DNA of 64,000 bases, taken from assembly GCA_013298695.1 (NCBI GenBank), contig JAAFIS010000005.1:186001-250000 (forward strand), given 5' to 3'. The first letter of the stretch is position 1. Every line of letters begins with the position of its first letter. The translations under genes and the position numbers were made by a program. The notes below the pieces were generated by a model. That model was not told the origin of the DNA and made no database searches. It worked only from the letters and a program-made list of their open reading frames with translations. Positions 1 through 64,000 of the stretch are shown here, piece after piece. This DNA comes from Betaproteobacteria bacterium. Lineage in GTDB: Bacteria > Pseudomonadota > Gammaproteobacteria > Burkholderiales > Casimicrobiaceae.

Positions 1-1211
1 AGCGCAACAAAAAACGGCATCATCGCTTTAGTGATCACACCGATCTTTAGCTTCGAGATCGCGCTGCCCACGAAGAGCACCGAGCCCACCGGCGGCGTGA
101 TGAGCCCGATGCCCAAATTCACCATCATGATCATGCCAAAGTGAACCGGATCAACGCCGAGCACTTTTACAACCGGCAGCAAAATCGGCGTGAGTATGAG
201 GATCAGCGGCGACATGTCCATCAACGTGCCGAGGAAGAGCAACAGCACATTGATCAGCAGCAAGATTACGTATTTGTTGCTCGAAAACTCGGTGAGAAAC
301 TCAGTGACCTTAAGCGGAATCTGCATCAACGTCATCATGTAGCCGAATGCTGCGGCAAACCCAATCAAGATCATCACAATGGTCACGGTTTTCACTGTGC
401 GATGTATGAGTTTTGGCAGATCGCGCCATTTGTAATCGCGATAGATGAACATCGTGACAAAGAACGCCCAAACGACCGCAATCGACGCGGACTCGTTAGC
501 GGTGAACACGCCCGAGAGAATGCCGCCCAGAATGATCACCATTGTCATCAAACCCCAAAGCGCTTCGATGGTGATCTTGATTGCTTGCTTAAAGGGAATT
601 ACTTCACCTTTCGGATAACCGTGTTTGTGTGCTTTGTACAGGCAGAGCGCGGCCAACGTGAGCCCGAGCAATAGACCGGGCAACACGCCGGCCATAAATA
701 GCGCGGCAATGGAAACAGAGCCGCCCGCCGCGAGTGAATAGATGACTGCGTTATGGCTCGGAGGAATCAAAATCGCCTGCACTGAACCGCTGATCGTGAC
801 GGCCGTTGCGAACGGTTTTGGATAGCCTTTTTTCTCCATTTCAGGAATCAACACGCTGCCAATCGATGCAGTATCGGCCACCGATGATCCTGAAATTGCG
901 CCAAAAAAAGTAGAGGCCAAAATGTTTACGAGCGACAGTCCGCCGCGGATGAAACCCACGAGCACGCCCGCAAAAGCAACTAGCCTGCGCGCCATGCCGC
1001 CTTCAGCCATGATCGCGCCCGCGAGCACGAAGAAGGGAATCGCAAGCAAGGAAAATTTGTTGACACCCGCTGCAATTTGAATCATCACTGCATCGAGTGG
1101 AATGTCGATCCAAAGCGCGCCGACCAACGCAGCAAGTCCAAGCGAATAAGCGATCGGCACGCCGAGCATCATCAGTAGAACGAAGCTTGCAATTAATACG
1201 AATGCATCCAT
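1..1211 (-). CDS. dctM: TRAP transporter large permease DctM (3' end cut by window edge)
   Basis: Large membrane subunit of a tripartite ATP-independent periplasmic transporter; it carries the cation-coupled translocation pathway in the inner membrane. The frame is open from the ATG at 1211 to the left edge, about 403 residues of a usual 425 or so. The translation is a chain of hydrophobic segments with DctM hallmarks: an early FFVLAGAIMAEGG stretch, a GAISGSSVADTASIG motif and an IPPSHNAVIYS segment. The start overlaps the dctQ stop by one base (TGATG), so the two are translationally coupled. Substrate is inferred from the neighbouring uronate genes as a hexuronate or aldarate, not read from this subunit. 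Confidence 0.93.
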   Translation of the reverse strand, partial: MDAFVLIASFVLLMMLGVPIAYSLGLAALVGALWIDIPLDAVMIQIAAGVNKFSLLAIPFFVLAGAIMAEGGMARRLVAFAGVLVGFIRGGLSLVNILASTFFGAISGSSVADTASIGSVLIPEMEKKGYPKPFATAVTISGSVQAILIPPSHNAVIYSLAAGGSVSIAALFMAGVLPGLLLGLTLAALCLYKAHKHGYPKGEVIPFKQAIKITIEALWGLMTMVIILGGILSGVFTANESASIAVVWAFFVTMFIYRDYKWRDLPKLIHRTVKTVTIVMILIGFAAAFGYMMTLMQIPLKVTEFLTEFSSNKYVILLLINVLLLFLGTLMDMSPLILILTPILLPVVKVLGVDPVHFGMIMMVNLGIGLITPPVGSVLFVGSAISKLKIGVITKAMMPFFVA

Positions 1212-1747
1212 CAGCGTGCTCCCTCGTGCGCGGTGTCGGCAATCCCTTCTTCAAAACGCATGAGCGCGCGATGGGCTTGCGAGCCGATCAACAGGTGCTC
1301 GACAATGAAGAGCAAAGTGATCGCCGCGCCGATCGGCAGCGACGCGTAGGTCACACCGACAGGAAGCCACGGCAATTCGCTGACCGACTGCGACATCGTT
1401 CCCGCGCAGAGTTTCCAGCCGTACCAAGCGACGAATCCGCAGGCGACGAGCATCAACAGATCAACGACGACAGCCGACGACTTCGCAAGCGCAGGTGGCA
1501 ATCGATCCGTCAACATCGTCACCGCAATGTGGCTATTCGCGCGATACGCGGCGGCTGCGCCGATGAAGGTAAACACCATCATGAGCAAGATCGCAATCGG
1601 CTCCGGCCACTGCGAGCCCGTACCCAGGACATAGCGCGTAAACACGCCCCACGGAATAATGAGCGACATCAGGGTGATTGCGATCCCGGCGAACCAGATG
1701 CTCGCGAGATACAAACGGTCCATTGCGGCGACGTATTGCTGCTTCAT
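1211..1747 (-). CDS. dctQ: TRAP transporter small permease DctQ
   Basis: Small four-helix membrane subunit that joins DctM to the periplasmic receptor. The protein is 178 aa from the ATG at 1747, which follows a clear AGGAGAA ribosome site seven bases upstream. A longer frame to 1819 exists, but its extra residues run into the terminal repeat of a MITE and are not credible. Four hydrophobic segments are visible, with the family motif VFTRYVLG in the first third and WPEPIA just after it. It lies 231 bp downstream of dctP, an unusually long gap for this operon, because a repeat element sits between them. Confidence is high for family, moderate for substrate. Confidence 0.92.
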   Translation of the reverse strand: MKQQYVAAMDRLYLASIWFAGIAITLMSLIIPWGVFTRYVLGTGSQWPEPIAILLMMVFTFIGAAAAYRANSHIAVTMLTDRLPPALAKSSAVVVDLLMLVACGFVAWYGWKLCAGTMSQSVSELPWLPVGVTYASLPIGAAITLLFIVEHLLIGSQAHRALMRFEEGIADTAHEGAR

Positions 1748-1789
1748 TTTCTTGTTCTCCTGCGCATGAAAAAACGCCACGATAGTTAG

Positions 1790-1950
1790 GGAAACGCTGA
1801 ACAAGTCCCTCGCGCGCATCGCATCCTTGCTTTGGGCGGATCGCCGCGTCGAAAATGCTCGCCATAGCTGCGGCTATGTCTGTGCTTTTCTCCTTGCGCT
1901 CCATCCCAAATCAAGGCGCGCTGCATCGCGGTGACTTATTCAGCGTTTCC
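1790..1950. mobile_element. 161-bp MITE-like element with 18-bp terminal inverted repeats
   Basis: The left end GGAAACGCTGAACAAGTC (1790-1807) is matched by the reverse complement of the right end GACTTATTCAGCGTTTCC (1933-1950) at 17 of 18 positions. The tetranucleotide TTAG flanks both sides (1786-1789 and 1951-1954), as expected of a target-site duplication. The interior is GC-rich, has a small hairpin (CATAGCTGCGGCTATG near 1862-1877) and no coding frame. It separates dctP from dctQM, so it may affect relative expression of receptor and permeases. Termini of this type recur in intergenic regions of betaproteobacteria as far as I recall; that is memory, not a search. Confidence 0.75.
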
Positions 1951-1978
1951 TTAGATCGTGGCGTTCGTTGATTCCGAC

Positions 1979-2950
1979 TTACTTCACTTCGGAAATTCGT
2001 TTCATCAGATCGGCGAACTTCTCTCCGTATTTCGCACGTACCGGTGCGGTGGCATCGAAGAAAGGTTTGTTGTCGATCGTGATGAACTCAACGCCTTCAG
2101 TCTTCAGTTTTTGCGTGTAATCCGCAACGGCTGCGTCCCAAAGTTTGCGCTGTTCCATCTGTGCCTCGCGCCCTGCTTTTTTAACCGCCGCTTGATCGGC
2201 GGGCGAGAGTTTGTCCCACGCGACTTTTGACATCACCAGAATTTCCGGGATGATCAAGTGATTGGTTTGCGTGTAGTACTTCGCACCGGCTTTAAAGTGA
2301 TTCGCGGTGTAGAGGCTCGGCGGATTGTTTTCAGCGCCATCGATTACGCCCGTTTGCAGCGCAGTGAAGACTTCGCCATAGCCCATCGAAATGCCGTTGC
2401 CGCCCATCGCGTTCATGGTGTCCACAAACAGAGGATTGCCCATCATGCGCACCTTCTGGCCTTTGAGATCTTCAGGTTTGCGCACCGGTTTCTTCGTGTA
2501 CAAGCTGCGCGAGCCGCCGTCCATCCACGCCAGACCGACCAGGCGAGCAGGAGAGGCGGTGAGCTTATCAAGCAAGTCTTGACCAATCGGCCCATCAATC
2601 ACCGCGCGCATGTGCGCAATATCGCGAAACACAAACGGCATGTTGAACACGTTGACTTCTGGAACCACCGGGCCGACGGGGCCAAGCGAGGTGCGCAGAA
2701 TCTGGATTGCGCCCACTTGCGTTTGCTCAATCATTTCTTTTTCGCCGCCAAGCACACTGCCCGGAAACATTTGAAACTTGATGCGGCCTTGCGTTGCCGC
2801 GTCAAGCTTTTTGCCCATGTTTTCAACGGCCACGACCGTTGGGTAACCGGCAGGGTGAACGTCTGCCGCTTTCATTGTTTGCGCAACGCTATGCGTTGTA
2901 ACCAATAGCGCAGCTAACGCTGCGCCGAGTAGTGTTTTCGTAAATTTCAT
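1979..2950 (-). CDS. dctP: TRAP transporter solute-binding protein DctP
   Basis: Periplasmic receptor of 323 aa that captures the solute and delivers it to DctQM. The N-terminus is a standard signal peptide (KFTK, then a hydrophobic core, cleavage after SVAQ or nearby at residue 24). The body has DctP features: a FPGSVLGGEKEMIEQTQ stretch near residue 65, a PFVFRD motif, GLAWMDGGSR, and KVRMMGNPLFVDTMNAMGG, which includes the arginine region that usually binds a substrate carboxylate. The gene is divergent from a FadR-type regulator and is followed by dctQ and dctM. Together with glucarate dehydratase and uronate dehydrogenase this points to galacturonate, glucuronate or aldarate as ligand (inference). 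Confidence 0.92.
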   Translation of the reverse strand: MKFTKTLLGAALAALLVTTHSVAQTMKAADVHPAGYPTVVAVENMGKKLDAATQGRIKFQMFPGSVLGGEKEMIEQTQVGAIQILRTSLGPVGPVVPEVNVFNMPFVFRDIAHMRAVIDGPIGQDLLDKLTASPARLVGLAWMDGGSRSLYTKKPVRKPEDLKGQKVRMMGNPLFVDTMNAMGGNGISMGYGEVFTALQTGVIDGAENNPPSLYTANHFKAGAKYYTQTNHLIIPEILVMSKVAWDKLSPADQAAVKKAGREAQMEQRKLWDAAVADYTQKLKTEGVEFITIDNKPFFDATAPVRAKYGEKFADLMKRISEVK

Positions 2951-3058
2951 CGAAGCCTCCTTTGAGAAATGTGTGTCGTCAGCTTTTGTTCCGGACTGTG
3001 ATTCAAAGCTGTATTCCGGAATTTAATTGCGACGGGACAAAAACCATCGTAACATAAG

Positions 3059-3075
3059 TCATCGTACAACTGACC
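3059..3075. promoter_or_regulatory. Possible GntR/FadR operator in the dctP-regulator intergenic region
   Basis: GTCATCGTACAACTGAC has matching GTCA and TGAC arms around a GTAC centre and sits 16 bases before the regulator start, in the divergent region that also serves dctP. FadR-subfamily operators are short dyads with a GT..AC core, so the fit is reasonable but the symmetry is imperfect. A second dyad around TTCCGGA (2991-3021) is an alternative. Confidence 0.3.
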
Positions 3076-3090
3076 ATCGCACTCAGAAAA

Positions 3091-3843
3091 ATGGCAACTA
3101 CTCCGGCGGCCGAAACTCACACTCGCTCGCGAGCGAGCAGGGCTATCACCTTATCCGCTGAAGTCTCGAAATTACTGGGCGACCAAGTAAGAAAAGGGAT
3201 ATTAAGCGTCGGAACAAAATTGCCAAAAGAGTCCGATTTAATGGGGCAGTTCAGTGTGAGCCGAACCGTCGTTCGAGAGGCTATCTCGCATTTGCAAGCC
3301 GCAGGTTTGGTGGAAACGCGTCATGGTGTCGGCACCTACGTTCGAGCACGTGAAGAGCTGCCAACGTTTCGTATTCAACCAGAACAGCTCGCGACGCTTC
3401 GTGACACGATCGCGCTACTTGAGTTTCGAATTGCCGTTGAATCTGAAGCGGCAGCTATTGCGGCGACGCGAAGAACGAAGGCAGATTTAGCCGAAATGCA
3501 AGCCGCATTGGACGCCTTCGATAGGTCGGTTTTGCAAGGAGAAAACGCAGCACAAGCCGACGCACGTTTTCATCTTGCGATTGCGGTCGCTACACAAAAC
3601 CCGCATTTCATGGAGTTCATGAACGCGCTCGGCACTCGCGCAATTCCGCGCGCACGACTCAATCGAATTGCGGATGACGAAGCAACAAAACAATCATATT
3701 TACAGCGCGTTCAACACGAGCACGAAACCATTTTGAGCGCGATTCGCAATCGCGACGTCGATGGCGCGCGTGCCGCGATTCGTACCCATCTTTCCAGCAG
3801 TCGCGAGCGATTGAAGCGCGCGGAAGCGGCAAATTCAGCGTAG
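3091..3843 (+). CDS. FadR-subfamily GntR transcriptional regulator
   Basis: DNA-binding repressor of 250 aa. The winged helix occupies roughly residues 20-88, with the family signature GTKLPKESDL, the recognition helix VSRTVVREAISHLQAAGLV and the wing ETRHGVGTYV. Residues about 105-240 form the all-helical FCD ligand-binding domain; ADARFHLAIA and the HEHETIL stretch supply the usual metal or ligand histidines. It is divergent from dctPQM and upstream of gudD, the position expected for the regulator of uronate or aldarate use (ExuR/GudR-like role). The effector is inferred, not visible. Confidence 0.9.
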   Translation: MATTPAAETHTRSRASRAITLSAEVSKLLGDQVRKGILSVGTKLPKESDLMGQFSVSRTVVREAISHLQAAGLVETRHGVGTYVRAREELPTFRIQPEQLATLRDTIALLEFRIAVESEAAAIAATRRTKADLAEMQAALDAFDRSVLQGENAAQADARFHLAIAVATQNPHFMEFMNALGTRAIPRARLNRIADDEATKQSYLQRVQHEHETILSAIRNRDVDGARAAIRTHLSSSRERLKRAEAANSA

Positions 3844-3895
3844 TTTCCGAACTTTTCTAAGCGCTTGAGTGTGACTCTAGTTGTATGATCTCTCG

Positions 3896-5227
3896 ATGAA
3901 TTCCACACCTATTGTTGTTCAAATGCAAGTGGTGCCCGTCGCGGGCTACGACAGCATGTTGCTGAATTTGAGTGGTGCGCACGGCCCGTTTTTCACTCGC
4001 AATCTGGTGATCCTTACCGATTCGAGCGGCCATGTTGGGGTCGGTGAAGTACCCGGCGGCGAGAAAATTCGCAACACGCTCGACGATGCGCGTGCATTGG
4101 TTGAAGGGTACGCGATTGGCGATTACAACGCGATTTTGAATCGTATGCGAGCCGCGTTCGCAGATCGCGATAGCGGCGGTCGAGGTCATCAAACGTTTGA
4201 TTTGCGCACTGCAATCCATGCCGTGACTGCGGTGGAAAGTGCGCTTCTGGATTTGCTCGGACAGCATTTGAATGTGCCAGTCGCAGCGCTGCTCGGCGAA
4301 GGCCAGCAACGCGATCTCGTGCAAATGCTTGGGTATCTTTTCTACATCGCGGACAAAAGTAAAACCAATCTCGGCTATCGCGACGAAACGCGTGCCGATA
4401 ACGACTGGTTCCGCCTGCGCAACGAACCCGCGCTTACGCCTGAGTCCATCGTGCGCCTCGCGCGCGCAACTCACGAGCGCTACGGGTTTCAGGATTTCAA
4501 ATTGAAAGGTGGCGTGTTTCGCGGCGATGAAGAAGTCGAGGCGGTGATCGCACTGCACGAAGCATTTCCCGAAGCGCGAATCACCCTCGATCCTAACGGT
4601 GGTTGGTTGGTTAAAGATGCGGTTCGCTTGTTGCGCGATCATCGGGATACGATGGCGTACGCTGAAGATCCCTGCGGTGCAGAGGGCGTCTTTTCCGGGC
4701 GCGAAGTGATGGCGGAATTTCGTCGTGAGACGCAACTACCAACCGCTACGAACATGGTTGCTACCGATTGGCGCGAGTTGTCACACGCAATTCAATTAGA
4801 AGCCGTAGACATTCCGCTCGCCGATCCGCATTTTTGGACATTGCAAGGCTCGGTTCGCGTAGCGCAACTTTGCCAAATGCATAACCTCACGTGGGGTTCG
4901 CATTCGAATAATCACTTCGACGTGTCGCTCGCGATGTTCACCCATTGTGCAGCGGCCGCCCCGGGGAAGGTGACTGCCATCGATACCCATTGGATTTGGC
5001 AAGACGGCCAGCATCTCACAAAAGCGCCGCTGCAAATCAAGAACGGCTACGTAGAAGTACCAAAGAAACCTGGGCTCGGAATCGACCTTGACATGAACGC
5101 CGTTGACCGCGCGCACCAACTGTATTTGCAACACGGCCTCGGCGCGCGTGATGACGCTATCGCGATGCAATATTTGATTCCGAATTGGAAATTCAACAAC
5201 AAATCCCCTTGCATGGTGCGCGACTGA
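3896..5227 (+). CDS. gudD: Glucarate dehydratase
   Basis: Enolase-superfamily enzyme of 443 aa that dehydrates D-glucarate to 5-dehydro-4-deoxy-D-glucarate (EC 4.2.1.40). It aligns along its length with the E. coli enzyme as I know it. Visible active-site parts are the KxK motif in DFKLKGG, metal ligands in [15 protein letters not shown] and TATNM, the general-base histidine in [10 protein letters not shown], and the partner aspartate in [13 protein letters not shown] codon at 3881 opens the frame slightly earlier, but the ATG at 3896 matches the family start. It is first in a plus-strand run with the aldolase and uronate dehydrogenase genes. Confidence 0.96.
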
Positions 5228-5245
5228 GCAACACACTCGATTGAT

Positions 5246-5278
5246 CCGTTTGTAGTGAGCTTATCGAACCATAACGAA
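5246..5278. repeat. Degenerate copy of the GTTCGTGGTGAGC palindromic repeat
   Basis: The segment begins CCGTTTGTAGTGAGCTTATC and continues into GAACCAT. It matches the end unit of the tandem array at 20236-20262 with only three mismatches in 27 bases. It contains the short dyad GTTTG/CGAAC and lies between gudD and the aldolase gene. Confidence 0.6.
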
Positions 5279-5303
5279 TCTCCCAAATATCGAAACAAAG
5301 AGC

Positions 5304-6071
5304 ATGGATCTCCCAATCAACCATTTCAAACGCGCGATCAAAAACAAGCAACAGCAAATCGGCTTGTGGTCGCATTTGTGCAGCCACATCAGCACGGAAA
5401 TCCTTGCCGATTGTGGCTTCGATTGGTTGCTACTCGACATGGAGCATTCACCGAACGAATTGCCACACATCGTTAGTCAACTTCAAGCGATGAAAGGCAG
5501 CAAAACATCGCCCATCGTTCGTCCGCCGTGGAACGACATGGTGGTGTTAAAGCGCTTGCTCGATGTGGGCGTGCAAACGGTGTTGATTCCGTACGTGCAA
5601 ACTGAGCAAGAGGCTCGCGATGCGGTGTCTTTTTGTAGCTACCCGCCGCTCGGTGTGCGTGGCTATGCAGGTGCGCCGCGCGCGAGCCACTACGGGCGGG
5701 TGAAAGATTACGCAAAGCGCGCGCAAGAAGAAATCTGCGTGCTGGTGCAGGTGGAAACGATGGAAGGCATCGCGAATTTGGAAGCAATTGCGAATGTGCC
5801 GGGCATCGACGGCGTGTTCATCGGCCCAGGTGATTTGTCCGCTGCGATGGGGCATTTGGGCAACCCAAAACATCCCGAAGTGGTGAAGGCCGTCGTGGAT
5901 GCGTTTCAAGTGATTTTGAAGTGTGGCAAAGCGCCGGGCGTTTTGATTGGGGATGAAGCGCTCGCGAGACACTTCGCAGAGAACGGCGGCTTGTTTGTTG
6001 CCTGCGGTGCGGATCAAAACTTGCTGCGTGATAGTGCGACGACACTGTCCTCGCGATTTAAGCCAAACTAG
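5304..6071 (+). CDS. garL: HpcH/HpaI-family aldolase, 5-dehydro-4-deoxy-D-glucarate aldolase
   Basis: Class II metal-dependent aldolase of 255 aa that splits 5-dehydro-4-deoxy-D-glucarate into pyruvate and tartronate semialdehyde. Family residues seen are LLLDMEHSPNE near residue 45 (catalytic histidine), the metal-binding glutamate in VQVETMEG near 150, and the aspartate in IGPGDLSAAMG near 178. Length equals the E. coli GarL length within a residue. It follows gudD and precedes udh, so the substrate of the pathway supports GarL over the related HpaI or RhmA enzymes. Further enzymes for tartronate semialdehyde (reductase, glycerate kinase) are not in the window. Confidence 0.88.
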   Translation: MDLPINHFKRAIKNKQQQIGLWSHLCSHISTEILADCGFDWLLLDMEHSPNELPHIVSQLQAMKGSKTSPIVRPPWNDMVVLKRLLDVGVQTVLIPYVQTEQEARDAVSFCSYPPLGVRGYAGAPRASHYGRVKDYAKRAQEEICVLVQVETMEGIANLEAIANVPGIDGVFIGPGDLSAAMGHLGNPKHPEVVKAVVDAFQVILKCGKAPGVLIGDEALARHFAENGGLFVACGADQNLLRDSATTLSSRFKPN

Positions 6072-6080
6072 GAGAACAAC

Positions 6081-6914
6081 GTGGACGTCATGAATTCACA
6101 GCCGATCTCAGGAATTCGATTCAAAAGATTGTTGCTCACGGGTGCTGCAGGTGCGCTCGGAAAGGTGCTGCGTTCTCGTCTCGCTCGGTACTGCGACGTG
6201 CTTCGAGTGAGCGACATTGCAGAACTTGGCGAAGCGTTACCGAACGAGGAGCGGTTGCTGGTGCCACTCGAAGATGCTGCGCTCACGAGTGCGCTCTTGG
6301 CCGACGTCGATGCAGTGGTTCATCTGGGTGGTGTTTCGACCGAAAAGCCTTGGGCGGCTGTCCTTCCTGCCAATATCGAAGGTGTGGTCAATCTCTATGA
6401 GGCCGCGCGGATAAATGGCGTAAAGCGAATCGTCTTTGCGAGTTCCAATCACGTCATCGGTTTTTATCCACAAGCTGAAACGATTGACAACACAGTGATG
6501 CCGAAGCCAGATGGCTTTTACGGTTTATCGAAAGCGTTTGGGGAAAACTGCGCGCAGCTCTATTGGGATCGCTGGGGCATTGAAACGGTGAGTTTGCGTA
6601 TTGGTTCCTCATTCCCTGAGCCGAAAGATCGTCGCATGTTGTCTACTTGGCTTTCGTATGCCGATCTTGAACGGCTCGTCGTCGCTTCGTTAACTGCGCC
6701 GCAAGTTGGACACACCGTCATTTACGGAATGAGTAACAACCGCACCGTGTTTTGGGACAATCGCAACGCGAGGCACATTGGATACGCGCCGCTAGATTCG
6801 TCGGAGCCATTCCGCTCAACGCTTGAAGCCAAGCAACCCGTCATTGACCGCGACGATCCTTCAGCGATCTATCAGGGCGGAGCTTTCGTTACCGCTACGC
6901 CACACGGTCAATAG
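6081..6914 (+). CDS. udh: Uronate dehydrogenase (NAD-dependent)
   Basis: Short-chain epimerase/dehydratase-fold enzyme of 277 aa that oxidises D-galacturonate or D-glucuronate to the aldarolactone (EC 1.1.1.203). The Rossmann motif TGAAGALG lies near residue 20 and the catalytic pair YGLSK near residue 150. The FASSNHVIGFYP stretch and WDNRNARHIGY near the C-terminus resemble characterised uronate dehydrogenases. The start is GTG at 6081, six bases after AGGAGAA, rather than the ATG at 6090. It begins ten bases after garL, so gudD-garL-udh form one operon. It places uronates upstream of glucarate; a lactonase gene is not evident nearby. Confidence 0.88.
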   Translation: MDVMNSQPISGIRFKRLLLTGAAGALGKVLRSRLARYCDVLRVSDIAELGEALPNEERLLVPLEDAALTSALLADVDAVVHLGGVSTEKPWAAVLPANIEGVVNLYEAARINGVKRIVFASSNHVIGFYPQAETIDNTVMPKPDGFYGLSKAFGENCAQLYWDRWGIETVSLRIGSSFPEPKDRRMLSTWLSYADLERLVVASLTAPQVGHTVIYGMSNNRTVFWDNRNARHIGYAPLDSSEPFRSTLEAKQPVIDRDDPSAIYQGGAFVTATPHGQ

Positions 6915-6929
6915 GTTTATCAGCTTACT

Positions 6930-7020
6930 GCTTTATCGGCCTGTTTCATTGGGCGGCATGGGTGATTGTTGAACGTAGCGAAACAACGTAAAAAATCATC
7001 TATCGCCCAATTAATTGGGA
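6930..7020. repeat. Paired-dyad 3'-end repeat, copy 1
   Basis: Right dyad CCCAATTAATTGGG (7006-7019) is a perfect palindrome preceded by TATCG. A degenerate left dyad (TATCGGCC ... CATTGGGCGG, about 6931-6956) lies about 45 nt away. It sits between the convergent ends of udh and the ferredoxin gene, within 25 nt of each stop codon. Confidence 0.6.
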
Positions 7021-7041
7021 CTTTACGCGCCATAGCCAGCG

Positions 7042-7368
7042 TTACGAATTGTCGAGATTTACAAACACTTGGCTCGCCTCGATTTTCACCGGATATACGC
7101 GAATGTTTTCGCTCGCAGGAGCGCACGTCGCGTGTCCGGTGCGCACATCGAACTTGCCTTGATGGAGCGGGCACTCAATCTCGTAGCCATCAAGAAAACC
7201 ATCGCAGAGACGTGCGTTGCCGTGTGTGCAAACGCCATCAGTCGCAAACACTTCTCCGTTCACACGAAAAAGCGCAATTTCACGATCAGGCAGATCGACG
7301 CCAAGCGTCATTTCGTCTTCTGAGATGTCGAATTCAACAGCAACTTCGGTCCAGTTTTCAGTGCTCAT
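7042..7368 (-). CDS. Rieske-type ferredoxin of a ring-hydroxylating oxygenase
   Basis: Small electron carrier of 108 aa that passes electrons from a reductase to the terminal oxygenase. The Rieske [2Fe-2S] ligands are plain: CTHG near residue 46 and CPLHQG near residue 65, in the C-x-H ... C-x2-H pattern. It follows the oxygenase beta-subunit gene with a 4-bp ATGA overlap, so it is co-translated with it. By context it corresponds to the NagAb-type ferredoxin used by salicylate 5-hydroxylase. No partner reductase is encoded in the window, so the reductase must come from elsewhere. Confidence 0.9.
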   Translation of the reverse strand: MSTENWTEVAVEFDISEDEMTLGVDLPDREIALFRVNGEVFATDGVCTHGNARLCDGFLDGYEIECPLHQGKFDVRTGHATCAPASENIRVYPVKIEASQVFVNLDNS

Positions 7369-7847
7369 ATCGGATAAATAATTGAGTTAGGAATCATTTC
7401 ACTATCGTAGACGCAAATGCGTTTTGCAAGCCGCAGACCCTCGCTCGTGCGCACGATGGAATCGACGTAGCGCCCGACGTTAAACACCGTAGAAAGCTCG
7501 GAGAGTTTCGTGCGAATCACCACGTAATTCGCTTCGCATTCAATGCGGTCAGCGGTTGCCGAGATGATGTTTGGCGCACTCACGACGTGGCGCTGATAGT
7601 ACGGGTCGTGAAACAGCGTTTCTCGAATACCGTACGCACGATCCTTGAGCATGCCTTTGCTCTCTAGCGAGAGCGTCGCGAGCGGAAAACCGCGCTCGTA
7701 GTTTTCTCGCGGCTGAATTCGATAGATACAGTCGTCAACAAATAGCTCCGTCCAGCGATCCCAATCATTGGCATCGACCGCGCTCGCATACGCCGCGTGA
7801 AGCTGAGTGATTGCGAGGTAGGTTTCAAAGTCAATCGCGCTCTTCAT
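7365..7847 (-). CDS. nagH: Ring-hydroxylating oxygenase beta subunit, probable salicylate 5-hydroxylase small subunit
   Basis: A 160-aa structural subunit with the cone-like SnoaL/NTF2 fold of oxygenase beta subunits. It starts with the family-like stretch around residues 10-40 (HAAYASAVDANDWDRWTELF) and later has the usual RYVDSIVRT segment and a C-terminal YDSEMIPNSIIYPI. It overlaps the alpha-subunit gene by four bases (ATGA) at its start and the ferredoxin gene by four at its end, a tight three-gene unit. Specificity as the salicylate 5-hydroxylase small subunit is inferred from the alpha subunit. Confidence 0.87.
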   Translation of the reverse strand: MKSAIDFETYLAITQLHAAYASAVDANDWDRWTELFVDDCIYRIQPRENYERGFPLATLSLESKGMLKDRAYGIRETLFHDPYYQRHVVSAPNIISATADRIECEANYVVIRTKLSELSTVFNVGRYVDSIVRTSEGLRLAKRICVYDSEMIPNSIIYPI

Positions 7848-9109
7848 TGCTGCATCACCTTACGCCAATAGGCGTACATGCCCCGTATGAGCGTTTCTGT
7901 GACCATGTGATCGGTATCGCCGACGTCGCGACCGCCGAGCTCCGCAAGTGCGCGATGCTCTGGTTTTTGCTCAAAGCCTTTCTGCGATAACTCGATTACC
8001 TCGCCATCGTCGGCGGAAACAAAACCTGCGGGGCCGAACAGATTTGATTGCCTTAAACGGCGCTCAGTCATCTCTGGCGTGTCATCCTCATAACCGAAAT
8101 GCGTCCACACGAAATCGAATTCACCGTTGCCGCGTGGTTGAATATGTCGCGTAGAAACGCTGTTCACTTGCTGCTGCAAAATTACACTAGGGAAGAGGGT
8201 TGTCATCACAGCCGTTGGACCGTTCCACCAAGTTTCGGGAACGATGTCTAAGAAACGCGGATCGTGCAGCTTCATGCTTTCTTTGAAACTCGACACTTTG
8301 CTCACATCGTTTGCCGCTTGCGCATTGCCACGCTCAGAAATCATCGATGCGTGGCGAAAGTGTTTATCCATCTTGAGCGCTGATTTATTGTCAGCGCGCC
8401 ACAGACCAAACGTGACGAACCACGTATGAAGTAAGCCCGGGTGATACGGATCCTTGATATTTTCCTGCATCAGCTTCCAATTGCCCGGAATACGCTGACG
8501 GTTGTAGCCAAGAATTTTCAACTTTCGACCATCGAACATACGATCAAAGTAATGCAGGATCGTTTCGCCTACAAAATTCTCGAACGATTCCATCGCGTGA
8601 TCGAAAGTGGCAAACACGACACCGCCGCGCGTGGCGACACGAAGTTTGGTCAATCCGTTTTCTTCTGTTTTGAAATCCGCCGGCATCCCGCCATTGACTT
8701 TGCCATCTTGTTTCACGCCGCGACGAAACGGCACGCCTTGGAGATCACCTTTCAGCGTGTAGCTCCACTGGTGATACGGGCACACAAATTCCTTTTTGTT
8801 GCCATGTCGCTCGCGACAAAACTGCATGCCGCGATGCGCACACACATTTTCAAACACATGTACTGAGCCATCGTCTGCTCGAGACATCACTACCGAGCGC
8901 TCGCCAATCGCCGTTCGTTTGAAATCTCCCACGTTCGGAATCTCCGCTTCAAGTCCGACGTAGCACCAATGATTCCTATAAAAAAAGGCATCGAGCTCGC
9001 GTTGATGCAGCTCGGCGTCGGTGTACACGCGAAATGGAATGCGGCTTGTGCCTTCGCTGTTCCATGGCGTGTTTTCACGGCGCTGAATCGATTCGTTGCC
9101 TATGTTCAT
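7844..9109 (-). CDS. nagG: Rieske oxygenase alpha subunit, probable salicylate 5-hydroxylase large subunit
   Basis: Terminal oxygenase subunit of 421 aa. The Rieske cluster ligands are CAHRG and CPYHQW (about residues 90-112, spaced C-x-H-x17-C-x2-H). The mononuclear iron site is DPYHPGLLH (D-x2-H-x4-H) near residue 220. Long stretches, for example IPNVGDFKRT, GVPFRRGVKQDGKVNGGMP, RIPGNWKLMQENIKDPYHPG and TDHMVTETLIRGMY, agree with what I remember of NagG from Ralstonia U2. That enzyme converts salicylate to gentisate. Relatives acting on anthranilate or other benzoates cannot be excluded. It is divergent from a NahR-like regulator. Confidence 0.85.
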   Translation of the reverse strand: MNIGNESIQRRENTPWNSEGTSRIPFRVYTDAELHQRELDAFFYRNHWCYVGLEAEIPNVGDFKRTAIGERSVVMSRADDGSVHVFENVCAHRGMQFCRERHGNKKEFVCPYHQWSYTLKGDLQGVPFRRGVKQDGKVNGGMPADFKTEENGLTKLRVATRGGVVFATFDHAMESFENFVGETILHYFDRMFDGRKLKILGYNRQRIPGNWKLMQENIKDPYHPGLLHTWFVTFGLWRADNKSALKMDKHFRHASMISERGNAQAANDVSKVSSFKESMKLHDPRFLDIVPETWWNGPTAVMTTLFPSVILQQQVNSVSTRHIQPRGNGEFDFVWTHFGYEDDTPEMTERRLRQSNLFGPAGFVSADDGEVIELSQKGFEQKPEHRALAELGGRDVGDTDHMVTETLIRGMYAYWRKVMQQ

Positions 9110-9177
9110 GATGGTTAGGTTAAGTGTTGAATCGGTTAGTTTAGATATAAACTGATGTAATTGAATTAATGATTACC

Positions 9178-9192
9178 ATTCACAACGTGAAT
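9178..9192. promoter_or_regulatory. LysR-type operator (perfect T-N11-A dyad)
   Basis: ATTCACAACGTGAAT is a perfect 15-bp palindrome in the nagG/lysR divergent region. It resembles the left half of NahR sites (ATTCAC...). It ends eight bases before the regulator ATG, so it overlaps the regulator's leader, which fits autoregulation together with control of the divergent hydroxylase promoter. Confidence 0.6.
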
Positions 9193-9200
9193 AACAGGAT

Positions 9201-10112
9201 ATGCACCTTCGAGATCTTGATTTGAATTTGCTTCTGGTGCTCAGCGAGTTAAGCCGGCATCAACAGGTGTCGAAGGCGGCGCGCGCGTTGGGTTTGTCGC
9301 AACCGGCCGTAAGTAACGCGCTTGCGCGTCTTCGCATATCGCTGGGTGACCCGCTCTTCGTGCGCACGGGGCGCGGCATGTCACCAACGCCCTTCGCGCA
9401 GAGCCTAGCGGTCGCTGTGGGCGACTCATTGCAATCTCTGAACCGTGCAATCAACGAGCGCGCATCGTTTGATCCGAATACCAGTGATCGCAGCTTTCGA
9501 GTGGTAATGACAGATATCGGTGAGATCTATTTCCTACCTGAGCTGCTGCGTGTACTTGCGCATCGTGCCCCGCGCGTTACGCTCACGACGGTTCGCAACA
9601 CGACGATCAACTTGCGCGAGGAGATGGAAAGCAGCGCGATTGATCTAGCAATCGGGCTCATCCCGGGTCTCGCGGGCGACATATTTCAGCGGAGACTATT
9701 CAAGCAACGCTACGTCTGCCTGATGCGGCGCGCGCATCCGTACGCGGCGCGAAAGACGCTATCGCTGCGCGATTTCGCGAATGCGGAACACCTTACCGTC
9801 GTTGCCAGCGGAACAGGGCACGGCTTGATGGATGAAGTCATTGAAAAAAGTGGCATCCAGCGAAACGTTCGGCTCACTGTTCCGCACTTTGTGGCAGTAG
9901 GCCATATTCTCGCTGCAACAGATCTCATCGCCACCGTTCCCAATGCGCTTGCGGAACGTATCGTTACCCCGTTCGATCTGGTCGCGCTGAAACACCCTGT
10001 GAACATTCCTGAGATCAGCATCAATATGTTTTGGCATGCACGACATCAGCGCGATCCCGCGAACAAGTGGTTGCGAGAAACGATTTCTGGTCATTTCAAC
10101 GACTCCAATTAA
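9201..10112 (+). CDS. LysR-family regulator, NahR/NagR-like (salicylate-responsive)
   Basis: DNA-binding activator of 303 aa. Residues 1-65 carry the LysR helix-turn-helix (LRDLDLNLLLVL, then VSKAARALGLSQPAVSNALARLR). The effector domain shares with NahR, as I recall it, segments such as VVMTDIGEIYFLPELLRVLAH, SGTGHG, VPHFVAVGHILAATDLIATVP and ISINMFWHARH. NahR and NagR respond to salicylate and control naphthalene and salicylate genes. Here the divergent nagGH-ferredoxin operon is the clear target, which supports salicylate as both inducer and substrate. Confidence 0.9.
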   Translation: MHLRDLDLNLLLVLSELSRHQQVSKAARALGLSQPAVSNALARLRISLGDPLFVRTGRGMSPTPFAQSLAVAVGDSLQSLNRAINERASFDPNTSDRSFRVVMTDIGEIYFLPELLRVLAHRAPRVTLTTVRNTTINLREEMESSAIDLAIGLIPGLAGDIFQRRLFKQRYVCLMRRAHPYAARKTLSLRDFANAEHLTVVASGTGHGLMDEVIEKSGIQRNVRLTVPHFVAVGHILAATDLIATVPNALAERIVTPFDLVALKHPVNIPEISINMFWHARHQRDPANKWLRETISGHFNDSN

Positions 10113-10160
10113 GTGCGTTGTGGTCGGCTTGAATACACGGTTGTTTAAGCGTTTGATCTG

Positions 10161-12821
10161 CTAGTTTCTTCGCGTTCGCTCCTGCTCGATGCGCGCGCGA
10201 AGCGCGTCAATCCGAGATTGAGTCAAACTGCCTACCGTGATTTTTTGTTTGCGTGACGTCAGCGCGTCAAGTGCTGCGGTTGCGGCGCTCGAGTCTTGCA
10301 GATCGAGGTGCGCCTGTGCGAGGACAATTGCAAACCCTGCAATATCAGGACTCGTGCCACCCGCCTTTTCGAGTGCTTCGAGGGTGCTTTTGGCTAACGT
10401 AATCGCGGCGCGCGGTTGCCTTACTGCGAGTTGATAAGCGACTTCGGCTCGCGCTAAAGAGACGCTGGAGACCAATCCGCCGACCCGATCCGCGTTGTCG
10501 ACTAAAAGCTGCTTTGCTTCGTCAATCCGAGCCTTCGCTTGCGCAAACTCGCTTAATCGGACCTCGGCTTCCGCCGCGTAGGCGCGGGTGACGATTTGGT
10601 TGTCTGCGTCGAGCTCCTTTGCCATCCGATCAAAGAACTTGATCGCATCGTTCAGAGGTATTAGCGCCTCGCGTGACGCGCCGGTCACGCCGAGCATTCG
10701 ACCTTGTGCCATCTTGACTCTTGCACCCCAAAAGCTATCTTCCGCACCCATCCGCGTAAGAATATCGAGCGCGGTTTGCGTCGCTTTTAGCGCAGCGGGA
10801 ATGTTTTCGAGCGTGTACTGTGCTTCGTAGTTTCGATAGTGCATGACGGCGGTTTTCAATGAATCTACGCCGTTGATGCGTTCAGAAATCGCGATCGCGC
10901 GCGCCAAATCGTTGTTGACTTGCGCTGTATCACCGAGGTCAGAGAAAGCTGCCGCTCGTGCCACCAATGGTTCCGCGAGCAGCGCACCGTTGCCCGTGTC
11001 CGCCGCTTCAGCATGCAAGATCGACGCGTTCAGTAGTTCAATTGCACCTTTCGCGTCGTATGAGTACGCCTTCAATTGGCCGAGAAGGGAGAGTGCGTCA
11101 GCCAGTTGCGCGCGCTCTTCGCGCACCGTGTTTGCGTTTAGTGTTTGTACGACATCCTCAAGCCGTCGTCGTCCCGATGTCCAGTCGCCCTTGTCAATTT
11201 CAGATAATGCGAGCTCAACGCGCGCTCGTTCAATGTCGACGCGCGCAGACTTTGCCGCGATGAGCGTAGATAGTTGCGCTTCGCGGAGTTTGATCGCGGG
11301 CTCGCTCATCGAGAGCCCAGCAAACAATCCTCCAACGATGCGCAAAATTTCGGCCCGAACCAAAGGTTGCTCAGCAAACGCGTCGGGAAGCTTTGCGGCT
11401 GCATCTACTAAAACGGTCTCGATCGGTTGTTTTCGCTTGATAGCTGCGGCCAATTGATCATCGCGGTTGACCTCAAAGAGCTGCACTAGGAAGTCTTTCA
11501 CGGCGAGCGCTTTTGCGCTTTCTTGCTCGGCTTTCAGTCGTTGTGTTTGCGCTTCAAATGCCTGCCAAGTCGCCACGCTTGCGCCAACAACTAGAGAGGC
11601 GCTGATTGCTCCAGCCGCGATTACTGCAATCCGATTGCGACGAACGAATTGTTTGACTCGATACCATTGTCCGTCGGCTTGTGCGCTAACGGTTTCTTTG
11701 CGCAGGTATCGATCCAAATCGTCGGCAAACGCGTTGGCTGTGCTGTAGCGTTTGTCCGCATCGTAGTGGATTGCTTTGATCGCGATCGCGTCAAGGTCTT
11801 TGCTGATGGCTTCACGCTTGTTACTTGCGCTTTGTCGGTGTTGCAGCCGCGCGCGTTTGCTCGGCGATCCGATGGGTGCGCTGCGTTGCTGGGCTAGATC
11901 AATCAAACCGTTTGACCCGGATGCATTCAATGCGCTCGCGTTAAACGGGCGCTCGCCTGCGAGCAACTCGTAGAACACTACGCCCATTGAATAAATGTCT
12001 GCACTGGTGGTCACGGCCGCGCCGTTGAGTTGTTCTGGACTCGCGTACTCAGGCGTGAGCGGTCGTCCGTGCAGCCGCGTGAGCTCGGTTGCGCCAGCCT
12101 CGTCCGATTCGGAAGTGCCGAGCAACTTCGCAATTCCAAAATCGAGCAGTTTGGGTTGCCCGTCTTTCGTTACCAATAGGTTCGCGGGCTTGATATCGCG
12201 ATGGATTACGCCACGCGCGTGCGCATGCTCAAGCGCGCGAAGCACTCGCAAGACTAGTTGCACGCGTTGATCGATCAGTAGCTGATGTTTGCGGCAATAG
12301 TCGTCAATGCGCTGGCCATCGATGAACTCAAGTGCAAGCCAGGGCCGACCGTTATGCGCTACGCCTGCCTCATAGATCGTTGCGATGTTGGCGTGTTGTA
12401 GGCTCGCGAGAATGTCGCGTTCACGGGATACGCGATCATGCCAACCGCTCGAATTGCCTATGAAATACGGCAGTTTGATCGCTACTTCGCGCCTCATCGT
12501 GCCATCGCTTCGGTGAGCGCGCCACACGCTGGCACTACCGCCCTGGCCAACCACCGCGTCGAGTGTGTAGGGGCCAATTTCGTTGCCAGCCGTTAGGTTG
12601 TCGACCTCGTCGGCAAAAGCGCCAAGGCCTGGCGGAGAATCGAGGAACGTGCCTGATTCCACAGCGCGATTTGCAAACAACGCTCGCTCAAGTAGCGGTC
12701 TCAATAACGGCTGCTCGATCACCAGCGCGTCAAACCAGGCACGTCGGGTTGGGGCGCTTTGATCGAGCCCGATCTGAATGAGCGCATCAAGCGCTTTGAG
12801 TTGGTCAATGGTGAGCGACAT
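10161..12821 (-). CDS. Membrane-anchored serine/threonine protein kinase with TPR-like C-terminal half
   Basis: Hanks-type kinase of 886 aa. From the ATG at 12821 (GGAGAAATTAC in front), the glycine loop GQGGSASVW is at residues 92-100, the ATP lysine in VAIK at 116, HRDIKPAN from 207, DFG at 227-229 and the SPEQL activation segment near 261. A single transmembrane helix lies near residue 400 after a basic stretch. The remaining half is alanine-rich alpha-helical repeat, TPR-like, probably periplasmic. An ATG at 12860 in frame is less likely because it lacks a ribosome site. The ECF sigma gene 79 bp upstream on the same strand suggests a kinase-sigma signalling pair. Confidence 0.9.
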   Translation of the reverse strand: MSLTIDQLKALDALIQIGLDQSAPTRRAWFDALVIEQPLLRPLLERALFANRAVESGTFLDSPPGLGAFADEVDNLTAGNEIGPYTLDAVVGQGGSASVWRAHRSDGTMRREVAIKLPYFIGNSSGWHDRVSRERDILASLQHANIATIYEAGVAHNGRPWLALEFIDGQRIDDYCRKHQLLIDQRVQLVLRVLRALEHAHARGVIHRDIKPANLLVTKDGQPKLLDFGIAKLLGTSESDEAGATELTRLHGRPLTPEYASPEQLNGAAVTTSADIYSMGVVFYELLAGERPFNASALNASGSNGLIDLAQQRSAPIGSPSKRARLQHRQSASNKREAISKDLDAIAIKAIHYDADKRYSTANAFADDLDRYLRKETVSAQADGQWYRVKQFVRRNRIAVIAAGAISASLVVGASVATWQAFEAQTQRLKAEQESAKALAVKDFLVQLFEVNRDDQLAAAIKRKQPIETVLVDAAAKLPDAFAEQPLVRAEILRIVGGLFAGLSMSEPAIKLREAQLSTLIAAKSARVDIERARVELALSEIDKGDWTSGRRRLEDVVQTLNANTVREERAQLADALSLLGQLKAYSYDAKGAIELLNASILHAEAADTGNGALLAEPLVARAAAFSDLGDTAQVNNDLARAIAISERINGVDSLKTAVMHYRNYEAQYTLENIPAALKATQTALDILTRMGAEDSFWGARVKMAQGRMLGVTGASREALIPLNDAIKFFDRMAKELDADNQIVTRAYAAEAEVRLSEFAQAKARIDEAKQLLVDNADRVGGLVSSVSLARAEVAYQLAVRQPRAAITLAKSTLEALEKAGGTSPDIAGFAIVLAQAHLDLQDSSAATAALDALTSRKQKITVGSLTQSRIDALRARIEQERTRRN

Positions 12822-12900
12822 GTAATTTCTCCGCTCTAGTGAACGTAATTTGGCAACCATTCCCGCCGCGCAACACGAAGTTTTCGTGGATTTGCATTCG

Positions 12901-13476
12901 CTACTGGCTTAGCAGCACTCGAAGCAACGCACGCGCTCGATCCCATTCACGCCTTGCCGTGCGTTCGCTAAATCCCAGCGCGTCAGCGGTTGCGCGTTCG
13001 GTCATCCCTGCGAAATAGCGCATTTCGACAATTTGTTCGAGCCGCGGATCGAGTTGCTTGAGCTGCGCAAGCGCGTCGTGAACGCGAAGTACATCGAGCG
13101 AATCACCGGATTCCACATCCTGCGCGGCCTGCATGATTTCCGTATTGAGCTGCAGCGGCTTTTCTCCGCCACCACGACGCTCGGCCAAATTTGCGCGCAC
13201 CAGATCGATGATCACCGATCTCATCACGTGCGCACAGTACGCCATGAATTGCGACGTTGTTGCAAAGTGCCCAGACTGCGATTGAGCGAGTCGCGCGTAG
13301 GTGTCGTGCACGAGCATCGTGGTGTCGAGCATCGTGCGACCACCTACCGTTCGCAGGCGCGAGCGTGCGAGGCGTTTCAAATCAGGATAAAGCGCGCTGA
13401 AGAGGGCATCAGTATCGCCGCTCGGCGCGCTGTCGATTGCGTTAACCGTGGTGCTGGAACCAGTGCTGGATGCCAC
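12901..13476 (-). CDS. ECF-type sigma-70 factor of the kinase-associated group
   Basis: RNA polymerase sigma factor of 191 aa with region 2 (about 25-95, with LVHDTYARLAQ and FMAYCAHVMRSVIIDLVR) and region 4 (about 130-190, MRYFAGMTERATADALGFSERTARREWDRARALL). It matches the TIGR02999 style of sigma factor found next to Ser/Thr kinases; that assignment is from memory. No anti-sigma factor is present. The start is GTG at 13476, eight bases after GGGGAG. Kinase phosphorylation of the sigma factor or of a bound partner is a plausible control mechanism (inference). Confidence 0.88.
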   Translation of the reverse strand: MASSTGSSTTVNAIDSAPSGDTDALFSALYPDLKRLARSRLRTVGGRTMLDTTMLVHDTYARLAQSQSGHFATTSQFMAYCAHVMRSVIIDLVRANLAERRGGGEKPLQLNTEIMQAAQDVESGDSLDVLRVHDALAQLKQLDPRLEQIVEMRYFAGMTERATADALGFSERTARREWDRARALLRVLLSQ

Positions 13477-13654
13477 GCGCCGTCTCCCCCCGGAAAGATG
13501 ACGTTTGAACGAGATTGTTCGTCATGGATGTTAAGCGCTAACGTTCTGGCGATCACGATGCGACGCGGCATCGCATTGATGAAGAACGTGGATATGTTGC
13601 AACCTTGCGAGTGAGCGGCGTGCGTGGTCGGTTACAGACACACCTTTCTAGCTA

Positions 13655-13745
13655 ATAGCCCAATTTAATTGGGCTATAGCGTTTATTGTTGCTAATATTG
13701 AGAACAAAATAAAAATACGTCATAGCCCATTAAATTTGGGTTAAT
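13655..13745. repeat. Paired-dyad 3'-end repeat, copy 2
   Basis: Left dyad is a perfect 23-bp palindrome (13655-13677) with core AGCCCAATTTAATTGGGCT. Right dyad CATAGCCCATTAAATTTGGG spans 13721-13740 and is imperfect. The 43-nt spacer starts AGCGTTTATTGTTGCTAATA. It lies 31 nt beyond the stop of the RCC1 gene. Nothing else is seen in the 299-bp gap before the sigma gene. Confidence 0.75.
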
Positions 13746-13775
13746 ACTTATAAAGTTGAAAGAAATTGCTTGAGG

Positions 13776-16160
13776 TCACGGCGCTAAACCAGTCATACCG
13801 CAGTTAAATCGCAGATAGTTTCTGATCGATGACCAGGTGGTGCGTGTTGCGCGCGTACCCAGTGCGTTGGCAGTAACAGCGCTGCCGGTCAGTCCCATTC
13901 TCACGCGCGACAAAATCAGCAAATCGGTGGTGGCATCTATTTGCCCGTTGCCATCGATATCGAGCGAACACATTAAGCCGCCCGCAACCGGTTGCGGAAC
14001 TCGCGAGGTAACCAGTCCGTCACCGTTTCCAAGCGTTGCGTTCACGTTCGATCCCCAACACTTCACTAGCCCGGTCGTGAGCCGTGCGCAGCTGAAGCCA
14101 TTGCCCGCGCTGACGCTGCTGGCGTTCGTGATGCCTTGTACGGTAACCGGCGCGTTGCTGTTGGTTGTACTGCCGTCCCCGAGCGCGCCTCGCAAATTGG
14201 ATCCCCAGCACTTTACTGTGCCATCACTGAGCCGCGCGCAGCTGTGAAACTTGCCGGCAGACACCGAAGTCGCTGTACTTATACCGATGACCGTTACGGC
14301 AACGTCGCCAGAGGGTGCGCTCCCGTTACCCAACTTGTTATCGCTCGCTGAACCCCAACACTGCACCGCGCCATTAGAGAGACGCGCGCAGCTGTGGGTG
14401 TCGCCCGCGCTCACGCTCGTAGCGTTAGTTACGCCAGAGACGAAGACGGGTATCGTTTGCGGCGAGCTATTACTGGTACCGTCGCCCATTTGTCCAAAAT
14501 TTCTGCTGCCCCAACACACCACCGCACCAGTGCTCAACCGCGCACAACTGTGCGAACTCCCGGCAGAGACATCGGTCGCGGTTGTAATGCCAGAGACTGG
14601 AACTGGAGTCGATGATTGCGTGGTGGTGCCATCACCGAGTTGTCCAGAGCCGTTCGCTCCCCAACACTTCACCGTGCTGTCAGCGAGTCGTGCACAGCTA
14701 TGGAAGCGACCCGCTGCTACAACCGTTGCATTGGTAATTCCGGTGACGCTGCCGTTCACCACACTGCCGTTACCTAACTGGCCGTTGCCGTCGCTACCCC
14801 AGCATCGCACCGTTAAATCCGCCATTCGCGCGCACGTATGCTGGAAGCCCGACGATAACGAAGTAACCGCTGAAAGGGGGCTTACAAGTACAGGCACGGG
14901 ACTATCCTCGGTCGTGCCTGTGCCTAGCTGGCCCGCTGCATTGTCTCCCCAGCACAAGACAGCGCCACTGCTTTGAGTCGCGCATGCATGCGCGTCCCCT
15001 GCCGCAACGCTCGAGGCGGCGCTCAGGTCAATCACGGTAACTGGCGCGCTGCTGAGCGCACTTGCGCCATTGCCCAGCTGCGCGCTCCCATTCACACCCC
15101 AGCAAAGTGCTTTGCCTGGCGCGACGATTGCGCAGGTGAAAAACTGACCGGTTGCGAACGCAGTTGCAACCGTTATGCCGGGTACCAACTGCGGGGTAGT
15201 TTGTCTTGTAGCCAAGGATCCAATTCCAAGCTGTCCTTCCGACGAATCGCCCCAGCATTGCAGCGTGGCGTCTGCCAAGAGAGCGCAGGTGTGATTGTTG
15301 CCGGCGCTAACGCGCACCGCATTCGCGATACCGGTCACAGTCACGGCGGTTGAGTTGTTTGCGAGGCTTCCGTTGCCGAGTTGCCCTAACGTACCCGCGC
15401 CCCAGCAGCGCAATTCGCCCGTGCTCAGTCGTGCGCAGGTATGGTTACCGCTCGTAGATACCTGCGCAGCAGACGTAACACCTATTACGCTCACCGACGT
15501 TGGAGCGTCGTTGGTCGTGCCGTCTCCGAGTTGCCCGACCGCATTGTTCCCCCAGCAGCGAACCTCGCCAGTGCTTCGCGATACGCAAGAGGTGCCAAAA
15601 CCTGCTGAAATCGTTTGAGCATTGGTGACTCCGCTTACAGCAACGGGTGTAGCGCTATCGGTTGTTGTTCCGTTGCCAAGTTGACCGTCGGCGTTGCTAC
15701 CCCAGCAAACGACCAGCCCGTTGCTGCGGCTAGCGCAGGCGTGGGAACCCCCCACCGCGACGTCTACTGCATCGATAAGCCCGCTAACGGCGACTGGCAC
15801 ATCGCTTGAGACAAAGGTGCCGTTGCCCAAAACTCCACCGCCACCCCAGCAACGAACCGTCGCGTCGGAGAGCACCGCACAGGTTCCCGAACTAGCGGCA
15901 GAAATTCGGGTGACAGCGTCGATTCCCTGAACCAAAACGGGCGTGCTGCTCAACGCAACACCGGCCACTCCAAGTTGCCCCGAGGAATTTGAGCCCCAGC
16001 ATTTCACGCGTGCGGTTTCCGTGATCGCGCACGTGTGTTGAGCACCGGCGCTGATCGAAACGTAGTTCTCAGCGCGTGCTGCCAAAGAAAGGCATGTAAA
16101 TAGCGTCGCGGCAGCGCATGTCAGCGCGGCACGGAACACATGACAAAACACAGATTGCAT
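13776..16160 (-). CDS. Secreted RCC1-repeat protein with 14 repeats and dockerin-like tail
   Basis: Predicted secreted or surface protein of 794 aa; function unknown. From the ATG at 16160 there is a signal peptide of about 30 residues ending ARA. The body holds 14 repeats of about 45-50 residues, each with the pattern SAGxxHTCAxL ... VxCWGxNxxGQLGxGT and a PVxVxGI linker, so each repeat has two cysteines. RCC1 propellers have seven blades, so 14 repeats suggest two propellers. The last 65 residues form a separate tail with DIDGNGQIDATTD, LILSRVRMG and a final CGM. Frames reach upstream to 16304, but those residues precede the signal peptide. A beta-helix gene is divergent from it. Confidence 0.85.
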   Translation of the reverse strand: MQSVFCHVFRAALTCAAATLFTCLSLAARAENYVSISAGAQHTCAITETARVKCWGSNSSGQLGVAGVALSSTPVLVQGIDAVTRISAASSGTCAVLSDATVRCWGGGGVLGNGTFVSSDVPVAVSGLIDAVDVAVGGSHACASRSNGLVVCWGSNADGQLGNGTTTDSATPVAVSGVTNAQTISAGFGTSCVSRSTGEVRCWGNNAVGQLGDGTTNDAPTSVSVIGVTSAAQVSTSGNHTCARLSTGELRCWGAGTLGQLGNGSLANNSTAVTVTGIANAVRVSAGNNHTCALLADATLQCWGDSSEGQLGIGSLATRQTTPQLVPGITVATAFATGQFFTCAIVAPGKALCWGVNGSAQLGNGASALSSAPVTVIDLSAASSVAAGDAHACATQSSGAVLCWGDNAAGQLGTGTTEDSPVPVLVSPLSAVTSLSSGFQHTCARMADLTVRCWGSDGNGQLGNGSVVNGSVTGITNATVVAAGRFHSCARLADSTVKCWGANGSGQLGDGTTTQSSTPVPVSGITTATDVSAGSSHSCARLSTGAVVCWGSRNFGQMGDGTSNSSPQTIPVFVSGVTNATSVSAGDTHSCARLSNGAVQCWGSASDNKLGNGSAPSGDVAVTVIGISTATSVSAGKFHSCARLSDGTVKCWGSNLRGALGDGSTTNSNAPVTVQGITNASSVSAGNGFSCARLTTGLVKCWGSNVNATLGNGDGLVTSRVPQPVAGGLMCSLDIDGNGQIDATTDLLILSRVRMGLTGSAVTANALGTRATRTTWSSIRNYLRFNCGMTGLAP

Positions 16161-16207
16161 AGCGCACCCCACATTGATTCGACTGATACGCCATAAACGC
16201 ATTTTTT

Positions 16208-16279
16208 GGCAAATCCCGCCAAATGAGCGTTTTTTTGTCGTCCAAACCTGGGCACCAACGAAATTGGCGGATTTTGCGG
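16208..16279. promoter_or_regulatory. Inverted repeats in the divergent promoter of the RCC1 and beta-helix genes
   Basis: GGCAAATCCCGCCAAAT (16208-16224) and ATTGGCGGATTTTGC (16263-16277) are near-perfect inverted copies whose centres lie about 54 bp apart between the two divergent starts. The arrangement fits a shared operator for a dimeric regulator, or an extended hairpin. No regulator is assigned. Confidence 0.4.
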
Positions 16280-16355
16280 TCGAAATCCGTTTATGTGAGA
16301 TCAAGCAGCGCGGATGCCCTCCATTCGCGCGCTAATACCGAAAGGAAACGATTTC

Positions 16356-17192
16356 ATGATTTCATCGAAAAACTTGACGCGGGCGGTGCTGCTCGTAGTG
16401 GTTGCAGCTGGCGCGATCGCCAACGTAAACGCGCAAAGCTCGTGTGTCGCTATCGCCAGCTTACCGATTACGCTCAATGCGCCGGGTCAGTATTGCCTCA
16501 CCGGGTCGCTTAGCAGTAATGCGCTGAGTGGTGCCGCGATTTCAGTGAGCGCCGCCGACGTCGCGATTGATTTAGGTGGCAATATGATTGACGGAAGTGC
16601 TGCGGGCGCCACGTCCACCGCCGCCGCGATTTTCTACAACTCGCAGCTTCGCGGTTTTCGCTTGAGTAACGGAACGATCCGTGGATTCGCATCCGCGACA
16701 AACGCAGCGAGTTTCGCAAGCAATCCGAACGCCGTGGTTATTGAAAATCTCCGCGTCGAATCATCGCGCGGCAACGCATTGATCGTGGTCGGCGATCACT
16801 CCGTCTTGCGCCGTGTGGTGATTGATGGCGTAACGCCGCTCGGCGCTGCGACCAGTGCGACTGGCATTGTGGGCGTCGGCAATCGCATGCGTTTTCTTAA
16901 CAACGATATCAGCGGCATCGCGGAAATCGTCGGGGGCGTTGGCCACGGTATTTCATGCACCGGCTGCACTGGAGCAATCTACGAAAACAATCGCATTAGC
17001 GGCGGCATCGGCGCTGGCACTTTTCGCGGACTTTTTGTAGGCGCGAGTTCAGTAGTGCGACGCAATGCGATTAATAACGCCGATGAAGGTGTGCGTTTTT
17101 TTGGAACCGGCTCGAAATATCAAGACAACTTGACCACGCAGGTAACGACCGCATTTGTCGGAACCGCAACGGACGCTGGCGGAAACAACTAG
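16356..17192 (+). CDS. Secreted right-handed beta-helix (pectate-lyase-like fold) protein
   Basis: Protein of 278 aa with a signal peptide of about 26 residues (cleavage after NVNA). The mature part is rich in Gly, Asn, Ile and Val in a periodic pattern typical of parallel beta-helix proteins: AIDLGGNMIDG, FRLSNGTIRGF, VIENLRVESS, RFLNNDISGI, IYENNRISGG, VVRRNAINNADEGV. Each turn is about 22-25 residues. No lyase catalytic motif is obvious, so enzymatic activity is not claimed. The start at 16356 has AAAGGAAAC upstream; the longer frame from 16314 is less likely. It is divergent from the RCC1 gene. Confidence 0.8.
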   Translation: MISSKNLTRAVLLVVVAAGAIANVNAQSSCVAIASLPITLNAPGQYCLTGSLSSNALSGAAISVSAADVAIDLGGNMIDGSAAGATSTAAAIFYNSQLRGFRLSNGTIRGFASATNAASFASNPNAVVIENLRVESSRGNALIVVGDHSVLRRVVIDGVTPLGAATSATGIVGVGNRMRFLNNDISGIAEIVGGVGHGISCTGCTGAIYENNRISGGIGAGTFRGLFVGASSVVRRNAINNADEGVRFFGTGSKYQDNLTTQVTTAFVGTATDAGGNN

Positions 17193-17300
17193 TGAGAGTG
17201 ATTGACGAGGGCGACGGCTAGCGCGTCGCCTCGCGTTGCAGTTATAGCTGCAATCTTGAACCGTACTGAATGTGCAACCGGCCGCCGAGACCACGCCGCG

Positions 17301-18971
17301 CTAGCGGGCTACTGCCATTCCACAGTCCTTGCTCAGGAACTCTTGAATGCGCTCCCAGCCTCGGGTTGCGCCGGCGCCAAGCGCGCCGGCAACCACCGCG
17401 TCACCGCGCACTCCGGCAGCAATGCGCGCCAGGATCAGACCATCTGTCGTCGCGAGCACTTTGCCGTCGCCGTCAATATCCATGTTGCAAGCGCCGCCGC
17501 GTGGATACGCCCACTCGACGCGCGCTAGGCACGGAGTTCGCACACCATTGACGCCGCAGGAGCCAAATACTGTGAAGTAATAAGTTCCCGTGTATTCGCG
17601 GATCAAGGCGCCTGCGCCTACGTTGGTCGTCGGCGTAACGTCCTGCGCATCAAGACCTAGGGTGTTGCGAAAACTTGGCAGCCGCTTGTCGTCGCTGCCA
17701 TTCCCAGAAACTAGCGCCATGCACGCGCGGTTAGGTCCGGTGGTACCCAAGCATTCGCCAAATAGTGCGAGCGCTCCGTCGGGCTGTAGAAACGCGGTGC
17801 CACTCGTTATCCGATTCTGCCCGTTTGCGATCGGATTGATGAATCGTTTCCCACCGTCACCAAACGCCGTGTCCAGCGCCGCCGTCCATGGCAAAAGTTG
17901 TATCGCGCAGAAGGCGTAGCGAAATGGATTGCCCGCATCGGTTCGACAACTTCCAACCAGCAGCGCGTATCCGTCGGGGCGCAGCAATATTTGCGTCGCG
18001 ATATCTTCAACACCGGCAACCGAGAATCGCTGCCAACCGTTGCTGGCGTAATTGGTGTCCGGTGTGCCGTTCGCGTTCAATCGCGCGACACAGAACTCGT
18101 ACACGCCATTTTCTTGGCAGCGCCCGGCAACCCACGTTTTTTCTGTAGCTGGATCGAGAGCGATCGAGGTGAGAACGTACCCACTGTTCGCAGCAACTGC
18201 GCCAAACGCTATGACGCGCGGTTGTCCAGCGTTAAAGGATAGATCCGCGTTTCCGTTGGCAAGCAATCGCCCAACGCAGCCGTGCACAATGCTGGTCGGG
18301 TAACACTCGGCGACGTAGGTGACGCGGCCGTCGACGCCAAGCTCTACGTCATTCACTCTCGCGCCACCCAGCGTGAGTTTTCCGCTCGTACCAAAACTTG
18401 CGTCGCGACTCCCGCTTGCAAGATATTTAATGATGCATGCGCTACCTCCACATCCGCCGAAGGCAAACCAGCCGTCGTTCGGAGCGGCGCGCACGCCCAT
18501 CAGCAAATCTTGCGAAGCGCTGAGTTCAATCACGCTGCCGCTGTTAGACGTTCCCCAAGTTTGATCGATGCTGCCAAAGACGTTTAACTTTGTGAAACAC
18601 CAATCGAGCTGGCTTTGCGCGTTACAGTTAGTCGCAACAACTAAGCTCCCATTTTGATACTGGATGATTCCGCTCACCTCAGTGGTGGCTGAGTTCCCGA
18701 CGGTGAATTGCGACTTACCGCCCACACCCCAAGCTCGCAAATCACCGACATCGGCGCGAGCTTCAGTTGGCGCCAAAAGCGCTGCGAACAGAATTAAGCA
18801 ATGCAGAAACACGCCGCCGATCAGACCTACCCAAACGGCAGTGTCTACGTCCACATAGTCCCAAAAACTACGGACGATGGAGCGTTTTGGTGCTAAATAC
18901 GATGTTTTGCATAATGCATCTCGTCGCCCAATAAAAACGGGCACATAGTCGCCTTTCTGTACACGACTCAT
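17301..18971 (-). CDS. Secreted delta-60-repeat beta-propeller protein with dockerin-like tail
   Basis: Protein of up to 556 aa with repeats of the delta-60 type (LNANGTPDTNYASNGWQRF, LPWTAALDTAFGDGGKRF and others), predicted to form a beta-propeller outside the cytoplasm. Cysteines are frequent and look paired. The last 62 residues carry the tail seen in both RCC1 proteins: NMDIDGDGKVLATTD, LILARIAAG and a final CGM. The ATG at 18971 overlaps the hemerythrin stop (ATGA), but the signal peptide core then starts only near residue 46, and residues 9-40 are encoded by a paired-dyad repeat. A GTG at 18854 is an alternative start, though its N-terminus would lack positive charge. Confidence 0.75.
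   Translation of the reverse strand: MSRVQKGDYVPVFIGRRDALCKTSYLAPKRSIVRSFWDYVDVDTAVWVGLIGGVFLHCLILFAALLAPTEARADVGDLRAWGVGGKSQFTVGNSATTEVSGIIQYQNGSLVVATNCNAQSQLDWCFTKLNVFGSIDQTWGTSNSGSVIELSASQDLLMGVRAAPNDGWFAFGGCGGSACIIKYLASGSRDASFGTSGKLTLGGARVNDVELGVDGRVTYVAECYPTSIVHGCVGRLLANGNADLSFNAGQPRVIAFGAVAANSGYVLTSIALDPATEKTWVAGRCQENGVYEFCVARLNANGTPDTNYASNGWQRFSVAGVEDIATQILLRPDGYALLVGSCRTDAGNPFRYAFCAIQLLPWTAALDTAFGDGGKRFINPIANGQNRITSGTAFLQPDGALALFGECLGTTGPNRACMALVSGNGSDDKRLPSFRNTLGLDAQDVTPTTNVGAGALIREYTGTYYFTVFGSCGVNGVRTPCLARVEWAYPRGGACNMDIDGDGKVLATTDGLILARIAAGVRGDAVVAGALGAGATRGWERIQEFLSKDCGMAVAR
18854..18948. repeat. Paired-dyad 3'-end repeat, copy 3 (inside annotated N-terminus)
   Basis: Dyad TCGCCCAATAAAAACGGGC (18924-18942) lies 25-50 nt past the hemerythrin stop. 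A second dyad with GTCCCAAAAACTACGGAC (18859-18876) is about 45 nt away. The spacer has AGCGTTTTGGTGCTAAATAC, close to the spacer of copy 2 (AGCGTTTATTGTTGCTAATA). It overlaps the first 40 codons of the delta-60 frame. Confidence 0.6.
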
Positions 18972-19711
18972 AGCACTTCCACCAAACCCGGCACTTGGGG
19001 TTCACCGATGGCTTGAGCCAGCTTGTTCCATTCATGTGTCGCTAAGGTTTCACGAGCGATTTGCACGACGCCTGCGAACGCTTCGCGCGGCATCTCACTT
19101 TGCTTCATCCCCCGCAAAAACGGCACGCGCTCTTGATGCGACATCGCCGGAATTGCCGCCTGCAAAATTGCTGCCATTTCATTCGGTGGCACGTTTGCGA
19201 TGATGCGCTGCTCAACGGCTAGCAGTTCGGCATCACTGTATTTCGCCCAGAGCACCGCGTTGTGCTCTAGTTCTTCATAGCGCATGTGCATTAAGTTGTC
19301 CGCAACGAAATGCGTCATGTGCAGGTACAAGCGATGCGTCTCCGCAGCACGCACATCGCTAGCGACGCCGCGAATCCGGGTGACTTCGGTGCGGATGAAA
19401 TCAATCTCTTCGATATGCTCGAAATGCTCATCGAGAATGCGGCGCGTAGTACCGGGCGAGCGCGCTTCCATCGCGGGATGCACGTAGTGGTTTTCTTTCT
19501 GCAAGTGTTGATCGCAAGCCTCGCAAAGCACGAGCACCTGATCGAGCGTCGCATGAAATTCGCGATCATCCAAGACATCAACGCAGCCGAGCGCATACAC
19601 CGCGTCGAACATCGACTTACGCAGCGCCTTGTGAATCATGCGGTAAAGATCGAAACGGGGTGCGGCAGAAGTAGACGTAACGTTTTCGCGGCCTTGAACC
19701 TGGGTAGACAT
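18968..19711 (-). CDS. Hemerythrin-like (HHE) domain protein
   Basis: Predicted four-helix-bundle diiron protein of 247 aa that may bind oxygen, nitric oxide or sense redox state. Histidine and glutamate ligands are placed as in the family: MIHKALRK near residue 27, DQHLQKENHYVHPAME near 70-85, DEHFEHIEEI near 95, and LHMTHFVADNLMHMRYEE near 130-145. The C-terminal quarter is helical and of unknown role. The ATG at 19711 follows AAGGATTCCCT, a good ribosome site. The gene overlaps the next frame by four bases. No partner that would fix its role is adjacent. Confidence 0.8.
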   Translation of the reverse strand: MSTQVQGRENVTSTSAAPRFDLYRMIHKALRKSMFDAVYALGCVDVLDDREFHATLDQVLVLCEACDQHLQKENHYVHPAMEARSPGTTRRILDEHFEHIEEIDFIRTEVTRIRGVASDVRAAETHRLYLHMTHFVADNLMHMRYEELEHNAVLWAKYSDAELLAVEQRIIANVPPNEMAAILQAAIPAMSHQERVPFLRGMKQSEMPREAFAGVVQIARETLATHEWNKLAQAIGEPQVPGLVEVL

Positions 19712-19931
19712 AGGGAATCCTTCGAAATGAAATGACGGTTTGGAGAGTTGAGGAGGGCGCTAGAGCTTGGCTTGATCCGCAACACAGCGCATAGACGTCA
19801 TTTCACAGACTTAGGGTTAACCACGAATCGCCCAAAAGAGCCATTGCGATGGGTTGCGGGGAGCCATTGGTATTGCGTCCAGCGGGCCATACACCTCCCA
19901 GTCGCACTTTTCCGTTGTTGATCCCACAGTG

Positions 19932-19960
19932 CCTGCCCCGTGCCCCGACGCGGGGGCAGG
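19932..19960. repeat. GC-rich stem-loop in repeat region
   Basis: CCTGCCCC and GGGGCAGG pair around a short loop. This hairpin is the left member of a palindrome-rich stretch (19800-20270) without a credible gene. Confidence 0.5.
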
Positions 19961-20008
19961 AATCCATGGTTCAACTGTGCCCGGACTTTGAGGAGACGCC
20001 GATCCGCC

Positions 20009-20265
20009 CGTTCGTGGTGATCCCGTGTCAAGCGCGGGAGTAAACGCCTCGGTGAAACTCACACCCGTTCGTGGTGATCCTGTGTCAAGCACGGGAGTAA
20101 ACGCCTCGCTCAAACTCACGCCCGTTCGTGGTGATCCCGTGTCAAGCACGGGAGTAAACGCCTCGCTCAAACTCACACCCGTTCGTGGTGATCCCGTGTC
20201 AAGCACGGGAGTAAACGCCTCGCTCAAACTCACACCCGTTCGTGGTGAGCTTGTCGAACCATGAA
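20009..20265. repeat. Tandem array of 57-bp palindromic units (4 full units plus a partial fifth)
   Basis: Units begin with CGTTCGTGGTGATC at 20009, 20066, 20123, 20180 and 20237, exactly 57 bp apart. Each full unit holds the hairpin CCCGTGTCAAGCACGGG and the segment GTAAACGCCTCG. Units 2-4 are almost identical, while unit 1 and the truncated last unit differ more. Because 57 is a multiple of three, frames stay open on both strands, which explains spurious open frames here. The last unit ends in the variant GGTGAGCTTGTCGAACCATG, which also occurs at 5246-5278. Confidence 0.9.
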
Positions 20266-20328
20266 TAGCTCATCGCTCACAACGCAGGTCAATCCGATGA
20301 ATATCTCGGACAACACTCGTGCACTTAA

Positions 20329-20523
20329 GCAGCGTACCGCTCAGATATTTTCAAAGACGAGTCCGGCAATCGGTTAAGCGAGGAGTGGATAGCGCGTACA
20401 AAAACGCAAGCCGCTGACTCGATTGCGCAACGTCTCAAGTACACAAGCGACAAGATGAACGCAGATGTCGATGCAATCACCGGTATATACGCGACGACGC
20501 CCAAAGTTAATGAAATTCGATAG
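20329..20523 (+). pseudogene. Possible 3' remnant of an unrecognised gene
   Basis: A 64-codon frame follows an in-frame TAA and has no start codon near its left end. It reads like normal protein (IFKDESGNRLSEEW ... ATTPKVNEIR) and ends at TAG 20521-20523. It may be the tail of a gene whose front was lost when the adjacent repeat array formed. Chance cannot be ruled out. Confidence 0.25.
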
Positions 20524-20630
20524 GCGTGCAACGTGTATGCAGCATTTACAGTGTTTTCGGACGGGCGCGATCTGAGTGCTACATGCAGGTCAAAACCGAT
20601 TATTTTTCCCGCGTCACGGTTGGAGGAAAA

Positions 20631-20957
20631 ATGATCACCGTATCTAAAACATCTCGGCGTTTGATTGTTGTTTTCACCGTGCTGGGATTGGGGTCGGCGG
20701 CTCATGCAATCAATATTGGACCGGCACCCGCTGGTAACGCGACAGCCGTCGCGACATCTGTAATTAAGGCAAATTTCGATAGTTGTAAGCGGGTGACGAA
20801 TGCAACACGTCAGAAAGACGGGTCCGTCTTCGCCAAATGTAGTGGAGTGGAGTACCTAGTGTTTTCGGTGAAGAATCAAAAGAGTGGTGCGGCGCAACCC
20901 GTCGCACTTAACTGCGATGCAGCGAAGACGCGCCTAGGAATTTCGTGTCGTAGGTGA
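20631..20957 (+). CDS. Small secreted protein of unknown function
   Basis: Protein of 108 aa, not recognised. The ATG at 20631 follows TTGGAGGAAAA, one of the best ribosome sites in the window. A signal peptide is clear (SKTSRRLIVV, hydrophobic core, cleavage after AAHA near residue 26). The mature chain of about 82 residues has four cysteines (near DSCKRV, AKCSG, LNCDA, ISCRR), suggesting two disulfides. The frame continues upstream to 20526, but without a ribosome site. It stands alone between a repeat array and vapBC. Confidence 0.6.
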   Translation: MITVSKTSRRLIVVFTVLGLGSAAHAINIGPAPAGNATAVATSVIKANFDSCKRVTNATRQKDGSVFAKCSGVEYLVFSVKNQKSGAAQPVALNCDAAKTRLGISCRR

Positions 20958-21019
20958 GGACGAGCGAGTGTAGATAAGGCGTTCATGATTCGACTGGCGC
21001 ACCACGAACGCTGTCTATC

Positions 21020-21427
21020 TCAAGCCTCCAAATGCCAATCCACCCACTGCAATCCCGCAACTCGTGAAAACTCGCTAACGTTACGGGTGACGAGTACCGA
21101 TTGATATCGCATAGTCGTGGCCGCGATCAGCGTGTCGTGTGGCCCGATAGGTTGGCCGACTGCCTCTAAGGTCGCGCGTATGCGAGCGGCGTGTGTGGCA
21201 CATTCGCTGTCAAACGGAAGCATTTGTACTGAGCGCAAAAAGACGGAGAGCGCGGCTAGACGAGGTGCGGCAGCAACGTCCGGCAGGCGCATGAGGCCGT
21301 AGCGCAATTCAAATTCAACGATGGCAGGTACGCCAAGGTCGGCAGGTCGCAACGATTTCATGCGCGCAACCACAAGCGGGTCGCCACGAAAGTAGTAACT
21401 GATCGTGTTGGCATCTAGGGCATACAC
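21020..21427 (-). CDS. vapC: VapC-type PIN-domain ribonuclease toxin
   Basis: Toxin of 135 aa. PIN acidic residues are visible: the first aspartate in YALDANTISYYF (residue 5), the glutamate in VEFELRYG near 40, and the aspartate in GPHDTLIAATT near 99, with the final NVSEF segment. Members cleave RNA, often initiator tRNA. The start is GTG at 21427, nine bases after the antitoxin stop at 21437, the usual antitoxin-first order. Target RNA is unknown. Confidence 0.9.
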   Translation of the reverse strand: MYALDANTISYYFRGDPLVVARMKSLRPADLGVPAIVEFELRYGLMRLPDVAAAPRLAALSVFLRSVQMLPFDSECATHAARIRATLEAVGQPIGPHDTLIAATTMRYQSVLVTRNVSEFSRVAGLQWVDWHLEA

Positions 21428-21436
21428 GCCGCGTTC

Positions 21437-21667
21437 TCAGAAGCCGATGCGTGGCGCATCAGAAGCGGTGGGCGATGGCGCGTCTTCTCGCAATGGAAAA
21501 TCGGAGAAACGTCCCGCGAGTGCGAGGCAATCCTGCGTCCATTCGTGCGCGGCGTGTTTGCGGATTAGGTCTGCGACCCAGCGGCTTTTCGACACACCAT
21601 GCGCTTGCGCGGCTTGCTCGACCAGCGATTGGGTGGCGTCATCGAGATAAAGCGTGATCTGTGACAT
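21437..21667 (-). CDS. vapB: VapB-type ribbon-helix-helix antitoxin
   Basis: Antitoxin of 76 aa. The first 45 residues fit a ribbon-helix-helix DNA-binding fold (SQITLYLDDATQSLVEQAA, then GVSKSRWVADLIR). The tail (SDFPLREDAPSP) is disordered and would wrap the VapC active site. Three 12-bp direct repeats stand just upstream and are likely its operator. Confidence 0.87.
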   Translation of the reverse strand: MSQITLYLDDATQSLVEQAAQAHGVSKSRWVADLIRKHAAHEWTQDCLALAGRFSDFPLREDAPSPTASDAPRIGF

Positions 21668-21697
21668 GGTGAACGCTCCTTAGAAAAGCCTTGGACA

Positions 21698-21733
21698 CGT
21701 ATATTTTAACGTATATTTTAACGTATATTTTTT
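21698..21733. promoter_or_regulatory. Three tandem 12-bp iterons upstream of vapBC
   Basis: ACGTATATTTTA is repeated at 21698, 21710 and 21722 (the third ends in TTT). The repeats begin 31 bases upstream of the vapB start codon and contain TATA-like cores, so they likely hold both the promoter and the VapB autoregulatory operator. Confidence 0.65.
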
Positions 21734-22098
21734 TATCGTGTGGCTGTGCAAAATTTCTGCATAGAGAGAGGCGATTCACGTCGAATCGCGAGGTTTGCTC
21801 GACGACAGATTTTATTTTCTCCAGAGTAATCAATCGGTTACGTCAGTTCTTGATCAATGGCCGAAATCCTGACCCGCGTGTCTCAGTACGGACCCGGCTT
21901 CGCGGAGTGACTTTCTTTTGATCGAGAGGCGCTTGCTTAAAGCGCGACTTGCCCGCGAAAAGATGGGAGCCTATAACAGCAACAATGCGCGTTTAAGCAC
22001 AATTCAATCGGGCAAACGTACGAATTAAGTAATCGATCAATATCTATATTTTCTACTAATATTACCCAGCTAAATTGGGCGTCTACACTCAGAGGCCA
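21734..22098. other. Gene-free stretch between vapBC promoter and LuxR gene end
   Basis: No credible gene. About 21858-21920 reads CCGAAATCCTGACCCGCG ... GAGTGACTTTCTTTTG. Its end resembles dispersed intergenic sequence I know from betaproteobacteria (AAAGAAAGTCACTC in reverse). A paired-dyad repeat occupies 21998-22083. Confidence 0.4.
21998..22083. repeat. Paired-dyad 3'-end repeat, copy 4
   Basis: Right dyad TTACCCAGCTAAATTGGGC (22062-22080) starts 16 nt after the LuxR gene stop in the transcript sense. Degenerate left dyad GCACAATTCAATCGGGC is at 21997-22013. The 48-nt spacer is AT-rich and includes ATCAATATCTATATTTTC. Confidence 0.6.
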
Positions 22099-24882
22099 CT
22101 AGCCAAGCAACTCCCGAAACTTCGCCGCCGCTTGCCCGCGTGAGTCGGCGTTTAGTTTGCCTAGGATGTTGGCGACGTGGCGTTTTACCGTGTGCGGAGA
22201 GAGGTCGAGGCGGCGGGCGATGATTTTGTTGCTTTCGCCTGCGGCGATGAGCGAGAGCACTTCCATTTCGCGCGGGCTAATTAAACCTGTCGCTTCGTGG
22301 GCGATCTCCGAGGCGTACGATTGGTGACCTACTTTCGTGGCGTCAACAGGTTTTGCTAGATCAAGAGAGTGCGTTTCAGCGAGATCGCTTCTAGCGTCGT
22401 CGAGCCGCGCAGCGCGCGGGCTTGCGCGATTGCCTGCTTGCGCTGTTGCTTGATGATCATGCTTGGCCGAGGATTGTGTCGAAGGCAGCCATCTCTGTAC
22501 CGCGAGGAGGGTTTCGCGCTCGTCCTCGCTGTAGTGTCGCGTGAATTCCGGTTGCGATATCGCGATGATGGCGCTTGCGCCTGCGAAGCGTGCGGAGAGC
22601 GGGTAGCCGCGCGCGCGAATGGTTGCAAGCGCCTCTTTAGCTAGCGAAATCGCTTGTTGCGATGCACCGGAGGCGAGCTCAATCTTTGCGAGCAGAAGGC
22701 GCGTTGCCGTTGTCATTCCATGGGCGTCGTTGCGACCGTACTGCGCGAGCACTCGTGCGAAGCAGCCGCGAGCGTCGCCGTAGCGCTGATCGAGCATTGC
22801 TTCGATGCCAATGATGGCGGTTGCTGGCCCTTTCAAGCGTTCCGCCTCATCAGCGGTCAGCGTCGCGCGGATAGATTCGATGGCACGACGCGCAATGTCT
22901 TCACGATCGGCAATCAGTGCGGCGCGCAACTCGATCCAATAGAAATACCAGCTTGCCATACCTTTTGACCCGTAGGTGCGGATCACGTGTTCAGCGATGC
23001 GTCGCATCTCTTCGCTGGCAACATCGATCTCGCCTTGCAATGTGCGGCACAACAGATAGGGCACATGCGTGTAGAAACAAACGTTCATCGGATGATTGAT
23101 CCACGCCGCGATGGAGACGGCTTCCTCCAGCATTGCGCGCGCATGATCGAGCTCGCCGCGCCAGAGTCCCATCGCGCCACGCAAACCCATCGCAACTGCG
23201 CGCAGCGTTGGGTAGTCTTCGCCTGCAATACCGAGCGCACCGCTTGAATAGCGGCTGATCAGCGGTTCGAGTTCGCGCAGCCCAAGGTAGCCGGCGGCGG
23301 GCAATAGTTGCAACCACAGCGAAGGATCATCAACTTTTGGCACTTGTGCCAGCGCTTCGTTGTAGCGCGCATTGGCTTCGCGAAAGTTTGCGGTGTCAAA
23401 TGCGCGCGTGGCGTGTTTAAGCAACACGATTGCGCGCGTGCGCGGATCGATCGTGTCTTCTAGCGCTACGTCATAACGCTCATCAAAGCGAATCTCGCCA
23501 ATCGGCGCGTAGTTAGCGAGCGCGAGGCTCACATACGACTTAGCGAGTTGTTGACGTGCTGCGTCGCCGCTTTTTTCGCTATTGATGAGCGCAGTTTTCA
23601 TCTCCTCGATCATGAGCCGAATATTCATCGATTCCCAGGCCATTAGGCCGCGAAGAATCGCGAGATCAGTAGATGTCTCGCTAATTGATTTCGGGAAACG
23701 TTTGAGCATCGCGCGGGCGAGACTAGATTGCCCGGCGGCCATCAAGCGCGGTGCGGAGTGCGCATACTCGGCGACCGCGCTCTCGTAGTCTTCGCTTGCG
23801 ATTAAGTATTCGATGCGGCGCGTTGCGTCGGGTTCGCTCTCAGCTGCGCGTTTCCAGAGTGCGCGCTGCGCTTCGGGCGGGAGTTTCTCACGCGATTGCG
23901 CGAGTGCTTCGCGGAAAATGTCGTGGAGTCGTAACGCTCGTTCCTGACTCTCGACCTGTTGAAAGAAAAGGCCGCGACGTTCAATCTCGTCGAGGCAAGC
24001 GTCAGAATCGTTTCGTCCGGTCACAGCCGCTGTACGGGGCGCGGTGAGTTCCGGCAGCACGGAAGATTGGATAAGAAACGATTGCAAGTCACTTGGCAAA
24101 TGTGCGAGCACTTCGCTTTGCAAATACTCGATCGCATGGCGCTCACTGCGCACCAGCGAACCTTTGGATTCAGAGCTGAGCGCCAGTGCGACGCCGACCG
24201 CCCAGCCATCGGTGCGCGCTAGCACGTCCTCGATCGATGCTGTCTTGCCTCCTTGCTTTGCGAGCTCATTAATGTCGCTGGTCTGAAAACGTAAATCATC
24301 GTGGCGTATTTCGACTAACTCTTTAGCAAGACGCAATCGAACGAGTGACCAAGGCGGATCTTCGCGCGACACAATAGCGAAACCCCAGTTATCGGGCATT
24401 GATTCGAGCAGGGACGGGATGAATTGCAAAAGCGTGTCATCGTTGAGGCGATGGAAATCGTCAAGCACAATCACACCGCGGTTTCCATCGGTTGCCGAGA
24501 GTGCGTTTACAAGGGCGTCGTGAAAGACGCGTTGGCCCTCGGAGCTGTCGAGCGCTGCAACCAGTGCTTCGGGCGAGCTTCGCCACGGCGGATCGAAGGG
24601 GTCAAGAGCCGCGACGACTGCGTTTGCGAAGCGTCCTAACGTGTCGCTCGCATCACAGCCGATCCAGACCGAGCGAAGTGTTGCGGCGTTTGCCGAAAGC
24701 GTTTGCACAACCGCACAGGTTTTGCCAAAGCCACCCGGAGCGGAGAGTAGAGTGAGGCGGGCATACAAAAGTCCTTCGCCGATTCGTTCAATCAATTCGC
24801 TGCGCGCAATCAATCCAGCGCGCAATCTCGGCGGCTGGATTTTTGTTCGAGCGAATGAGAGCGTTTCTGTGGAAGCGGACAT
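22099..24882 (-). CDS. MalT-type (LAL) ATP-dependent LuxR-family transcriptional regulator
   Basis: Large activator of 927 aa. The Walker A motif APGGFGKT is at residues 48-55 and Walker B VIVLDDFH near 140, forming the STAND-type ATPase. A long helical TPR-like middle (about 330-830) would bind an inducer. The LuxR helix-turn-helix is at the C-terminus (about 865-927: ISPREMEVLSLIAAGESNKIIARRLDLSPHTVKRHVANIL). The family usually controls nearby catabolic operons, but here neighbours (vapBC, DUF2817) do not suggest a target. A paired-dyad repeat follows its stop. Confidence 0.9.
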   Translation of the reverse strand: MSASTETLSFARTKIQPPRLRAGLIARSELIERIGEGLLYARLTLLSAPGGFGKTCAVVQTLSANAATLRSVWIGCDASDTLGRFANAVVAALDPFDPPWRSSPEALVAALDSSEGQRVFHDALVNALSATDGNRGVIVLDDFHRLNDDTLLQFIPSLLESMPDNWGFAIVSREDPPWSLVRLRLAKELVEIRHDDLRFQTSDINELAKQGGKTASIEDVLARTDGWAVGVALALSSESKGSLVRSERHAIEYLQSEVLAHLPSDLQSFLIQSSVLPELTAPRTAAVTGRNDSDACLDEIERRGLFFQQVESQERALRLHDIFREALAQSREKLPPEAQRALWKRAAESEPDATRRIEYLIASEDYESAVAEYAHSAPRLMAAGQSSLARAMLKRFPKSISETSTDLAILRGLMAWESMNIRLMIEEMKTALINSEKSGDAARQQLAKSYVSLALANYAPIGEIRFDERYDVALEDTIDPRTRAIVLLKHATRAFDTANFREANARYNEALAQVPKVDDPSLWLQLLPAAGYLGLRELEPLISRYSSGALGIAGEDYPTLRAVAMGLRGAMGLWRGELDHARAMLEEAVSIAAWINHPMNVCFYTHVPYLLCRTLQGEIDVASEEMRRIAEHVIRTYGSKGMASWYFYWIELRAALIADREDIARRAIESIRATLTADEAERLKGPATAIIGIEAMLDQRYGDARGCFARVLAQYGRNDAHGMTTATRLLLAKIELASGASQQAISLAKEALATIRARGYPLSARFAGASAIIAISQPEFTRHYSEDERETLLAVQRWLPSTQSSAKHDHQATAQAGNRASPRAARLDDARSDLAETHSLDLAKPVDATKVGHQSYASEIAHEATGLISPREMEVLSLIAAGESNKIIARRLDLSPHTVKRHVANILGKLNADSRGQAAAKFRELLG

Positions 24883-25064
24883 GTTTGTCGCAGAAGTTTA
24901 GCGCGTCTGCGAAGCAGATTGGTGAGCGGTTTCCGCTCTATGTGCCGCGTCGCCGAAACGGGTAACACTGCGTTCTAGCTGCGCGATCATCAGGGCAATG
25001 TGGCGCAAGTTTTAAACCAAGCGGCACTGCGTTACAGGATGCCGATCGATGTCACTTTTCGAAC

Positions 25065-26168
25065 TTATTGGTTTGACGAAAGCCCCGCCACGGCTTGCGT
25101 CATCGCGTTCTCAGCCTGGCGCAATATTGCTAGTTTCCATTGGTCAGTGTCGGTGTAGAAGGCTGCGAGAAATTGGCGCTTGATCGCATCGCGCTGCGTC
25201 TGTGATGCCTCGGGGTGTAGCTGAAGCCACTGTTCGGCGCGCAACGCTTGCAGGACGTCGGTGAGCGGCAAGGTGCCGTATTCCATTGCGATGCCGGTGT
25301 ATTCGGCTTGTGGACATTCATCATGCACCGAAAACCACATGAGACCCGTGAGCGGCGCTGAGGTGGATGAGCCGTCATATGTTGAGGTGATCGGCGTCGT
25401 GCCGCCGCCCGACCACCAGCGACGGGCGCGCTCAAGCGTTGCGGGATCATTCAATCCTGCATAGATGCGCTCGCCATGACCGCTCGGCCCGAGGCCCGTG
25501 TGTAAATCAATCCATGCGATACGTTTCGCCGTTGCGCCATGTTGTTTGAGCGCTTTGCGCACCGCGAGATTGCTCCACGTCGTTGACGTGCCGCCGAAGA
25601 AAAGTCCTTGCGGAAACTCGTGCTGTCCGCCGGTGATCGCGGCTTGATAGGCCGCATATCCGCGCTCGGCGATAAAGCGCTCGGTCGCCGAGACATTCTC
25701 GGCGCTTGGCGGCCACGTGACGGGCAGCAACAGATGCTGAATTTCGCGATAGGCGGCGTTGACCGGCAGTGGTTGCGAGAAGTCGTGAAAATTTCGATTG
25801 AGATCAACGTTTTCGTGAGTCACCCGTCGCCAATGCGAAAAACCGTACGGATTTAGCGCATGCAAATAAAGCACGGCCACGCCCGCATCGCTCGCTGTTT
25901 TCCGCCACTGCGCGTCGCCGAGAGCCGCGACCTGTACGCCCGTTCCACAATAGCCTTCGACGCCGTGGCAGGCGCTCGAAACGATGAGTAGGTGAGCTGC
26001 ATTAATAGGACCGTCGCGAACGACGTCGAGTGCAAGCGCCTCGCCATCGCGTCCGGTAAGCGGGTGGATGTGAGATTCGACCGCAAGGTTTGCGGCTGCC
26101 GCAGCGCGCAGAAATTTCTCGCGCGCTTCGACGTAGCTGTTGGAGAACGCCTGAATGGAATCGATCAT
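25065..26168 (-). CDS. DUF2817 family protein, M14-like metallopeptidase fold
   Basis: Protein of 367 aa related to zinc carboxypeptidases. Candidate zinc ligands are His and Glu in ACHGVEGYCG (near residue 68) and the histidine in WIDLHTGLG (near 222). The catalytic glutamate is likely in AMEYGTLP (near 298). HALNPYGFSHWRRVTHENVDLNRNF (shown here only as the core of a longer conserved block) is characteristic of DUF2817. The substrate is unknown. No signal peptide is evident, so it is cytoplasmic. It lies downstream of the polyamine genes on the same strand but is separated by a repeat. Confidence 0.8.
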   Translation of the reverse strand: MIDSIQAFSNSYVEAREKFLRAAAAANLAVESHIHPLTGRDGEALALDVVRDGPINAAHLLIVSSACHGVEGYCGTGVQVAALGDAQWRKTASDAGVAVLYLHALNPYGFSHWRRVTHENVDLNRNFHDFSQPLPVNAAYREIQHLLLPVTWPPSAENVSATERFIAERGYAAYQAAITGGQHEFPQGLFFGGTSTTWSNLAVRKALKQHGATAKRIAWIDLHTGLGPSGHGERIYAGLNDPATLERARRWWSGGGTTPITSTYDGSSTSAPLTGLMWFSVHDECPQAEYTGIAMEYGTLPLTDVLQALRAEQWLQLHPEASQTQRDAIKRQFLAAFYTDTDQWKLAILRQAENAMTQAVAGLSSNQ

Positions 26169-26212
26169 GGTTGGAAGTTTTTGTGTGTGTACAGATTAAC
26201 AGAACAATAAAT

Positions 26213-26303
26213 AATCGCCATTAAAATTGGGGCTATACAGGTAAATATAGGCTAGTCAACAAGTTAAAAGAAATGCGGTATCGCCCAATTAATTTGGGCG
26301 GGA
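26213..26303. repeat. Paired-dyad 3'-end repeat, copy 5
   Basis: Right dyad TCGCCCAATTAATTTGGGCG (26281-26300) begins 17 nt past the stop of the glutamine-synthetase-like gene in the transcript sense. Left dyad ATCGCCATTAAAATTGGGGC is at 26214-26233. The AT-rich spacer is about 45 nt. Confidence 0.7.
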
Positions 26304-26316
26304 AAGAGAAGTGCTA

Positions 26317-27621
26317 CTAATACTTATCGGCATATTGCGCCCATTCCCAATCGTGAACCGTTTGCTGAAAGAGAGTGATCTCATCACGCCGTGTCGCCAC
26401 ATGCTGTGCGCAAATGTGTGCGCCAATCGCCTCGGTTAGCGCGGTATCTTTTTCAAGCGCGACTAATGCATCGCCTAGCGTCTGCGGCAAGCGACGCAGT
26501 GACGCGACGGCAGCCGCGTAGTTATCCGATTCATTGGGATCACCTGGCGAGCTAGAGCTTAAGATCCCGTCGATAAACGCGTGAATTACTGCCGCAAGCG
26601 AGAGGTAAATATTGCACGTCGGATCGGGCACTCGCCACTCAATACGCCCAGCCGTGACGCGGGCGGGGAGCGTGCGATTGTTGGTTCCCCAACCGATGTC
26701 GACGGGTGCCCAGGTGGTTCCTGACTGGGAACCGCCGCCGGTGAGGCGTTTGTACGAATTGATCGTGGGCGCGTGAAACGCGGTCAGCGCGGCGGCATGA
26801 TGCAACAAGCCGCCGAGCGCGCTGAGCCCGAGTGGTGAGAGCGTGCCATCACCGCGGTCAAACACGGCGCTGCCTTCAGCGTTCGCGAATGACAAATGGA
26901 AATGCAATCCGCTTCCGGGCCGATCAGCAAACGGCTTTGCCATGCCGCTGTAGACGAGACCATGCTTTTCCGCGATGGCATGCGCAGCGAGTTTGAATCG
27001 AACTAGATTGTCTGCACTCGCTAAGGCTTCGGTGTATTTGAAATTTACTTCGTACTGCGCGGGCGCGTCTTCATGATCAATTTGAATGACGTCGAGTCCG
27101 TATTGGTTGAGCGCTACTTCGAGTTCGCGCAGGCAATCGAACACACGTCCGCGCTGCAGTGATTTCAAATCGTAAGAGGGCTTCGCGAGCCGATCAAGCG
27201 TGTCAGGCACCACGAGTTTTCCTTGTTGATTGCGTTCAAACAAGAAGAACTCTGGCTCAATGCCGACGTTGAGGGTGTAGCCCAGCGCGCTAAGTTTTTT
27301 CGTTGCGCGTTTGAGCGTTTGTCGGGAACAACCGTCGAACACTTCACCTGCAACAAAGCCATCGCAAATCACGTGCAAAGTGTCACGTTGCCAAGGCAAC
27401 ACGCGCGCTGTGGCTGTATCAGCGCGTCCGAAAAACTCAGAGCGTGCGCCATGGCGCGGCAGCCCCGTGCCTTCAATCGACGGGCCGGCGAATCCCGCGC
27501 CGACAGAAACTACCTCGTCCCAGTGCGCGCGCGGGACGATTTTGCCCTTCGCAACGCCATTGATGTCAACAAACTGCGCGAGGATTAAGCGGACGTCGTC
27601 ACCGACGTTCGGAAAACTCAT
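26317..27621 (-). CDS. Glutamine-synthetase-family ligase (GlnT/PuuA-like)
   Basis: ATP-dependent gamma-glutamyl ligase of 434 aa. The N-terminal beta-grasp segment is short (DINGVAKGKIVP), and the catalytic domain shows NVGIEPEFFLF, DHEDAPAQYEVNF, GSGLHFHLSF, the RLTGGGSQSGTTWAP stretch and RIEWRVPDPTCN. It lacks the adenylylation-type C-terminus of GlnA. In this setting it probably glutamylates an amine such as a polyamine or ethanolamine rather than ammonia (inference). The ATG at 27621 overlaps the aldehyde dehydrogenase stop by four bases (ATGA) and is preferred to the ATG at 27642. It is distinct in sequence from puuA at 36460. Confidence 0.85.
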   Translation of the reverse strand: MSFPNVGDDVRLILAQFVDINGVAKGKIVPRAHWDEVVSVGAGFAGPSIEGTGLPRHGARSEFFGRADTATARVLPWQRDTLHVICDGFVAGEVFDGCSRQTLKRATKKLSALGYTLNVGIEPEFFLFERNQQGKLVVPDTLDRLAKPSYDLKSLQRGRVFDCLRELEVALNQYGLDVIQIDHEDAPAQYEVNFKYTEALASADNLVRFKLAAHAIAEKHGLVYSGMAKPFADRPGSGLHFHLSFANAEGSAVFDRGDGTLSPLGLSALGGLLHHAAALTAFHAPTINSYKRLTGGGSQSGTTWAPVDIGWGTNNRTLPARVTAGRIEWRVPDPTCNIYLSLAAVIHAFIDGILSSSSPGDPNESDNYAAAVASLRRLPQTLGDALVALEKDTALTEAIGAHICAQHVATRRDEITLFQQTVHDWEWAQYADKY

Positions 27622-29120
27622 TGCATCGAAAGACGAATCCAAGTCGTCTTGAGTTCGGTGTATTTCTCGACCGCGTGCAACGATTTGTCGCGTCCGTTGC
27701 CTGATTGTTTATAGCCACCAAACGGCACCGTGATGTCGTCTTCGTCGTATTGGTTCACGTGCACGGTACCTGCGCGCAACGCGCCTGCAACGCGATGCGC
27801 GCGATCAATATTGCTGCTCCACACAGCGGCGTGCAATCCGTAGCTCGAATCGTTGGCCATCTTCACGGCATCCGCCTCGTCTTTGAAGCGAATGATAGAG
27901 AGCACGGGGCCAAAGATTTCTTCACGAGCGATTTTCATATCGTTCTTGACGCCGTCAAACACGGTGGGGTTCACGTAGAAACCGCCCGAGTCTTCGCGCG
28001 CAGCGGTGCCACCTGCGACAAGGCGCGCGCCTTCGCTATTGCCAGATTCAATGTAGTTCAAAACAGTGCGCTGTTGGCCTTGATCGACCATCGCACCGAG
28101 CGTAGTGGATGAATCCAGCGGATCGCCCGGCGTAAAGCGCGGCACTTGCGCGAGCACTTTTTCAACGAAGGCGTCGGCCACACTTTCCTGAACAAACAGG
28201 CGCGACGGCGCATTGCAGCTCTCGCCTTGGTTGTAAAACATCGAGCCGGCCGCGGTCGCTGCTGCACGATCTAGGTCGGAGAAATCCGCGAAAACCAGAT
28301 TCGCAGATTTTCCTCCTAGCTCGTTGAAAACGCGTTTCAAGTTGCTTTGACCTGAATACTCGAGCATCTTCCGTCCAACGCGCGTGGAGCCAGTAAAGCC
28401 GATGGCATCGACATCCATGTGCAGTGCGAGGGCTTCGCCCGCTTCGTGGCCAAAACCGGGAACAACGTTGAACACGCCTGAAGGCAATCCCGCTTCCATC
28501 GCAAGTTCAGCCAATCGCATCGCGGTGAGCGGGGATTTCTCGCTGGGTTTCAACACGAGCGAGTTACCTGCGGCCAGCGCGGGACCAATCTTCCAGCTCG
28601 CCATAAGCATCGGGTAATTCCACGGCACGATTGCGCCGATCACGCCCATCGCTTCGCGACGTATGAGCGCAAGCGCGTTGTGTGGCGTGGGCGCGATCTC
28701 GTCGTACACCTTGTCAATCGCCTCACCGTACCACGCGATGCAATTGGCCGCGCCTCCGACATCGGCAGCGAGCGCATTTTTGATCGGCTTGCCCATGTCA
28801 ATGGTTTCGAGCAGCGCGAGCTCTTCTTTATTCTTCATGATTAACTCAGCGAACTTCACGAGCACACGTTTGCGCTTTGCAGGCGCTTGTTTCGACCAAG
28901 CGCCCGACTCGAACGCTACGCGGGCTGACTTCACCGCAAGGTCAATATCTTCCGCTTTGCAGCGCGCGGATTGCGTGACTGTTTTTCCGTCAATCGGTGA
29001 AATCACCGCAAAGGTTTCACCATTGACCGCGTTCACGCGCTGTCCGTCGATAAAGGCGCGTGCATCAAGCGTTAACGTAGCGGCTTTAGTGCGCCAATCG
29101 GTGGAAAGAGGTTGGTTCAT
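27618..29120 (-). CDS. puuC: Aldehyde dehydrogenase, PuuC-like (gamma-glutamyl-aminobutyraldehyde oxidation)
   Basis: NAD(P)-dependent aldehyde dehydrogenase of 500 aa. Hallmarks are VPWNYPMLMASWKIGPALAAG (cofactor side), GFTGSTRVGRKML, the catalytic glutamate in FNELGGKS and the catalytic cysteine in NQGESCNAPSR, followed by EEIFGPVLSI. The context of polyamine uptake, glutamylation and transamination genes points to oxidation of 4-aminobutyraldehyde or its gamma-glutamyl form. The ATG at 29120 is chosen because the family N-terminus begins there. It is coupled to the downstream ligase gene and lies below a terminator that follows the porin gene. Confidence 0.88.
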   Translation of the reverse strand: MNQPLSTDWRTKAATLTLDARAFIDGQRVNAVNGETFAVISPIDGKTVTQSARCKAEDIDLAVKSARVAFESGAWSKQAPAKRKRVLVKFAELIMKNKEELALLETIDMGKPIKNALAADVGGAANCIAWYGEAIDKVYDEIAPTPHNALALIRREAMGVIGAIVPWNYPMLMASWKIGPALAAGNSLVLKPSEKSPLTAMRLAELAMEAGLPSGVFNVVPGFGHEAGEALALHMDVDAIGFTGSTRVGRKMLEYSGQSNLKRVFNELGGKSANLVFADFSDLDRAAATAAGSMFYNQGESCNAPSRLFVQESVADAFVEKVLAQVPRFTPGDPLDSSTTLGAMVDQGQQRTVLNYIESGNSEGARLVAGGTAAREDSGGFYVNPTVFDGVKNDMKIAREEIFGPVLSIIRFKDEADAVKMANDSSYGLHAAVWSSNIDRAHRVAGALRAGTVHVNQYDEDDITVPFGGYKQSGNGRDKSLHAVEKYTELKTTWIRLSMQ

Positions 29121-29173
29121 ATACGTAAATCCGAAAATGTCGAACAAGATTGAGGATACACCGCGTGTAAATA

Positions 29174-29199
29174 AAAGAGCCCGACGTAGCGGGCTCTTT
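29174..29199 (-). terminator. Rho-independent terminator after the porin gene
   Basis: AAAGAGCCCG and CGGGCTCTTT pair around a six-base loop; on the minus strand the stem is followed by TTTTATTT. It lies 20 nt after the porin stop, so the aldehyde dehydrogenase-ligase pair needs its own promoter or read-through. Confidence 0.85.
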
Positions 29200-29218
29200 C
29201 CGGTGCACTGGTCTTGGC

Positions 29219-30628
29219 TTAGAAGGTAATGACCGTAGACACGCCAAACACGTGGTTATTTTTGCGATAACTTCCGTCGTTCACGTATTGAAATACGCGC
29301 TTGTTCGATGCGTCGTAGCGATATTCCGCCTTGATCGTGGTGAATTGATTGAGCAGGTAATTCAATCCGAGCGAGAGGGCGTAGCGGTTCGATCCTTTAT
29401 TCGGATCACCTACTTCCCATTGACCGTTTTCACCGTTGGCGTCGGTGACAAACACCATGCCAGGGCCGAACCCGTTCACGCCGTCAGCACACGGCTGATC
29501 GGTATTTGCACCGAGCGTTCCGTCCTCATTGCGTGCCGCGTAGCATGCAGAGTTGAAAAACACGTTGTAAGTTCCACCACCGTTTTTCGTATTGTTCAAA
29601 TAATCGGCGCGGGCCATGACTTCAAATCGCGGCGTGATTTTGTAACCCGCTAGACCCGACAACCCGAACCAGCGCGCATTGCCACCGTTGAACGCGGCAT
29701 TCTTTTGCTGCCCCGCAGCCACTTGACCTTGCAGGGTAAGAGGGCCGCGAATGAAATAGCCATCGACTTCGAGTGCGTTGAGCGTGGTGGAGCCGCCAGC
29801 GACCGCGTTTGCGATTTTGCCGTGCTGCCCCGCAAAACCAAAGCCGTTGAACTCTCCCTTTGCGTAGTCAACGCGATAGGACAGCAGTGGTGAGCGCTGA
29901 CCGCTTCCGTAGCGGTTTGCGTTCACGTTGCCAAGTACGCCCTTGTAGATCCATTTGCCGTCTGTGATTTCGCCTCCGACGCCTACGTAATAAGTAGGTG
30001 CGACGAAGTCGAACAAGAGGTTATGAGTAATAAATTTTTGCTGGTGTGGCAACAAGTATTCGTAGCCGCTCCAATCCGGAATCGCGCCAGCGATCAAGCG
30101 TTTCTGCAATCCATCAATGGGGATCGATACCGACGCTTCGTGAACGATCGAGCCAATGTTGTAGCCCGAGACGGTACTCTTGTGCGGTGCAAGCGTTAGG
30201 CGCCAGCGTGTGCCGCCGTCCATTTCTTTTTGCAGATCAAGCCACGCCATACCGAAGTATGAATTGTCGTACGCGTAGGCCTCTCCATTCTGGAAATTAT
30301 TCAGAAACTGGAAGCTTGAGGTTTTCTGTGCACGGTTCGCAATGAACGTCGGATCCATACCGCCGCTGAATTTAAATTGCTTTAGTCCTTGCGCTTCGAT
30401 GTTGTCCTCAAGCGCTTCTGCCTTCACCGCAATGCGATTGAATTCGGAAACGTCAACCTTAGGTTTACTCTGTTCTTCTTTGAGTTGCACCTCGAGTTGT
30501 TCAACTCGTGTTTTAAGCGCTCGCAATTCTTTCAAAATCTCTTCGTTAGACTGCGCCAGCGCTGGTGTAATCAGCGCGGCAGATACCAGCGCGGTAACGA
30601 GTACGCTGAGCTTGAACGGTTGGGTCAT
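29219..30628 (-). CDS. DUF3138-type outer-membrane porin
   Basis: Predicted outer-membrane beta-barrel of 469 aa. A signal peptide (cleavage after PALA, near residue 25) is followed by a coiled coil at about 28-60 (EEILKELRALKTRVEQLEVQLKEE), then alternating amphipathic strands and a terminal phenylalanine (STVITF), the usual barrel-assembly signal. The coiled coil may trimerise the pore. The ATG at 30628 has GAGGAGAGAAAC upstream; the frame to 30772 is an artefact overlapping potI. It closes the pot operon, so it may admit polyamines through the outer membrane (inference). Confidence 0.82.
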   Translation of the reverse strand: MTQPFKLSVLVTALVSAALITPALAQSNEEILKELRALKTRVEQLEVQLKEEQSKPKVDVSEFNRIAVKAEALEDNIEAQGLKQFKFSGGMDPTFIANRAQKTSSFQFLNNFQNGEAYAYDNSYFGMAWLDLQKEMDGGTRWRLTLAPHKSTVSGYNIGSIVHEASVSIPIDGLQKRLIAGAIPDWSGYEYLLPHQQKFITHNLLFDFVAPTYYVGVGGEITDGKWIYKGVLGNVNANRYGSGQRSPLLSYRVDYAKGEFNGFGFAGQHGKIANAVAGGSTTLNALEVDGYFIRGPLTLQGQVAAGQQKNAAFNGGNARWFGLSGLAGYKITPRFEVMARADYLNNTKNGGGTYNVFFNSACYAARNEDGTLGANTDQPCADGVNGFGPGMVFVTDANGENGQWEVGDPNKGSNRYALSLGLNYLLNQFTTIKAEYRYDASNKRVFQYVNDGSYRKNNHVFGVSTVITF

Positions 30629-30689
30629 GTTTCTCTCCTCAATGATGGCTTGCGTGTTGTGTGTGGTGTTTGTACAGCAACGAAATTGA

Positions 30690-31526
30690 TTAGGTGGGCT
30701 GAGCCTCGCGATAGGCAGCCGCTTGTTCTTCAGCTCGCTTTTTCTCTTGTCGCGCAAGCCAAATGCTGCCAAAAATCACGCCGACTGCAACAATCGTAAT
30801 CATGACTGTGGCAACGGCGTTGATCGTCGGGCTCAATCCTAATTTAGCGCGCGAGAATATGACGATGGGCAGAGTGGTAGAGCCCGGTCCGGAAAGGAAC
30901 GCGGAGAGCACCACATCGTCGAGCGAGATCGTAAATGTGAGCAACCACGCTGAAACCATCGACTGCGAAATCATTGGTAGGGTGACTAAGCGAAACACCT
31001 GATGAGGGCGACATCCCAAATCCATCGCGGCCTCCTCAAGCGATTTATCCATTTCCATCAATCGCGATTGAATCACCACCGCAGCGTAGGCCATACCGAG
31101 CAAGGTGTGCCCAAGCCAAATGGTCATGATGCCACGTTCGGGAAAACCGAAGGCGCGCTGCACCGAAACCAGCATCAACAACAACGACAAACCGATAATG
31201 ACTTCCGGCATCACGAGCGGTGCGTTAATCATGCCTGAAAACAGGGTGCGCCCCCGAAACTTGGTATAGCGCACCATCGCAAACGCAGCAAGCGTTCCGA
31301 GGATGACCGATGCTGTTGCCGTGAAAAATGCGATTTTCAGCGACAGCCAAAGTGCTTCACGAATCTCGCGATCATTAACGATTTCTGCGTACCATTTGAA
31401 AGTAAATCCGCCCCAAGACGTGTTTAAGCGTGAATCGTTAAACGAAAAGACAACGAGCGTGAGAATGGGCAAATACAGGAATAGATAGACAGCAATCAGC
31501 CAGCCGAGCCCGAATTTTGATTTCAT
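30690..31526 (-). CDS. potI: Putrescine ABC transporter permease PotI
   Basis: Inner-membrane permease of 278 aa with six predicted helices. It has the EAA-type cytoplasmic loop that contacts the ATPase (EEAAMDLGCRPHQVFRLVTLP, cut here to its core, near residue 165). It pairs with PotH to form the channel. The ATG overlaps the potH stop by four bases, so it is co-translated. Confidence 0.93.
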   Translation of the reverse strand: MKSKFGLGWLIAVYLFLYLPILTLVVFSFNDSRLNTSWGGFTFKWYAEIVNDREIREALWLSLKIAFFTATASVILGTLAAFAMVRYTKFRGRTLFSGMINAPLVMPEVIIGLSLLLMLVSVQRAFGFPERGIMTIWLGHTLLGMAYAAVVIQSRLMEMDKSLEEAAMDLGCRPHQVFRLVTLPMISQSMVSAWLLTFTISLDDVVLSAFLSGPGSTTLPIVIFSRAKLGLSPTINAVATVMITIVAVGVIFGSIWLARQEKKRAEEQAAAYREAQPT

Positions 31527-32455
31527 GCGCGACCCTTTTCACGCGCAGCGTTTTCCGTCTGATACTTATTGAATATCGCTAGAGGAATAATGATGAGTAA
31601 CACCATCACCACCGCCACTGCGGAGGCCATCGCCCAATCGTTATTGCTGAAGAATTCATCCCACAATACGCGCCCGATCATTAACGTGCTCGGTCCTCCC
31701 AGTAACTCTGGGATTACGAATTCGCCCACGCAAGGGATGAATACCAGCATAGAGCCTGCCACGATACCCGCTTTCGAAAGTGGCACCGTGATTTTCCAGA
31801 ATGCCGTCAGCGGCCGCGCGCCTAAATCCGATGCAGCTTCGAGCAAGCGAATATCGAGCTTCACCAGATTTGCGTAGAGCGGCAAAATCATGAACGGCAA
31901 GTAGGCGTACACCATACCGATGACGAGCGAAAATGAGGTGTTCATCATCTTGATCGGTTCGCTTACTATTCCCAACCCAAGGAGTATGTCGTTAATCACG
32001 CCGTTGTTCGCAAGCAAACCTTTCCACGCGAACACGCGGAGCAGCAGAGATGTCCAAAACGGCAGCATGACCATCATCAAGAGCGCGGGACGCCATGCAG
32101 CGGGGGAACGCGCCATGAAGTAGGCAAACGGATATCCGATGAACAGACATATGAGCGTCGTGATCGCGGCGTAATAAAGCGATGACAAATAGGTTTTGAC
32201 GTAGAGTGCGTCTGAGGCAAGGAACGCGTAGTTGCCCCACTTCACGTTCCAAGTCAGCGTACCGTCGCTGATCGTGAACATGTCTTTGAAATGGATGCCG
32301 TCAGATTCAGAAATACTGATCTTCATCACGATGATGAACGGCACTAGAAAGAGCAGCAACAACCAAACGTAGGGTATGCCGATCACCGTGCGCGCGCCAA
32401 ATGCGCCGAGCAAGCGGTCGCCGGTACTCACAATCGGCTTGCGGCGATTGCTCAT
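31523..32455 (-). CDS. potH: Putrescine ABC transporter permease PotH
   Basis: Inner-membrane permease of 310 aa with six hydrophobic segments. The EAA loop reads LLEAASDLGARPLTAFWKIT near residue 205. The stretch YVWLLLLFLVPFIIV near residue 27 is the typical first helix of this family. The start overlaps potG by four bases (ATGA), and the end overlaps potI by four bases. It works with PotF, PotG and PotI in putrescine import. Confidence 0.94.
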   Translation of the reverse strand: MSNRRKPIVSTGDRLLGAFGARTVIGIPYVWLLLLFLVPFIIVMKISISESDGIHFKDMFTISDGTLTWNVKWGNYAFLASDALYVKTYLSSLYYAAITTLICLFIGYPFAYFMARSPAAWRPALLMMVMLPFWTSLLLRVFAWKGLLANNGVINDILLGLGIVSEPIKMMNTSFSLVIGMVYAYLPFMILPLYANLVKLDIRLLEAASDLGARPLTAFWKITVPLSKAGIVAGSMLVFIPCVGEFVIPELLGGPSTLMIGRVLWDEFFSNNDWAMASAVAVVMVLLIIIPLAIFNKYQTENAAREKGRA

Positions 32456-33594
32456 TGCGTTAGCACCACCACATCAGAGCCGTCCCACCACGCATAGACA
32501 GTGTCGTCCCAGTCGAGGCGATTTTCATCGTGTCGCGCGTCGTTCGAATTCATGACCTTCAAAGTCATGCCGGTATCTAGCTTGACGTGATAGGTGGTGT
32601 AGCTGCCGAGATAGGAAACGTTTTTTACGATGCCCCGCACACAGTTGTATCCGTCCTCGCGGGCGCTTTCGCGCTCAGCGGGCGTTGGCGCGGTGCGTTG
32701 CAGGCAAATCTTTTCTGGGCGAATGGCGACTTGTACCGCCATGCCCTGAGTGCCGGTGATACCGTGACTGACGTAGATTTTTCCTTCGGGACTATCGATC
32801 ATGACGTAGTCAGGCTCATCAACCGTTAGGCTGCCTTTGAAGAGATTTACGTTTCCAATGAAATCAGCGACATACACCGTCTGCGGCGTTTCGTAAATTT
32901 CGCGCGGCGCGCCGACTTGCAAAAAGCGACCGGATTGCATCACCGCGACGCGATCTGCCATCGTCATCGCTTCTTCCTGATCATGGGTCACCATGACGCA
33001 GGTGACGCCAACTTCGGAAATGATGTTGACCAACTCAATTTGCGTTTGCTCGCGCAGTTTTTTGTCGAGCGCACCGAGCGGCTCGTCGAGCAGCAAAAGT
33101 CTTGGACGCTTCGCAAGCGAGCGCGCGAGCGCGACGCGTTGTTGTTGTCCGCCCGAGAGTTGGTGTGGTTTACGTTTGGCGAAAGCTTTGAGCTGCGTCA
33201 GATCGAGCATCGCATTCACTCGCGCGTCGATCTGATCGGACGGCATGCCGTCTCGCTCTAGGCCAAACGCGATGTTTTGCGTGACGGTGAGATGCGGAAA
33301 CAACGCATAGCTCTGAAACATCATGTTGATCGGACGCTGATACGGCGGCATCCGCGTAATGTCTTCACCCTCTAGCACGATCGCGCCTGAAGTGGGCGTT
33401 TCAAATCCAGCCAGCATTCGCAGCAACGTGCTTTTTCCGCAGCCCGACGCGCCGAGCAATGCAAATATTTCACCTTTGCGAATGTCGATTGAAACGCTAT
33501 CGACGGCCGCGACGTCGCCAAACTTTTTGGTTAGTTTGTTAATTCGAAGAATACTGCTGTTGCCCGAATTCCCAGTTTGCGCGGCGTCCGCCAT
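32452..33594 (-). CDS. potG: Putrescine ABC transporter ATP-binding protein PotG
   Basis: ATPase of 380 aa that powers uptake. Walker A is GASGCGKST near residue 53, the signature is LSGGQQQRVALARSL near 148, Walker B is LLLLDEPLGALD near 168 and the switch histidine is in VTHDQEEAM. The C-terminal 130 residues form the TOBE/MOP-like regulatory domain of the spermidine/putrescine class. It overlaps potH by four bases and starts 64 bp after potF, so the four genes are one operon. Confidence 0.95.
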   Translation of the reverse strand: MADAAQTGNSGNSSILRINKLTKKFGDVAAVDSVSIDIRKGEIFALLGASGCGKSTLLRMLAGFETPTSGAIVLEGEDITRMPPYQRPINMMFQSYALFPHLTVTQNIAFGLERDGMPSDQIDARVNAMLDLTQLKAFAKRKPHQLSGGQQQRVALARSLAKRPRLLLLDEPLGALDKKLREQTQIELVNIISEVGVTCVMVTHDQEEAMTMADRVAVMQSGRFLQVGAPREIYETPQTVYVADFIGNVNLFKGSLTVDEPDYVMIDSPEGKIYVSHGITGTQGMAVQVAIRPEKICLQRTAPTPAERESAREDGYNCVRGIVKNVSYLGSYTTYHVKLDTGMTLKVMNSNDARHDENRLDWDDTVYAWWDGSDVVVLTQ

Positions 33595-33658
33595 GTCGTC
33601 CCCTGATGCGTCAAATTACGGCGTGCGTTTTTCTGTGCGCCGCCGCATGTTGTTTCAG

Positions 33659-34792
33659 TTACAAACCGGTTTTAAAACTGGTGTATATCCGGGTGATGGT
33701 GCGGCGAATGTCGTTCGGAACGGAATCGACCGCGACTAGCTTTTTCGCATCCGCCTCCTTCAAAAACACCGAAGGATTCTCAGCGACCTCTTTCTTTACA
33801 AACTTGATGCTTTCCTTGTTCGGGTTTGCGTAGAACACTTTGTTGCTGAGCGATGCATGAACCTCAGGCTTTAAGATGTAGTTGATAAATTTGTAGGCGT
33901 TTTCCACGTTGCTGGCATCAGCGGGAATTGCCATCGTGTCAAAGAACGGTACGCCGCCGCCCGGTGGAATGAGCGCTTCAATCTTGTTGCCATTCTTCGC
34001 ATCAATCGCGCGCTGCCGTGCAATATTGATGTCGCCAGACCAACCCAGCGCTACGCAGATTGAGCCGCCTGCCATATCGTTGATATAACCCGATGAAGAG
34101 AAAAGGGTGACGTAGGGGCGAATTTTCTGCAATGCCGGGAGCGCATCTCGATAATCTGCAGCGTTTCGGCTGTAGGCATATTTGCCCTGATAATGCAGCA
34201 TCGTCGGCACGATTTCAGACGCAGAATCAAGGAAACTTACGCCGCAAGATTTAACTTTGCTGATGTATTTCTCATCAAACACTAAGTCGTATGGATTGGT
34301 TGGCATCGGCAAGTTACCGAGCGCGGCCTTTACTTTATCAACGTTGATCCCAACCGTGGTAAACCCCCAGAGCCAAGGAATGATGTGCGCATTGCCAGGG
34401 TCGAGCTTGGTCATTGATCCCATGATTGCCGGATCAAGATTCTTGTAATTCGGAATTTTTGACTTATCGAGTTTCTGCAGCAAACCGCCGGCGATTTGAA
34501 TCGCAGCCCAGTTAGAAGACGGCACTACGATGTCATAGCCGGTTTTTCCGGCGACCAATTTCGCATGAAGAATTTCGTTGTTATCGAAGGTGTCGTAGCG
34601 CACCTTGATACCGGTTTCCTTCTCAAAATTTTTGATCGTGTCTTCGGCGATGTAATCCGACCAGTTGTAGATATTGAGCACGCCCTGTGCGCTGGCGGCA
34701 ATCGGCGTTAATGCAATCGCCACGCCTGCGACCGCCGCAGAGGTGAGCAGGGCGCGCTTGAGTTTCGAGAGCGAAGACGGAAGTGGTTTCAC
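33659..34792 (-). CDS. potF: Periplasmic putrescine-binding protein PotF
   Basis: Solute receptor of 377 aa, with a signal peptide to about residue 35 (cleavage after ASA). The mature start GVLNIYNWSDYIAEDTIKNFEKETG, of which NIYNWSDYI is the key block, and later LVAGKTGYDIVVPSSNW, WLWGFTTVGIN and VALGWSGDI are typical of PotD/PotF receptors. These contain the tryptophan, serine and aspartate residues that hold the polyamine. It sits directly between the transaminase spuC and potG. It could bind spermidine as well as putrescine; the degradative neighbours favour putrescine. Confidence 0.93.
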   Translation of the reverse strand: MKPLPSSLSKLKRALLTSAAVAGVAIALTPIAASAQGVLNIYNWSDYIAEDTIKNFEKETGIKVRYDTFDNNEILHAKLVAGKTGYDIVVPSSNWAAIQIAGGLLQKLDKSKIPNYKNLDPAIMGSMTKLDPGNAHIIPWLWGFTTVGINVDKVKAALGNLPMPTNPYDLVFDEKYISKVKSCGVSFLDSASEIVPTMLHYQGKYAYSRNAADYRDALPALQKIRPYVTLFSSSGYINDMAGGSICVALGWSGDINIARQRAIDAKNGNKIEALIPPGGGVPFFDTMAIPADASNVENAYKFINYILKPEVHASLSNKVFYANPNKESIKFVKKEVAENPSVFLKEADAKKLVAVDSVPNDIRRTITRIYTSFKTGL

Positions 34793-34952
34793 GAAAGAGC
34801 CTCCAGGAACTTGAAAGAGAGTGTGGTGTTATTTGGTGCGAATTTCTGTGACGCAGCGCCCGAAAACGGCGCGCTTGTAAGCAGTGTGCAGCATAACGGT
34901 TGAATGATCGAATGGGTATACGAGTGCCAGCAAGATTGATACCGACTGTGGG

Positions 34953-36377
34953 TTAACCGAGCCAACCGCGTGACTTGACATCGGCGTAGGTGAGGTCGAG
35001 GCACTTCCGGATGAGTGCAATCATTTCATCGATTTGCGATTGAGTGGTCACCAGCGGCGGCGCAATGATCATACGATCACCGACTGCCCGCATGATTAGG
35101 CCGCTAGCGAAGCAGTGTCCGCGACACACCATTCCCGCTTCAAGCGCTGAATCGAACATCGCAATTGGCGCTTTTGATTTCACCAGCACGAGCCCTGCCA
35201 TGAAGCCGCACGTCTCAGCTTCGCCAACGAGCGGATGATCGATCAAGGCCTCAAATTTCTGTTTCAGATACGGCCCCGTTTCAAGGCGTACTTTATCGAC
35301 CAAGTTTTCGTTGCGAACGATATTGATGTTTTCTATTGCGACAGCGGCCGCAACCGGATGGCCTGAATAGGTATACCCGTGGTTAAAGTCGCCGTGTCGA
35401 ATCACCACATCCGCTACTTTGTCGCTCACCATCACACCACCGAGCGGGATATAGCCACTGGTGACGCCCTTTGCAAAAGTCATCAAATCGGGTTTGCAAC
35501 CTACGGTCTCGCAGCCCCACCACTGACCGGTGCGACCGAATCCGCAAATGACTTCGTCGGTTACCAGCAAAATACCGTACTTGTCGCAAATACGTTGAAT
35601 TTCTGGCCAATAAGTTTTTGGCGGAATGATCACACCGCCCGCGCCCTGCACCGGTTCGCCGATAAACGCCGCCACATTCTCAGCACCGACTTCGAGAATC
35701 TTTTTCTCAAGCCACGAGGCGGCTTCGATGCCAAACGCGTCTTTTGACAAATGCGGATACTGCGTGCGACCAATCTCAAACCAATACGGCTGCTGAATAT
35801 GAGTGATGTCGGGAATTGGCAGCCCACCTTGCTGATGCATGCCTTCCATGCCGCCGAGCGATGCGCCCGCCATCGTTGAGCCGTGATAGCCATTCCAACG
35901 CGAGATGATGACCTTCTTTTGCGGGTGACCGAGACAACTCCAATAGTGGCGAACTAAGCGAACTACAGTGTCATTTCCCTCTGAACCCGAGCCCGAAAAG
36001 AAAACCCGATTGAATTGGGGCGGGGTGACCTCTGACAGCAACTTGGCGAGGCGCACCGAGGGCTCAGTCGTCGTTTGAAAGAAACTGTTGTAGTACGGCA
36101 ATTCCAGCATTTGTCGGTATGCCGCGTCGGCGAGCGATTTGCGACCATAGCCGACGTTGACGCACCACAGACCGCTCATCGCATCAAAAATTTTGTTGCC
36201 TTCGCTGTCCCAGATATAGACGCCTTCACCCCTGACAATAATGCGCGCGCCTTTTTTCGCGAGCGCTGCACTGTCTGTGAAAGGATGCATGTAGTGCGCA
36301 CTGTCGAGCGCTTGCAGCTGTTGGGTATCGAAACGACGCTGTTGTGCCGCCGCGATGGGTTTTGAGATAGCAGCCAT
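34953..36377 (-). CDS. spuC: Putrescine/polyamine aminotransferase (class III), SpuC-like
   Basis: PLP enzyme of 474 aa that moves an amino group from putrescine to pyruvate, giving 4-aminobutyraldehyde. Class III features are FFSGSGSEGNDTVVRLVRHY (here about residue 125), the PLP aspartate in LLVTDEVICGFGRTG near 265 and the Schiff-base lysine in TFAKGVTSGYIPLGG near 300. The N-terminal MHPFTD block is typical of the putrescine-pyruvate and beta-alanine-pyruvate group. Upstream puuA and downstream potF support polyamine as substrate. Confidence 0.88.
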   Translation of the reverse strand: MAAISKPIAAAQQRRFDTQQLQALDSAHYMHPFTDSAALAKKGARIIVRGEGVYIWDSEGNKIFDAMSGLWCVNVGYGRKSLADAAYRQMLELPYYNSFFQTTTEPSVRLAKLLSEVTPPQFNRVFFSGSGSEGNDTVVRLVRHYWSCLGHPQKKVIISRWNGYHGSTMAGASLGGMEGMHQQGGLPIPDITHIQQPYWFEIGRTQYPHLSKDAFGIEAASWLEKKILEVGAENVAAFIGEPVQGAGGVIIPPKTYWPEIQRICDKYGILLVTDEVICGFGRTGQWWGCETVGCKPDLMTFAKGVTSGYIPLGGVMVSDKVADVVIRHGDFNHGYTYSGHPVAAAVAIENINIVRNENLVDKVRLETGPYLKQKFEALIDHPLVGEAETCGFMAGLVLVKSKAPIAMFDSALEAGMVCRGHCFASGLIMRAVGDRMIIAPPLVTTQSQIDEMIALIRKCLDLTYADVKSRGWLG

Positions 36378-36406
36378 AGTTAGTTTCCAGAAATTTCGTC
36401 ATTCGT

Positions 36407-36425
36407 CCCCGGAGCGAGTCCGGGG
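36407..36425. repeat. Stem-loop between puuA and spuC
   Basis: CCCCGGAGCGAGTCCGGGG forms a seven-base-pair GC stem with a five-base loop in the 82-bp gap. No T tract follows on the minus strand, so it is more likely an mRNA stability or processing hairpin, or a dispersed palindrome, than a terminator. Confidence 0.5.
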
Positions 36426-36459
36426 CGGGCTATCGATGATGGGGCTTGCGGCAAAGCGG

Positions 36460-37839
36460 CTAAACATGCAACAGCAAGTGTTCGCGCTCCCACGGAGATA
36501 TCACTCGCATGAACTCCGCATACTCAATTTCCTTCACCTCCGCATAGACCGTGATGAATTCTTTTCCGAGCACGTCGGCAAGCGCGGGTTCGTTGCGCAA
36601 CCAATCCAGCGCTTCGCCCAAACTGCGCGGCAAAGCGTACGGACTGTTGTAACCATCGCCCTTCATTTCGGGCTTCGGCTTTAGTTTTTGCTTTAAACCA
36701 AGATACCCGCAAGCAAGCGTCATCGCCATAGAAATATAAGGGTTGGCGTCTGAACCTATCACTCGGTTTTCGACGCGCCGCGCCTCGGGCGACGAAATCG
36801 GCGAACGCACGCCGACCGTTCGATTGTCGTAACCCCACTCAATGTTGATTGGCGCAGCGGTGTATTTTGCGAGCCGTCGATAACTGTTTACGTACGGCGC
36901 AACCAGCGCCATCGCCGCTGGGATATAGCGCTGCATGCCGCCGATGTAGTGGAAGAAAGCCGGCGAGGGCGAGCCGTCTTTCTTGCTAAAAATGTTTTGC
37001 CCGGTCTTTTTGCTGACGATGCTTTGGTGGATGTGCATTGCACTGCCCGGCTCGTTGGCGATCGGTTTTGCCATGAAGGTCGCGTACATGTTGTGGCGCA
37101 TCGCGGCCTCACGCACCGTGCGCTTGAAGAAAAATACTTCGTCGGCCAGTGAAAGCGGATCGGCGTGAAAGAAGTTGATCTCCATTTGTCCTGCGCCCAA
37201 TTCATGAATCAACGTGTCCACGTTCAAATTCATCTTTTCGCAGTAGTCATACATGTCTTCGAACAGCGGATCGAATTCATTCACCGCATCGATGGAATAC
37301 GCTTGGCGTGACGTTTCCGCACGACCGCTGCGGCCGATGGGTGCTTTCAGCGGCAAATCGGGATCAGTGTTTCGTGCAACCAAATAGAACTCAAGTTCTG
37401 GCGCAACGATTGGCAAAAGGCCATCTTCTTCGTAGAGCGAAATTACACGTTTCAATACCGATCGCGGGGCAAACGGCACCGTGCGGCCATTGGCAAAATG
37501 ACAGTCGTGAATGATTTGCGCAGTTGGATCAATCGCCCACGGTACCAACCTCACGGTGGTGGGATCAGGGCGAAGGTGCATGTCTTTATCGACGGTTGAA
37601 ATAACGTCGTAGTAGGGGCCTTCTTCAGGAAAGTTTCCGGTGACAGTGCCTGCGACCACCACTTCGGGCAAACGCATACCTCGGTCTTCGGTAAATTTTT
37701 CTCGAGGAAGAATCTTGCCTCGTGCGACGCCCGTGAGATCGGGGACAAGGCATTCGATTTCGGTGACGTTTCTCTCGTTGAGCCACGCCTCGAGTTGGGC
37801 GAACGTCTTTGGGGCTTTTTCAGCAGCTTCTGTATTCAT
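36460..37839 (-). CDS. puuA: Gamma-glutamylputrescine synthetase
   Basis: Glutamine-synthetase-fold ligase of 459 aa that joins glutamate to putrescine with ATP. The beta-grasp N-terminus has VPDLTGVARGKILPREKF. The catalytic domain has VAPELEFYLV, HELGAGQMEINF, GSAMHIHQS, and an RVENRVIGSDANPY segment in place of the usual ammonia-site sequence. The last residues WEREHLLLHV resemble the characterised PuuA C-terminus. PuuD lies just upstream on the same strand. A PuuB oxidase gene is absent from the window, so the middle step may be served by spuC or a distant gene. Confidence 0.88.
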   Translation of the reverse strand: MNTEAAEKAPKTFAQLEAWLNERNVTEIECLVPDLTGVARGKILPREKFTEDRGMRLPEVVVAGTVTGNFPEEGPYYDVISTVDKDMHLRPDPTTVRLVPWAIDPTAQIIHDCHFANGRTVPFAPRSVLKRVISLYEEDGLLPIVAPELEFYLVARNTDPDLPLKAPIGRSGRAETSRQAYSIDAVNEFDPLFEDMYDYCEKMNLNVDTLIHELGAGQMEINFFHADPLSLADEVFFFKRTVREAAMRHNMYATFMAKPIANEPGSAMHIHQSIVSKKTGQNIFSKKDGSPSPAFFHYIGGMQRYIPAAMALVAPYVNSYRRLAKYTAAPINIEWGYDNRTVGVRSPISSPEARRVENRVIGSDANPYISMAMTLACGYLGLKQKLKPKPEMKGDGYNSPYALPRSLGEALDWLRNEPALADVLGKEFITVYAEVKEIEYAEFMRVISPWEREHLLLHV

Positions 37840-37943
37840 AATTTACTCCTTGCAGTTCGCGTGCCATAAATGACTCACGACCGCCATTTCCTTGGGCAAC
37901 CGCCTGGATGTCCGCGCGGTGCTCGCCAAAAAAAATGTATGCG

Positions 37944-38765
37944 CTAGGCAATCTTCCTTAGTGAGGGGGTTGTTGAATCGTGCCCCTCTTGCGAGTTGGT
38001 CGCAAGCGGTGCACGCTTTTTATTTCGCCACGCACGGCATGCTTCGCCAAACGCTGCAAAAATTTTTATCGAGTCCGAATTCTCCCAAGCGCGCCATTCT
38101 GGATGCCACTGTACGGCGAGGTTAAATCCGGTGTGCGCTTCGATCGTGATCGCTTCAATTTGTCCGTCGTTTGCACGTGCTTCCACTAAAAGACCCGGCG
38201 CGATTCGATCGATACCTTGTCCGTGAACCGAGTTCACCGTGAGCTCGCGCGAATTCGTGATCGAGGCTAACCGAGAATTCGCTTGGACTTCGATCATGTG
38301 CGCCGGTGCGTACGCTTCCTCTTTCGTTGCATCCGGTTTGCCCTTCGCGCCACGATGGTCGTTGCGCCCCGGAATTTCTTGGACGGCCTGGAACAGAGTT
38401 CCGCCGAGTGCGACGTTGATTTCTTGGAGCCCGCGACAGATCGCCAGCAGCGGAATGCCGCGCGAAACAATTTCGCGAATCAGCGGCAAAGTCACCGTGT
38501 CGCGGGCGACGTCGAGTGGCAGCGATTCATCATGAACGCCCTGCCCGAAATGCGATGGATGCACGTTTGATGGCGAACCCGTAAGAAGCACGCCGTCGGC
38601 TAGATCGAGATAAGCGCTGATGTCTTCGTGGCCCGTTGTGGGCAAAGCAAGCGGTAAACAATCGCTTTGGTCGCGCACGGCGTCGGCATATTTCTGACCC
38701 AAAACATGCATTGGATGACCGCCAAACATACGGTTATCGCAGGGGAGAAGCACAATCGGTTTCAT
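37944..38765 (-). CDS. puuD: Gamma-glutamyl-gamma-aminobutyrate hydrolase, class I glutamine amidotransferase fold
   Basis: Hydrolase of 273 aa that releases GABA and glutamate in the Puu route. The nucleophile elbow is LLAICRGLQEINVALGG (Cys near residue 114), with the catalytic histidine in LAVQWHPEW near 221. GVLLTGSPSNVHP near residue 60 is the oxyanion strand typical of this subgroup. It is the first gene of the minus-strand polyamine run. The 313-bp region upstream has no gene, holds a paired-dyad repeat and probably the operon promoter. Confidence 0.9.
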   Translation of the reverse strand: MKPIVLLPCDNRMFGGHPMHVLGQKYADAVRDQSDCLPLALPTTGHEDISAYLDLADGVLLTGSPSNVHPSHFGQGVHDESLPLDVARDTVTLPLIREIVSRGIPLLAICRGLQEINVALGGTLFQAVQEIPGRNDHRGAKGKPDATKEEAYAPAHMIEVQANSRLASITNSRELTVNSVHGQGIDRIAPGLLVEARANDGQIEAITIEAHTGFNLAVQWHPEWRAWENSDSIKIFAAFGEACRAWRNKKRAPLATNSQEGHDSTTPSLRKIA

Positions 38766-38937
38766 GGGATGCAGAGCTTTTTTTGCGGCGCCAAGCGAAA
38801 AACACTGATTTGTCGAGTCGCGTCAATCTCGTCGATTGTGCCATGCCAGAGCTCTCTGAAGCTAATGCTGAAGGCGAATAAACACGGGTTTTTCAGGTGC
38901 GAAGCGGCGTTCACAACAAAATAGAATATTCAATGTA

Positions 38938-39022
38938 AGTCCAATTTTATTGGGCTATAGACTAAATTAATTAAATAGTTGAGTTATGCCGAGAATTAGT
39001 ACATCGCCCAATTGAATGTGCG
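38938..39022. repeat. Paired-dyad 3'-end repeat, copy 6
   Basis: Left dyad GTCCAATTTTATTGGGC (38939-38955) and right dyad ATCGCCCAATTGAATGTGCG (39003-39022) flank an AT-rich spacer of about 47 nt. The right dyad begins 57 nt past the xseA stop in the transcript sense. Confidence 0.65.
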
Positions 39023-39078
39023 TTTGAACTCTATAGCTAAGTTAAAGCGACGAGCGTTGTTGCACACGCAAAACCTCG

Positions 39079-40428
39079 TCACTCTGCAGATGGGTGAACA
39101 GCCGAGACGGTCGCCGCGATCTCGCCGTCTTTAAGGCGGGCGACGATTCCGTCGCCCAGATTGACTTGCGACGGGTGAGACAACAGTTTTCCGTTCGCGG
39201 TGAACAACACGGAATAACCGCGATCCAAAACCTTTTCCGGATTGAGCAGACTGAGCGCGGCGCTGAGTTGATCGACGCGCTGGCGCTTCGTTTGCAAACT
39301 GCGGGTGATTGACACAGATAACAACTCGCGCTGGCGAGCTGTCATTTGCGAAACGCCTTGATAGGCCAGTCGTAGTTTGAGCACGCGTTGATAGCGTTCA
39401 GTTAACGCGCGAATGGAACCACGGCGCGCAATGGGCATCACGTGAAGCGCACGTTCGAGACGCGATTGAATTTTGTACACCCGCTCGCGCCAAGGCGCCA
39501 GCGCGCGGTCGCTTGTACGCAGCCGCTCGTGTGCGCGATCCAGTCGCTGCGACTGAACGTCGAGCGTACGCGTAAAGGCGCGATGTCTTGCCAAATCGAG
39601 TCGCGTCACTGCGTCGAGCCACGCTTGTCGCTCGGGCACTACAAGCGCCGCCGCCGCAGTAGGCGTGGGTGCGCGCACATCGGCGGCGAAATCGCACAGC
39701 GTGAAGTCGGTCTCGTGGCCGACCGCGCTCACGATTGGGATTGACGATCGAGCGACCCTGCGGACGAGCGCTTCGTCATTAAACGCCCACAAATCTTCTG
39801 CGCTTCCGCCGCCGCGTCCAATTACCAGCACATCGCATTCATCTCGGCGATTCGCAGCATTAAGTGCGGCGAGAAGTTCGCCTGGCGCGGCCGCGCCCTG
39901 AACACTGGCCGGATATAAAACGATCTCCGCTTTGGGCCAACGGTCACGCAACACACGCAACATGTCCGCCAGTGCGGCGGCTTTCGGCGAGGTGATGAGA
40001 CCGATACGGTGTGGCAACGAAGGAAGCGCTCGTTTGGCTTCCGACGCGAAGAGACCCTCCGCTTCCAGCTTTGCTTTAAGGCGCAAAAACGCTTCATAGA
40101 GACGACCCACGCCCGCGATCCGCGCCTGCTCAACGGTGAACTGCAGACTTCCGCGTGGCTCATAAATGGTCGGGTGAATGCGAAGCTCCACGTGAATGCC
40201 ATCGCGAAGCTCAACCCCAATCATCGCGGCGCGATTTCGATACAACACGCAAGACACCTGCGCCGAAGCGTCTTTCAACTCGAAATAGCAGTGCCCAGAC
40301 GATGCACGTTTAAACCCCGAGATTTCCCCCGAAACCCATTGCAGTGGAATCGCACGCTCGAGCGCATTTCGCGCGGCCTGTACGAGCGCAGTGACGGTAA
40401 TCGCGGAAGTGAGTGGCAGATCAGACAT
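39079..40428 (-). CDS. xseA: Exodeoxyribonuclease VII large subunit
   Basis: Catalytic subunit of the single-strand-specific exonuclease, 449 aa. An OB-fold occupies residues 1-100 (QWVSGEISGFKRASSGHCYFELKD core GEISGFKRASSGH). The central nuclease domain has GLITSPKAAALADML, VLVIGRGGGSAEDLWAFN and PIVSAVGHETDFTLCDFAADVRAPTPTAAA as hallmarks. A coiled coil follows to about 400. No xseB is adjacent. It is divergent from glnS. Confidence 0.94.
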   Translation of the reverse strand: MSDLPLTSAITVTALVQAARNALERAIPLQWVSGEISGFKRASSGHCYFELKDASAQVSCVLYRNRAAMIGVELRDGIHVELRIHPTIYEPRGSLQFTVEQARIAGVGRLYEAFLRLKAKLEAEGLFASEAKRALPSLPHRIGLITSPKAAALADMLRVLRDRWPKAEIVLYPASVQGAAAPGELLAALNAANRRDECDVLVIGRGGGSAEDLWAFNDEALVRRVARSSIPIVSAVGHETDFTLCDFAADVRAPTPTAAAALVVPERQAWLDAVTRLDLARHRAFTRTLDVQSQRLDRAHERLRTSDRALAPWRERVYKIQSRLERALHVMPIARRGSIRALTERYQRVLKLRLAYQGVSQMTARQRELLSVSITRSLQTKRQRVDQLSAALSLLNPEKVLDRGYSVLFTANGKLLSHPSQVNLGDGIVARLKDGEIAATVSAVHPSAE

Positions 40429-40848
40429 CAGGCGTTGAGTTTATCTAGCGACGAAGCGAGGTTGGCTACAGCGCAATTCTTGTCGCACGTTGTCCAAGAC
40501 ATGCTGCTCACCCGAACTTTCGATCTTCTGATCGGAAAAATTCCAGTGTGTTGCCTCCAGAAACACGCAAACACGGCGTAAGTGTATGAATTAATGAATG
40601 TTTTTGTGTATCGTCATCTAGGCATGCGGCAGAAACACGAGACTACGCGGGTTAGCGGCGAATCGACGCGGTTATCCGAAAGGTTATCCACAGCCTCTGT
40701 GGGCAACTGTTGCACCGGTCGCCGTTGCGACGATTGTGGTGCATGAACCGTATTTTGTTTGAGAAATCAAGGCGCTGCACACGTTCTTTGACCACGATTA
40801 TGAACGATACAATGTTGCGGCTGCACATCCGCCAGTGTCCAATCCACA
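40429..40848. other. 420-bp xseA-glnS divergent intergenic region with a DnaA-box match
   Basis: No credible gene. TTATCCACA at 40684-40692 is a perfect DnaA box, with a weaker TTATCCGAA twelve bases upstream. TTGACC (40788) and TACAAT (40808) resemble promoter hexamers, but their 14-base spacing is too short for a confident promoter call. Confidence 0.35.
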
Positions 40849-42618
40849 ATGAACCCCGCGCCGACTCAACTCACCACCGCCCCCGCGAACGCCACAAGTT
40901 CGGCATCCACCGAACCCATTGCTGTCGGACAAAAACGTGACTCGTCGTTAAAACCGGCCGCAGTGTCGAACTTCATCCGGCAAGTGATTGAGGCGGACAA
41001 CGCAAGCGGAAAACACGGCGGAAAAGTGGTCACTCGGTTCCCGCCCGAGCCCAACGGCTATCTCCACATCGGACACGCGAAGTCGATTTGCGTCAATTTT
41101 GGACTCGCGCAGGATTACAACGGCGTGTGCCATCTTCGATTTGACGACACCAATCCGGTGAAAGAAGACGTTGAGTACGAAGATTCGATCAAAGAAATGG
41201 TGCGCTGGCTCGGCTATTCGTTTGATGGCCATTTGTATTACGCGAGCGATTATTTCTCGAAGCTCTACGAATTTGCGGAGCATTTCATCGAGCGCGGTTT
41301 GGCCTATGTTGATTCGCAATCCCCTGAAGAAATGCGCGCCAATCGTGGCACCTTCGAAACCCCCGGCACTAACTCACCTTTTCGCGATCGCAGCGTAAGC
41401 GAGAACCTCGCGCTGTTCCGTGAGATGCGCGAGGGAAAACATGCTGACGGCGCGCACGTACTGCGGCTGAAAATCGATATGGCATCGCCCAATATCAACC
41501 TGCGCGATCCGGCCATTTATCGCATTCGCCACACGGCACATCACCGCACCGGAACCACGTGGTGCGTCTACCCTCTCTACGACTACACGCACTGCATTTC
41601 AGACGCACTTGAGCGAATCACGCATTCGCTTTGCACGCTGGAATTTGAAGCGCATCGTCCTCTCTACGACTGGGTGCTCGCGCGCTTAGTTGAATCTGGC
41701 AAGTTGACGTTGCCCAGCCCGCAACAGATCGAGTTTGCGCGCCTCAATTTAACCTACACCGTGATGAGCAAACGAAAGCTCATCGAACTCGTCGAAACCG
41801 GTCTGGTCAACGGTTGGGACGACCCGCGGCTCTGGACTCTCGCAGGCTTGCGTCGGCGCGGATACACACCTGCATCGATCCGGTTGTTTGCCGAGCGCAC
41901 GGGCGCATCAAAAGCGCATCAATGGGTCGACATGATCGAGCTCGAACGAGCGCTGCGCGAGGATCTTGATGCCACTGCCGCACGCGCGATGGTGGTGCTC
42001 GATCCGATTCGCGTGGTAATTGAAAATTGGCCCGAGGGGCACGTTGAGTTGTGCTCGGCGCCGGTGCATCCGCATGACGAATCGCGCGGACGCAGAACGT
42101 TTGAGATTTCGCGTGAAGTGTTCATCGAACGCGAGGACTTTATGGAAATACCGTCCAAGGGTTTTTTCCGTTTAGTTCCGGGCGGTGAAGTACGGTTGCG
42201 CTATGGCTACATCATCAAATGTGAGCGCGTCGAGAAAGACGAGAACGGGCGCGTCACCACGATCGTCGCAAGCTACGATCCCGCAACGAAGAGCGGCACG
42301 CAGGGTGGGCGTAACGTCAAAGGCGCGATCCATTGGGTGTCGCGCTCTGACGCCATTGCTGCCGAGGTGCGCCTCTATGACCGGCTGTTCACGGTTGAAA
42401 ATCCCGATGAAGGCGACGGTGACTACAAGGATTATGTGAATCCAAATTCATTGCAAACAGTCCGCGCGTGGTGTGAGCCGACGCTTGCGAGCGCGGCGGC
42501 GGACCAGAGTTACCAGTTCGAACGCAACGGTTATTTCACGCCGGATCGCGTCGATTCAAAAGCCGGTGCGCTGGTGTTCAACCGCGCGGCGACGCTCAAA
42601 GACGGCTGGAAACCGTAA
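40849..42618 (+). CDS. glnS: Glutaminyl-tRNA synthetase
   Basis: Class I aminoacyl-tRNA synthetase of 589 aa. The HIGH motif is in PEPNGYLHIGHAKS (near residue 68), LRFDDTNPVKED follows, and the second signature is VMSKRKLIELV near 304. The C-terminal third is the two-barrel anticodon-binding domain. The first 35 residues are low-complexity (Ala, Thr, Ser, Pro) and longer than in E. coli GlnS. An internal start is possible, but no better one is seen. Confidence 0.96.
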   Translation: MNPAPTQLTTAPANATSSASTEPIAVGQKRDSSLKPAAVSNFIRQVIEADNASGKHGGKVVTRFPPEPNGYLHIGHAKSICVNFGLAQDYNGVCHLRFDDTNPVKEDVEYEDSIKEMVRWLGYSFDGHLYYASDYFSKLYEFAEHFIERGLAYVDSQSPEEMRANRGTFETPGTNSPFRDRSVSENLALFREMREGKHADGAHVLRLKIDMASPNINLRDPAIYRIRHTAHHRTGTTWCVYPLYDYTHCISDALERITHSLCTLEFEAHRPLYDWVLARLVESGKLTLPSPQQIEFARLNLTYTVMSKRKLIELVETGLVNGWDDPRLWTLAGLRRRGYTPASIRLFAERTGASKAHQWVDMIELERALREDLDATAARAMVVLDPIRVVIENWPEGHVELCSAPVHPHDESRGRRTFEISREVFIEREDFMEIPSKGFFRLVPGGEVRLRYGYIIKCERVEKDENGRVTTIVASYDPATKSGTQGGRNVKGAIHWVSRSDAIAAEVRLYDRLFTVENPDEGDGDYKDYVNPNSLQTVRAWCEPTLASAAADQSYQFERNGYFTPDRVDSKAGALVFNRAATLKDGWKP

Positions 42619-42720
42619 CGCTCGGGCAACGAATATTGCTTCGTGCGACCGGCCGCCGCGTAGAAATTCACCGCGCACAGGTACACTTCATCCGTTTAGT
42701 TTTTGCGAGCATTTCGCCCT

Positions 42721-43329
42721 ATGTGGGACATTATCAAAGCCGCGGGCTGGCCGATTTGGCCGCTCATCATCATGTCGATTGTTGCGCTGGCACTCATCAT
42801 CGAGCGCTGCTGGACGCTGCGCCGCTCGCAAATCATTCCCGCCGGATTGGTCGACAAAGTCATCGATGAGTACCGCAAAAAAGGGCTGACCCAAGAGCTG
42901 GTGAATCTCACCGCCGGGCAAGGCCCGCTCGGACAAGTGCTGGCGGCCGGACTCGCCAATATCAAAGCGCCGCGACCCGTGGTGAAAGAGGCGCTTGAGG
43001 AAACCGGCAGTGTTGTCGGTCATGGTCTCGAACGGTTTTTGAATGCGCTAGGTACGATTGCCGCTGCTGCCCCGTTGATGGGGCTGTTCGGAACGATCAT
43101 CGGCATGATTGAAATTTTCGGATCACAAAGCGCGCAGGGCACTAATCCCTCGCAGCTGGCGAGCGGTATTTCTGTGGCGCTCTACAACACCGCGATGGGG
43201 ATCATCGTCGCTATCCCTGCCCTGATGTTCTATCGCTATTTCCGCGGAAAAGTGGATTCGCTGCTGATCGAGATGGAGCAACAAGCGATGCGTATGGTCG
43301 ATGTTCTACACGGCGACCGCGCGAAATGA
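42721..43329 (+). CDS. exbB: ExbB/MotA/TolQ-family proton channel protein
   Basis: Inner-membrane protein of 202 aa with three predicted helices (about 10-28, 110-135 and 155-178). It forms the proton-conducting motor with ExbD. The block ALGTIAAAAPLMGLFGTIIGMIEIF and ISVALYNTAMGIIVAIPALM, of which APLMGLFGTIIGM is central, are family hallmarks. The ATG at 42721 is used rather than the TTG 18 bases upstream. The position before exbD-lpxK-kdsB is typical of betaproteobacteria. No tonB is adjacent. Confidence 0.92.
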   Translation: MWDIIKAAGWPIWPLIIMSIVALALIIERCWTLRRSQIIPAGLVDKVIDEYRKKGLTQELVNLTAGQGPLGQVLAAGLANIKAPRPVVKEALEETGSVVGHGLERFLNALGTIAAAAPLMGLFGTIIGMIEIFGSQSAQGTNPSQLASGISVALYNTAMGIIVAIPALMFYRYFRGKVDSLLIEMEQQAMRMVDVLHGDRAK

Positions 43330-43478
43330 GTGGGCAATCTACCGCGGGAATCGGCGGCAACGTTACCTCGCGCTCGCAATCTTCTTCGCAGCACGATCCG
43401 TTCAATCGTTTGCACTATGCGCGATGCGCCTGGCTCGCGAGGACGTTCGCTCCGGTCGCGCGTCGCGCAGGAGCTTGA
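43326..43478 (+). CDS. Candidate small ORF of 50 codons between exbB and exbD
   Basis: The ATG overlaps the exbB stop (ATGA) and the TGA lies three bases before the exbD ATG, so the frame fills the 152-bp gap exactly. The product is basic and Ser/Arg/Ala-rich, with no recognised domain and no membrane helix. The geometry is that of translational coupling, and exbBD pairs are usually directly adjacent. Chance or an untranslated leader remains possible. Confidence 0.35.
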   Translation: MSGQSTAGIGGNVTSRSQSSSQHDPFNRLHYARCAWLARTFAPVARRAGA

Positions 43479-43481
43479 ACG

Positions 43482-43901
43482 ATGAACTTCCGCCGAGGTC
43501 GTTTCCGCGAAGAACCTGAGATCAATTTCATTCCGTTGATCGACGTGCTGCTGGTGATACTCATTTTTTTGATGGCATCGACTACGTACAGCAAGTTCAC
43601 CGAACTCAAAATCACGCTGCCCGAGGCCGAAGCTGAAAAGCAGGCGCAACGCCCGAAGGAAATTCAGGTTGGTGTGGATGACAAGGGTCGTTTTGCGGTG
43701 AACCAACAGGTGTTTAACTTCACCGGCGTGCCGTCGCTTGCCGAGGCAATGAAAGCTGCTGCAGCCGGTGCCACCGATCCGGTGATCATCATCAACGCCG
43801 ATGCCAACGCGAAACACCAAGACGTGGTGTATGTGATGGAGGCAGCGCGCGCCGCGAACTTCCCAAACATTACCTTCGCCACGCAAACGCCTTCAAAATA
43901 G
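43482..43901 (+). CDS. exbD: ExbD/TolR-family biopolymer transport protein
   Basis: Single-helix inner-membrane protein of 139 aa. The N-terminus INFIPLIDVLLVILIFLMAST contains the functional aspartate in IPLIDVLLV that takes part in proton transfer. The rest is the periplasmic domain (ITLPEAEAEKQ ... VVYVMEAARAANFPNITFAT). It energises TonB-dependent transport together with ExbB. Its stop codon overlaps a paired-dyad repeat. Confidence 0.93.
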   Translation: MNFRRGRFREEPEINFIPLIDVLLVILIFLMASTTYSKFTELKITLPEAEAEKQAQRPKEIQVGVDDKGRFAVNQQVFNFTGVPSLAEAMKAAAAGATDPVIIINADANAKHQDVVYVMEAARAANFPNITFATQTPSK

Positions 43902-43976
43902 GGCGATGACCTGCTTTTAGTGATTAAGCGTTAATAAGAAGAAACTGCTTTGCCGCCCGACAAAATTGGGCGATCG
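43889..43976. repeat. Paired-dyad 3'-end repeat, copy 7
   Basis: Left arm GCCTTCAAAATAGGGCGATG (43889-43908) spans the exbD stop codon. Right dyad GCCGCCCGACAAAATTGGGC (43952-43971) lies 43 nt further. The spacer includes TTAAGCGTTAATAAG. Confidence 0.6.
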
Positions 43977-44007
43977 AGGGGATGGCTACGAACGGACTTA
44001 TCCGCCT

Positions 44008-45075
44008 ATGAGCATCCAAAGTTGGCTTGAATCCCGCTGGTGGCGGAAAAACACCGACCTTGTTTCTGTGGCGCTCGCACCGCTAGCCGCGGCCTACGGC
44101 ATCGTCGGTCGTGCGCGCGGCGCTGCATATCGGCGCGGTTGGCGAAAGCAAGAACATGTCGGCGTGCCGGTCATCGCCGTTGGAAACCTGGTTGTCGGTG
44201 GTGCTGGAAAAACGCCGGCAGTTCAAGCAATCGTTCGCTGCCTACGGCAAGTCGGTTACCAGCCTGGGATCGTCTCGCGCGGCTATCCGGTGAGTCCGGA
44301 TAAACCAATCTCAGTGCGTCCCGACTCGCCGCCGAGCCTGGTGGGCGACGAGCCGTTGTTGCATGCAGCCTTGGGCGTTCCTGTCGTGGTGTGCGCGGAT
44401 CGCGTAGCCGCAGCACGCGAGCTCATCGCGAGAAATCCCGCTGTTGACGTGATCGTTGCGGATGACGCGTTGCAACACTATCGATTGTTTCGCGACATTG
44501 AAGTGGAAGTGGTGAGCTCCGAGCGGGGTTATGGAAACGAGAAACTACTGCCCGCCGGTCCGCTGCGCGAGCTTCGCGAGCGTGCGCGGCTGTGTGATTT
44601 GCGCATCATGCCGTCATGGACGGCGCCAAAGCATGGCTACAAAGAAGGCAATCATCACGTGGCCGTGCGCAGGTTGCAGCGCGCGTACTCGCTGTTGGAT
44701 CCGAAAAACATTGTGTCGCTTTCGAGCTTCACGCAAACACCGCCGCACATCGTGGCGGGTATCGCAAATCCACGGCAATTTGCCGATGCACTCAAGCGAG
44801 CCGGAATCGACGGCAAATTGTTAGCGTTTGAAGATCATCACGCGTTTTCGTGGGCCGATTTTGCTGCGCTTGATAATCGCCCGATATTGATGACTGAGAA
44901 AGACGCCGTGAAATGCAAATCGTTTGCGCAAGCCAACATGTGGGTCGTTCCGCTCACTCTGCACCTTGCGCCGCAAACAAAGCGCAAACTTCTCGATAAA
45001 CTGAGCGCTATTACAGGAAAGAAACACGATGCGCCGCAGGTTGATAAAGACGACACTGACGCTGGATCCAACTAA
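44008..45075 (+). CDS. lpxK: Tetraacyldisaccharide 4'-kinase
   Basis: Inner-membrane-associated kinase of 355 aa that phosphorylates the lipid A precursor. The Walker A-like motif AVGNLVVGGAGKTPAV is near residue 48, and DDALQHYRLFRDIEVEVV near 148 is the LpxK signature. VGDEPLLHA near 107 is also typical. The ATG at 44008 is preferred; the frame continues back to 43966, but that part lies in the repeat. It stands upstream of the Trm112-like gene and kdsB in a lipopolysaccharide operon. Confidence 0.93.
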   Translation: MSIQSWLESRWWRKNTDLVSVALAPLAAAYGIVGRARGAAYRRGWRKQEHVGVPVIAVGNLVVGGAGKTPAVQAIVRCLRQVGYQPGIVSRGYPVSPDKPISVRPDSPPSLVGDEPLLHAALGVPVVVCADRVAAARELIARNPAVDVIVADDALQHYRLFRDIEVEVVSSERGYGNEKLLPAGPLRELRERARLCDLRIMPSWTAPKHGYKEGNHHVAVRRLQRAYSLLDPKNIVSLSSFTQTPPHIVAGIANPRQFADALKRAGIDGKLLAFEDHHAFSWADFAALDNRPILMTEKDAVKCKSFAQANMWVVPLTLHLAPQTKRKLLDKLSAITGKKHDAPQVDKDDTDAGSN

Positions 45076-45081
45076 CCCGCT

Positions 45082-45273
45082 ATGAATCCGAAACTACTCG
45101 AAATCCTCGTCTGCCCGGTCACTAAAGGGCCGCTCATTTACGACAAATCCGCAGCCGAGCTGATTTCTAAATCCGCTCGCCTCGCCTATCCAATCCGCAA
45201 CGACATTCCGGTCATGCTTGAAGAAGAGGCGCGCAAATTGACCGACGCTGAAGTCGAAAAGCTCGCCGGTTAG
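45082..45273 (+). CDS. Trm112/YcaR-like small protein (UPF0434)
   Basis: Protein of 63 aa with the family start [18 protein letters not shown] and [14 protein letters not shown]. Only one cysteine is present, so the zinc site of Trm112 relatives is incomplete, as is usual in UPF0434. It lies six bases after lpxK and immediately before kdsB, a conserved arrangement. Its role is unproven. Confidence 0.88.
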
Positions 45274-45279
45274 TTGCGC

Positions 45280-46038
45280 GTGGAAGACTTCACTGTCGTC
45301 ATTCCGGCGAGATTCGCATCCACTCGATTCCCAGGAAAGCCGCTCATTGATTTGGGTGGAAAACCGATGGTCGTGCGTGTCGCAGAGCGCGCAGCGCTTT
45401 CGCAGGCAAAACGGGTCGTGGTCGCAACAGACGACCACCGAATAGCAGAGGTTTGTCAGGCGCACGGATTTGCTGTTGCCATGACGCGCTCGGACCACGC
45501 GACGGGCACCGATCGGCTAAGTGAGGTCGCGACACAACTCAATCTCGACGACGACGCAATCGTGGTCAATGTGCAAGGCGATGAACCGCTGATCCCCCCA
45601 AACGCAATCAACGCCGTAGCGGCGCACCTTTCTTGCGCTGCAAACGCGGCGATTGCGACACTCGTGCATCCGATTGCCGACGCGCGCGAAGCGCAGAGCG
45701 CAAACGTCGTGAAGTGTGTGATGAACGAACGCGGCGAAGCGCTTTATTTCTCGCGCGCACCGATTCCGTTTGATCGAGACGGGTGGAGCGACGGTATCGC
45801 AGAAGTGCACCGCGACTTACCACTGATGCGGCATATTGGTTTGTACGCCTATCGAGCAGGGTTTTTGCGGGAGTTTCCGCAGTTATCGGTTCCTGCCATT
45901 GAACGCTTCGAAGCCCTAGAGCAACTTCGCGCGCTGGCGCATGGCTTTACCATTGCCGTACTGCGAGTCGATGCGCCGCTGCCGCCGGGAATCGATACGC
46001 CCGCGGACTATGAGCGGGTTAGGCGAATGTACGAATAA
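45280..46038 (+). CDS. kdsB: 3-deoxy-manno-octulosonate cytidylyltransferase
   Basis: Enzyme of 252 aa that activates Kdo as CMP-Kdo for lipopolysaccharide core synthesis. Motifs are VIPARFASTRFPGKPL near the start, VVATDDHRIAEV, MTRSDHATGTDRLSEV, VNVQGDEPLIPP and RHIGLYAYRAGFL. The frame opens at a TTG (45274) right after the previous stop; GTG at 45280 is equally possible and gives the more usual N-terminus. No ribosome site is visible, which suggests coupling to the upstream gene. Confidence 0.94.
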   Translation: MEDFTVVIPARFASTRFPGKPLIDLGGKPMVVRVAERAALSQAKRVVVATDDHRIAEVCQAHGFAVAMTRSDHATGTDRLSEVATQLNLDDDAIVVNVQGDEPLIPPNAINAVAAHLSCAANAAIATLVHPIADAREAQSANVVKCVMNERGEALYFSRAPIPFDRDGWSDGIAEVHRDLPLMRHIGLYAYRAGFLREFPQLSVPAIERFEALEQLRALAHGFTIAVLRVDAPLPPGIDTPADYERVRRMYE

Positions 46039-46053
46039 GAGGGTGCGGCAACG

Positions 46054-46467
46054 CTATTCGACGACTACGACTTTGGTGACGAAGTAGCGGGTGTCGCCGA
46101 AGCAACTTGTGGGCAAGCCCATTTTTTCTTCATAGTGCAGCGAAACACGTTTGCCGAGCGTTTTATTGACCGACTTTGCGACGGCTTCATCCCACACCGT
46201 AAACAAAAATTTCTCGGGCAAGCCTCCAGGCAGAACGACCATGTTGAGTTCGCCTTCCCAGGTTTTGCAAATCCAGCCTTTTTTCGAGATTTTTTGAACC
46301 GCGCCGACGCGTTCTCCTGAGGAATAACTCCATTTCCACACCACCAGCCCGTACACGGCGGCGGCCGCAATGAGCACGAGCAAAATGATCCAAACAAATC
46401 CTGCGGTGCGTTTGCTACTCGGAGAAGTGTTGTTGAGGGACTGGAAAAAAGTGCGGTTTTGAGACAT
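46054..46467 (-). CDS. Conserved membrane-anchored protein of unknown function
   Basis: Protein of 137 aa with one transmembrane helix near residues 23-45 (FVWIILLVLIAAAAVYGLVV), followed by a periplasmic or cytoplasmic domain of about 90 residues. The block SSGERVGAVQKISKKGWICKTWEGEL is the most striking; KKGWICKTWEGEL looks conserved from what I recall of beta- and gammaproteobacterial hypotheticals. The ATG at 46467 is preferred to that at 46488. It is convergent with kdsB, with 15 bp between stops. Confidence 0.7.
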   Translation of the reverse strand: MSQNRTFFQSLNNTSPSSKRTAGFVWIILLVLIAAAAVYGLVVWKWSYSSGERVGAVQKISKKGWICKTWEGELNMVVLPGGLPEKFLFTVWDEAVAKSVNKTLGKRVSLHYEEKMGLPTSCFGDTRYFVTKVVVVE

Positions 46468-46607
46468 AATATGCGCTGTTGGAAACACAAGCGCCAGCGT
46501 AACTAAGTTTTATACCACGTTGCTATCTCGAATCGGGCGCAAACCCGACGCGTTATCTAGCAAATCCGTACGAAACGACCGAACGACTGACGGAAATCAG
46601 GGTGACG

Positions 46608-46856
46608 ATGAGTTTTCTAGATGCAAACCAAATCGCAAAATTTCGCCAACAAACGGCGACCCCTCGCAAACGCTCAGTAGCTGGCAGCTGGACACGGCTG
46701 TGCGGTACCTGTAAGCAGCCTGCGATTATTCGGGGTGGCAAAACACGCAAAGTCGCCGGTCGTACGGTGTTTACGTGCGCTGGTTGCCTGACGAAACTCA
46801 TGGAGAAGTCAGACGACGAACTCGCTCAGGAAAAAACGGGAACGGGCGGAGAATAG
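46608..46856 (+). CDS. Small putative zinc-ribbon protein
   Basis: Protein of 82 aa. Two pairs of cysteines (LCGTCKQP near residue 32 and TCAGCLTK near 57) are spaced as in a zinc ribbon. The middle is basic (IIRGGKTRKVAGRTV), so nucleic-acid binding is possible. The start ATG follows AGGGTGACG; a GTG two codons earlier is an alternative. A strong terminator lies 100 bp downstream, which supports a real transcript. I do not recognise the family. Confidence 0.5.
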   Translation: MSFLDANQIAKFRQQTATPRKRSVAGSWTRLCGTCKQPAIIRGGKTRKVAGRTVFTCAGCLTKLMEKSDDELAQEKTGTGGE

Positions 46857-46958
46857 CCGTTCCGAGTCATCCGACGCGCCGAAAGCCGCCATCGTTTTAG
46901 CGGGTTGCGGCATCGGTAACAGCTCTTGGCGCCGATGTAAATCTCTGCGCGCCGCTCG

Positions 46959-46988
46959 AAAAAAAGCCTGCGAATGCAGGCTTTTTTT
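46959..46988. terminator. Strong bidirectional rho-independent terminator
   Basis: A perfect stem GCCTGC/GCAGGC with a four-base loop is flanked by seven A on the left and seven T on the right. It ends the plus-strand transcript of the zinc-ribbon gene and can also end the minus-strand receptor gene transcript. Confidence 0.9.
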
Positions 46989-47065
46989 GTTGCTGAGTTC
47001 ACGTTAATGAGCGACTCCGCTGCTCGCTTTGCGGCATGGGGCGGCGTCGCACATGCTGACGCAAT

Positions 47066-48031
47066 TTAATCTGCGTAGATCTTTGCCGCTTGAATGATCG
47101 GTGCCCACTTAGCAATCTCGCCCGCGAGGTGTGCTTTAGCGCCTGCGGAATTCTGCTTTTCAACGGGCATGATCTCAGCGCCGAGCTCTTTCATTTTTGT
47201 GACAAAGCCAGGATCTTTAATAGCGGCCTGCAACCCAGCTTCGAGTTTTTTTACGACGTCGGCTGGCGTGTTTTTCGGTGCGTAGAGAACGTGCCAAACA
47301 CCGACTTCGAAGCCCGGCAACTCGGCGCCGAGCGTCGGCAGCTCTGGGAAGTTTGCAAGCTTGCCCTTGCTTGTGACCGCATACGCCTTCACTTTTCCGC
47401 CCTTGATTTGGCCGGTGGTATTGGTGGTTTGGTCGCACATCAAATCAACTTGACCGCCCAATAATGCGGTCATTGCCGGGCCTGTGCCTTGAAACGGAAC
47501 GGTGGTCACCTCCGTTTTCATAGCGCTCTGCAGCAATAGTCCACACAAATGGGATGCCGATCCGATACCAGCGTTAGCCAGGTTGATCTTGTCTTTGTTG
47601 GCTTTGATGTAAGCGATCAGGTCTTTCGCGTTTGCCGCGCCCATTTGCGGTTTTGCGATCAACGTCATCGGAACGTCAACCACTGCGCCGATTGGAATCA
47701 AATCTTCGGTAGGCTTGAAATCGAGCTTGCGGTAGAGCGAAGGCGCGGTCGACATTCCGATGTGGTGAAACAGCAGCGTGTAGCCGTCGCCTGCAGCGCG
47801 CGCGACTTTGCCCGCGCCGATGGTGCCGCCCGCGCCACCTACGTTTTCAACAACGAACGAACCCTTTAGTTGCGCGCCGAGCACTTGCGAAAGTGAGCGT
47901 GCTACCACGTCGGTGGGCCCACCGGCTGCGAACGGCACGACGACGCTCACGGGTTTATCGGGATACGCGAATGACGCGGCAGCTGCGATGGCAGCAAGGG
48001 TGGCGATGGTGACACGAGTTAGGACTCTCAT
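47066..48031 (-). CDS. Bug-family tripartite tricarboxylate transporter receptor
   Basis: Periplasmic solute-binding protein of 321 aa (TctC/Bug family). Signal peptide to about residue 22 (ASFA). Typical blocks are YPDKPVSVVVPFAAGGPTDVVAR, FVVENVGGAGGTIGAGKVA, FHHIGMSTAPSLYRKL and VPFQGTGPAMTALLGGQVDLMCDQ; of these PFAAGGPTD and GGAGGTIG mark the ligand site. The ATG at 48031 follows GGAGTGAAACTA. No TctA/TctB membrane genes are adjacent, so it is an orphan receptor, common in Burkholderiales. Ligand unknown; carboxylates are usual. Confidence 0.9.
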   Translation of the reverse strand: MRVLTRVTIATLAAIAAAASFAYPDKPVSVVVPFAAGGPTDVVARSLSQVLGAQLKGSFVVENVGGAGGTIGAGKVARAAGDGYTLLFHHIGMSTAPSLYRKLDFKPTEDLIPIGAVVDVPMTLIAKPQMGAANAKDLIAYIKANKDKINLANAGIGSASHLCGLLLQSAMKTEVTTVPFQGTGPAMTALLGGQVDLMCDQTTNTTGQIKGGKVKAYAVTSKGKLANFPELPTLGAELPGFEVGVWHVLYAPKNTPADVVKKLEAGLQAAIKDPGFVTKMKELGAEIMPVEKQNSAGAKAHLAGEIAKWAPIIQAAKIYAD

Positions 48032-48276
48032 TAGTTTCACTCCAGTTTTTTTTAAATAGGACTTTTGTTGCAGGCAACGAGTGGGGCGGCACTGAGACGA
48101 AGCTCATCGTGACTACCGCTCGCCAAACACGTTGCCAGCGAACGCGATGATGAATCGCTTCGTTGACGATGAATTGTAGGAACGACGGATGCAGCTAGCT
48201 GTCAGGGTTCACGCGAAGCGCATACACAAACGCGAAGGGCAGGAAAACCAGTGGCAGCGCCGAGGCGTCGAGTGAA

Positions 48277-49719
48277 CTAGTTTTCCTCGCTCGGCGCTAA
48301 CGGTTCACAGCGTGGTTGCCATCGAAGCGCGTTAACCCAAGGGACTTGCACAGCCACTTCATAATCGGTCGCGACGCCCAGTAGAGCAACAACGCGCTCG
48401 CCGGTTACGACCACCGGCCATCCTTCTCGGTGCCACGTGGGGACGTTGTGATGTTGAAACAAATTTTTCAGCGAAACGCCGCCGGAATTGGGCGATAGAC
48501 GTATCGCATCAGCTTCTCGACGAACCCGCATTGCCAACGTATCGCCCAATAAAAGCCCGCGTAGAGCAGGTGAGTTGTTCGGCACTTTGTCGAGCGCGCT
48601 CTCTGCGGTTTCGCGCGCACGTTGAAGCGAGATTGTGCCGTGACTTAAGGCGAGCGGTAACGCGTGAAGATCGAGCTTGAGCGTGCCCGTTTGTATTCTG
48701 CGATCGACGCGAATTTCGCTCGGAAAAACATAGTGAATGTGGTCGCGGAAACAGCGCAGCGTGCCGCGCATCGAGTGATGCGCAATGACGATGTGTTGAT
48801 CGTCGGATTCAATCGAGAGTTGCTCGATCCATTCGCGCATCCGCGCTGCGTCCTGCGCAGGTTCGCCGTGCGCTGCGAGCCATGTACGCACTAGATTCGC
48901 ACGGCGGGCTGGGGACAGCGTACGAAACACGGTTCGTTGGAGTTTCCCGCCGTCGGCGCAGGCTTCGAGGTCAATCTCCGCGAGCTCGTTGAGTAGTGAT
49001 GCAGCGTCGGCTTGTAGTGACGCCGCGCGCGCGAGCGTTTTCTCTGCAGATGGAAACGCGTGGGTAAGGCTCGGCCAAACATTTAGACGTAGACGGTTTC
49101 TTGCGAAGCGTGTTGACGCGTTGCTCTCGTCTTCGATGAATGCAAGCGAATGGTGCGCGGCGTAAGCATCAATGGATTGCTTCGAAACGTGCAAAAACGG
49201 CCGCGTAAATTCAGCACCGTGCTCAGCCATTGCCGACAATCCAGCAGGCCCCGCGCCTCGGAGCAGCTGCAGAAGCACCGTTTCGGCTTGGTCGCGCGCG
49301 TGGTGCGCCGTCGCGACCACGAAGCGTTCGCCGAGCGCACCGCGAAGCTCTGCTGCGTGTGCACGGATCGCCGCATACCGCGCGTGTCTTGCCGCTGCCT
49401 CAATGCCAATGCCCGAGGAGAGATCGACTTGAACTCTCGCCACTTTCAGTGCAATGCCAAGTGCAGAGCAAACAGTTTCACAGTGTTGCGCCCAGGTATC
49501 GGCGTTTGGGCTCAAACCATGGCTAACATGAATCGCGGTAACGATAGGCTCGCTAGCAACGTTTCGCTTTTTTTCTACGTTAGCCCAATAAACTAGGGCG
49601 TGAAGCAATACTGTTGAGTCAACACCCCCCGAGAACGCAACGCAAACGCGGTCCGCCCGACGAAACAACTGTGTTGCCGCGACTGCAATGTCATCTGTGC
49701 GAGGTTTGAGCGGATTCAC
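48277..49719 (-). CDS. tilS: tRNA(Ile)-lysidine synthase
   Basis: Enzyme of 480 aa that converts C34 of the AUA-decoding tRNA to lysidine. The PP-loop is FSGGVDSTVLLHAL near residue 29. HVSHGLSPNAD, TAHHARDQAETVLLQLLRGAGP and RNRLRLNVWP are characteristic. The C-terminal TilC part has IRLSPNSGGVSLKNLFQ. Within that part lies a perfect 11-bp inverted repeat with the same core as the paired dyads. The gene is downstream of accA on the same strand, a common pairing. Confidence 0.94.
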   Translation of the reverse strand: MNPLKPRTDDIAVAATQLFRRADRVCVAFSGGVDSTVLLHALVYWANVEKKRNVASEPIVTAIHVSHGLSPNADTWAQHCETVCSALGIALKVARVQVDLSSGIGIEAAARHARYAAIRAHAAELRGALGERFVVATAHHARDQAETVLLQLLRGAGPAGLSAMAEHGAEFTRPFLHVSKQSIDAYAAHHSLAFIEDESNASTRFARNRLRLNVWPSLTHAFPSAEKTLARAASLQADAASLLNELAEIDLEACADGGKLQRTVFRTLSPARRANLVRTWLAAHGEPAQDAARMREWIEQLSIESDDQHIVIAHHSMRGTLRCFRDHIHYVFPSEIRVDRRIQTGTLKLDLHALPLALSHGTISLQRARETAESALDKVPNNSPALRGLLLGDTLAMRVRREADAIRLSPNSGGVSLKNLFQHHNVPTWHREGWPVVVTGERVVALLGVATDYEVAVQVPWVNALRWQPRCEPLAPSEEN

Positions 49720-49749
49720 GACCGTGTAGGCAGCCCGCGGGGAAGCGCG

Positions 49750-50718
49750 CTATGCCGCGACTTTCACCGCGCCGTACGCGGCAAGACGAGCACGGCGCTG
49801 CTGTAGCCGCTCGCTTGGCGAGAGCTCCGAGAGCCGCGTTAGCTCAGCAGCTAGCAATGGTTTAAGGTTTTGCACCATCCCGACCGGATCCCGGTGCGCG
49901 CCGCCAGAAGGTTCGGCAACGACATGATCAATCAAACCTAGCGCTTTGAGCCGCGGCGCGGTAATGGCCAGGCTCTCCGCAGCCTCGGATGCGCGCTCCG
50001 CGCTTTTCCACAAGATCGAGGCGCAACCTTCCGGCGAAATCACCGAATAAGTGGAATATTGCAGCATGACCGTGGTGTCGCCAACTGCAATCGCAAGCGC
50101 GCCACCGGATCCGCCTTCGCCGATCACGGTTACGATGATCGGCACGCGCATTTGCGCCATTTCAAACAAGTTGCGGCCAATCGCCTCTGATTGGCCGCGC
50201 TCCTCGGCGTCAACACCGGGATACGCGCCGGGCGTGTCAACGAACGTGAAGATGGGCAAGCTAAATTTGTCTGCGAGCTTCATCAAGCGCAGCGCTTTGC
50301 GATAGCCCTCCGGGCGCGGCATGCCCCAATTCCGCGCGACTTTTTCTTTGGTGTCGCGGCCTTTTTGATGACCTATTACCACGCAACTTTTTCCGTCAAA
50401 CCGGGCAAAGCCACCGACGATGGCGCGGTCATCAGAAAAGCCGCGATCGCCGTGAAGTTCAACAAATTCGGTGAACATGCCGCCGATGTAATCAAGCGTG
50501 TACGGGCGCTGCGGGTGACGTGCAACCAGCGCGATTTGCCAAGGCGTGAGCTTGGAGTAAATCGATTTGTTTAAATCCGCAAGCTTGCGGCGGAGTTTTT
50601 TTAGTTCGTCTGACACGTCGAGTTGATCGACGCCGTTGTGCAATTCTGTGAGTTCATCGATTCGTGCTTGAAGCTCGGAGATCGGATGCTCAAAATCCAA
50701 GTAGTGTTGTTTTGCCAT
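49750..50718 (-). CDS. accA: Acetyl-CoA carboxylase carboxyltransferase subunit alpha
   Basis: Subunit of 322 aa of the heterotetrameric carboxylase that makes malonyl-CoA. Typical blocks are [79 protein letters not shown] and [23 protein letters not shown] and GEGGSGGA form the oxyanion holes. It is 30 bp upstream of tilS on the same strand. The AccD partner is not in the window. Confidence 0.96.
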
Positions 50719-50792
50719 AGGACGAATTCTAGAGTGCCCGCACGATTCAGATTTTTCTGGCGCTGTCTCGCAACCTTGTGACTCGTTCGAGG

Positions 50793-51155
50793 CTAGAACC
50801 GTGCGGCGTCTTTGTCCCGAGGCGCCAGCACGCCGCGCTCTTTTGTTTCCGCGATGGGCGCGAATCGCGCGATCAGCATCATGAATCCTGAAAAGATCAT
50901 GAACACCGGGATGACGATTCGCGACCGCCAGTGCAGATCAAAGTAGCCGTACCAAGCGATGCCTGCGGCGATCAGAATCGGCCCGGCAACTAGTGACTTT
51001 TTTGTCAGGCCATCAAACAACAGCACAGCAATACCTGCCAGCACGAACGCAATCGCAACTAACGTGTTCCAGTCGGGAATCCATCCGAAGTTCCAAGCAA
51101 GCAGGGCGAACCCGCCGACGATCAACAAAATAGGGAAGGTTGCATCACGCAGCAT
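50793..51155 (-). CDS. Small membrane protein with LiaF/DUF5668-like helices
   Basis: Protein of 120 aa with four predicted transmembrane helices (about 5-22, 30-47, 54-72 and 80-97) separated by very short loops such as NFGWIPDWN and YFDLHWRSR. The W-rich turns recall DUF5668/LiaF N-terminal domains. The C-terminus is charged and soluble ([19 protein letters not shown]). Function unknown. It lies upstream of accA on the same strand, but with 74 bp between. Confidence 0.6.
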
Positions 51156-51296
51156 GTCGGTCTTTCGCAGAACGCTTGAATTGCGCGCAATATGCCAGAA
51201 GCGTCAGGCGCTAAAAACTAATGCGGTTAAATGCAAGCCAAAACGAGGCGGAAACCAGTATTTATTCAATATTGATATTTATAAGAAATACCCACA

Positions 51297-51352
51297 AAGC
51301 CCAATTAAATCGGGATTTTTACGATTAAGTTACTGATTAATTTTGGGCATGC
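51297..51352. repeat. Paired-dyad 3'-end repeat, copy 8 (irregular)
   Basis: Dyad AGCCCAATTAAATCGGGAT (51298-51316) and a half-dyad TTAATTTTGGGC (51337-51348). A further degenerate dyad GCCAAAACGAGGCGG (51238-51252) lies 45 nt to the left across a spacer with TTCAATATTGATATTTATA. It is downstream of the ompA-family gene on the minus strand, beyond its terminator. Confidence 0.5.
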
Positions 51353-51389
51353 TCCGACCCTTCGGTTTTCGGATACGGCGGACAACAAA

Positions 51390-51409
51390 AAACCCGCCGG
51401 AGCGGGTTT
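51390..51409 (-). terminator. Rho-independent terminator of the ompA-family gene
   Basis: AAACCCGC/GCGGGTTT stem with loop CGGA; on the minus strand the stem is followed by a T run. It lies 25 nt after the stop at 51434. Confidence 0.9.
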
Positions 51410-51433
51410 CTTGCGAACGAATCGAGCCGACGA

Positions 51434-52192
51434 TTAACGGCGGATAACGATTTCGCCTTTAACTTCAACTTCAACGCGACGATGCGGCTGCAAGCATGCG
51501 ATGAGTTGTTTGCGGTTTTTCTGCTCACAGACAACGCCTGGCACCGGCTGGGTTTTGCCCATACCCAGTGTTTCGATCTTGTCTTTTGCAACACCTTTGC
51601 TTGCGAGGTAGGCAGCAACGGCAGCTGCGCGACGCTCAGAAAGCTTCTGGTTGTATTGCTGTGAACCCAAGCGATCGGTGTGACCGGTCACCAGGACGAG
51701 CTCAAGCTTTTGCACTTCTTTGATGCGCGAAACGATTTCGCGATCAAGTACCGCTTGACCTTCAGGCTTCAGAACGGCTTTGTCGAAGTCAAACAGCGCT
51801 TTAGAAGCGAGCGTGATCTTCTGGACCGACGGAGCTGGCGGTGGTGGCGGTGGTGCTGGAGGCGCCGGTGGTGGTGGCGGTGCAGCCGGCGTAGGTGCTG
51901 GTGCAGGCGCTGGAGGTGGTGGAGGAGGTGGTGGTGGAGCCGCTTTCTTCACGAGATCCGGATCGCATTCCTCGATCGCCATTGCAGGCGTCCAGAATCC
52001 AGTGCGCCAGCAAAGATTGCACGAAGCATTGCTCGTGCCATAACGGCCGCTGCGAACCACATTATTTTTTGCGTCGCCAGTTGCAGAAATTACGTAGCCG
52101 CTGTCACCTGGTTTAGCTTGCGCAAGCGCTTGCCCACCAGACAACGCGACCACAGCAGCTGCAACAGCGCTAGCAATGATGCGAAGTTTCAT
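51434..52192 (-). CDS. OmpA-family outer-membrane/peptidoglycan-linking protein
   Basis: Protein of 252 aa. A signal peptide (cleavage after ALAQ near residue 25) is followed by a short domain with a CNLCW pair, a proline/alanine-rich linker (about 85-118) and the OmpA C-terminal domain (about 125-250). The peptidoglycan-binding signature is VTGHTDRLGSQQYNQKLSERRA. There is no long beta-barrel, so it resembles the short OmpA proteins of Burkholderiales that lie opposite gyrA. Upstream AAAGGGG is a good ribosome site. Confidence 0.9.
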   Translation of the reverse strand: MKLRIIASAVAAAVVALSGGQALAQAKPGDSGYVISATGDAKNNVVRSGRYGTSNASCNLCWRTGFWTPAMAIEECDPDLVKKAAPPPPPPPPPAPAPAPTPAAPPPPPAPPAPPPPPPAPSVQKITLASKALFDFDKAVLKPEGQAVLDREIVSRIKEVQKLELVLVTGHTDRLGSQQYNQKLSERRAAAVAAYLASKGVAKDKIETLGMGKTQPVPGVVCEQKNRKQLIACLQPHRRVEVEVKGEIVIRR

Positions 52193-52493
52193 TGATTTAG
52201 TACCCCTTTAGGCATTTCGGACGATGTCACAGAGACTTTGTCCACGTTGCGCTGCAGCGCGCGTGGCTACAAAATCCCCTCCAGTGCCAATATATCACCG
52301 TGCTTTTTGCAGGCGCAATTCTGAATCCGGGCTGTGTCACGCAGCGAAATATCTGTGGTGTGGGCGCAACGATCAACTGAACTAAAATCCAGTAGCGCCG
52401 CGAGACAGCTGTCCGCGGCTTTTTGTCGTTATATGACTACAACGCAATGCCGCGCAGCGGTTGTTGCGGCATGTTCAAGGTTTGCCAGAGTCA
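52193..52493. other. Divergent promoter region of the ompA-family gene and gyrA
   Basis: No gene. It must hold promoters in both directions. TAAAAT (about 52384) could be a gyrA -10, but I see no convincing -35. Confidence 0.4.
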
Positions 52494-55070
52494 ATGGATC
52501 AATTCGCAAAAGAAACCCTCCCAATTAGCCTTGAGAGCGAAATGCGCTCTTCCTACCTCGATTACGCGATGAGCGTGATCGTTGGCCGCGCGCTGCCCGA
52601 TGTGCGCGATGGTTTGAAGCCGGTGCATCGCCGCGTGCTCTACGGAATGCACGAAACCAACAACGTGCACAACCGCCCGTATGTGAAGTGCGCGCGGGTG
52701 GTCGGCGAGGTCATGGGTAAGTTTCATCCACACGGCGACGCCTCGATTTATGACACTTTGGTGCGGATGGCGCAGCCTTTTTCGCTGCGCTACACCTTGG
52801 TTGACGGCCAAGGTAACTTCGGCTCGGTTGACGGCGACAACGCCGCCGCGATGCGCTATACCGAGTGCAGACTGCAAAAGATCACCGCGGAAATGCTCGG
52901 CGATCTGGAGAAAGAAACCGTCGATTTCCAGCCGAATTACGACGGCAAGGAAATGGAGCCCACCGTATTGCCGGCCAGATTCCCCAATCTGCTGGTTAAC
53001 GGCGCATCCGGCATTGCAGTTGGCATGGCGACCAACATTCCGCCGCACAACCTGTCGGACATTATTGACGCTACGCAGCTCTTACTCAAGAACGGCGAGG
53101 CGACGATCGAAGAATTGATTGAAATCGTAAAAGCCCCGGATTTCCCCACTGGCGGCTATATCTATGGGCTAGAAGGCGTTCACAACGGTTATCGCACCGG
53201 TCGCGGGCGCGTGGTCATGCGAGCGCGAACCCATTTTGAGCCGATCGGTAAGTCGGATCGTCAGGCAATCATCGTTGATGAGATTCCGTATCAAGTCAAC
53301 AAGTCCACGTTGCTGCAAAAGATCGGAGAACTCGTCCGCGATAAGCGCCTAGAAGGCATTTCCGATTTGCGCGATGAGTCTGATAAATCGGGCATGCGCG
53401 TCGTTATAGAACTCAAGCGCGGCGAAATCCCCGACATCGTTCTCAATAACCTCTACAAAAACACGCAGCTACAAGACAGCTTCGGCATGAACATGGTGGC
53501 GCTGGTCGATCAGCGTCCGCGCGTGTTGAATTTGAAAGACTTCCTCGAGCAGTTTATTCTGCATCGTCGCGAAGTTGTCACGCGTCGCACCCAGTTTGAG
53601 TTGCGCCAAGCACGCTCGCGCGCGCACATCCTTGAAGGTTTGGCGGTTGCGCTCGCAAACGTTGATCCGATCATCGAACTCATTAAAGCTTCAGCCACGC
53701 CAGACGAAGCGCAAACCGCGCTTACGTCAAAGCTCTGGAAATCAGAGCTGGTGAAAGAAATGGTTTCGCGCGCTAACGTGGAATTCTTGCGCCCCGATGA
53801 CGTGACGGCCGATTTCTGTTGGCAGCCGAAAGAGCAGGCGTATCGCCTCACCAACGTGCAAGCCAAAGCCATTCTTGAAATGCGTTTGCAGCGTTTGACA
53901 GCGCTGGAATCTGACAAAGTCATCAGCGAATACAAAGAAGTGATCGCTGCGGTTCAAGACTTGCTCGACATTTTGGATAAGCCTCAACGCGTCACCAAAA
54001 TCATTTCGATCGAACTTGCGGACATCAAAAAAGCATTCGGCGACGGACGCAAATCTGAAATCGTGATGAACGCAGAAGAGACTTCTATCGAGGATCTCAT
54101 CAAGCCGCAAGACATGGTCGTCACGCTCACGCACGGCGGCTATTTCAAAGCGCAACCGGTCGAGGAATATCGCGCGCAGAAACGCGGTGGTCGTGGCAAA
54201 CAAGCGACTGCAACGAAAGAAGAAGATTTCGTTGAGAAGCTATTCATCGCCAACACGCACGACACGATCATGTGTTTCTCAAGCCGTGGCCGCGTGTATT
54301 GGTTGAAGGTGTACGAAGTGCCTGAAGGCGGACGCAACTCGCGCGGCAAGCCGATTGTGAATCTGTTCCCGTTGCAAGATCGCGAAAAAATTACTGCGAT
54401 CGTGTCGACCAAAGATTTCGATCCCGAGAAATACATTTTCATGGCGACCAGCATGGGCACCGTGAAGAAAACCTCGCTTGAAGATTTCTCGCGTCCGAAG
54501 AAAACCGGCATCATCGCCGTTGATTTGGATGACGGCGATTATTTGGTGGGCGCAGCGCTTACCGACGGCAAACACGACGTGATGCTCTTCGCTGATAGCG
54601 GCAAAGCAGTCCGCTTTGATGAAAACGATGTGCGCAGCATGGGCCGCAATGCACGCGGTGTTCGCGGCATGATGCTCGACAAAGATCAGCGCATCATCGC
54701 GATGCTCGTTGCTGAAAACGAAGAACAGCAAGTGTTAACCGCCACCGAAAACGGTTACGGCAAACGCACGCCGATCATCGAATACACGAGGCACGGTCGC
54801 GGCACCAAAGGCATGATCGCGATTCAGCAAAGCGCGCGTAACGGCAAAGTGGTCGCCGCAACGCTCGTGCGTAAAGAAGACGAAATCATGCTCATCACCA
54901 CCGGAGGCGTGTTGATTCGCACCACGGTGAAATCAATCCGCGAATCCGGTCGCTCAACGCAGGGCGTGACGCTCATCAACTTGGGCGAGGGTGAAAAACT
55001 CTCCGGCATCGAGCGCATTGACGAGCCTGAGTTGCCTGAAGGCACGGGTGATCAAGCTGAGTTGATTTAA
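52494..55070 (+). CDS. gyrA: DNA gyrase subunit A
   Basis: Type II topoisomerase subunit of 858 aa from the ATG at 52494 (a frame from 52461 is less likely). The winged-helix and tower domain lead with the catalytic tyrosine at 122 in AAAMRYTE. The GyrA-box needed for DNA wrapping is KRGGRGK near residue 565. The six-bladed C-terminal pinwheel follows, ending in an acidic tail. In the quinolone region the sequence is [10 protein letters not shown], so position 83 is alanine (Ser in E. coli, often Thr in relatives), with Asp 87 kept. Confidence 0.97.
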
Positions 55071-55084
55071 TCGACAGCTTTACG

Positions 55085-55180
55085 CCTTATCGCCCAATTG
55101 AATTGGGCGATAAGGAAAATAACGTTTGATATTGAGATACGCAGTGATATGAACGTAGCCCCGATTTGATGGGGCTTTTT
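55085..55180. repeat. Paired-dyad 3'-end repeat, copy 9 (best-formed copy)
   Basis: Left dyad is a perfect 31-bp palindrome (55085-55115) with core CGCCCAATTGAATTGGGCG. The right dyad is the terminator stem below. The 40-nt spacer contains AACGTTTGATATTGAGATAC. It starts 15 nt after the gyrA stop. Confidence 0.8.
55156..55180 (+). terminator. Rho-independent terminator of gyrA (second dyad of repeat copy 9)
   Basis: AGCCCC/GGGGCT stem with an eight-base AT loop, followed by TTTTTTATTTT. Here the repeat's second hairpin acts as a canonical terminator. Confidence 0.85.
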
Positions 55181-55382
55181 TATTTTGGGCTGTTTAGCGT
55201 GCAAACATCCCGCGCGGTCAGCGATGAATCGACGCGCTCAACGAGATCGCAGTTCGCAGTCCCACGGGTCAACGAAAAAACACGCGTTAACGCGCAACGG
55301 CGTTCGCATTGCTGACGCTACCATTCCGCCCGGGGAAAAGAAATTTTCGGCGTGTAGGGACGCCCAATGAGTAGGACTCGCG

Positions 55383-58097
55383 ATGACCGCATTACTTTTC
55401 CGTGCCTTGGTGTTTCTTTGTCTTATCTCCGCTATAGCCACGCACTCGTTGGCACAAACTAGCGTGACGCTGCGACCGCTCATCGCGCCCGACGTGAGCG
55501 GGTTTTATGAGCCCACGCGCCTATCGCGCGGCAACGCCATCGTAGACGACGCGCGCGGGTGGATTTACTTCCACGGCTTCAGTCACGTCAAAGGCATTCC
55601 AGTCTCCGCAGTCTTTCGAACGGATCTTCAAGGTCGCCTTGATTACAGTTGGCTTCCGAAGAATCTGCCTGGGTCATCACGCGTGATTCTCACCGCGAGC
55701 GGTGACCTCATCGGTCTGTTGAATTCGGAGCCCAACCCAGTCGACGGCAACGTTGTGAATGGGGCACGCCTGGTGCGAATTTCTGCTCAACCGGGCGCGG
55801 CGAAGCTCGCTGAATACACGCTGTCGGTATCCGCTCAACCCGGCGCTCGCTACGTCGACGCAACACTCGTTGCGGACGGCAGTTCGGTCATTGTTGGCGT
55901 TCGAGAGGAGGCGCCCACCGACGGGCGTGGCACGCTGCGAGCAACAACGTTACGTCGAATAGATTTAATCACCGACACGCTCGATCCCAACTGGACTCGC
56001 TCGCTCAGCGGCGACGTTTACTTAGATGCCGCAAGAAACAGCGCGGTGTTTACGTTTAGCAACTTTGTATCTGCGGAAGCACGCTACGCAGAGCTGCGTC
56101 GGATCTCGTTTTCCGCCTCTGCTGCACCGGACTTGACCACGCGGATCGCCAATGCTTCCGTAGAAAAAATCGCCGTCGATAGCCAAGGCCGAATTTATGC
56201 AATCGGCCGAATCAACATTGACTTCCAAACCCAGTTGCAAATTTACCGATTTCGAAGCGACGGCGTACTTGACCCTACGTGGCGGACAGACCTTACCCGC
56301 GCAGCGCTCAGCCGAGCTAGCACAATCGATTATTTTTCAGTTGTCGACGGCTCGCTGTTAGTCTCGGTAGTTGAGCCACCTTACGCCAATACGGCTATCT
56401 CAAAAGTAGCAAGGCGCTTCTCAGACAGCGGCACGGTAGAGCTCCAGAACCGAATCTCAGCTGACCCAAATACTGAGTTTTTTCCTCGTTTCGCCGCAGG
56501 TAGTCAAACCTTGTACTCGATCGAGTCAAGCTCGTTTTCTAGGCTCAACGCATTGACGCTGACCCCGGCTTCACCGCCGTCACAATCTATCGCAGCTGGC
56601 TACGCGCCAGTAAAGTTGCTTATTCGGCCCGAAGCAGACGGTTCACACGTTATCGCGGGACAATTTGCGGCCTGGTATCACGGGACGGAGTACCGACATT
56701 TCGTTTGGTTGCGGCCAGATGGCACACCAAAACTCGGTTTACGAGCCAGCGACACGAACGCGATCGAGGCAAACTTTTTAGGGCGTGCCGCGAACGGCGC
56801 GCTGTTCGTTGAATTGTTGGAAACACAGGGCCAACCGCGCGAACCCGGCAATCCAGCGCGCGAGCTGAGTTTAGCCGTGGCGATGCCGTCTGCTAGCGAT
56901 CTCAGTTTGATCAAGATCAGCGCTGCAACTGAAGGCGTAATTGCGGCCGCAGGTCTTGGTGCTGACGGTTTTGTGTACTACGCGGAATATGACCGTGCTT
57001 TTGCACCTTCCATCAAACGTGCCCGAATAGCGACCCGTCAGGTCGATGCGAGCTGGCAGATCAAAATTGTTGACCCCGTGCTCGTTGCGGGTGACGCGCA
57101 GATTTACAGCTTGCAAGTCGATATGACAGGTGGAATTTGGCTGGGCGGTTTTGACACCACGTGCTTCACCGGTTGCTTTTTTAGCGGTTTGTGGCGATTC
57201 GATTCAAGTGCGGTTGCGCGTGCGCCAGAGTATTTACGCGACAACGCTCAACCTTTTTTCAATCCACTTCGACTCACCTCGACCCATGCGTACATCGATC
57301 GATCGCGCTATGTGCTGGGCTCGACGTTGGCACAAGATCTTAGTTGGCGTACGCGGGATCCGGTTCAAATTGTTGATGACACGTACGCGTATTTTGTGTC
57401 GTCGCCATTCATAGATTTCGATCAGGGTATTACGGCATTCTCCCGAGCCTCTACCGACGGCGATGGCACCTTCGACCCGGCCTGGCGGCGAGAGGTGAAT
57501 CAGAACCTGTTCCCCATCGAAGCCATTACCGCGACACCTGATGGCGCTGTGAGCATCGCTTCGAGCACCAGTCAAACCCATACGAGGTTTTCTGTATGGT
57601 CCGACCGCGTACCTTCAACACTTACTCGTTCAGTCATCGAATTTAGCTATGACAACGGCAATCGTTTTTTCATCACGGGTCGTGCCGACGAGATCGCGGT
57701 ACTCGATAGTAATCCGCAGCTTTTTTCGCGGACCGGTCAGCGTTTCGTTACCACGGAACCGCTCTATCGGGATCAGGGCGTGAGTGCGGTATGTCGCTTT
57801 TACGTGCCGCCACAATCGAGCGGCAAGAGCACGCATTTCTATGGATCAGATCAAGAGTGCCAGATGGTGAACTCGGTGATCGGATTTGTCTACGAAGGCT
57901 TCGATTTCGCAACCGTCAAGCCGGTGAATGGGGTGTGCCCATCAGCCAGTCCGGTTGCAGTAACTCGCATGTTCAATAACAAAGCGGCAACGCTTGAAGG
58001 TAACCATCGCTATACGACCAGCGCGGCGATTAAGCAGCAAATGTTGAGTCGAGGTTGGGTTGATGAGGGCGTTGTTTTTTGCGCGTCGGCACAGTGA
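55383..58097 (+). CDS. Secreted beta-propeller-like protein with DUF5648 C-terminus
   Basis: Large secreted protein of 904 aa; function unknown. The signal peptide ends near residue 25 (SLAQ). The body up to about 800 is beta-rich with delta-60-like turns such as YRFRSDGVLDPTWRTDL and IDSQGRIYAIGRI-type strands, typical of propellers. The last 120 residues fit DUF5648: VCRFYVPP, STHFYGSDQEC, FVYEGFDF, then VTRMFNN, HRYTTSAAIKQQM and GWVDEGVVFC. DUF5648 repeats occur in secreted proteins of unknown role. It lacks the dockerin-like tail of the RCC1 proteins. About 310 bp upstream contain only repeats and a terminator. Confidence 0.75.
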   Translation: MTALLFRALVFLCLISAIATHSLAQTSVTLRPLIAPDVSGFYEPTRLSRGNAIVDDARGWIYFHGFSHVKGIPVSAVFRTDLQGRLDYSWLPKNLPGSSRVILTASGDLIGLLNSEPNPVDGNVVNGARLVRISAQPGAAKLAEYTLSVSAQPGARYVDATLVADGSSVIVGVREEAPTDGRGTLRATTLRRIDLITDTLDPNWTRSLSGDVYLDAARNSAVFTFSNFVSAEARYAELRRISFSASAAPDLTTRIANASVEKIAVDSQGRIYAIGRINIDFQTQLQIYRFRSDGVLDPTWRTDLTRAALSRASTIDYFSVVDGSLLVSVVEPPYANTAISKVARRFSDSGTVELQNRISADPNTEFFPRFAAGSQTLYSIESSSFSRLNALTLTPASPPSQSIAAGYAPVKLLIRPEADGSHVIAGQFAAWYHGTEYRHFVWLRPDGTPKLGLRASDTNAIEANFLGRAANGALFVELLETQGQPREPGNPARELSLAVAMPSASDLSLIKISAATEGVIAAAGLGADGFVYYAEYDRAFAPSIKRARIATRQVDASWQIKIVDPVLVAGDAQIYSLQVDMTGGIWLGGFDTTCFTGCFFSGLWRFDSSAVARAPEYLRDNAQPFFNPLRLTSTHAYIDRSRYVLGSTLAQDLSWRTRDPVQIVDDTYAYFVSSPFIDFDQGITAFSRASTDGDGTFDPAWRREVNQNLFPIEAITATPDGAVSIASSTSQTHTRFSVWSDRVPSTLTRSVIEFSYDNGNRFFITGRADEIAVLDSNPQLFSRTGQRFVTTEPLYRDQGVSAVCRFYVPPQSSGKSTHFYGSDQECQMVNSVIGFVYEGFDFATVKPVNGVCPSASPVAVTRMFNNKAATLEGNHRYTTSAAIKQQMLSRGWVDEGVVFCASAQ

Positions 58098-58137
58098 GCA
58101 TGAGAGATCGGCGCGCGAATGCGGCGGCAGTTCCGTG

Positions 58138-58243
58138 TATAGCCATTAGTGCAGGACGCCGTTTTCACTGGACGTATTCGCCGTTAACCTGAACTAGCGA
58201 AAAATAGTGAAATACGCTTGATCGCCCAATGAAATAGCTGCTT
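58138..58243. repeat. Paired-dyad 3'-end repeat, copy 10 (degenerate)
   Basis: TATAGCCATTAGTGCAGG (58138-58155) and TTGATCGCCCAATGAAATAG (58219-58238) look like decayed dyads in the 230-bp convergent gap between the DUF5648 and RCC1 genes. Only the second keeps a full half-site. Confidence 0.35.
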
Positions 58244-58327
58244 AGGCTCTAGCGCCAGATACGCGAGATCAGAGCGCGGACGCGAGGCGGCTCACGCCCT
58301 GTTTAATTTTCCCTTCGCTTGATGTTG

Positions 58328-59689
58328 CTAAGGACCGATTCCGCAACTCGCCGACAGATAAATCAACAAATCCGTCGATGTCCGTCGTGGCGCGTTGGCG
58401 GAGAAAGCGTTGGTGGTCAGCGCGGTTCCGGTGTAGCCGAGCGCTGCACGCGCCATCAAAACCGCGTCGGTGGTGGCTAGCACCTGTCCGTCGCCATCGA
58501 GATCGAGGCTGCATTTCACGACGCCGATAGGCGCGAGGAGCGGATTGCCCGTACCAAGCGGCGTACTCCCCCGCTGCCCCATCGAGTTGTCGCCCCAGCA
58601 GCTAACCGCCCCCGTTGTACTGATCGCGCAGGTGTGGCGCAACCCCGCCGCCATCGAGGCCACGCCGCTGGTCAGGCCAGTAACTGGCAACGGGGTGGCG
58701 TTGTTGGCGATCGGCTGCGCGATGTTGCCCAATTGCCCATACAGGTTGAATCCCCAGCAGAACGCCTGACCGCTCACGATCCCGCAGGTGTGCACGTTGC
58801 CCGCAAACAGCTTGGTCGGACGAAACGACAGGCCAAAGTACACCGGCGTGGCGCTGTAGCCGAGCCTCAAGATTACGCCGTCACCCAACTGGCCATAGTC
58901 CTGTGAGCCCCAACACCATGCGTCCCCCGTTGTGCCGTTGGCGGCGCAGACATGCGAACCGCCAGCGGTGACCATTGTGGCGTTGGTGATGCCGATTGCC
59001 GCCGCCGCTGGCACGTTGCTGTTCGTGTTGGAACCAATGCCGAGGACGCCGCTGTTACCGCTTCCCCAGCAGCGCACCGTGCCGCCGGTCACCGCGCAGG
59101 CAAAGTACGATCCCGCCGCAAGGTGCGTCACGCTGGTCAGCCCGGAGACAGTGGCGGGCGCAAATACTTGCGGGCTGGTGGTGCCATTGCCGATTTGCCC
59201 AATCGAATTTCCGCCCCAACAACGAACAGTGCTCGCACCCGTCAGGATGTTTTGCATTTGCGCGCAGCTGAAGTCTGCGCCGACCACAACGGCGACGGGT
59301 TGATTGTTGAATGTGCTCAAGCCGATCACCGCCACCGGCGTTGGGCTTGAGTTGGTCGTGCCGTTACCCAGTTGTCCGTCGGAGCCGTCGCCCCAGCACT
59401 TCACGACGCCGAGCGCCAGCGCGCAGGTATGAACCCTCCCCGCCGCGACCGAGGTCACGCCGGTCAAACCCGGCACGACCACCGGAATCGCTGAATCCTT
59501 GGTCGTTCCGTCCCCCAATTGCCCTGAAAAATTACTGCCCCAGCAATGCAAGCCGCCACTGCCATAAATCGCGCAAGTGTGATTAAACGAACTGGCGATC
59601 TGCGTATAGGTTTCGCCGTGGGCCGCCGAAGCGAAAAGCCACGCTAGGCTGAAAACGAATGTGACGAACGAAGAGAATTGACGTGGCAC
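58328..59689 (-). CDS. Secreted RCC1-repeat protein with seven repeats and dockerin-like tail
   Basis: Secreted protein of 453 aa, function unknown. The signal peptide is about 25 residues (AAHG end). Seven repeats follow, each with HTCAI ... CWGxNxxGQLG and two cysteines, the number needed for one RCC1 propeller. The last 60 residues (SLDLDGDGQVLATTD, VLMARAALG and a final SCGIGP) are the same tail as in the 14-repeat protein at 13776 and the delta-60 protein at 17301. It is 42 kb away from those, so the family is dispersed in this genome. Confidence 0.85.
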   Translation of the reverse strand: MPRQFSSFVTFVFSLAWLFASAAHGETYTQIASSFNHTCAIYGSGGLHCWGSNFSGQLGDGTTKDSAIPVVVPGLTGVTSVAAGRVHTCALALGVVKCWGDGSDGQLGNGTTNSSPTPVAVIGLSTFNNQPVAVVVGADFSCAQMQNILTGASTVRCWGGNSIGQIGNGTTSPQVFAPATVSGLTSVTHLAAGSYFACAVTGGTVRCWGSGNSGVLGIGSNTNSNVPAAAAIGITNATMVTAGGSHVCAANGTTGDAWCWGSQDYGQLGDGVILRLGYSATPVYFGLSFRPTKLFAGNVHTCGIVSGQAFCWGFNLYGQLGNIAQPIANNATPLPVTGLTSGVASMAAGLRHTCAISTTGAVSCWGDNSMGQRGSTPLGTGNPLLAPIGVVKCSLDLDGDGQVLATTDAVLMARAALGYTGTALTTNAFSANAPRRTSTDLLIYLSASCGIGP

Positions 59690-59825
59690 TTAGAAGCTCC
59701 TGATTGTGGCGAGACCCACGCAAAATAGGACGGAAAGCACCCGCAGGAACGGACACTTGAGACAAGTATTTAAGGCCGTGTTGACGGTTTGCCGCTTGCA
59801 GACACCGTGCGCCATTCGGCGTTAG

Positions 59826-59940
59826 TCTCTATCGGACGCCCGGTTGTACTCGGGCGGCACAAGCCGATGCAGCGCCACGCGCCTTGCTGCGTTGCTTGAC
59901 CCCGTACGGGCTATTCAGCAGAAGCGCGCAGAAGATAGTG
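59826..59940. repeat. Cluster of GC-rich hairpins upstream of the RCC1 gene
   Basis: CGCCCG/CGGGCG around GTTGTACT (about 59837-59856), then GCAGC/GCTGC around the segment GCCACGCGCCTT, then CCCGTACGGG. It resembles dispersed palindromic DNA of betaproteobacteria. No gene is seen in 59690-60082. Confidence 0.4.
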
Positions 59941-59959
59941 AATAACGTTTATGCAGACG

Positions 59960-60048
59960 TACCGATTTGCAGGGGCTTAAGACGCAAAATGGCAACTTTT
60001 CGATAAACACTGATATACGACTATACGCCCCTCAAAATAGGCGATTTA
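59960..60048. repeat. Paired-dyad 3'-end repeat, copy 11
   Basis: Right dyad TACGCCCCTCAAAATAGGCG (60024-60043) lies 35-60 nt past the aminotransferase stop. Left arm CCGATTTGCAGGGGCTT (59961-59977) resembles half of the gyrA terminator dyad. The spacer of about 45 nt is AT-rich. Confidence 0.5.
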
Positions 60049-60082
60049 CTCATCGTGCTGTTACGTGTGGCCAGCATAAACT

Positions 60083-61270
60083 TCAAAGTGCAGCTGAGAA
60101 TCGACCAATGCCTTCGCGAATTTTTTCTTCGCTAGAGGTTGCGAAGCTCAAGCGCAGCGTCGCGGTGTCGGGCTGCGTTGCATAAAACGGCACGCCGGGG
60201 ATGAAGGCGACGCCTTTCTCGATTGCCCGTTGGGCAAATTCCTGTGCGTTGGCCGCGCGGCCGCCCGCGCCGGTTAAACGCGACCAGACAAACATGCCGC
60301 CTTCGGGTGCGGCGAAGTCGATGGCATCGCCGAGCTCGCGCTTGAGCGATTCGCACATCAACGCTGCGCGAGCTGCGTAGGCGCGCCGGACCCGGTCAAG
60401 CGCCGCACCCATGCGACCGCTTTGCAGATACTGATACGCCGTTGTTTGCGCGAAGGTGCTGGTGTGCGCGTCGGAGAACTGCTTACACATCACCGCTTTG
60501 CCGAGCAGCGCAGGCGGCGCAATCATCCAACCTACGCGGATCCCAGGAGAGAGCACTTTGCTCAACGATCCGCAATGCGCGAGCCATTCGCGCGAACCCA
60601 ATACGCTGTCGCTTAACGCCAGTAGCGATGGCGGAGGCGCATCGTTGAAATACAAATCCCCATACGGATCGTCTTCAACAATCAAGGTCTGGTACTTCGC
60701 TGCGATTTCGAGCACGCGCTTTCGCCGCTCAAGCGAAAGCATTGCGCCACTTGGATTGCCAAACGTTGGAATCAAATAAACAAGCTTCGGCTGGTGTTGA
60801 ACGATGAGTTTTTCAAGCTCATCGACTTTGACGCCGTTCGCATCGATTGGTGCGCTGATGAGCTCCGCGCCGTAGAGTCGGAAACATTGGATGGTCGCCA
60901 AAAACGTTGGCGCTTCAACGATCACTTTGTCACCCGGCGAAATCATCGTTTTACCAATGAGATCAAGCGCTTGCTGCGAGCCTGTCGTCACCATGAGTTG
61001 ATCGGCGGCAACGTGCGCGCCTTTCGCTGTCATCAAGCCCGCGAGCGACTCGCGCAGCGGTTGATAGCCTTCGGTTGCGCCGTATTGCAGTGCGGCGCTT
61101 GGGTCGTTTTTAAGTGCTGCCGCAGCCGCGTCGGCGACACCTTCAACATCAAACAGCGCGGCGTCAGGAAAGCCGCCCGCAAAACTAATGATGCCCGGCT
61201 TGCCAAGCAGTTTGAATAACTCCCTAATCGCGGAAGTTTCGACGTTGTTGAGGCGGTCTGCGAAATTCAT
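60083..61270 (-). CDS. PLP-dependent aminotransferase (2-aminoadipate transaminase/MocR-catalytic-like)
   Basis: Fold type I aminotransferase of 395 aa. Family blocks are ELFKLLGKPGIISFAGGFPD near the start, QYGATEGYQPLRESLAGLM, VTTGSQQALDLIGK, PTFGNPSGAMLSLERRKRVLE, VEDDPYGDLYF and the Schiff-base lysine in GSLSKVLSPGIRVGWM near residue 238. It matches the LysN/KAT II-like group, which uses 2-aminoadipate, leucine or aromatic amino acids; exact substrate unknown. It lacks the N-terminal winged helix of MocR. It stands alone. Confidence 0.85.
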   Translation of the reverse strand: MNFADRLNNVETSAIRELFKLLGKPGIISFAGGFPDAALFDVEGVADAAAAALKNDPSAALQYGATEGYQPLRESLAGLMTAKGAHVAADQLMVTTGSQQALDLIGKTMISPGDKVIVEAPTFLATIQCFRLYGAELISAPIDANGVKVDELEKLIVQHQPKLVYLIPTFGNPSGAMLSLERRKRVLEIAAKYQTLIVEDDPYGDLYFNDAPPPSLLALSDSVLGSREWLAHCGSLSKVLSPGIRVGWMIAPPALLGKAVMCKQFSDAHTSTFAQTTAYQYLQSGRMGAALDRVRRAYAARAALMCESLKRELGDAIDFAAPEGGMFVWSRLTGAGGRAANAQEFAQRAIEKGVAFIPGVPFYATQPDTATLRLSFATSSEEKIREGIGRFSAAL

Positions 61271-61333
61271 AGGGAAGATGTTAGCGCGGGTGGCAAATAG
61301 CGCCCGTGTGCGGCTGATCGCGTGTCGGCTAGA

Positions 61334-62713
61334 TCAGGCTCGACTGGCAAAAACAACCAAAACAGCGTCTGATTTCGTGCGCACTTTTAGCCAATTTTCG
61401 ATGCGTGCGCGTTCGGCACGCGAGAGCGGTTTGTTCGACTTCACGTTTAGCTGAAGGATCTCCCGTTTCGATCCGTTCGATCCGATCTCTAGGCCCTGAC
61501 TCAATGCGACAACGTCAATTGACGGATATTGAGCACGCAACTCGGCCGAAATGTCTTCCGCCTTTGATTTTGCCGCGCTCTTCGAGTCGAGCTCTCTTTG
61601 CAATTGTTTGATGTCCTCGTCTTTGAGTCGCAGCGCTTGCTGGCCCTGCAGGTACAGGTCGCTCAGCACGCCCGCTTTTAGCGCGGCAAGATCGGTTCGC
61701 GCCTCGCTTGATTGGCGCACGACAATTTTTGTGTCGTTAAGGTTTGCAGCGGGCAATCTAGACTCAATACTTTGTAGCGTGGCGGCCGAAAGCGGTCGAC
61801 CCACTAACGCGACTTCAAGCGTTCTGGTGGCGTAATCAACTCTAGAACTTGCTGCCTGAGTGTCCGTTTGCGAAAACTCACGTGCGATGAATTTACGAGC
61901 ATTCGCGTTGTACACCTCTTCATGAACCAACTTCGCCGCCAAGTAAGTGCTGGGACCGGCGGTAACCAGCGCAATCGCGAGAAGCGCAAGTCGCATGCGC
62001 CACTGTGATTTCAAATCTTGGAACCCCTTTCGCTCCAGTTTGAGAAGGCGGACTCCGATCGCGGTCGCTAAGCCGATAAAGACGCAATTTATCGCGAACA
62101 AATAAAGCGCGCCCAATACAAAATCCCATTGCCCGGTGGCGATTCCAAACCCGGCGGTGCAGACGGGCGGCATCAGTGCAGTCGCTATCGCAACGCCTGG
62201 AATTACGTTTGACTTTTCTTGGCGACTGACTCCAACGATTCCCGCAAGACCGCCAAATATCGCAATCAACACGTCCCAAATCGTCGGCGTCGTTCGTGCT
62301 AACAGTTCTGAATGCGCGTCGTGAAGCGGTGAGATCAGAAAGTAAAGCGTTGACACAACCAGGCTAATGATTGCCGCGATTGCGAGATTGAAGAGAGCTC
62401 GTTTTACGAGCGCGAAATCGTAAATGGCGAGCCCTAGTCCTGCGCCAACGATCGGTCCCATAAGCGGCGAAATCAGCATTGCACCAATGATCACTGCGGT
62501 TGAGTTGACGTTAAGTCCAACCGACGCGATAAAAATCGCGAAGATGAGAATCCACGGCGTGGCTCCTTCAAGCTCTACGCCGTCTCGGATGCGGCGTTGA
62601 ATCTCGCCATCATCAGCTTTGTCCGACAGAAGGCTGAAACGTCTGGAGATGGAAGCGCGAAAACTCAGCTTTGGCCGTGAGAGGTCGCTAGATAGGGAAG
62701 GCTGCGGTGTCAA
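61334..62713 (-). CDS. DUF389 family membrane protein
   Basis: Integral membrane protein of 459 aa. Six helices are seen between about residues 50 and 260, including STAVIIGAMLISPLMGPIVGAGLG and VAIATALMPPVCTAGFGIA, where AMLISPLMGPI and ATALMPPVC are the DUF389 hallmarks. The last 190 residues form a soluble domain with a coiled coil near 370-400. The start is TTG at 62713 after AAGGATTCAAGA. Function is unknown; members have been linked to stress or transport only loosely. Confidence 0.85.
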   Translation of the reverse strand: MTPQPSLSSDLSRPKLSFRASISRRFSLLSDKADDGEIQRRIRDGVELEGATPWILIFAIFIASVGLNVNSTAVIIGAMLISPLMGPIVGAGLGLAIYDFALVKRALFNLAIAAIISLVVSTLYFLISPLHDAHSELLARTTPTIWDVLIAIFGGLAGIVGVSRQEKSNVIPGVAIATALMPPVCTAGFGIATGQWDFVLGALYLFAINCVFIGLATAIGVRLLKLERKGFQDLKSQWRMRLALLAIALVTAGPSTYLAAKLVHEEVYNANARKFIAREFSQTDTQAASSRVDYATRTLEVALVGRPLSAATLQSIESRLPAANLNDTKIVVRQSSEARTDLAALKAGVLSDLYLQGQQALRLKDEDIKQLQRELDSKSAAKSKAEDISAELRAQYPSIDVVALSQGLEIGSNGSKREILQLNVKSNKPLSRAERARIENWLKVRTKSDAVLVVFASRA

Positions 62714-63014
62714 TCTTGAATCCTTAAAAACTACTGGGAGGTTGCAATGTTGTTAGAGATGCTTTAGGTAACGTTTGGTGCGGAATCGCACGGGAGCGGG
62801 CGGGCGCCAAATGGGCCTAATAAAGCTAACGAAAATACTAGCTGCTTCACAAATCTCAGGCGAATTTCCCTTTACAAATGCTTCCATGCCTCGGTGACTT
62901 AGTCAATTGCTGGTTGGACGTCAGGCGCACACGCGGAGGCTTGATCATTGCTCGAAATTTCTAGAAATGTGAGCGCTCTTTGGCGTTTTTGAGAGCGCCG
63001 CCACACCGCCAAAT
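62714..63014. other. Intergenic region without a gene
   Basis: 301 bp between the DUF389 start and the end of the Lrp-type gene. It has a seven-base-pair hairpin GCGCTCT/AGAGCGC (62973-62998) and no T tract. Nothing else is seen. Confidence 0.4.
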
Positions 63015-63494
63015 CTAAGCGTAACTGGTGAGCGGAAGCGCCGTTTTGTATCGCACCTGTTTCAGCGTGAAACTCGAACGAATTTTCTCGATGCCGGGAA
63101 TCGGCGAAAGTTGATCGAGAATAAATTTTTCGAGTGCTTGAATATCGCTGACCACGACGCGAATTAAATAATCGCTGTCGCCCGTCATCAGATAACACTC
63201 CATCACTTCGTCGTGTTCGGCGATGCGCGTTTCAAAAGCAGCGAGTGCATGTTTGCTTTGTTCTTTGAGACTGATTGAGATGAACACGTTGAGACCGAGC
63301 CCCAGTTTTTTCGCGTTCGCAATGGCGACGTAGCGGTCAATCACGCCGCTCGCTTCGAGCGATTTCACGCGCGCGAGGCATGGCGACGGCGATAAATTCA
63401 CACGCCGCGCGAGCTCGACATTGGTGAGCGCGCCGTCTTTCTGTAGCTCGCTCAGGATGCGTAGATCCACTGCGTCAAGGGTCGATTCGTTCAT
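63015..63494 (-). CDS. Lrp/AsnC-family transcriptional regulator
   Basis: Regulator of 159 aa. The helix-turn-helix is at residues 5-60 (LDAVDLRILSELQKDGALTNVELARRVNLS, then RVKSLEASGVIDRY). The RAM ligand-binding domain follows (about 70-150), with the usual VMECYLMTGDSDYLIRVVV segment. It is divergent from aceE, so it may sense an amino acid and tune pyruvate dehydrogenase or its own gene (inference). Confidence 0.92.
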   Translation of the reverse strand: MNESTLDAVDLRILSELQKDGALTNVELARRVNLSPSPCLARVKSLEASGVIDRYVAIANAKKLGLGLNVFISISLKEQSKHALAAFETRIAEHDEVMECYLMTGDSDYLIRVVVSDIQALEKFILDQLSPIPGIEKIRSSFTLKQVRYKTALPLTSYA

Positions 63495-63623
63495 TTGGGT
63501 ATCTCGCTAAGTGTTCGTTTTGCAGCGCAAAATGCTGCGAAAATTGTCCAGAGAAGTCTATGCGAAACCAAATGCCCAGTGATTGCTAGCAAAATAGGCA
63601 CACTTTGTTTTCGTGAAATCACT

Positions 63624-64000
63624 ATGTTGATGTCCACAGATCCCGCCACATTTGCCGTGCGTGCACACGACGTAGATCCACAAGAGACGCGAGAGTGGCA
63701 AGACGCACTCGATGCGTTGATCTCAGCGTATGGCGCAGATCGCGCGCGCTTCATGCTCGATCAACTGGTTGCGCATGCGCGTGCAATGGGCGTTGCGTGG
63801 AAACCAGAACTCGCAACGCCGTATCGAAACACGATTAGCGTGCAGGAGCAGCCAACGTTCCCAGGCGATCTTGCAATAGAGGAGAAGCTCGCGAGTCTTA
63901 TGCGCTGGAATGCGCTTGCGATGGTGGCGCGCGCGAATGCGGCGTATGGTGAATTGGGTGGCCATATTGCAAGCTACGCAAGCGCTGCGGATTTGTTTGA
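63624..64000 (+). CDS. aceE: Pyruvate dehydrogenase E1 component, homodimeric type (5' part, cut by window edge)
   Basis: The first 125 codons of the thiamine-dependent E1 subunit that decarboxylates pyruvate. The translation has DVDPQETREWQDALDALI, DQLVAHARAMGV, NTISVQEQPTFPGDLAIEEKL, MRWNALAMVARANA and LGGHIASYASAADLF. This agrees with AceE of E. coli as I know it. ATG codons at 63624 and 63630 are both possible starts. The gene runs off the right edge, so the TPP-binding region is not seen. Confidence 0.93.
   Translation, partial: MLMSTDPATFAVRAHDVDPQETREWQDALDALISAYGADRARFMLDQLVAHARAMGVAWKPELATPYRNTISVQEQPTFPGDLAIEEKLASLMRWNALAMVARANAAYGELGGHIASYASAADLF

Follow-up and report, generated by a model that had tools for sequence, protein, structure and literature searches.

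Two-fold symmetric sites of about 130 bp at gene ends in a betaproteobacterial genus: candidate docking sites for a DNA-wrapping complex, possibly gyrase

Background

The REPINs of Pseudomonas consist of two palindromes set at a fixed distance in inverted symmetry. The sites described here share that arrangement but do not form a near-identical population, with one close pair among 154 copies. A further comparison is with BIME-2/REP of the enterobacteria, which are also dispersed extragenic palindromes, BIME-2 being over-represented among gyrase cleavage sites according to PMC6379681. The present sites differ from these in that no link to a RAYT was found, there is hardly any pairing signal, the copies show little or no sign of common descent and the palindrome is weak in a congener (G005).

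The other system of interest is DNA gyrase itself. In PMC6379681 the E. coli gyrase motif is 130 bp long and symmetric, with G+C phased at 10.75 bp and flanks lying 17-66 bp out, gyrase is enriched downstream of active units, and this attraction is described as "not hard-wired". According to the same paper the sites were mapped with trapping drugs, standard motif finders cannot cope with the length and degeneracy of the motif, and E. coli has no such strong sites, a consensus site slowing gyrase in vitro. Gyrases of several species have a 10-11 bp GC phasing and preferences that are palindromic about the cut (PMC12324340). The present sites share with the E. coli motif and with strong sites (Mu SGS, pSC101 par) a two-fold symmetry of about 130 bp, a phasing of about 10 bp and a location downstream of units (PMC6379681), but differ in having fixed TCGA, GCCC/GGGC and AGCT boxes that are visible by eye, in mostly lacking the published central preferences, and in a pattern that is laid down by the sequence itself. 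A literature search on GCCCAATT palindromes gave no such family among the matches listed, judged by title and start of abstract, and a search combining gyrase, intergenic and convergent terms found no papers. A further search had nothing relevant among the matches listed.

A symmetric site of about 130 bp

The window, which is the whole stretch of 64,000 nucleotides that was analysed, had been described as carrying eleven loci with single or paired short dyads. All eleven belong to a single kind of site, rigid, 125-140 bp long and with two-fold symmetry, each scoring 39-89 bits as a full site with a matrix whose training set included the window. From the centre outwards the site has TCGA (0), the dyad GCCCAATT-N-AATTGGGC (±33.5 bp) and AGCT (±56 bp), with rigidly spaced GCCC/GGGC boxes about 27 and about 40 bp from the centre, and the A+T content oscillates every 10 bp or so to about 68 bp on either side, as seen in a profile of 150 copies from the genome to which the window belongs (G000) and also in G005. 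The outer AGCT boxes, the central TCGA and the phased A+T are features beyond the preliminary description, and the dyads are the visible parts of a mirror-symmetric pattern of about 130 bp.

The pairing of the dyads is fixed, as had been proposed, although the distance given then, 40-50 nt, corresponds to the 50-nt spacer between dyads. In 464 kb made up of the window and 20 stretches of contig C1 from the same genome, successive cores with at most four mismatches and less than 150 nt apart started 67 nt apart in 13 cases and 66 nt apart in two. One further pair in this count is a 1-nt self-overlap. The dyads are often imperfect, with at least 7 of the 8 arm pairs in 40 of 308, and the low-information columns are random between copies.

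Copies in the window

None of the sites is assigned a strand. The first lies at 6918..7041 (centre 6980, 70.1 bits, dyads 6938-6954 and 7005-7021; the earlier locus 6930) in what was called a convergent gap, and a second convergent gap, between genes for a DUF5648 protein and an RCC1-repeat protein, holds the site at 58137..58260 (centre 58199, 50.8 bits). Several follow genes on the minus strand: the strongest, at 13638..13761 (centre 13700, 89.2 bits, dyads 13658-13674 and 13725-13741), is 76 bp past the stop of an RCC1-repeat gene, that at 18839..18962 (centre 18901, 39.0 bits; earlier locus 18854) is 67 bp past a stop, that at 21977..22100 (centre 22039, 53.6 bits) is 60 bp past the stop of a LuxR-type regulator gene, and that at 59940..60063 (centre 60002, 53.5 bits) is 81 bp past that of an aminotransferase gene. 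A glutamine-synthetase-like gene is followed after 59 bp by the site at 26196..26319 (centre 26258, 60.0 bits), and xseA, which encodes the exonuclease VII large subunit, after 98 bp by that at 38919..39042 (centre 38981, 79.0 bits). Two more are at 43868..43991 (centre 43930, 59.0 bits; earlier locus 43889) and 51212..51335 (centre 51274, 61.2 bits; earlier locus 51297). The gene of the proposed binder, gyrA (52461..55070, plus strand), has in its wrapping domain a GyrA box that reads QKRGGRGK, and 64 bp past its stop is the site at 55072..55195 (centre 55134, 73.8 bits).

Four more matches of at least 10 bits are present in the window. One, at 48457..48580 (centre 48519, 43.4 bits), is a site inside a predicted gene that is absent from the earlier list, another is a weak candidate at 3144..3267 (centre 3206, 30.1 bits), and the remaining two are centred at 36700 (20.7 bits, inside a predicted gene) and 38915 (19.8 bits, overlapping the site at 38981).

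Abundance and placement

That the dyads form a dispersed family and not chance hairpins, as first suggested, is borne out by the counts. The core with at most three mismatches occurs 13 times in the window against 0.32 expected, a number reached in none of 100 shuffles, and the exact core occurs at 52 sites in the genome, its reversed pattern at none. A matrix trained on C1 stretches alone and scored on 464 kb of other sequence from the same genome, window included, gave 97 matches of at least 10 bits, against one in the reversed sequence and none in a second-order Markov sequence. Extrapolation gives about 730 sites per genome. The matrices are self-trained and gapless, such that sites with indels are missed, and whilst a list of 186 matches holds overlapping loci counted twice, the counts made after it are from de-duplicated or unbiased stretches.

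The early impression that the dyads prefer gene 3' ends also stands, with genes called by a home-made hexamer caller in place of a standard annotation. Among 135 sites next to a stop in G000 and G005, the centre is 50-120 bp past the stop in 99, thus the edge of the site abuts the stop codon. When gaps of at least 110 bp are considered, sites are found in 27 of 47 convergent gaps (57%) in G000 and 11 of 20 (55%) in G005, in 66 of 203 and 19 of 79 tandem gaps (24-33%), and in 17 of 71 (24%) and 6 of 38 (16%) divergent gaps. The contrast between gaps that bear a 3' end and divergent gaps is modest (Fisher p 0.047 in G000, 0.13 in G005), and gene interiors hold 36 of the 154 G000 sites. A site lies 473 bp downstream of one of two rRNA ends, and the other has none within 1.5 kb.

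Distribution within the genus

The architecture, with a drifted consensus, is shared by 15 of the 17 species of the genus that were sampled, for one of them (G003) on the thin evidence of one match of 35 bits and one of 14 bits, with one match in the reversed control. No sites were found by matrix in G008 (about 147 kb unique within 150,331 bases with overlaps) or G016 (about 54 kb unique within 60,432), and in the outgroup there were no matches across 73 gyrA loci (596 kb). A strict pattern matched 156, 66, 92, 40 and 44 times in G000, G005, G006, G011 and G013, against 0, 0, 2, 1 and 3 in the control, and was near the control in most other congeners (G001 4 against 1, G003 0 against 0, G007 1 against 2, G012 0 against 2). 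At 15 bits or more the G000 matrix picked out 26 sites from G002 (180 kb) and 12 from G010 (100 kb), with none in the reversed control. Some of the samples are small (G006 43 kb, G003 51 kb, G013 20 kb, G014 15 kb, G001 35 kb).

It is apparent that at two of the three gene ends tested the species have site positions in common, with turnover. A site follows gyrA in 10 of the 14 site-bearing species with gyrA at hand, and follows the glutamine-synthetase-like gene in the orthologous place in four of four, these being the gene of the window and three matches of at least 71% identity (G009, G010, G014) from a longer match list. Behind xseA a site within 100 bp is found at 2 of 13 loci, a fourteenth, the fragment L268, being omitted. 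Given a site in G000, the other species have one in 9 of 13 cases for gyrA, 3 of 3 for the glutamine-synthetase-like gene and 1 of 12 for xseA, a total of 13 of 28 against the 24-33% of tandem gaps. As orthologous and other cross-species sites were picked by matrix, their agreement at high-information columns is partly due to selection; the selection-free part of the result is the recurrence at the same gene ends and the low-information columns, which are random between species at orthologous sites (column identities were computed on 5 of the 10 gyrA sites).

A possible docking site for gyrase

We suggest, with a probability of about 0.5, that each locus is a sequence-specific docking site of 125-140 bp for a two-fold DNA-wrapping complex, most likely DNA gyrase (GyrA2GyrB2). 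Wrap length, symmetry, phasing and placement fit gyrase, the binder itself being deduced from the DNA pattern. A two-fold symmetric protein complex, presumably gyrase, would bind the site with its G-segment over the TCGA centre, and the GyrA C-terminal domains would wrap the phased arm on either side, at about 20-62 bp from the centre, such that A+T-rich minor grooves are turned towards the protein. In this species the GCCCAATT-N-AATTGGGC palindrome would then not be a hairpin but the block with the strongest contacts in either arm, and the sites may fix gyrase where transcription units end and positive supercoils accumulate. Somewhat more tentatively, the genus could be hard-wired with some 400-700 symmetric 130-bp gyrase docking sites at transcription-unit ends, a fixed grid for supercoiling relief that may have arisen after the split from G008 and G016, with a consensus that drifts along with the binder.

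The sites have the symmetric pattern of about 130 bp with G+C phased at 10-11 bp that is known for gyrase, and the location downstream of transcription units. Yet they are not filed as members of the gyrase motif because the published central preferences, -4G/+8C and -2A/+6T (with +1G/+4C under quinolones), are mostly absent. None is seen in G000 (C 0.15 at +8, T 0.24 at +6), in G005 only -2A/+6T is (T 0.72 at +6, C 0.16 at +8), and position +4 is mostly A in both.

Comparison with known strong sites gives weak support or none to the gyrase reading. The right arm of the Mu site fits a detrended A+T template (window-maximum p 0.002 for G000, 0.014 for G005 and 0.004 for the mean), the left arm is poor, with 0.10-0.22 of half-sites scoring as well, and the full site within 6 bp of the cut ranks 354 (G000) and 1323 (G005) of 36558. 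Moving the templates by 3 or 5 bp leaves the fit about as good, the match not being phase-specific, and the best figures, such as rank 10 of 73274 half-sites, overstate the support because several templates, arms and offsets were tried. In pSC101 the top matches track A+T richness, and there is no clear signal where the par site is expected.

The wrapping domain of GyrA appears relatively constrained in the genus, the ratio of CTD to NTD divergence being 0.50 (21 pairs) against 0.76 in outgroup pairs of like NTD divergence (1020 pairs), both as ratios of means over non-independent pairs. The ratio is also low between G008 and the genus (0.56 against 0.88 for outgroup pairs of that divergence), yet sites were not found in G008. 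The tree lacks a gyrA locus from G013, and three of its rows are partial proteins.

If the wrapping reading is true, the genus would be one where sequence alone reveals hundreds of wrap sites, such that DNA recognition by gyrase, or by a similar wrapping machine, could be tested directly, and the docking sites could be used to ask how supercoil domains are shaped. The co-evolution of a wrapping protein and its sites would also be open to study, with species of different consensus and two relatives in which none was found.

Alternative readings

The binder may instead be a different two-fold wrapping or architectural complex, specific to the clade, which might set loop anchors or chromosome domains where genes end. 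Gyrase is universal, though sites are present in the 15 species and were found neither in G008 and G016 nor at the outgroup loci, and this distribution, together with the mismatch of the site centre to known gyrase preferences, favours such a complex. Against it, no candidate protein was identified. A stand-alone gyrase-CTD protein was considered as the binder and rejected, all six PF03989 matches in the genome being within gyrA. The different sequences at 0, 33 and 56 bp also speak against a homo-oligomer that recognises a single repeated motif. Wrappers of the Lrp type are the comparison for that mode of binding.

A tandem-hairpin RNA element at 3' ends, either terminator or RNA stabiliser, had been proposed and would suit the position of the sites just past stop codons, but is improbable. 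In G000 pairing between dyad partners slightly exceeds that obtained after shuffling of the arms (4.15 against 4.05 of 8, p 0.04), as does pairing beyond the core (1.32 against 1.18 of 4 pairs, p 0.004), whereas in G005 there is no excess inside the dyads (3.25 against 3.13, p 0.13), and 7 of 8 pairs persist in only 2 of 72 dyads while the rest of the architecture is retained. With pair counts barely above chance, a hairpin pair is rejected as the main constraint. The stem-loop and T-run of an intrinsic terminator is likewise not the rule, as at least six T within 10 nt follow 10 of 308 arm ends. In the gyrA copy, by exception, a T-run comes after the second dyad (55159-55175), which could double as an intrinsic terminator. 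Symmetry over 130 bp, centred on TCGA and with AGCT at the outer positions, also speaks against an RNA element, as do the sites in divergent gaps and gene interiors.

The suggestion that the dyads are mobile palindromes related to REPINs or MITEs and moved by a RAYT or other transposase has in its favour many dispersed, mostly intergenic, paired copies, occupancy that varies between species at some gene ends (xseA), and the upper end of the distribution of copy identity, given below. A search for PF01797 in the assembled contigs of the genome gave one match (G000:C1:100270-100635), and this RAYT-type gene is surrounded by a different repeat, GTGGGCAC..GTGCCCAC. Pairwise identity among 154 copies has a median of 0.41 against 0.408 when columns are permuted, with a slightly raised upper tail (99.9 percentile 0.56 against 0.515-0.523) and one pair at 0.92, the second-best being 0.61 against permuted maxima of 0.54-0.57. 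The shared words ATATTGA and ACGTTT, once thought to argue for common descent, fall on the TCGA box and the phased A+T steps, and the columns of low information are random, as noted above. RAYT mobilisation is therefore rejected on the setting of the RAYT gene and on a descent signal that is little or none, and a MITE on copy identity and on positions shared between species. Mobility of any such kind is the least probable reading. The sites are very probably neither REPINs nor RNA hairpins, and a pair of palindromes at the end of a gene does not have to be one or the other, with tests of covariation and descent able to separate them.

Viral carriers of the site were also considered and rejected, the full-site patterns of both G000 and G005 having no match in the viral_contigs set. 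The exact dyad occurs there in eight stretches, at which the matrices place no site. Two viral stretches (L270 and L275) have matches of 8-16 bits elsewhere than at their dyads.

The symmetric site

A dispersed family of paired short dyads with the core GCCCAATT-N-AATTGGGC had been proposed in the preliminary description, and it is clearly not a product of chance, with 13 cores in the window (up to 3 mismatches) against 0.32 expected and 52 exact cores in the 4.08 Mb of the genome it belongs to (G000), where the reversed pattern has 0. Elsewhere the exact core is carried by only three congeners among 59 other genomes, in 3, 4 and 1 copies. Core-to-next-core distances below 150 nt (464 kb) are 67 nt in 13 cases and 66 nt in 2, plus one 1-nt self-overlap.

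When paired copies are aligned on their midpoint the dyads are seen to be parts of a larger two-fold symmetric site of 125-140 bp, with an even axis, ~10-bp phasing and distinct boxes at distinct distances. The centre (150 copies, G000) is TCGA, with A+T-rich steps at ~3, 13, 23, 33, 43.5, 53.5, 60.5 and 67.5 from it, G+C blocks at ~18, 26-28, 39-40, 48 and 55, and background composition from ~70 outward; an AGCT box lies at ~56. A symmetric position matrix trained on stretches of contig C1 (cut-off at least 10 bits) found 97 sites in 464 kb of other G000 stretches, against a single one in reversed sequence and none in Markov sequence. At a cut-off of at least 16 bits there are 154 sites in an 864-kb sample (40 stretches picked by position and the window) and 0 in the reversed control, which extrapolates to ~730 sites per genome. 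Each of the eleven loci first described is a full symmetric site, of 39-89 bits.

Occurrence in the genus

Seven uncultured Betaproteobacteria/Burkholderiales MAGs have a GyrA with 86-95% identity to that of G000. When 1 mismatch is allowed in its 14 fixed bases, a strict symmetric pattern has 156 matches in G000 (control 0), 66, 92, 40 and 44 in the congeners G005, G006, G011 and G013 (controls 0, 2, 1 and 3), and 0-6 in the other twelve (controls 0-2); in 63 genomes outside the genus it has 0-3, with controls of 0-3. De novo analysis of G005 recovered 36 sites from 400 kb and none from the control, the architecture being kept with another consensus (CAGCTTTT, GGGCT and AAAGTCGACTTT) and with a weak, different partial palindrome at the place of the dyad, 7 of 8 pairs forming in 2 of 72 dyads. 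The G000 and G005 matrices detect sites in the remaining sampled congeners except G008 and G016 (none in ~147 kb and ~54 kb searched), the evidence in G003 being thin (one match of 35 bits and one of 14, with 1 in the reversed control). A GyrA tree without G013, rooted on G017, places G008 and G016 together as sister to its 14 site-bearing species. In 73 outgroup gyrA loci (596 kb) there were 0 hits.

Position at gene ends

The claimed preference for gene 3' ends is upheld, as 99 of the 135 sites beside a stop codon are centred 50-120 bp beyond it, which places the start of the site directly behind the gene. Among gaps of at least 110 bp, sites occupy 27/47 convergent, 66/203 tandem and 17/71 divergent gaps in G000, and 11/20, 19/79 and 6/38 in G005, a modest contrast between all 3'-end-bearing gaps and divergent ones (p 0.047 and 0.13). 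Centres fall inside predicted genes for 36/154 sites in G000 and 0/36 in G005, at coding fractions of 0.86-0.87.

A site lies 3' of gyrA in 10 of the 14 site-bearing species (weak in G012) and at a glutamine-synthetase-like gene in 4/4 close orthologues, and within 100 bp of xseA in only 2/13 loci. Orthologous sites agree at 0.55 and 0.47 of high-information columns (random pairs 0.53), partly by selection because the sites were found by the matrix, and their low-information columns are random (0.27 vs 0.26). What remains beyond selection is that sites recur at the same gene ends although the other columns are saturated, with sites gained and lost over time.

A candidate binder

Judged from their sequence and placement, the sites are better read as sequence-specific wrap sites forming a genus-level array at transcription-unit ends, a reading more interesting than the REPIN or RNA elements first proposed. 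Their features are those expected of DNA recognised by a two-fold wrapping enzyme that has a core and a pair of wrapping arms, and DNA gyrase is the known example. The motif reported for E. coli gyrase is symmetric and 130 bp long, with a 10.75-bp phase and flanks that are periodic from 17 to 66 bp out, and that enzyme is reported as enriched downstream of active units (PMC6379681); the present sites are also ~130 bp, symmetric, ~10-bp phased and past gene ends. The same phasing is reported for gyrases of other species (PMC12324340), and a cryo-EM account describes a wrapped gyrase complex with minor-groove contacts (PMC11626157). Within the genus the wrapping domain of GyrA is under relative constraint (0.50 vs 0.76), but the same holds towards G008 (0.56), in which the search gave no site. 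It is suggested, with a probability of about 0.5, that gyrase binds the sites.

Against gyrase, the sites are restricted to part of one genus although gyrase is universal, and their centre mostly departs from published gyrase cleavage preferences. Likeness to the strong gyrase site of Mu is confined to the right arm and without phase specificity, and a scan of pSC101 gave nothing clear. Possible, if rather less probable, is another two-fold wrapping complex as binder.

Hairpins and mobile copies

Tandem-hairpin RNA elements, as first suggested, are disfavoured by the pairing of dyad partners, which differs little, if at all, from what independent columns would give. Over whole-arm shuffles the excess in G000 is marginal (4.15 vs 4.05 of 8 pairs, p 0.04; for the 4 pairs outside the core 1.32 vs 1.18, p 0.004), and G005 dyads show none. 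The suggestion of REPIN-like elements moved by a RAYT fares no better, as the sole RAYT-type gene found in the genome, a Y1 transposase and its only PF01797 match (G000:C1:100270-100635, L018:270-635, minus strand), is set among another repeat family, and median pairwise identity of the 154 copies is 0.41 against 0.408 column-permuted, which together with the low pairing speaks against mobile copies, REPINs included, as well as against hairpins. Identity is slightly higher than permuted in the upper tail (99.9 percentile 0.56 vs ~0.52; second-best pair 0.61 vs permuted maxima of 0.54-0.57). The two members of the best pair, 0.92 identical (L061:392 and L065:101), sit close to where contigs C16 and C17 begin and may belong to a duplication at which the assembly broke. 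The repeats around the RAYT-type gene, GTGGGCAC..GTGCCCAC, are a separate REP family, whose strict form has 5 matches in 864 kb.

Other features

A perfect 13-nt inverted repeat, AAAAAAAGCCTGC/GCAGGCTTTTTTT, at 46959-46988 of the window is likely a bidirectional terminator. Two RCC1-repeat (beta-propeller) proteins are encoded within this one 64-kb bacterial window, at 13776-16304 and 58328-59689. Two viral contigs (L270, L275) have weak matrix matches (8-16 bits) in common, whose positions mirror each other and lie apart from the exact dyad that each contig carries.
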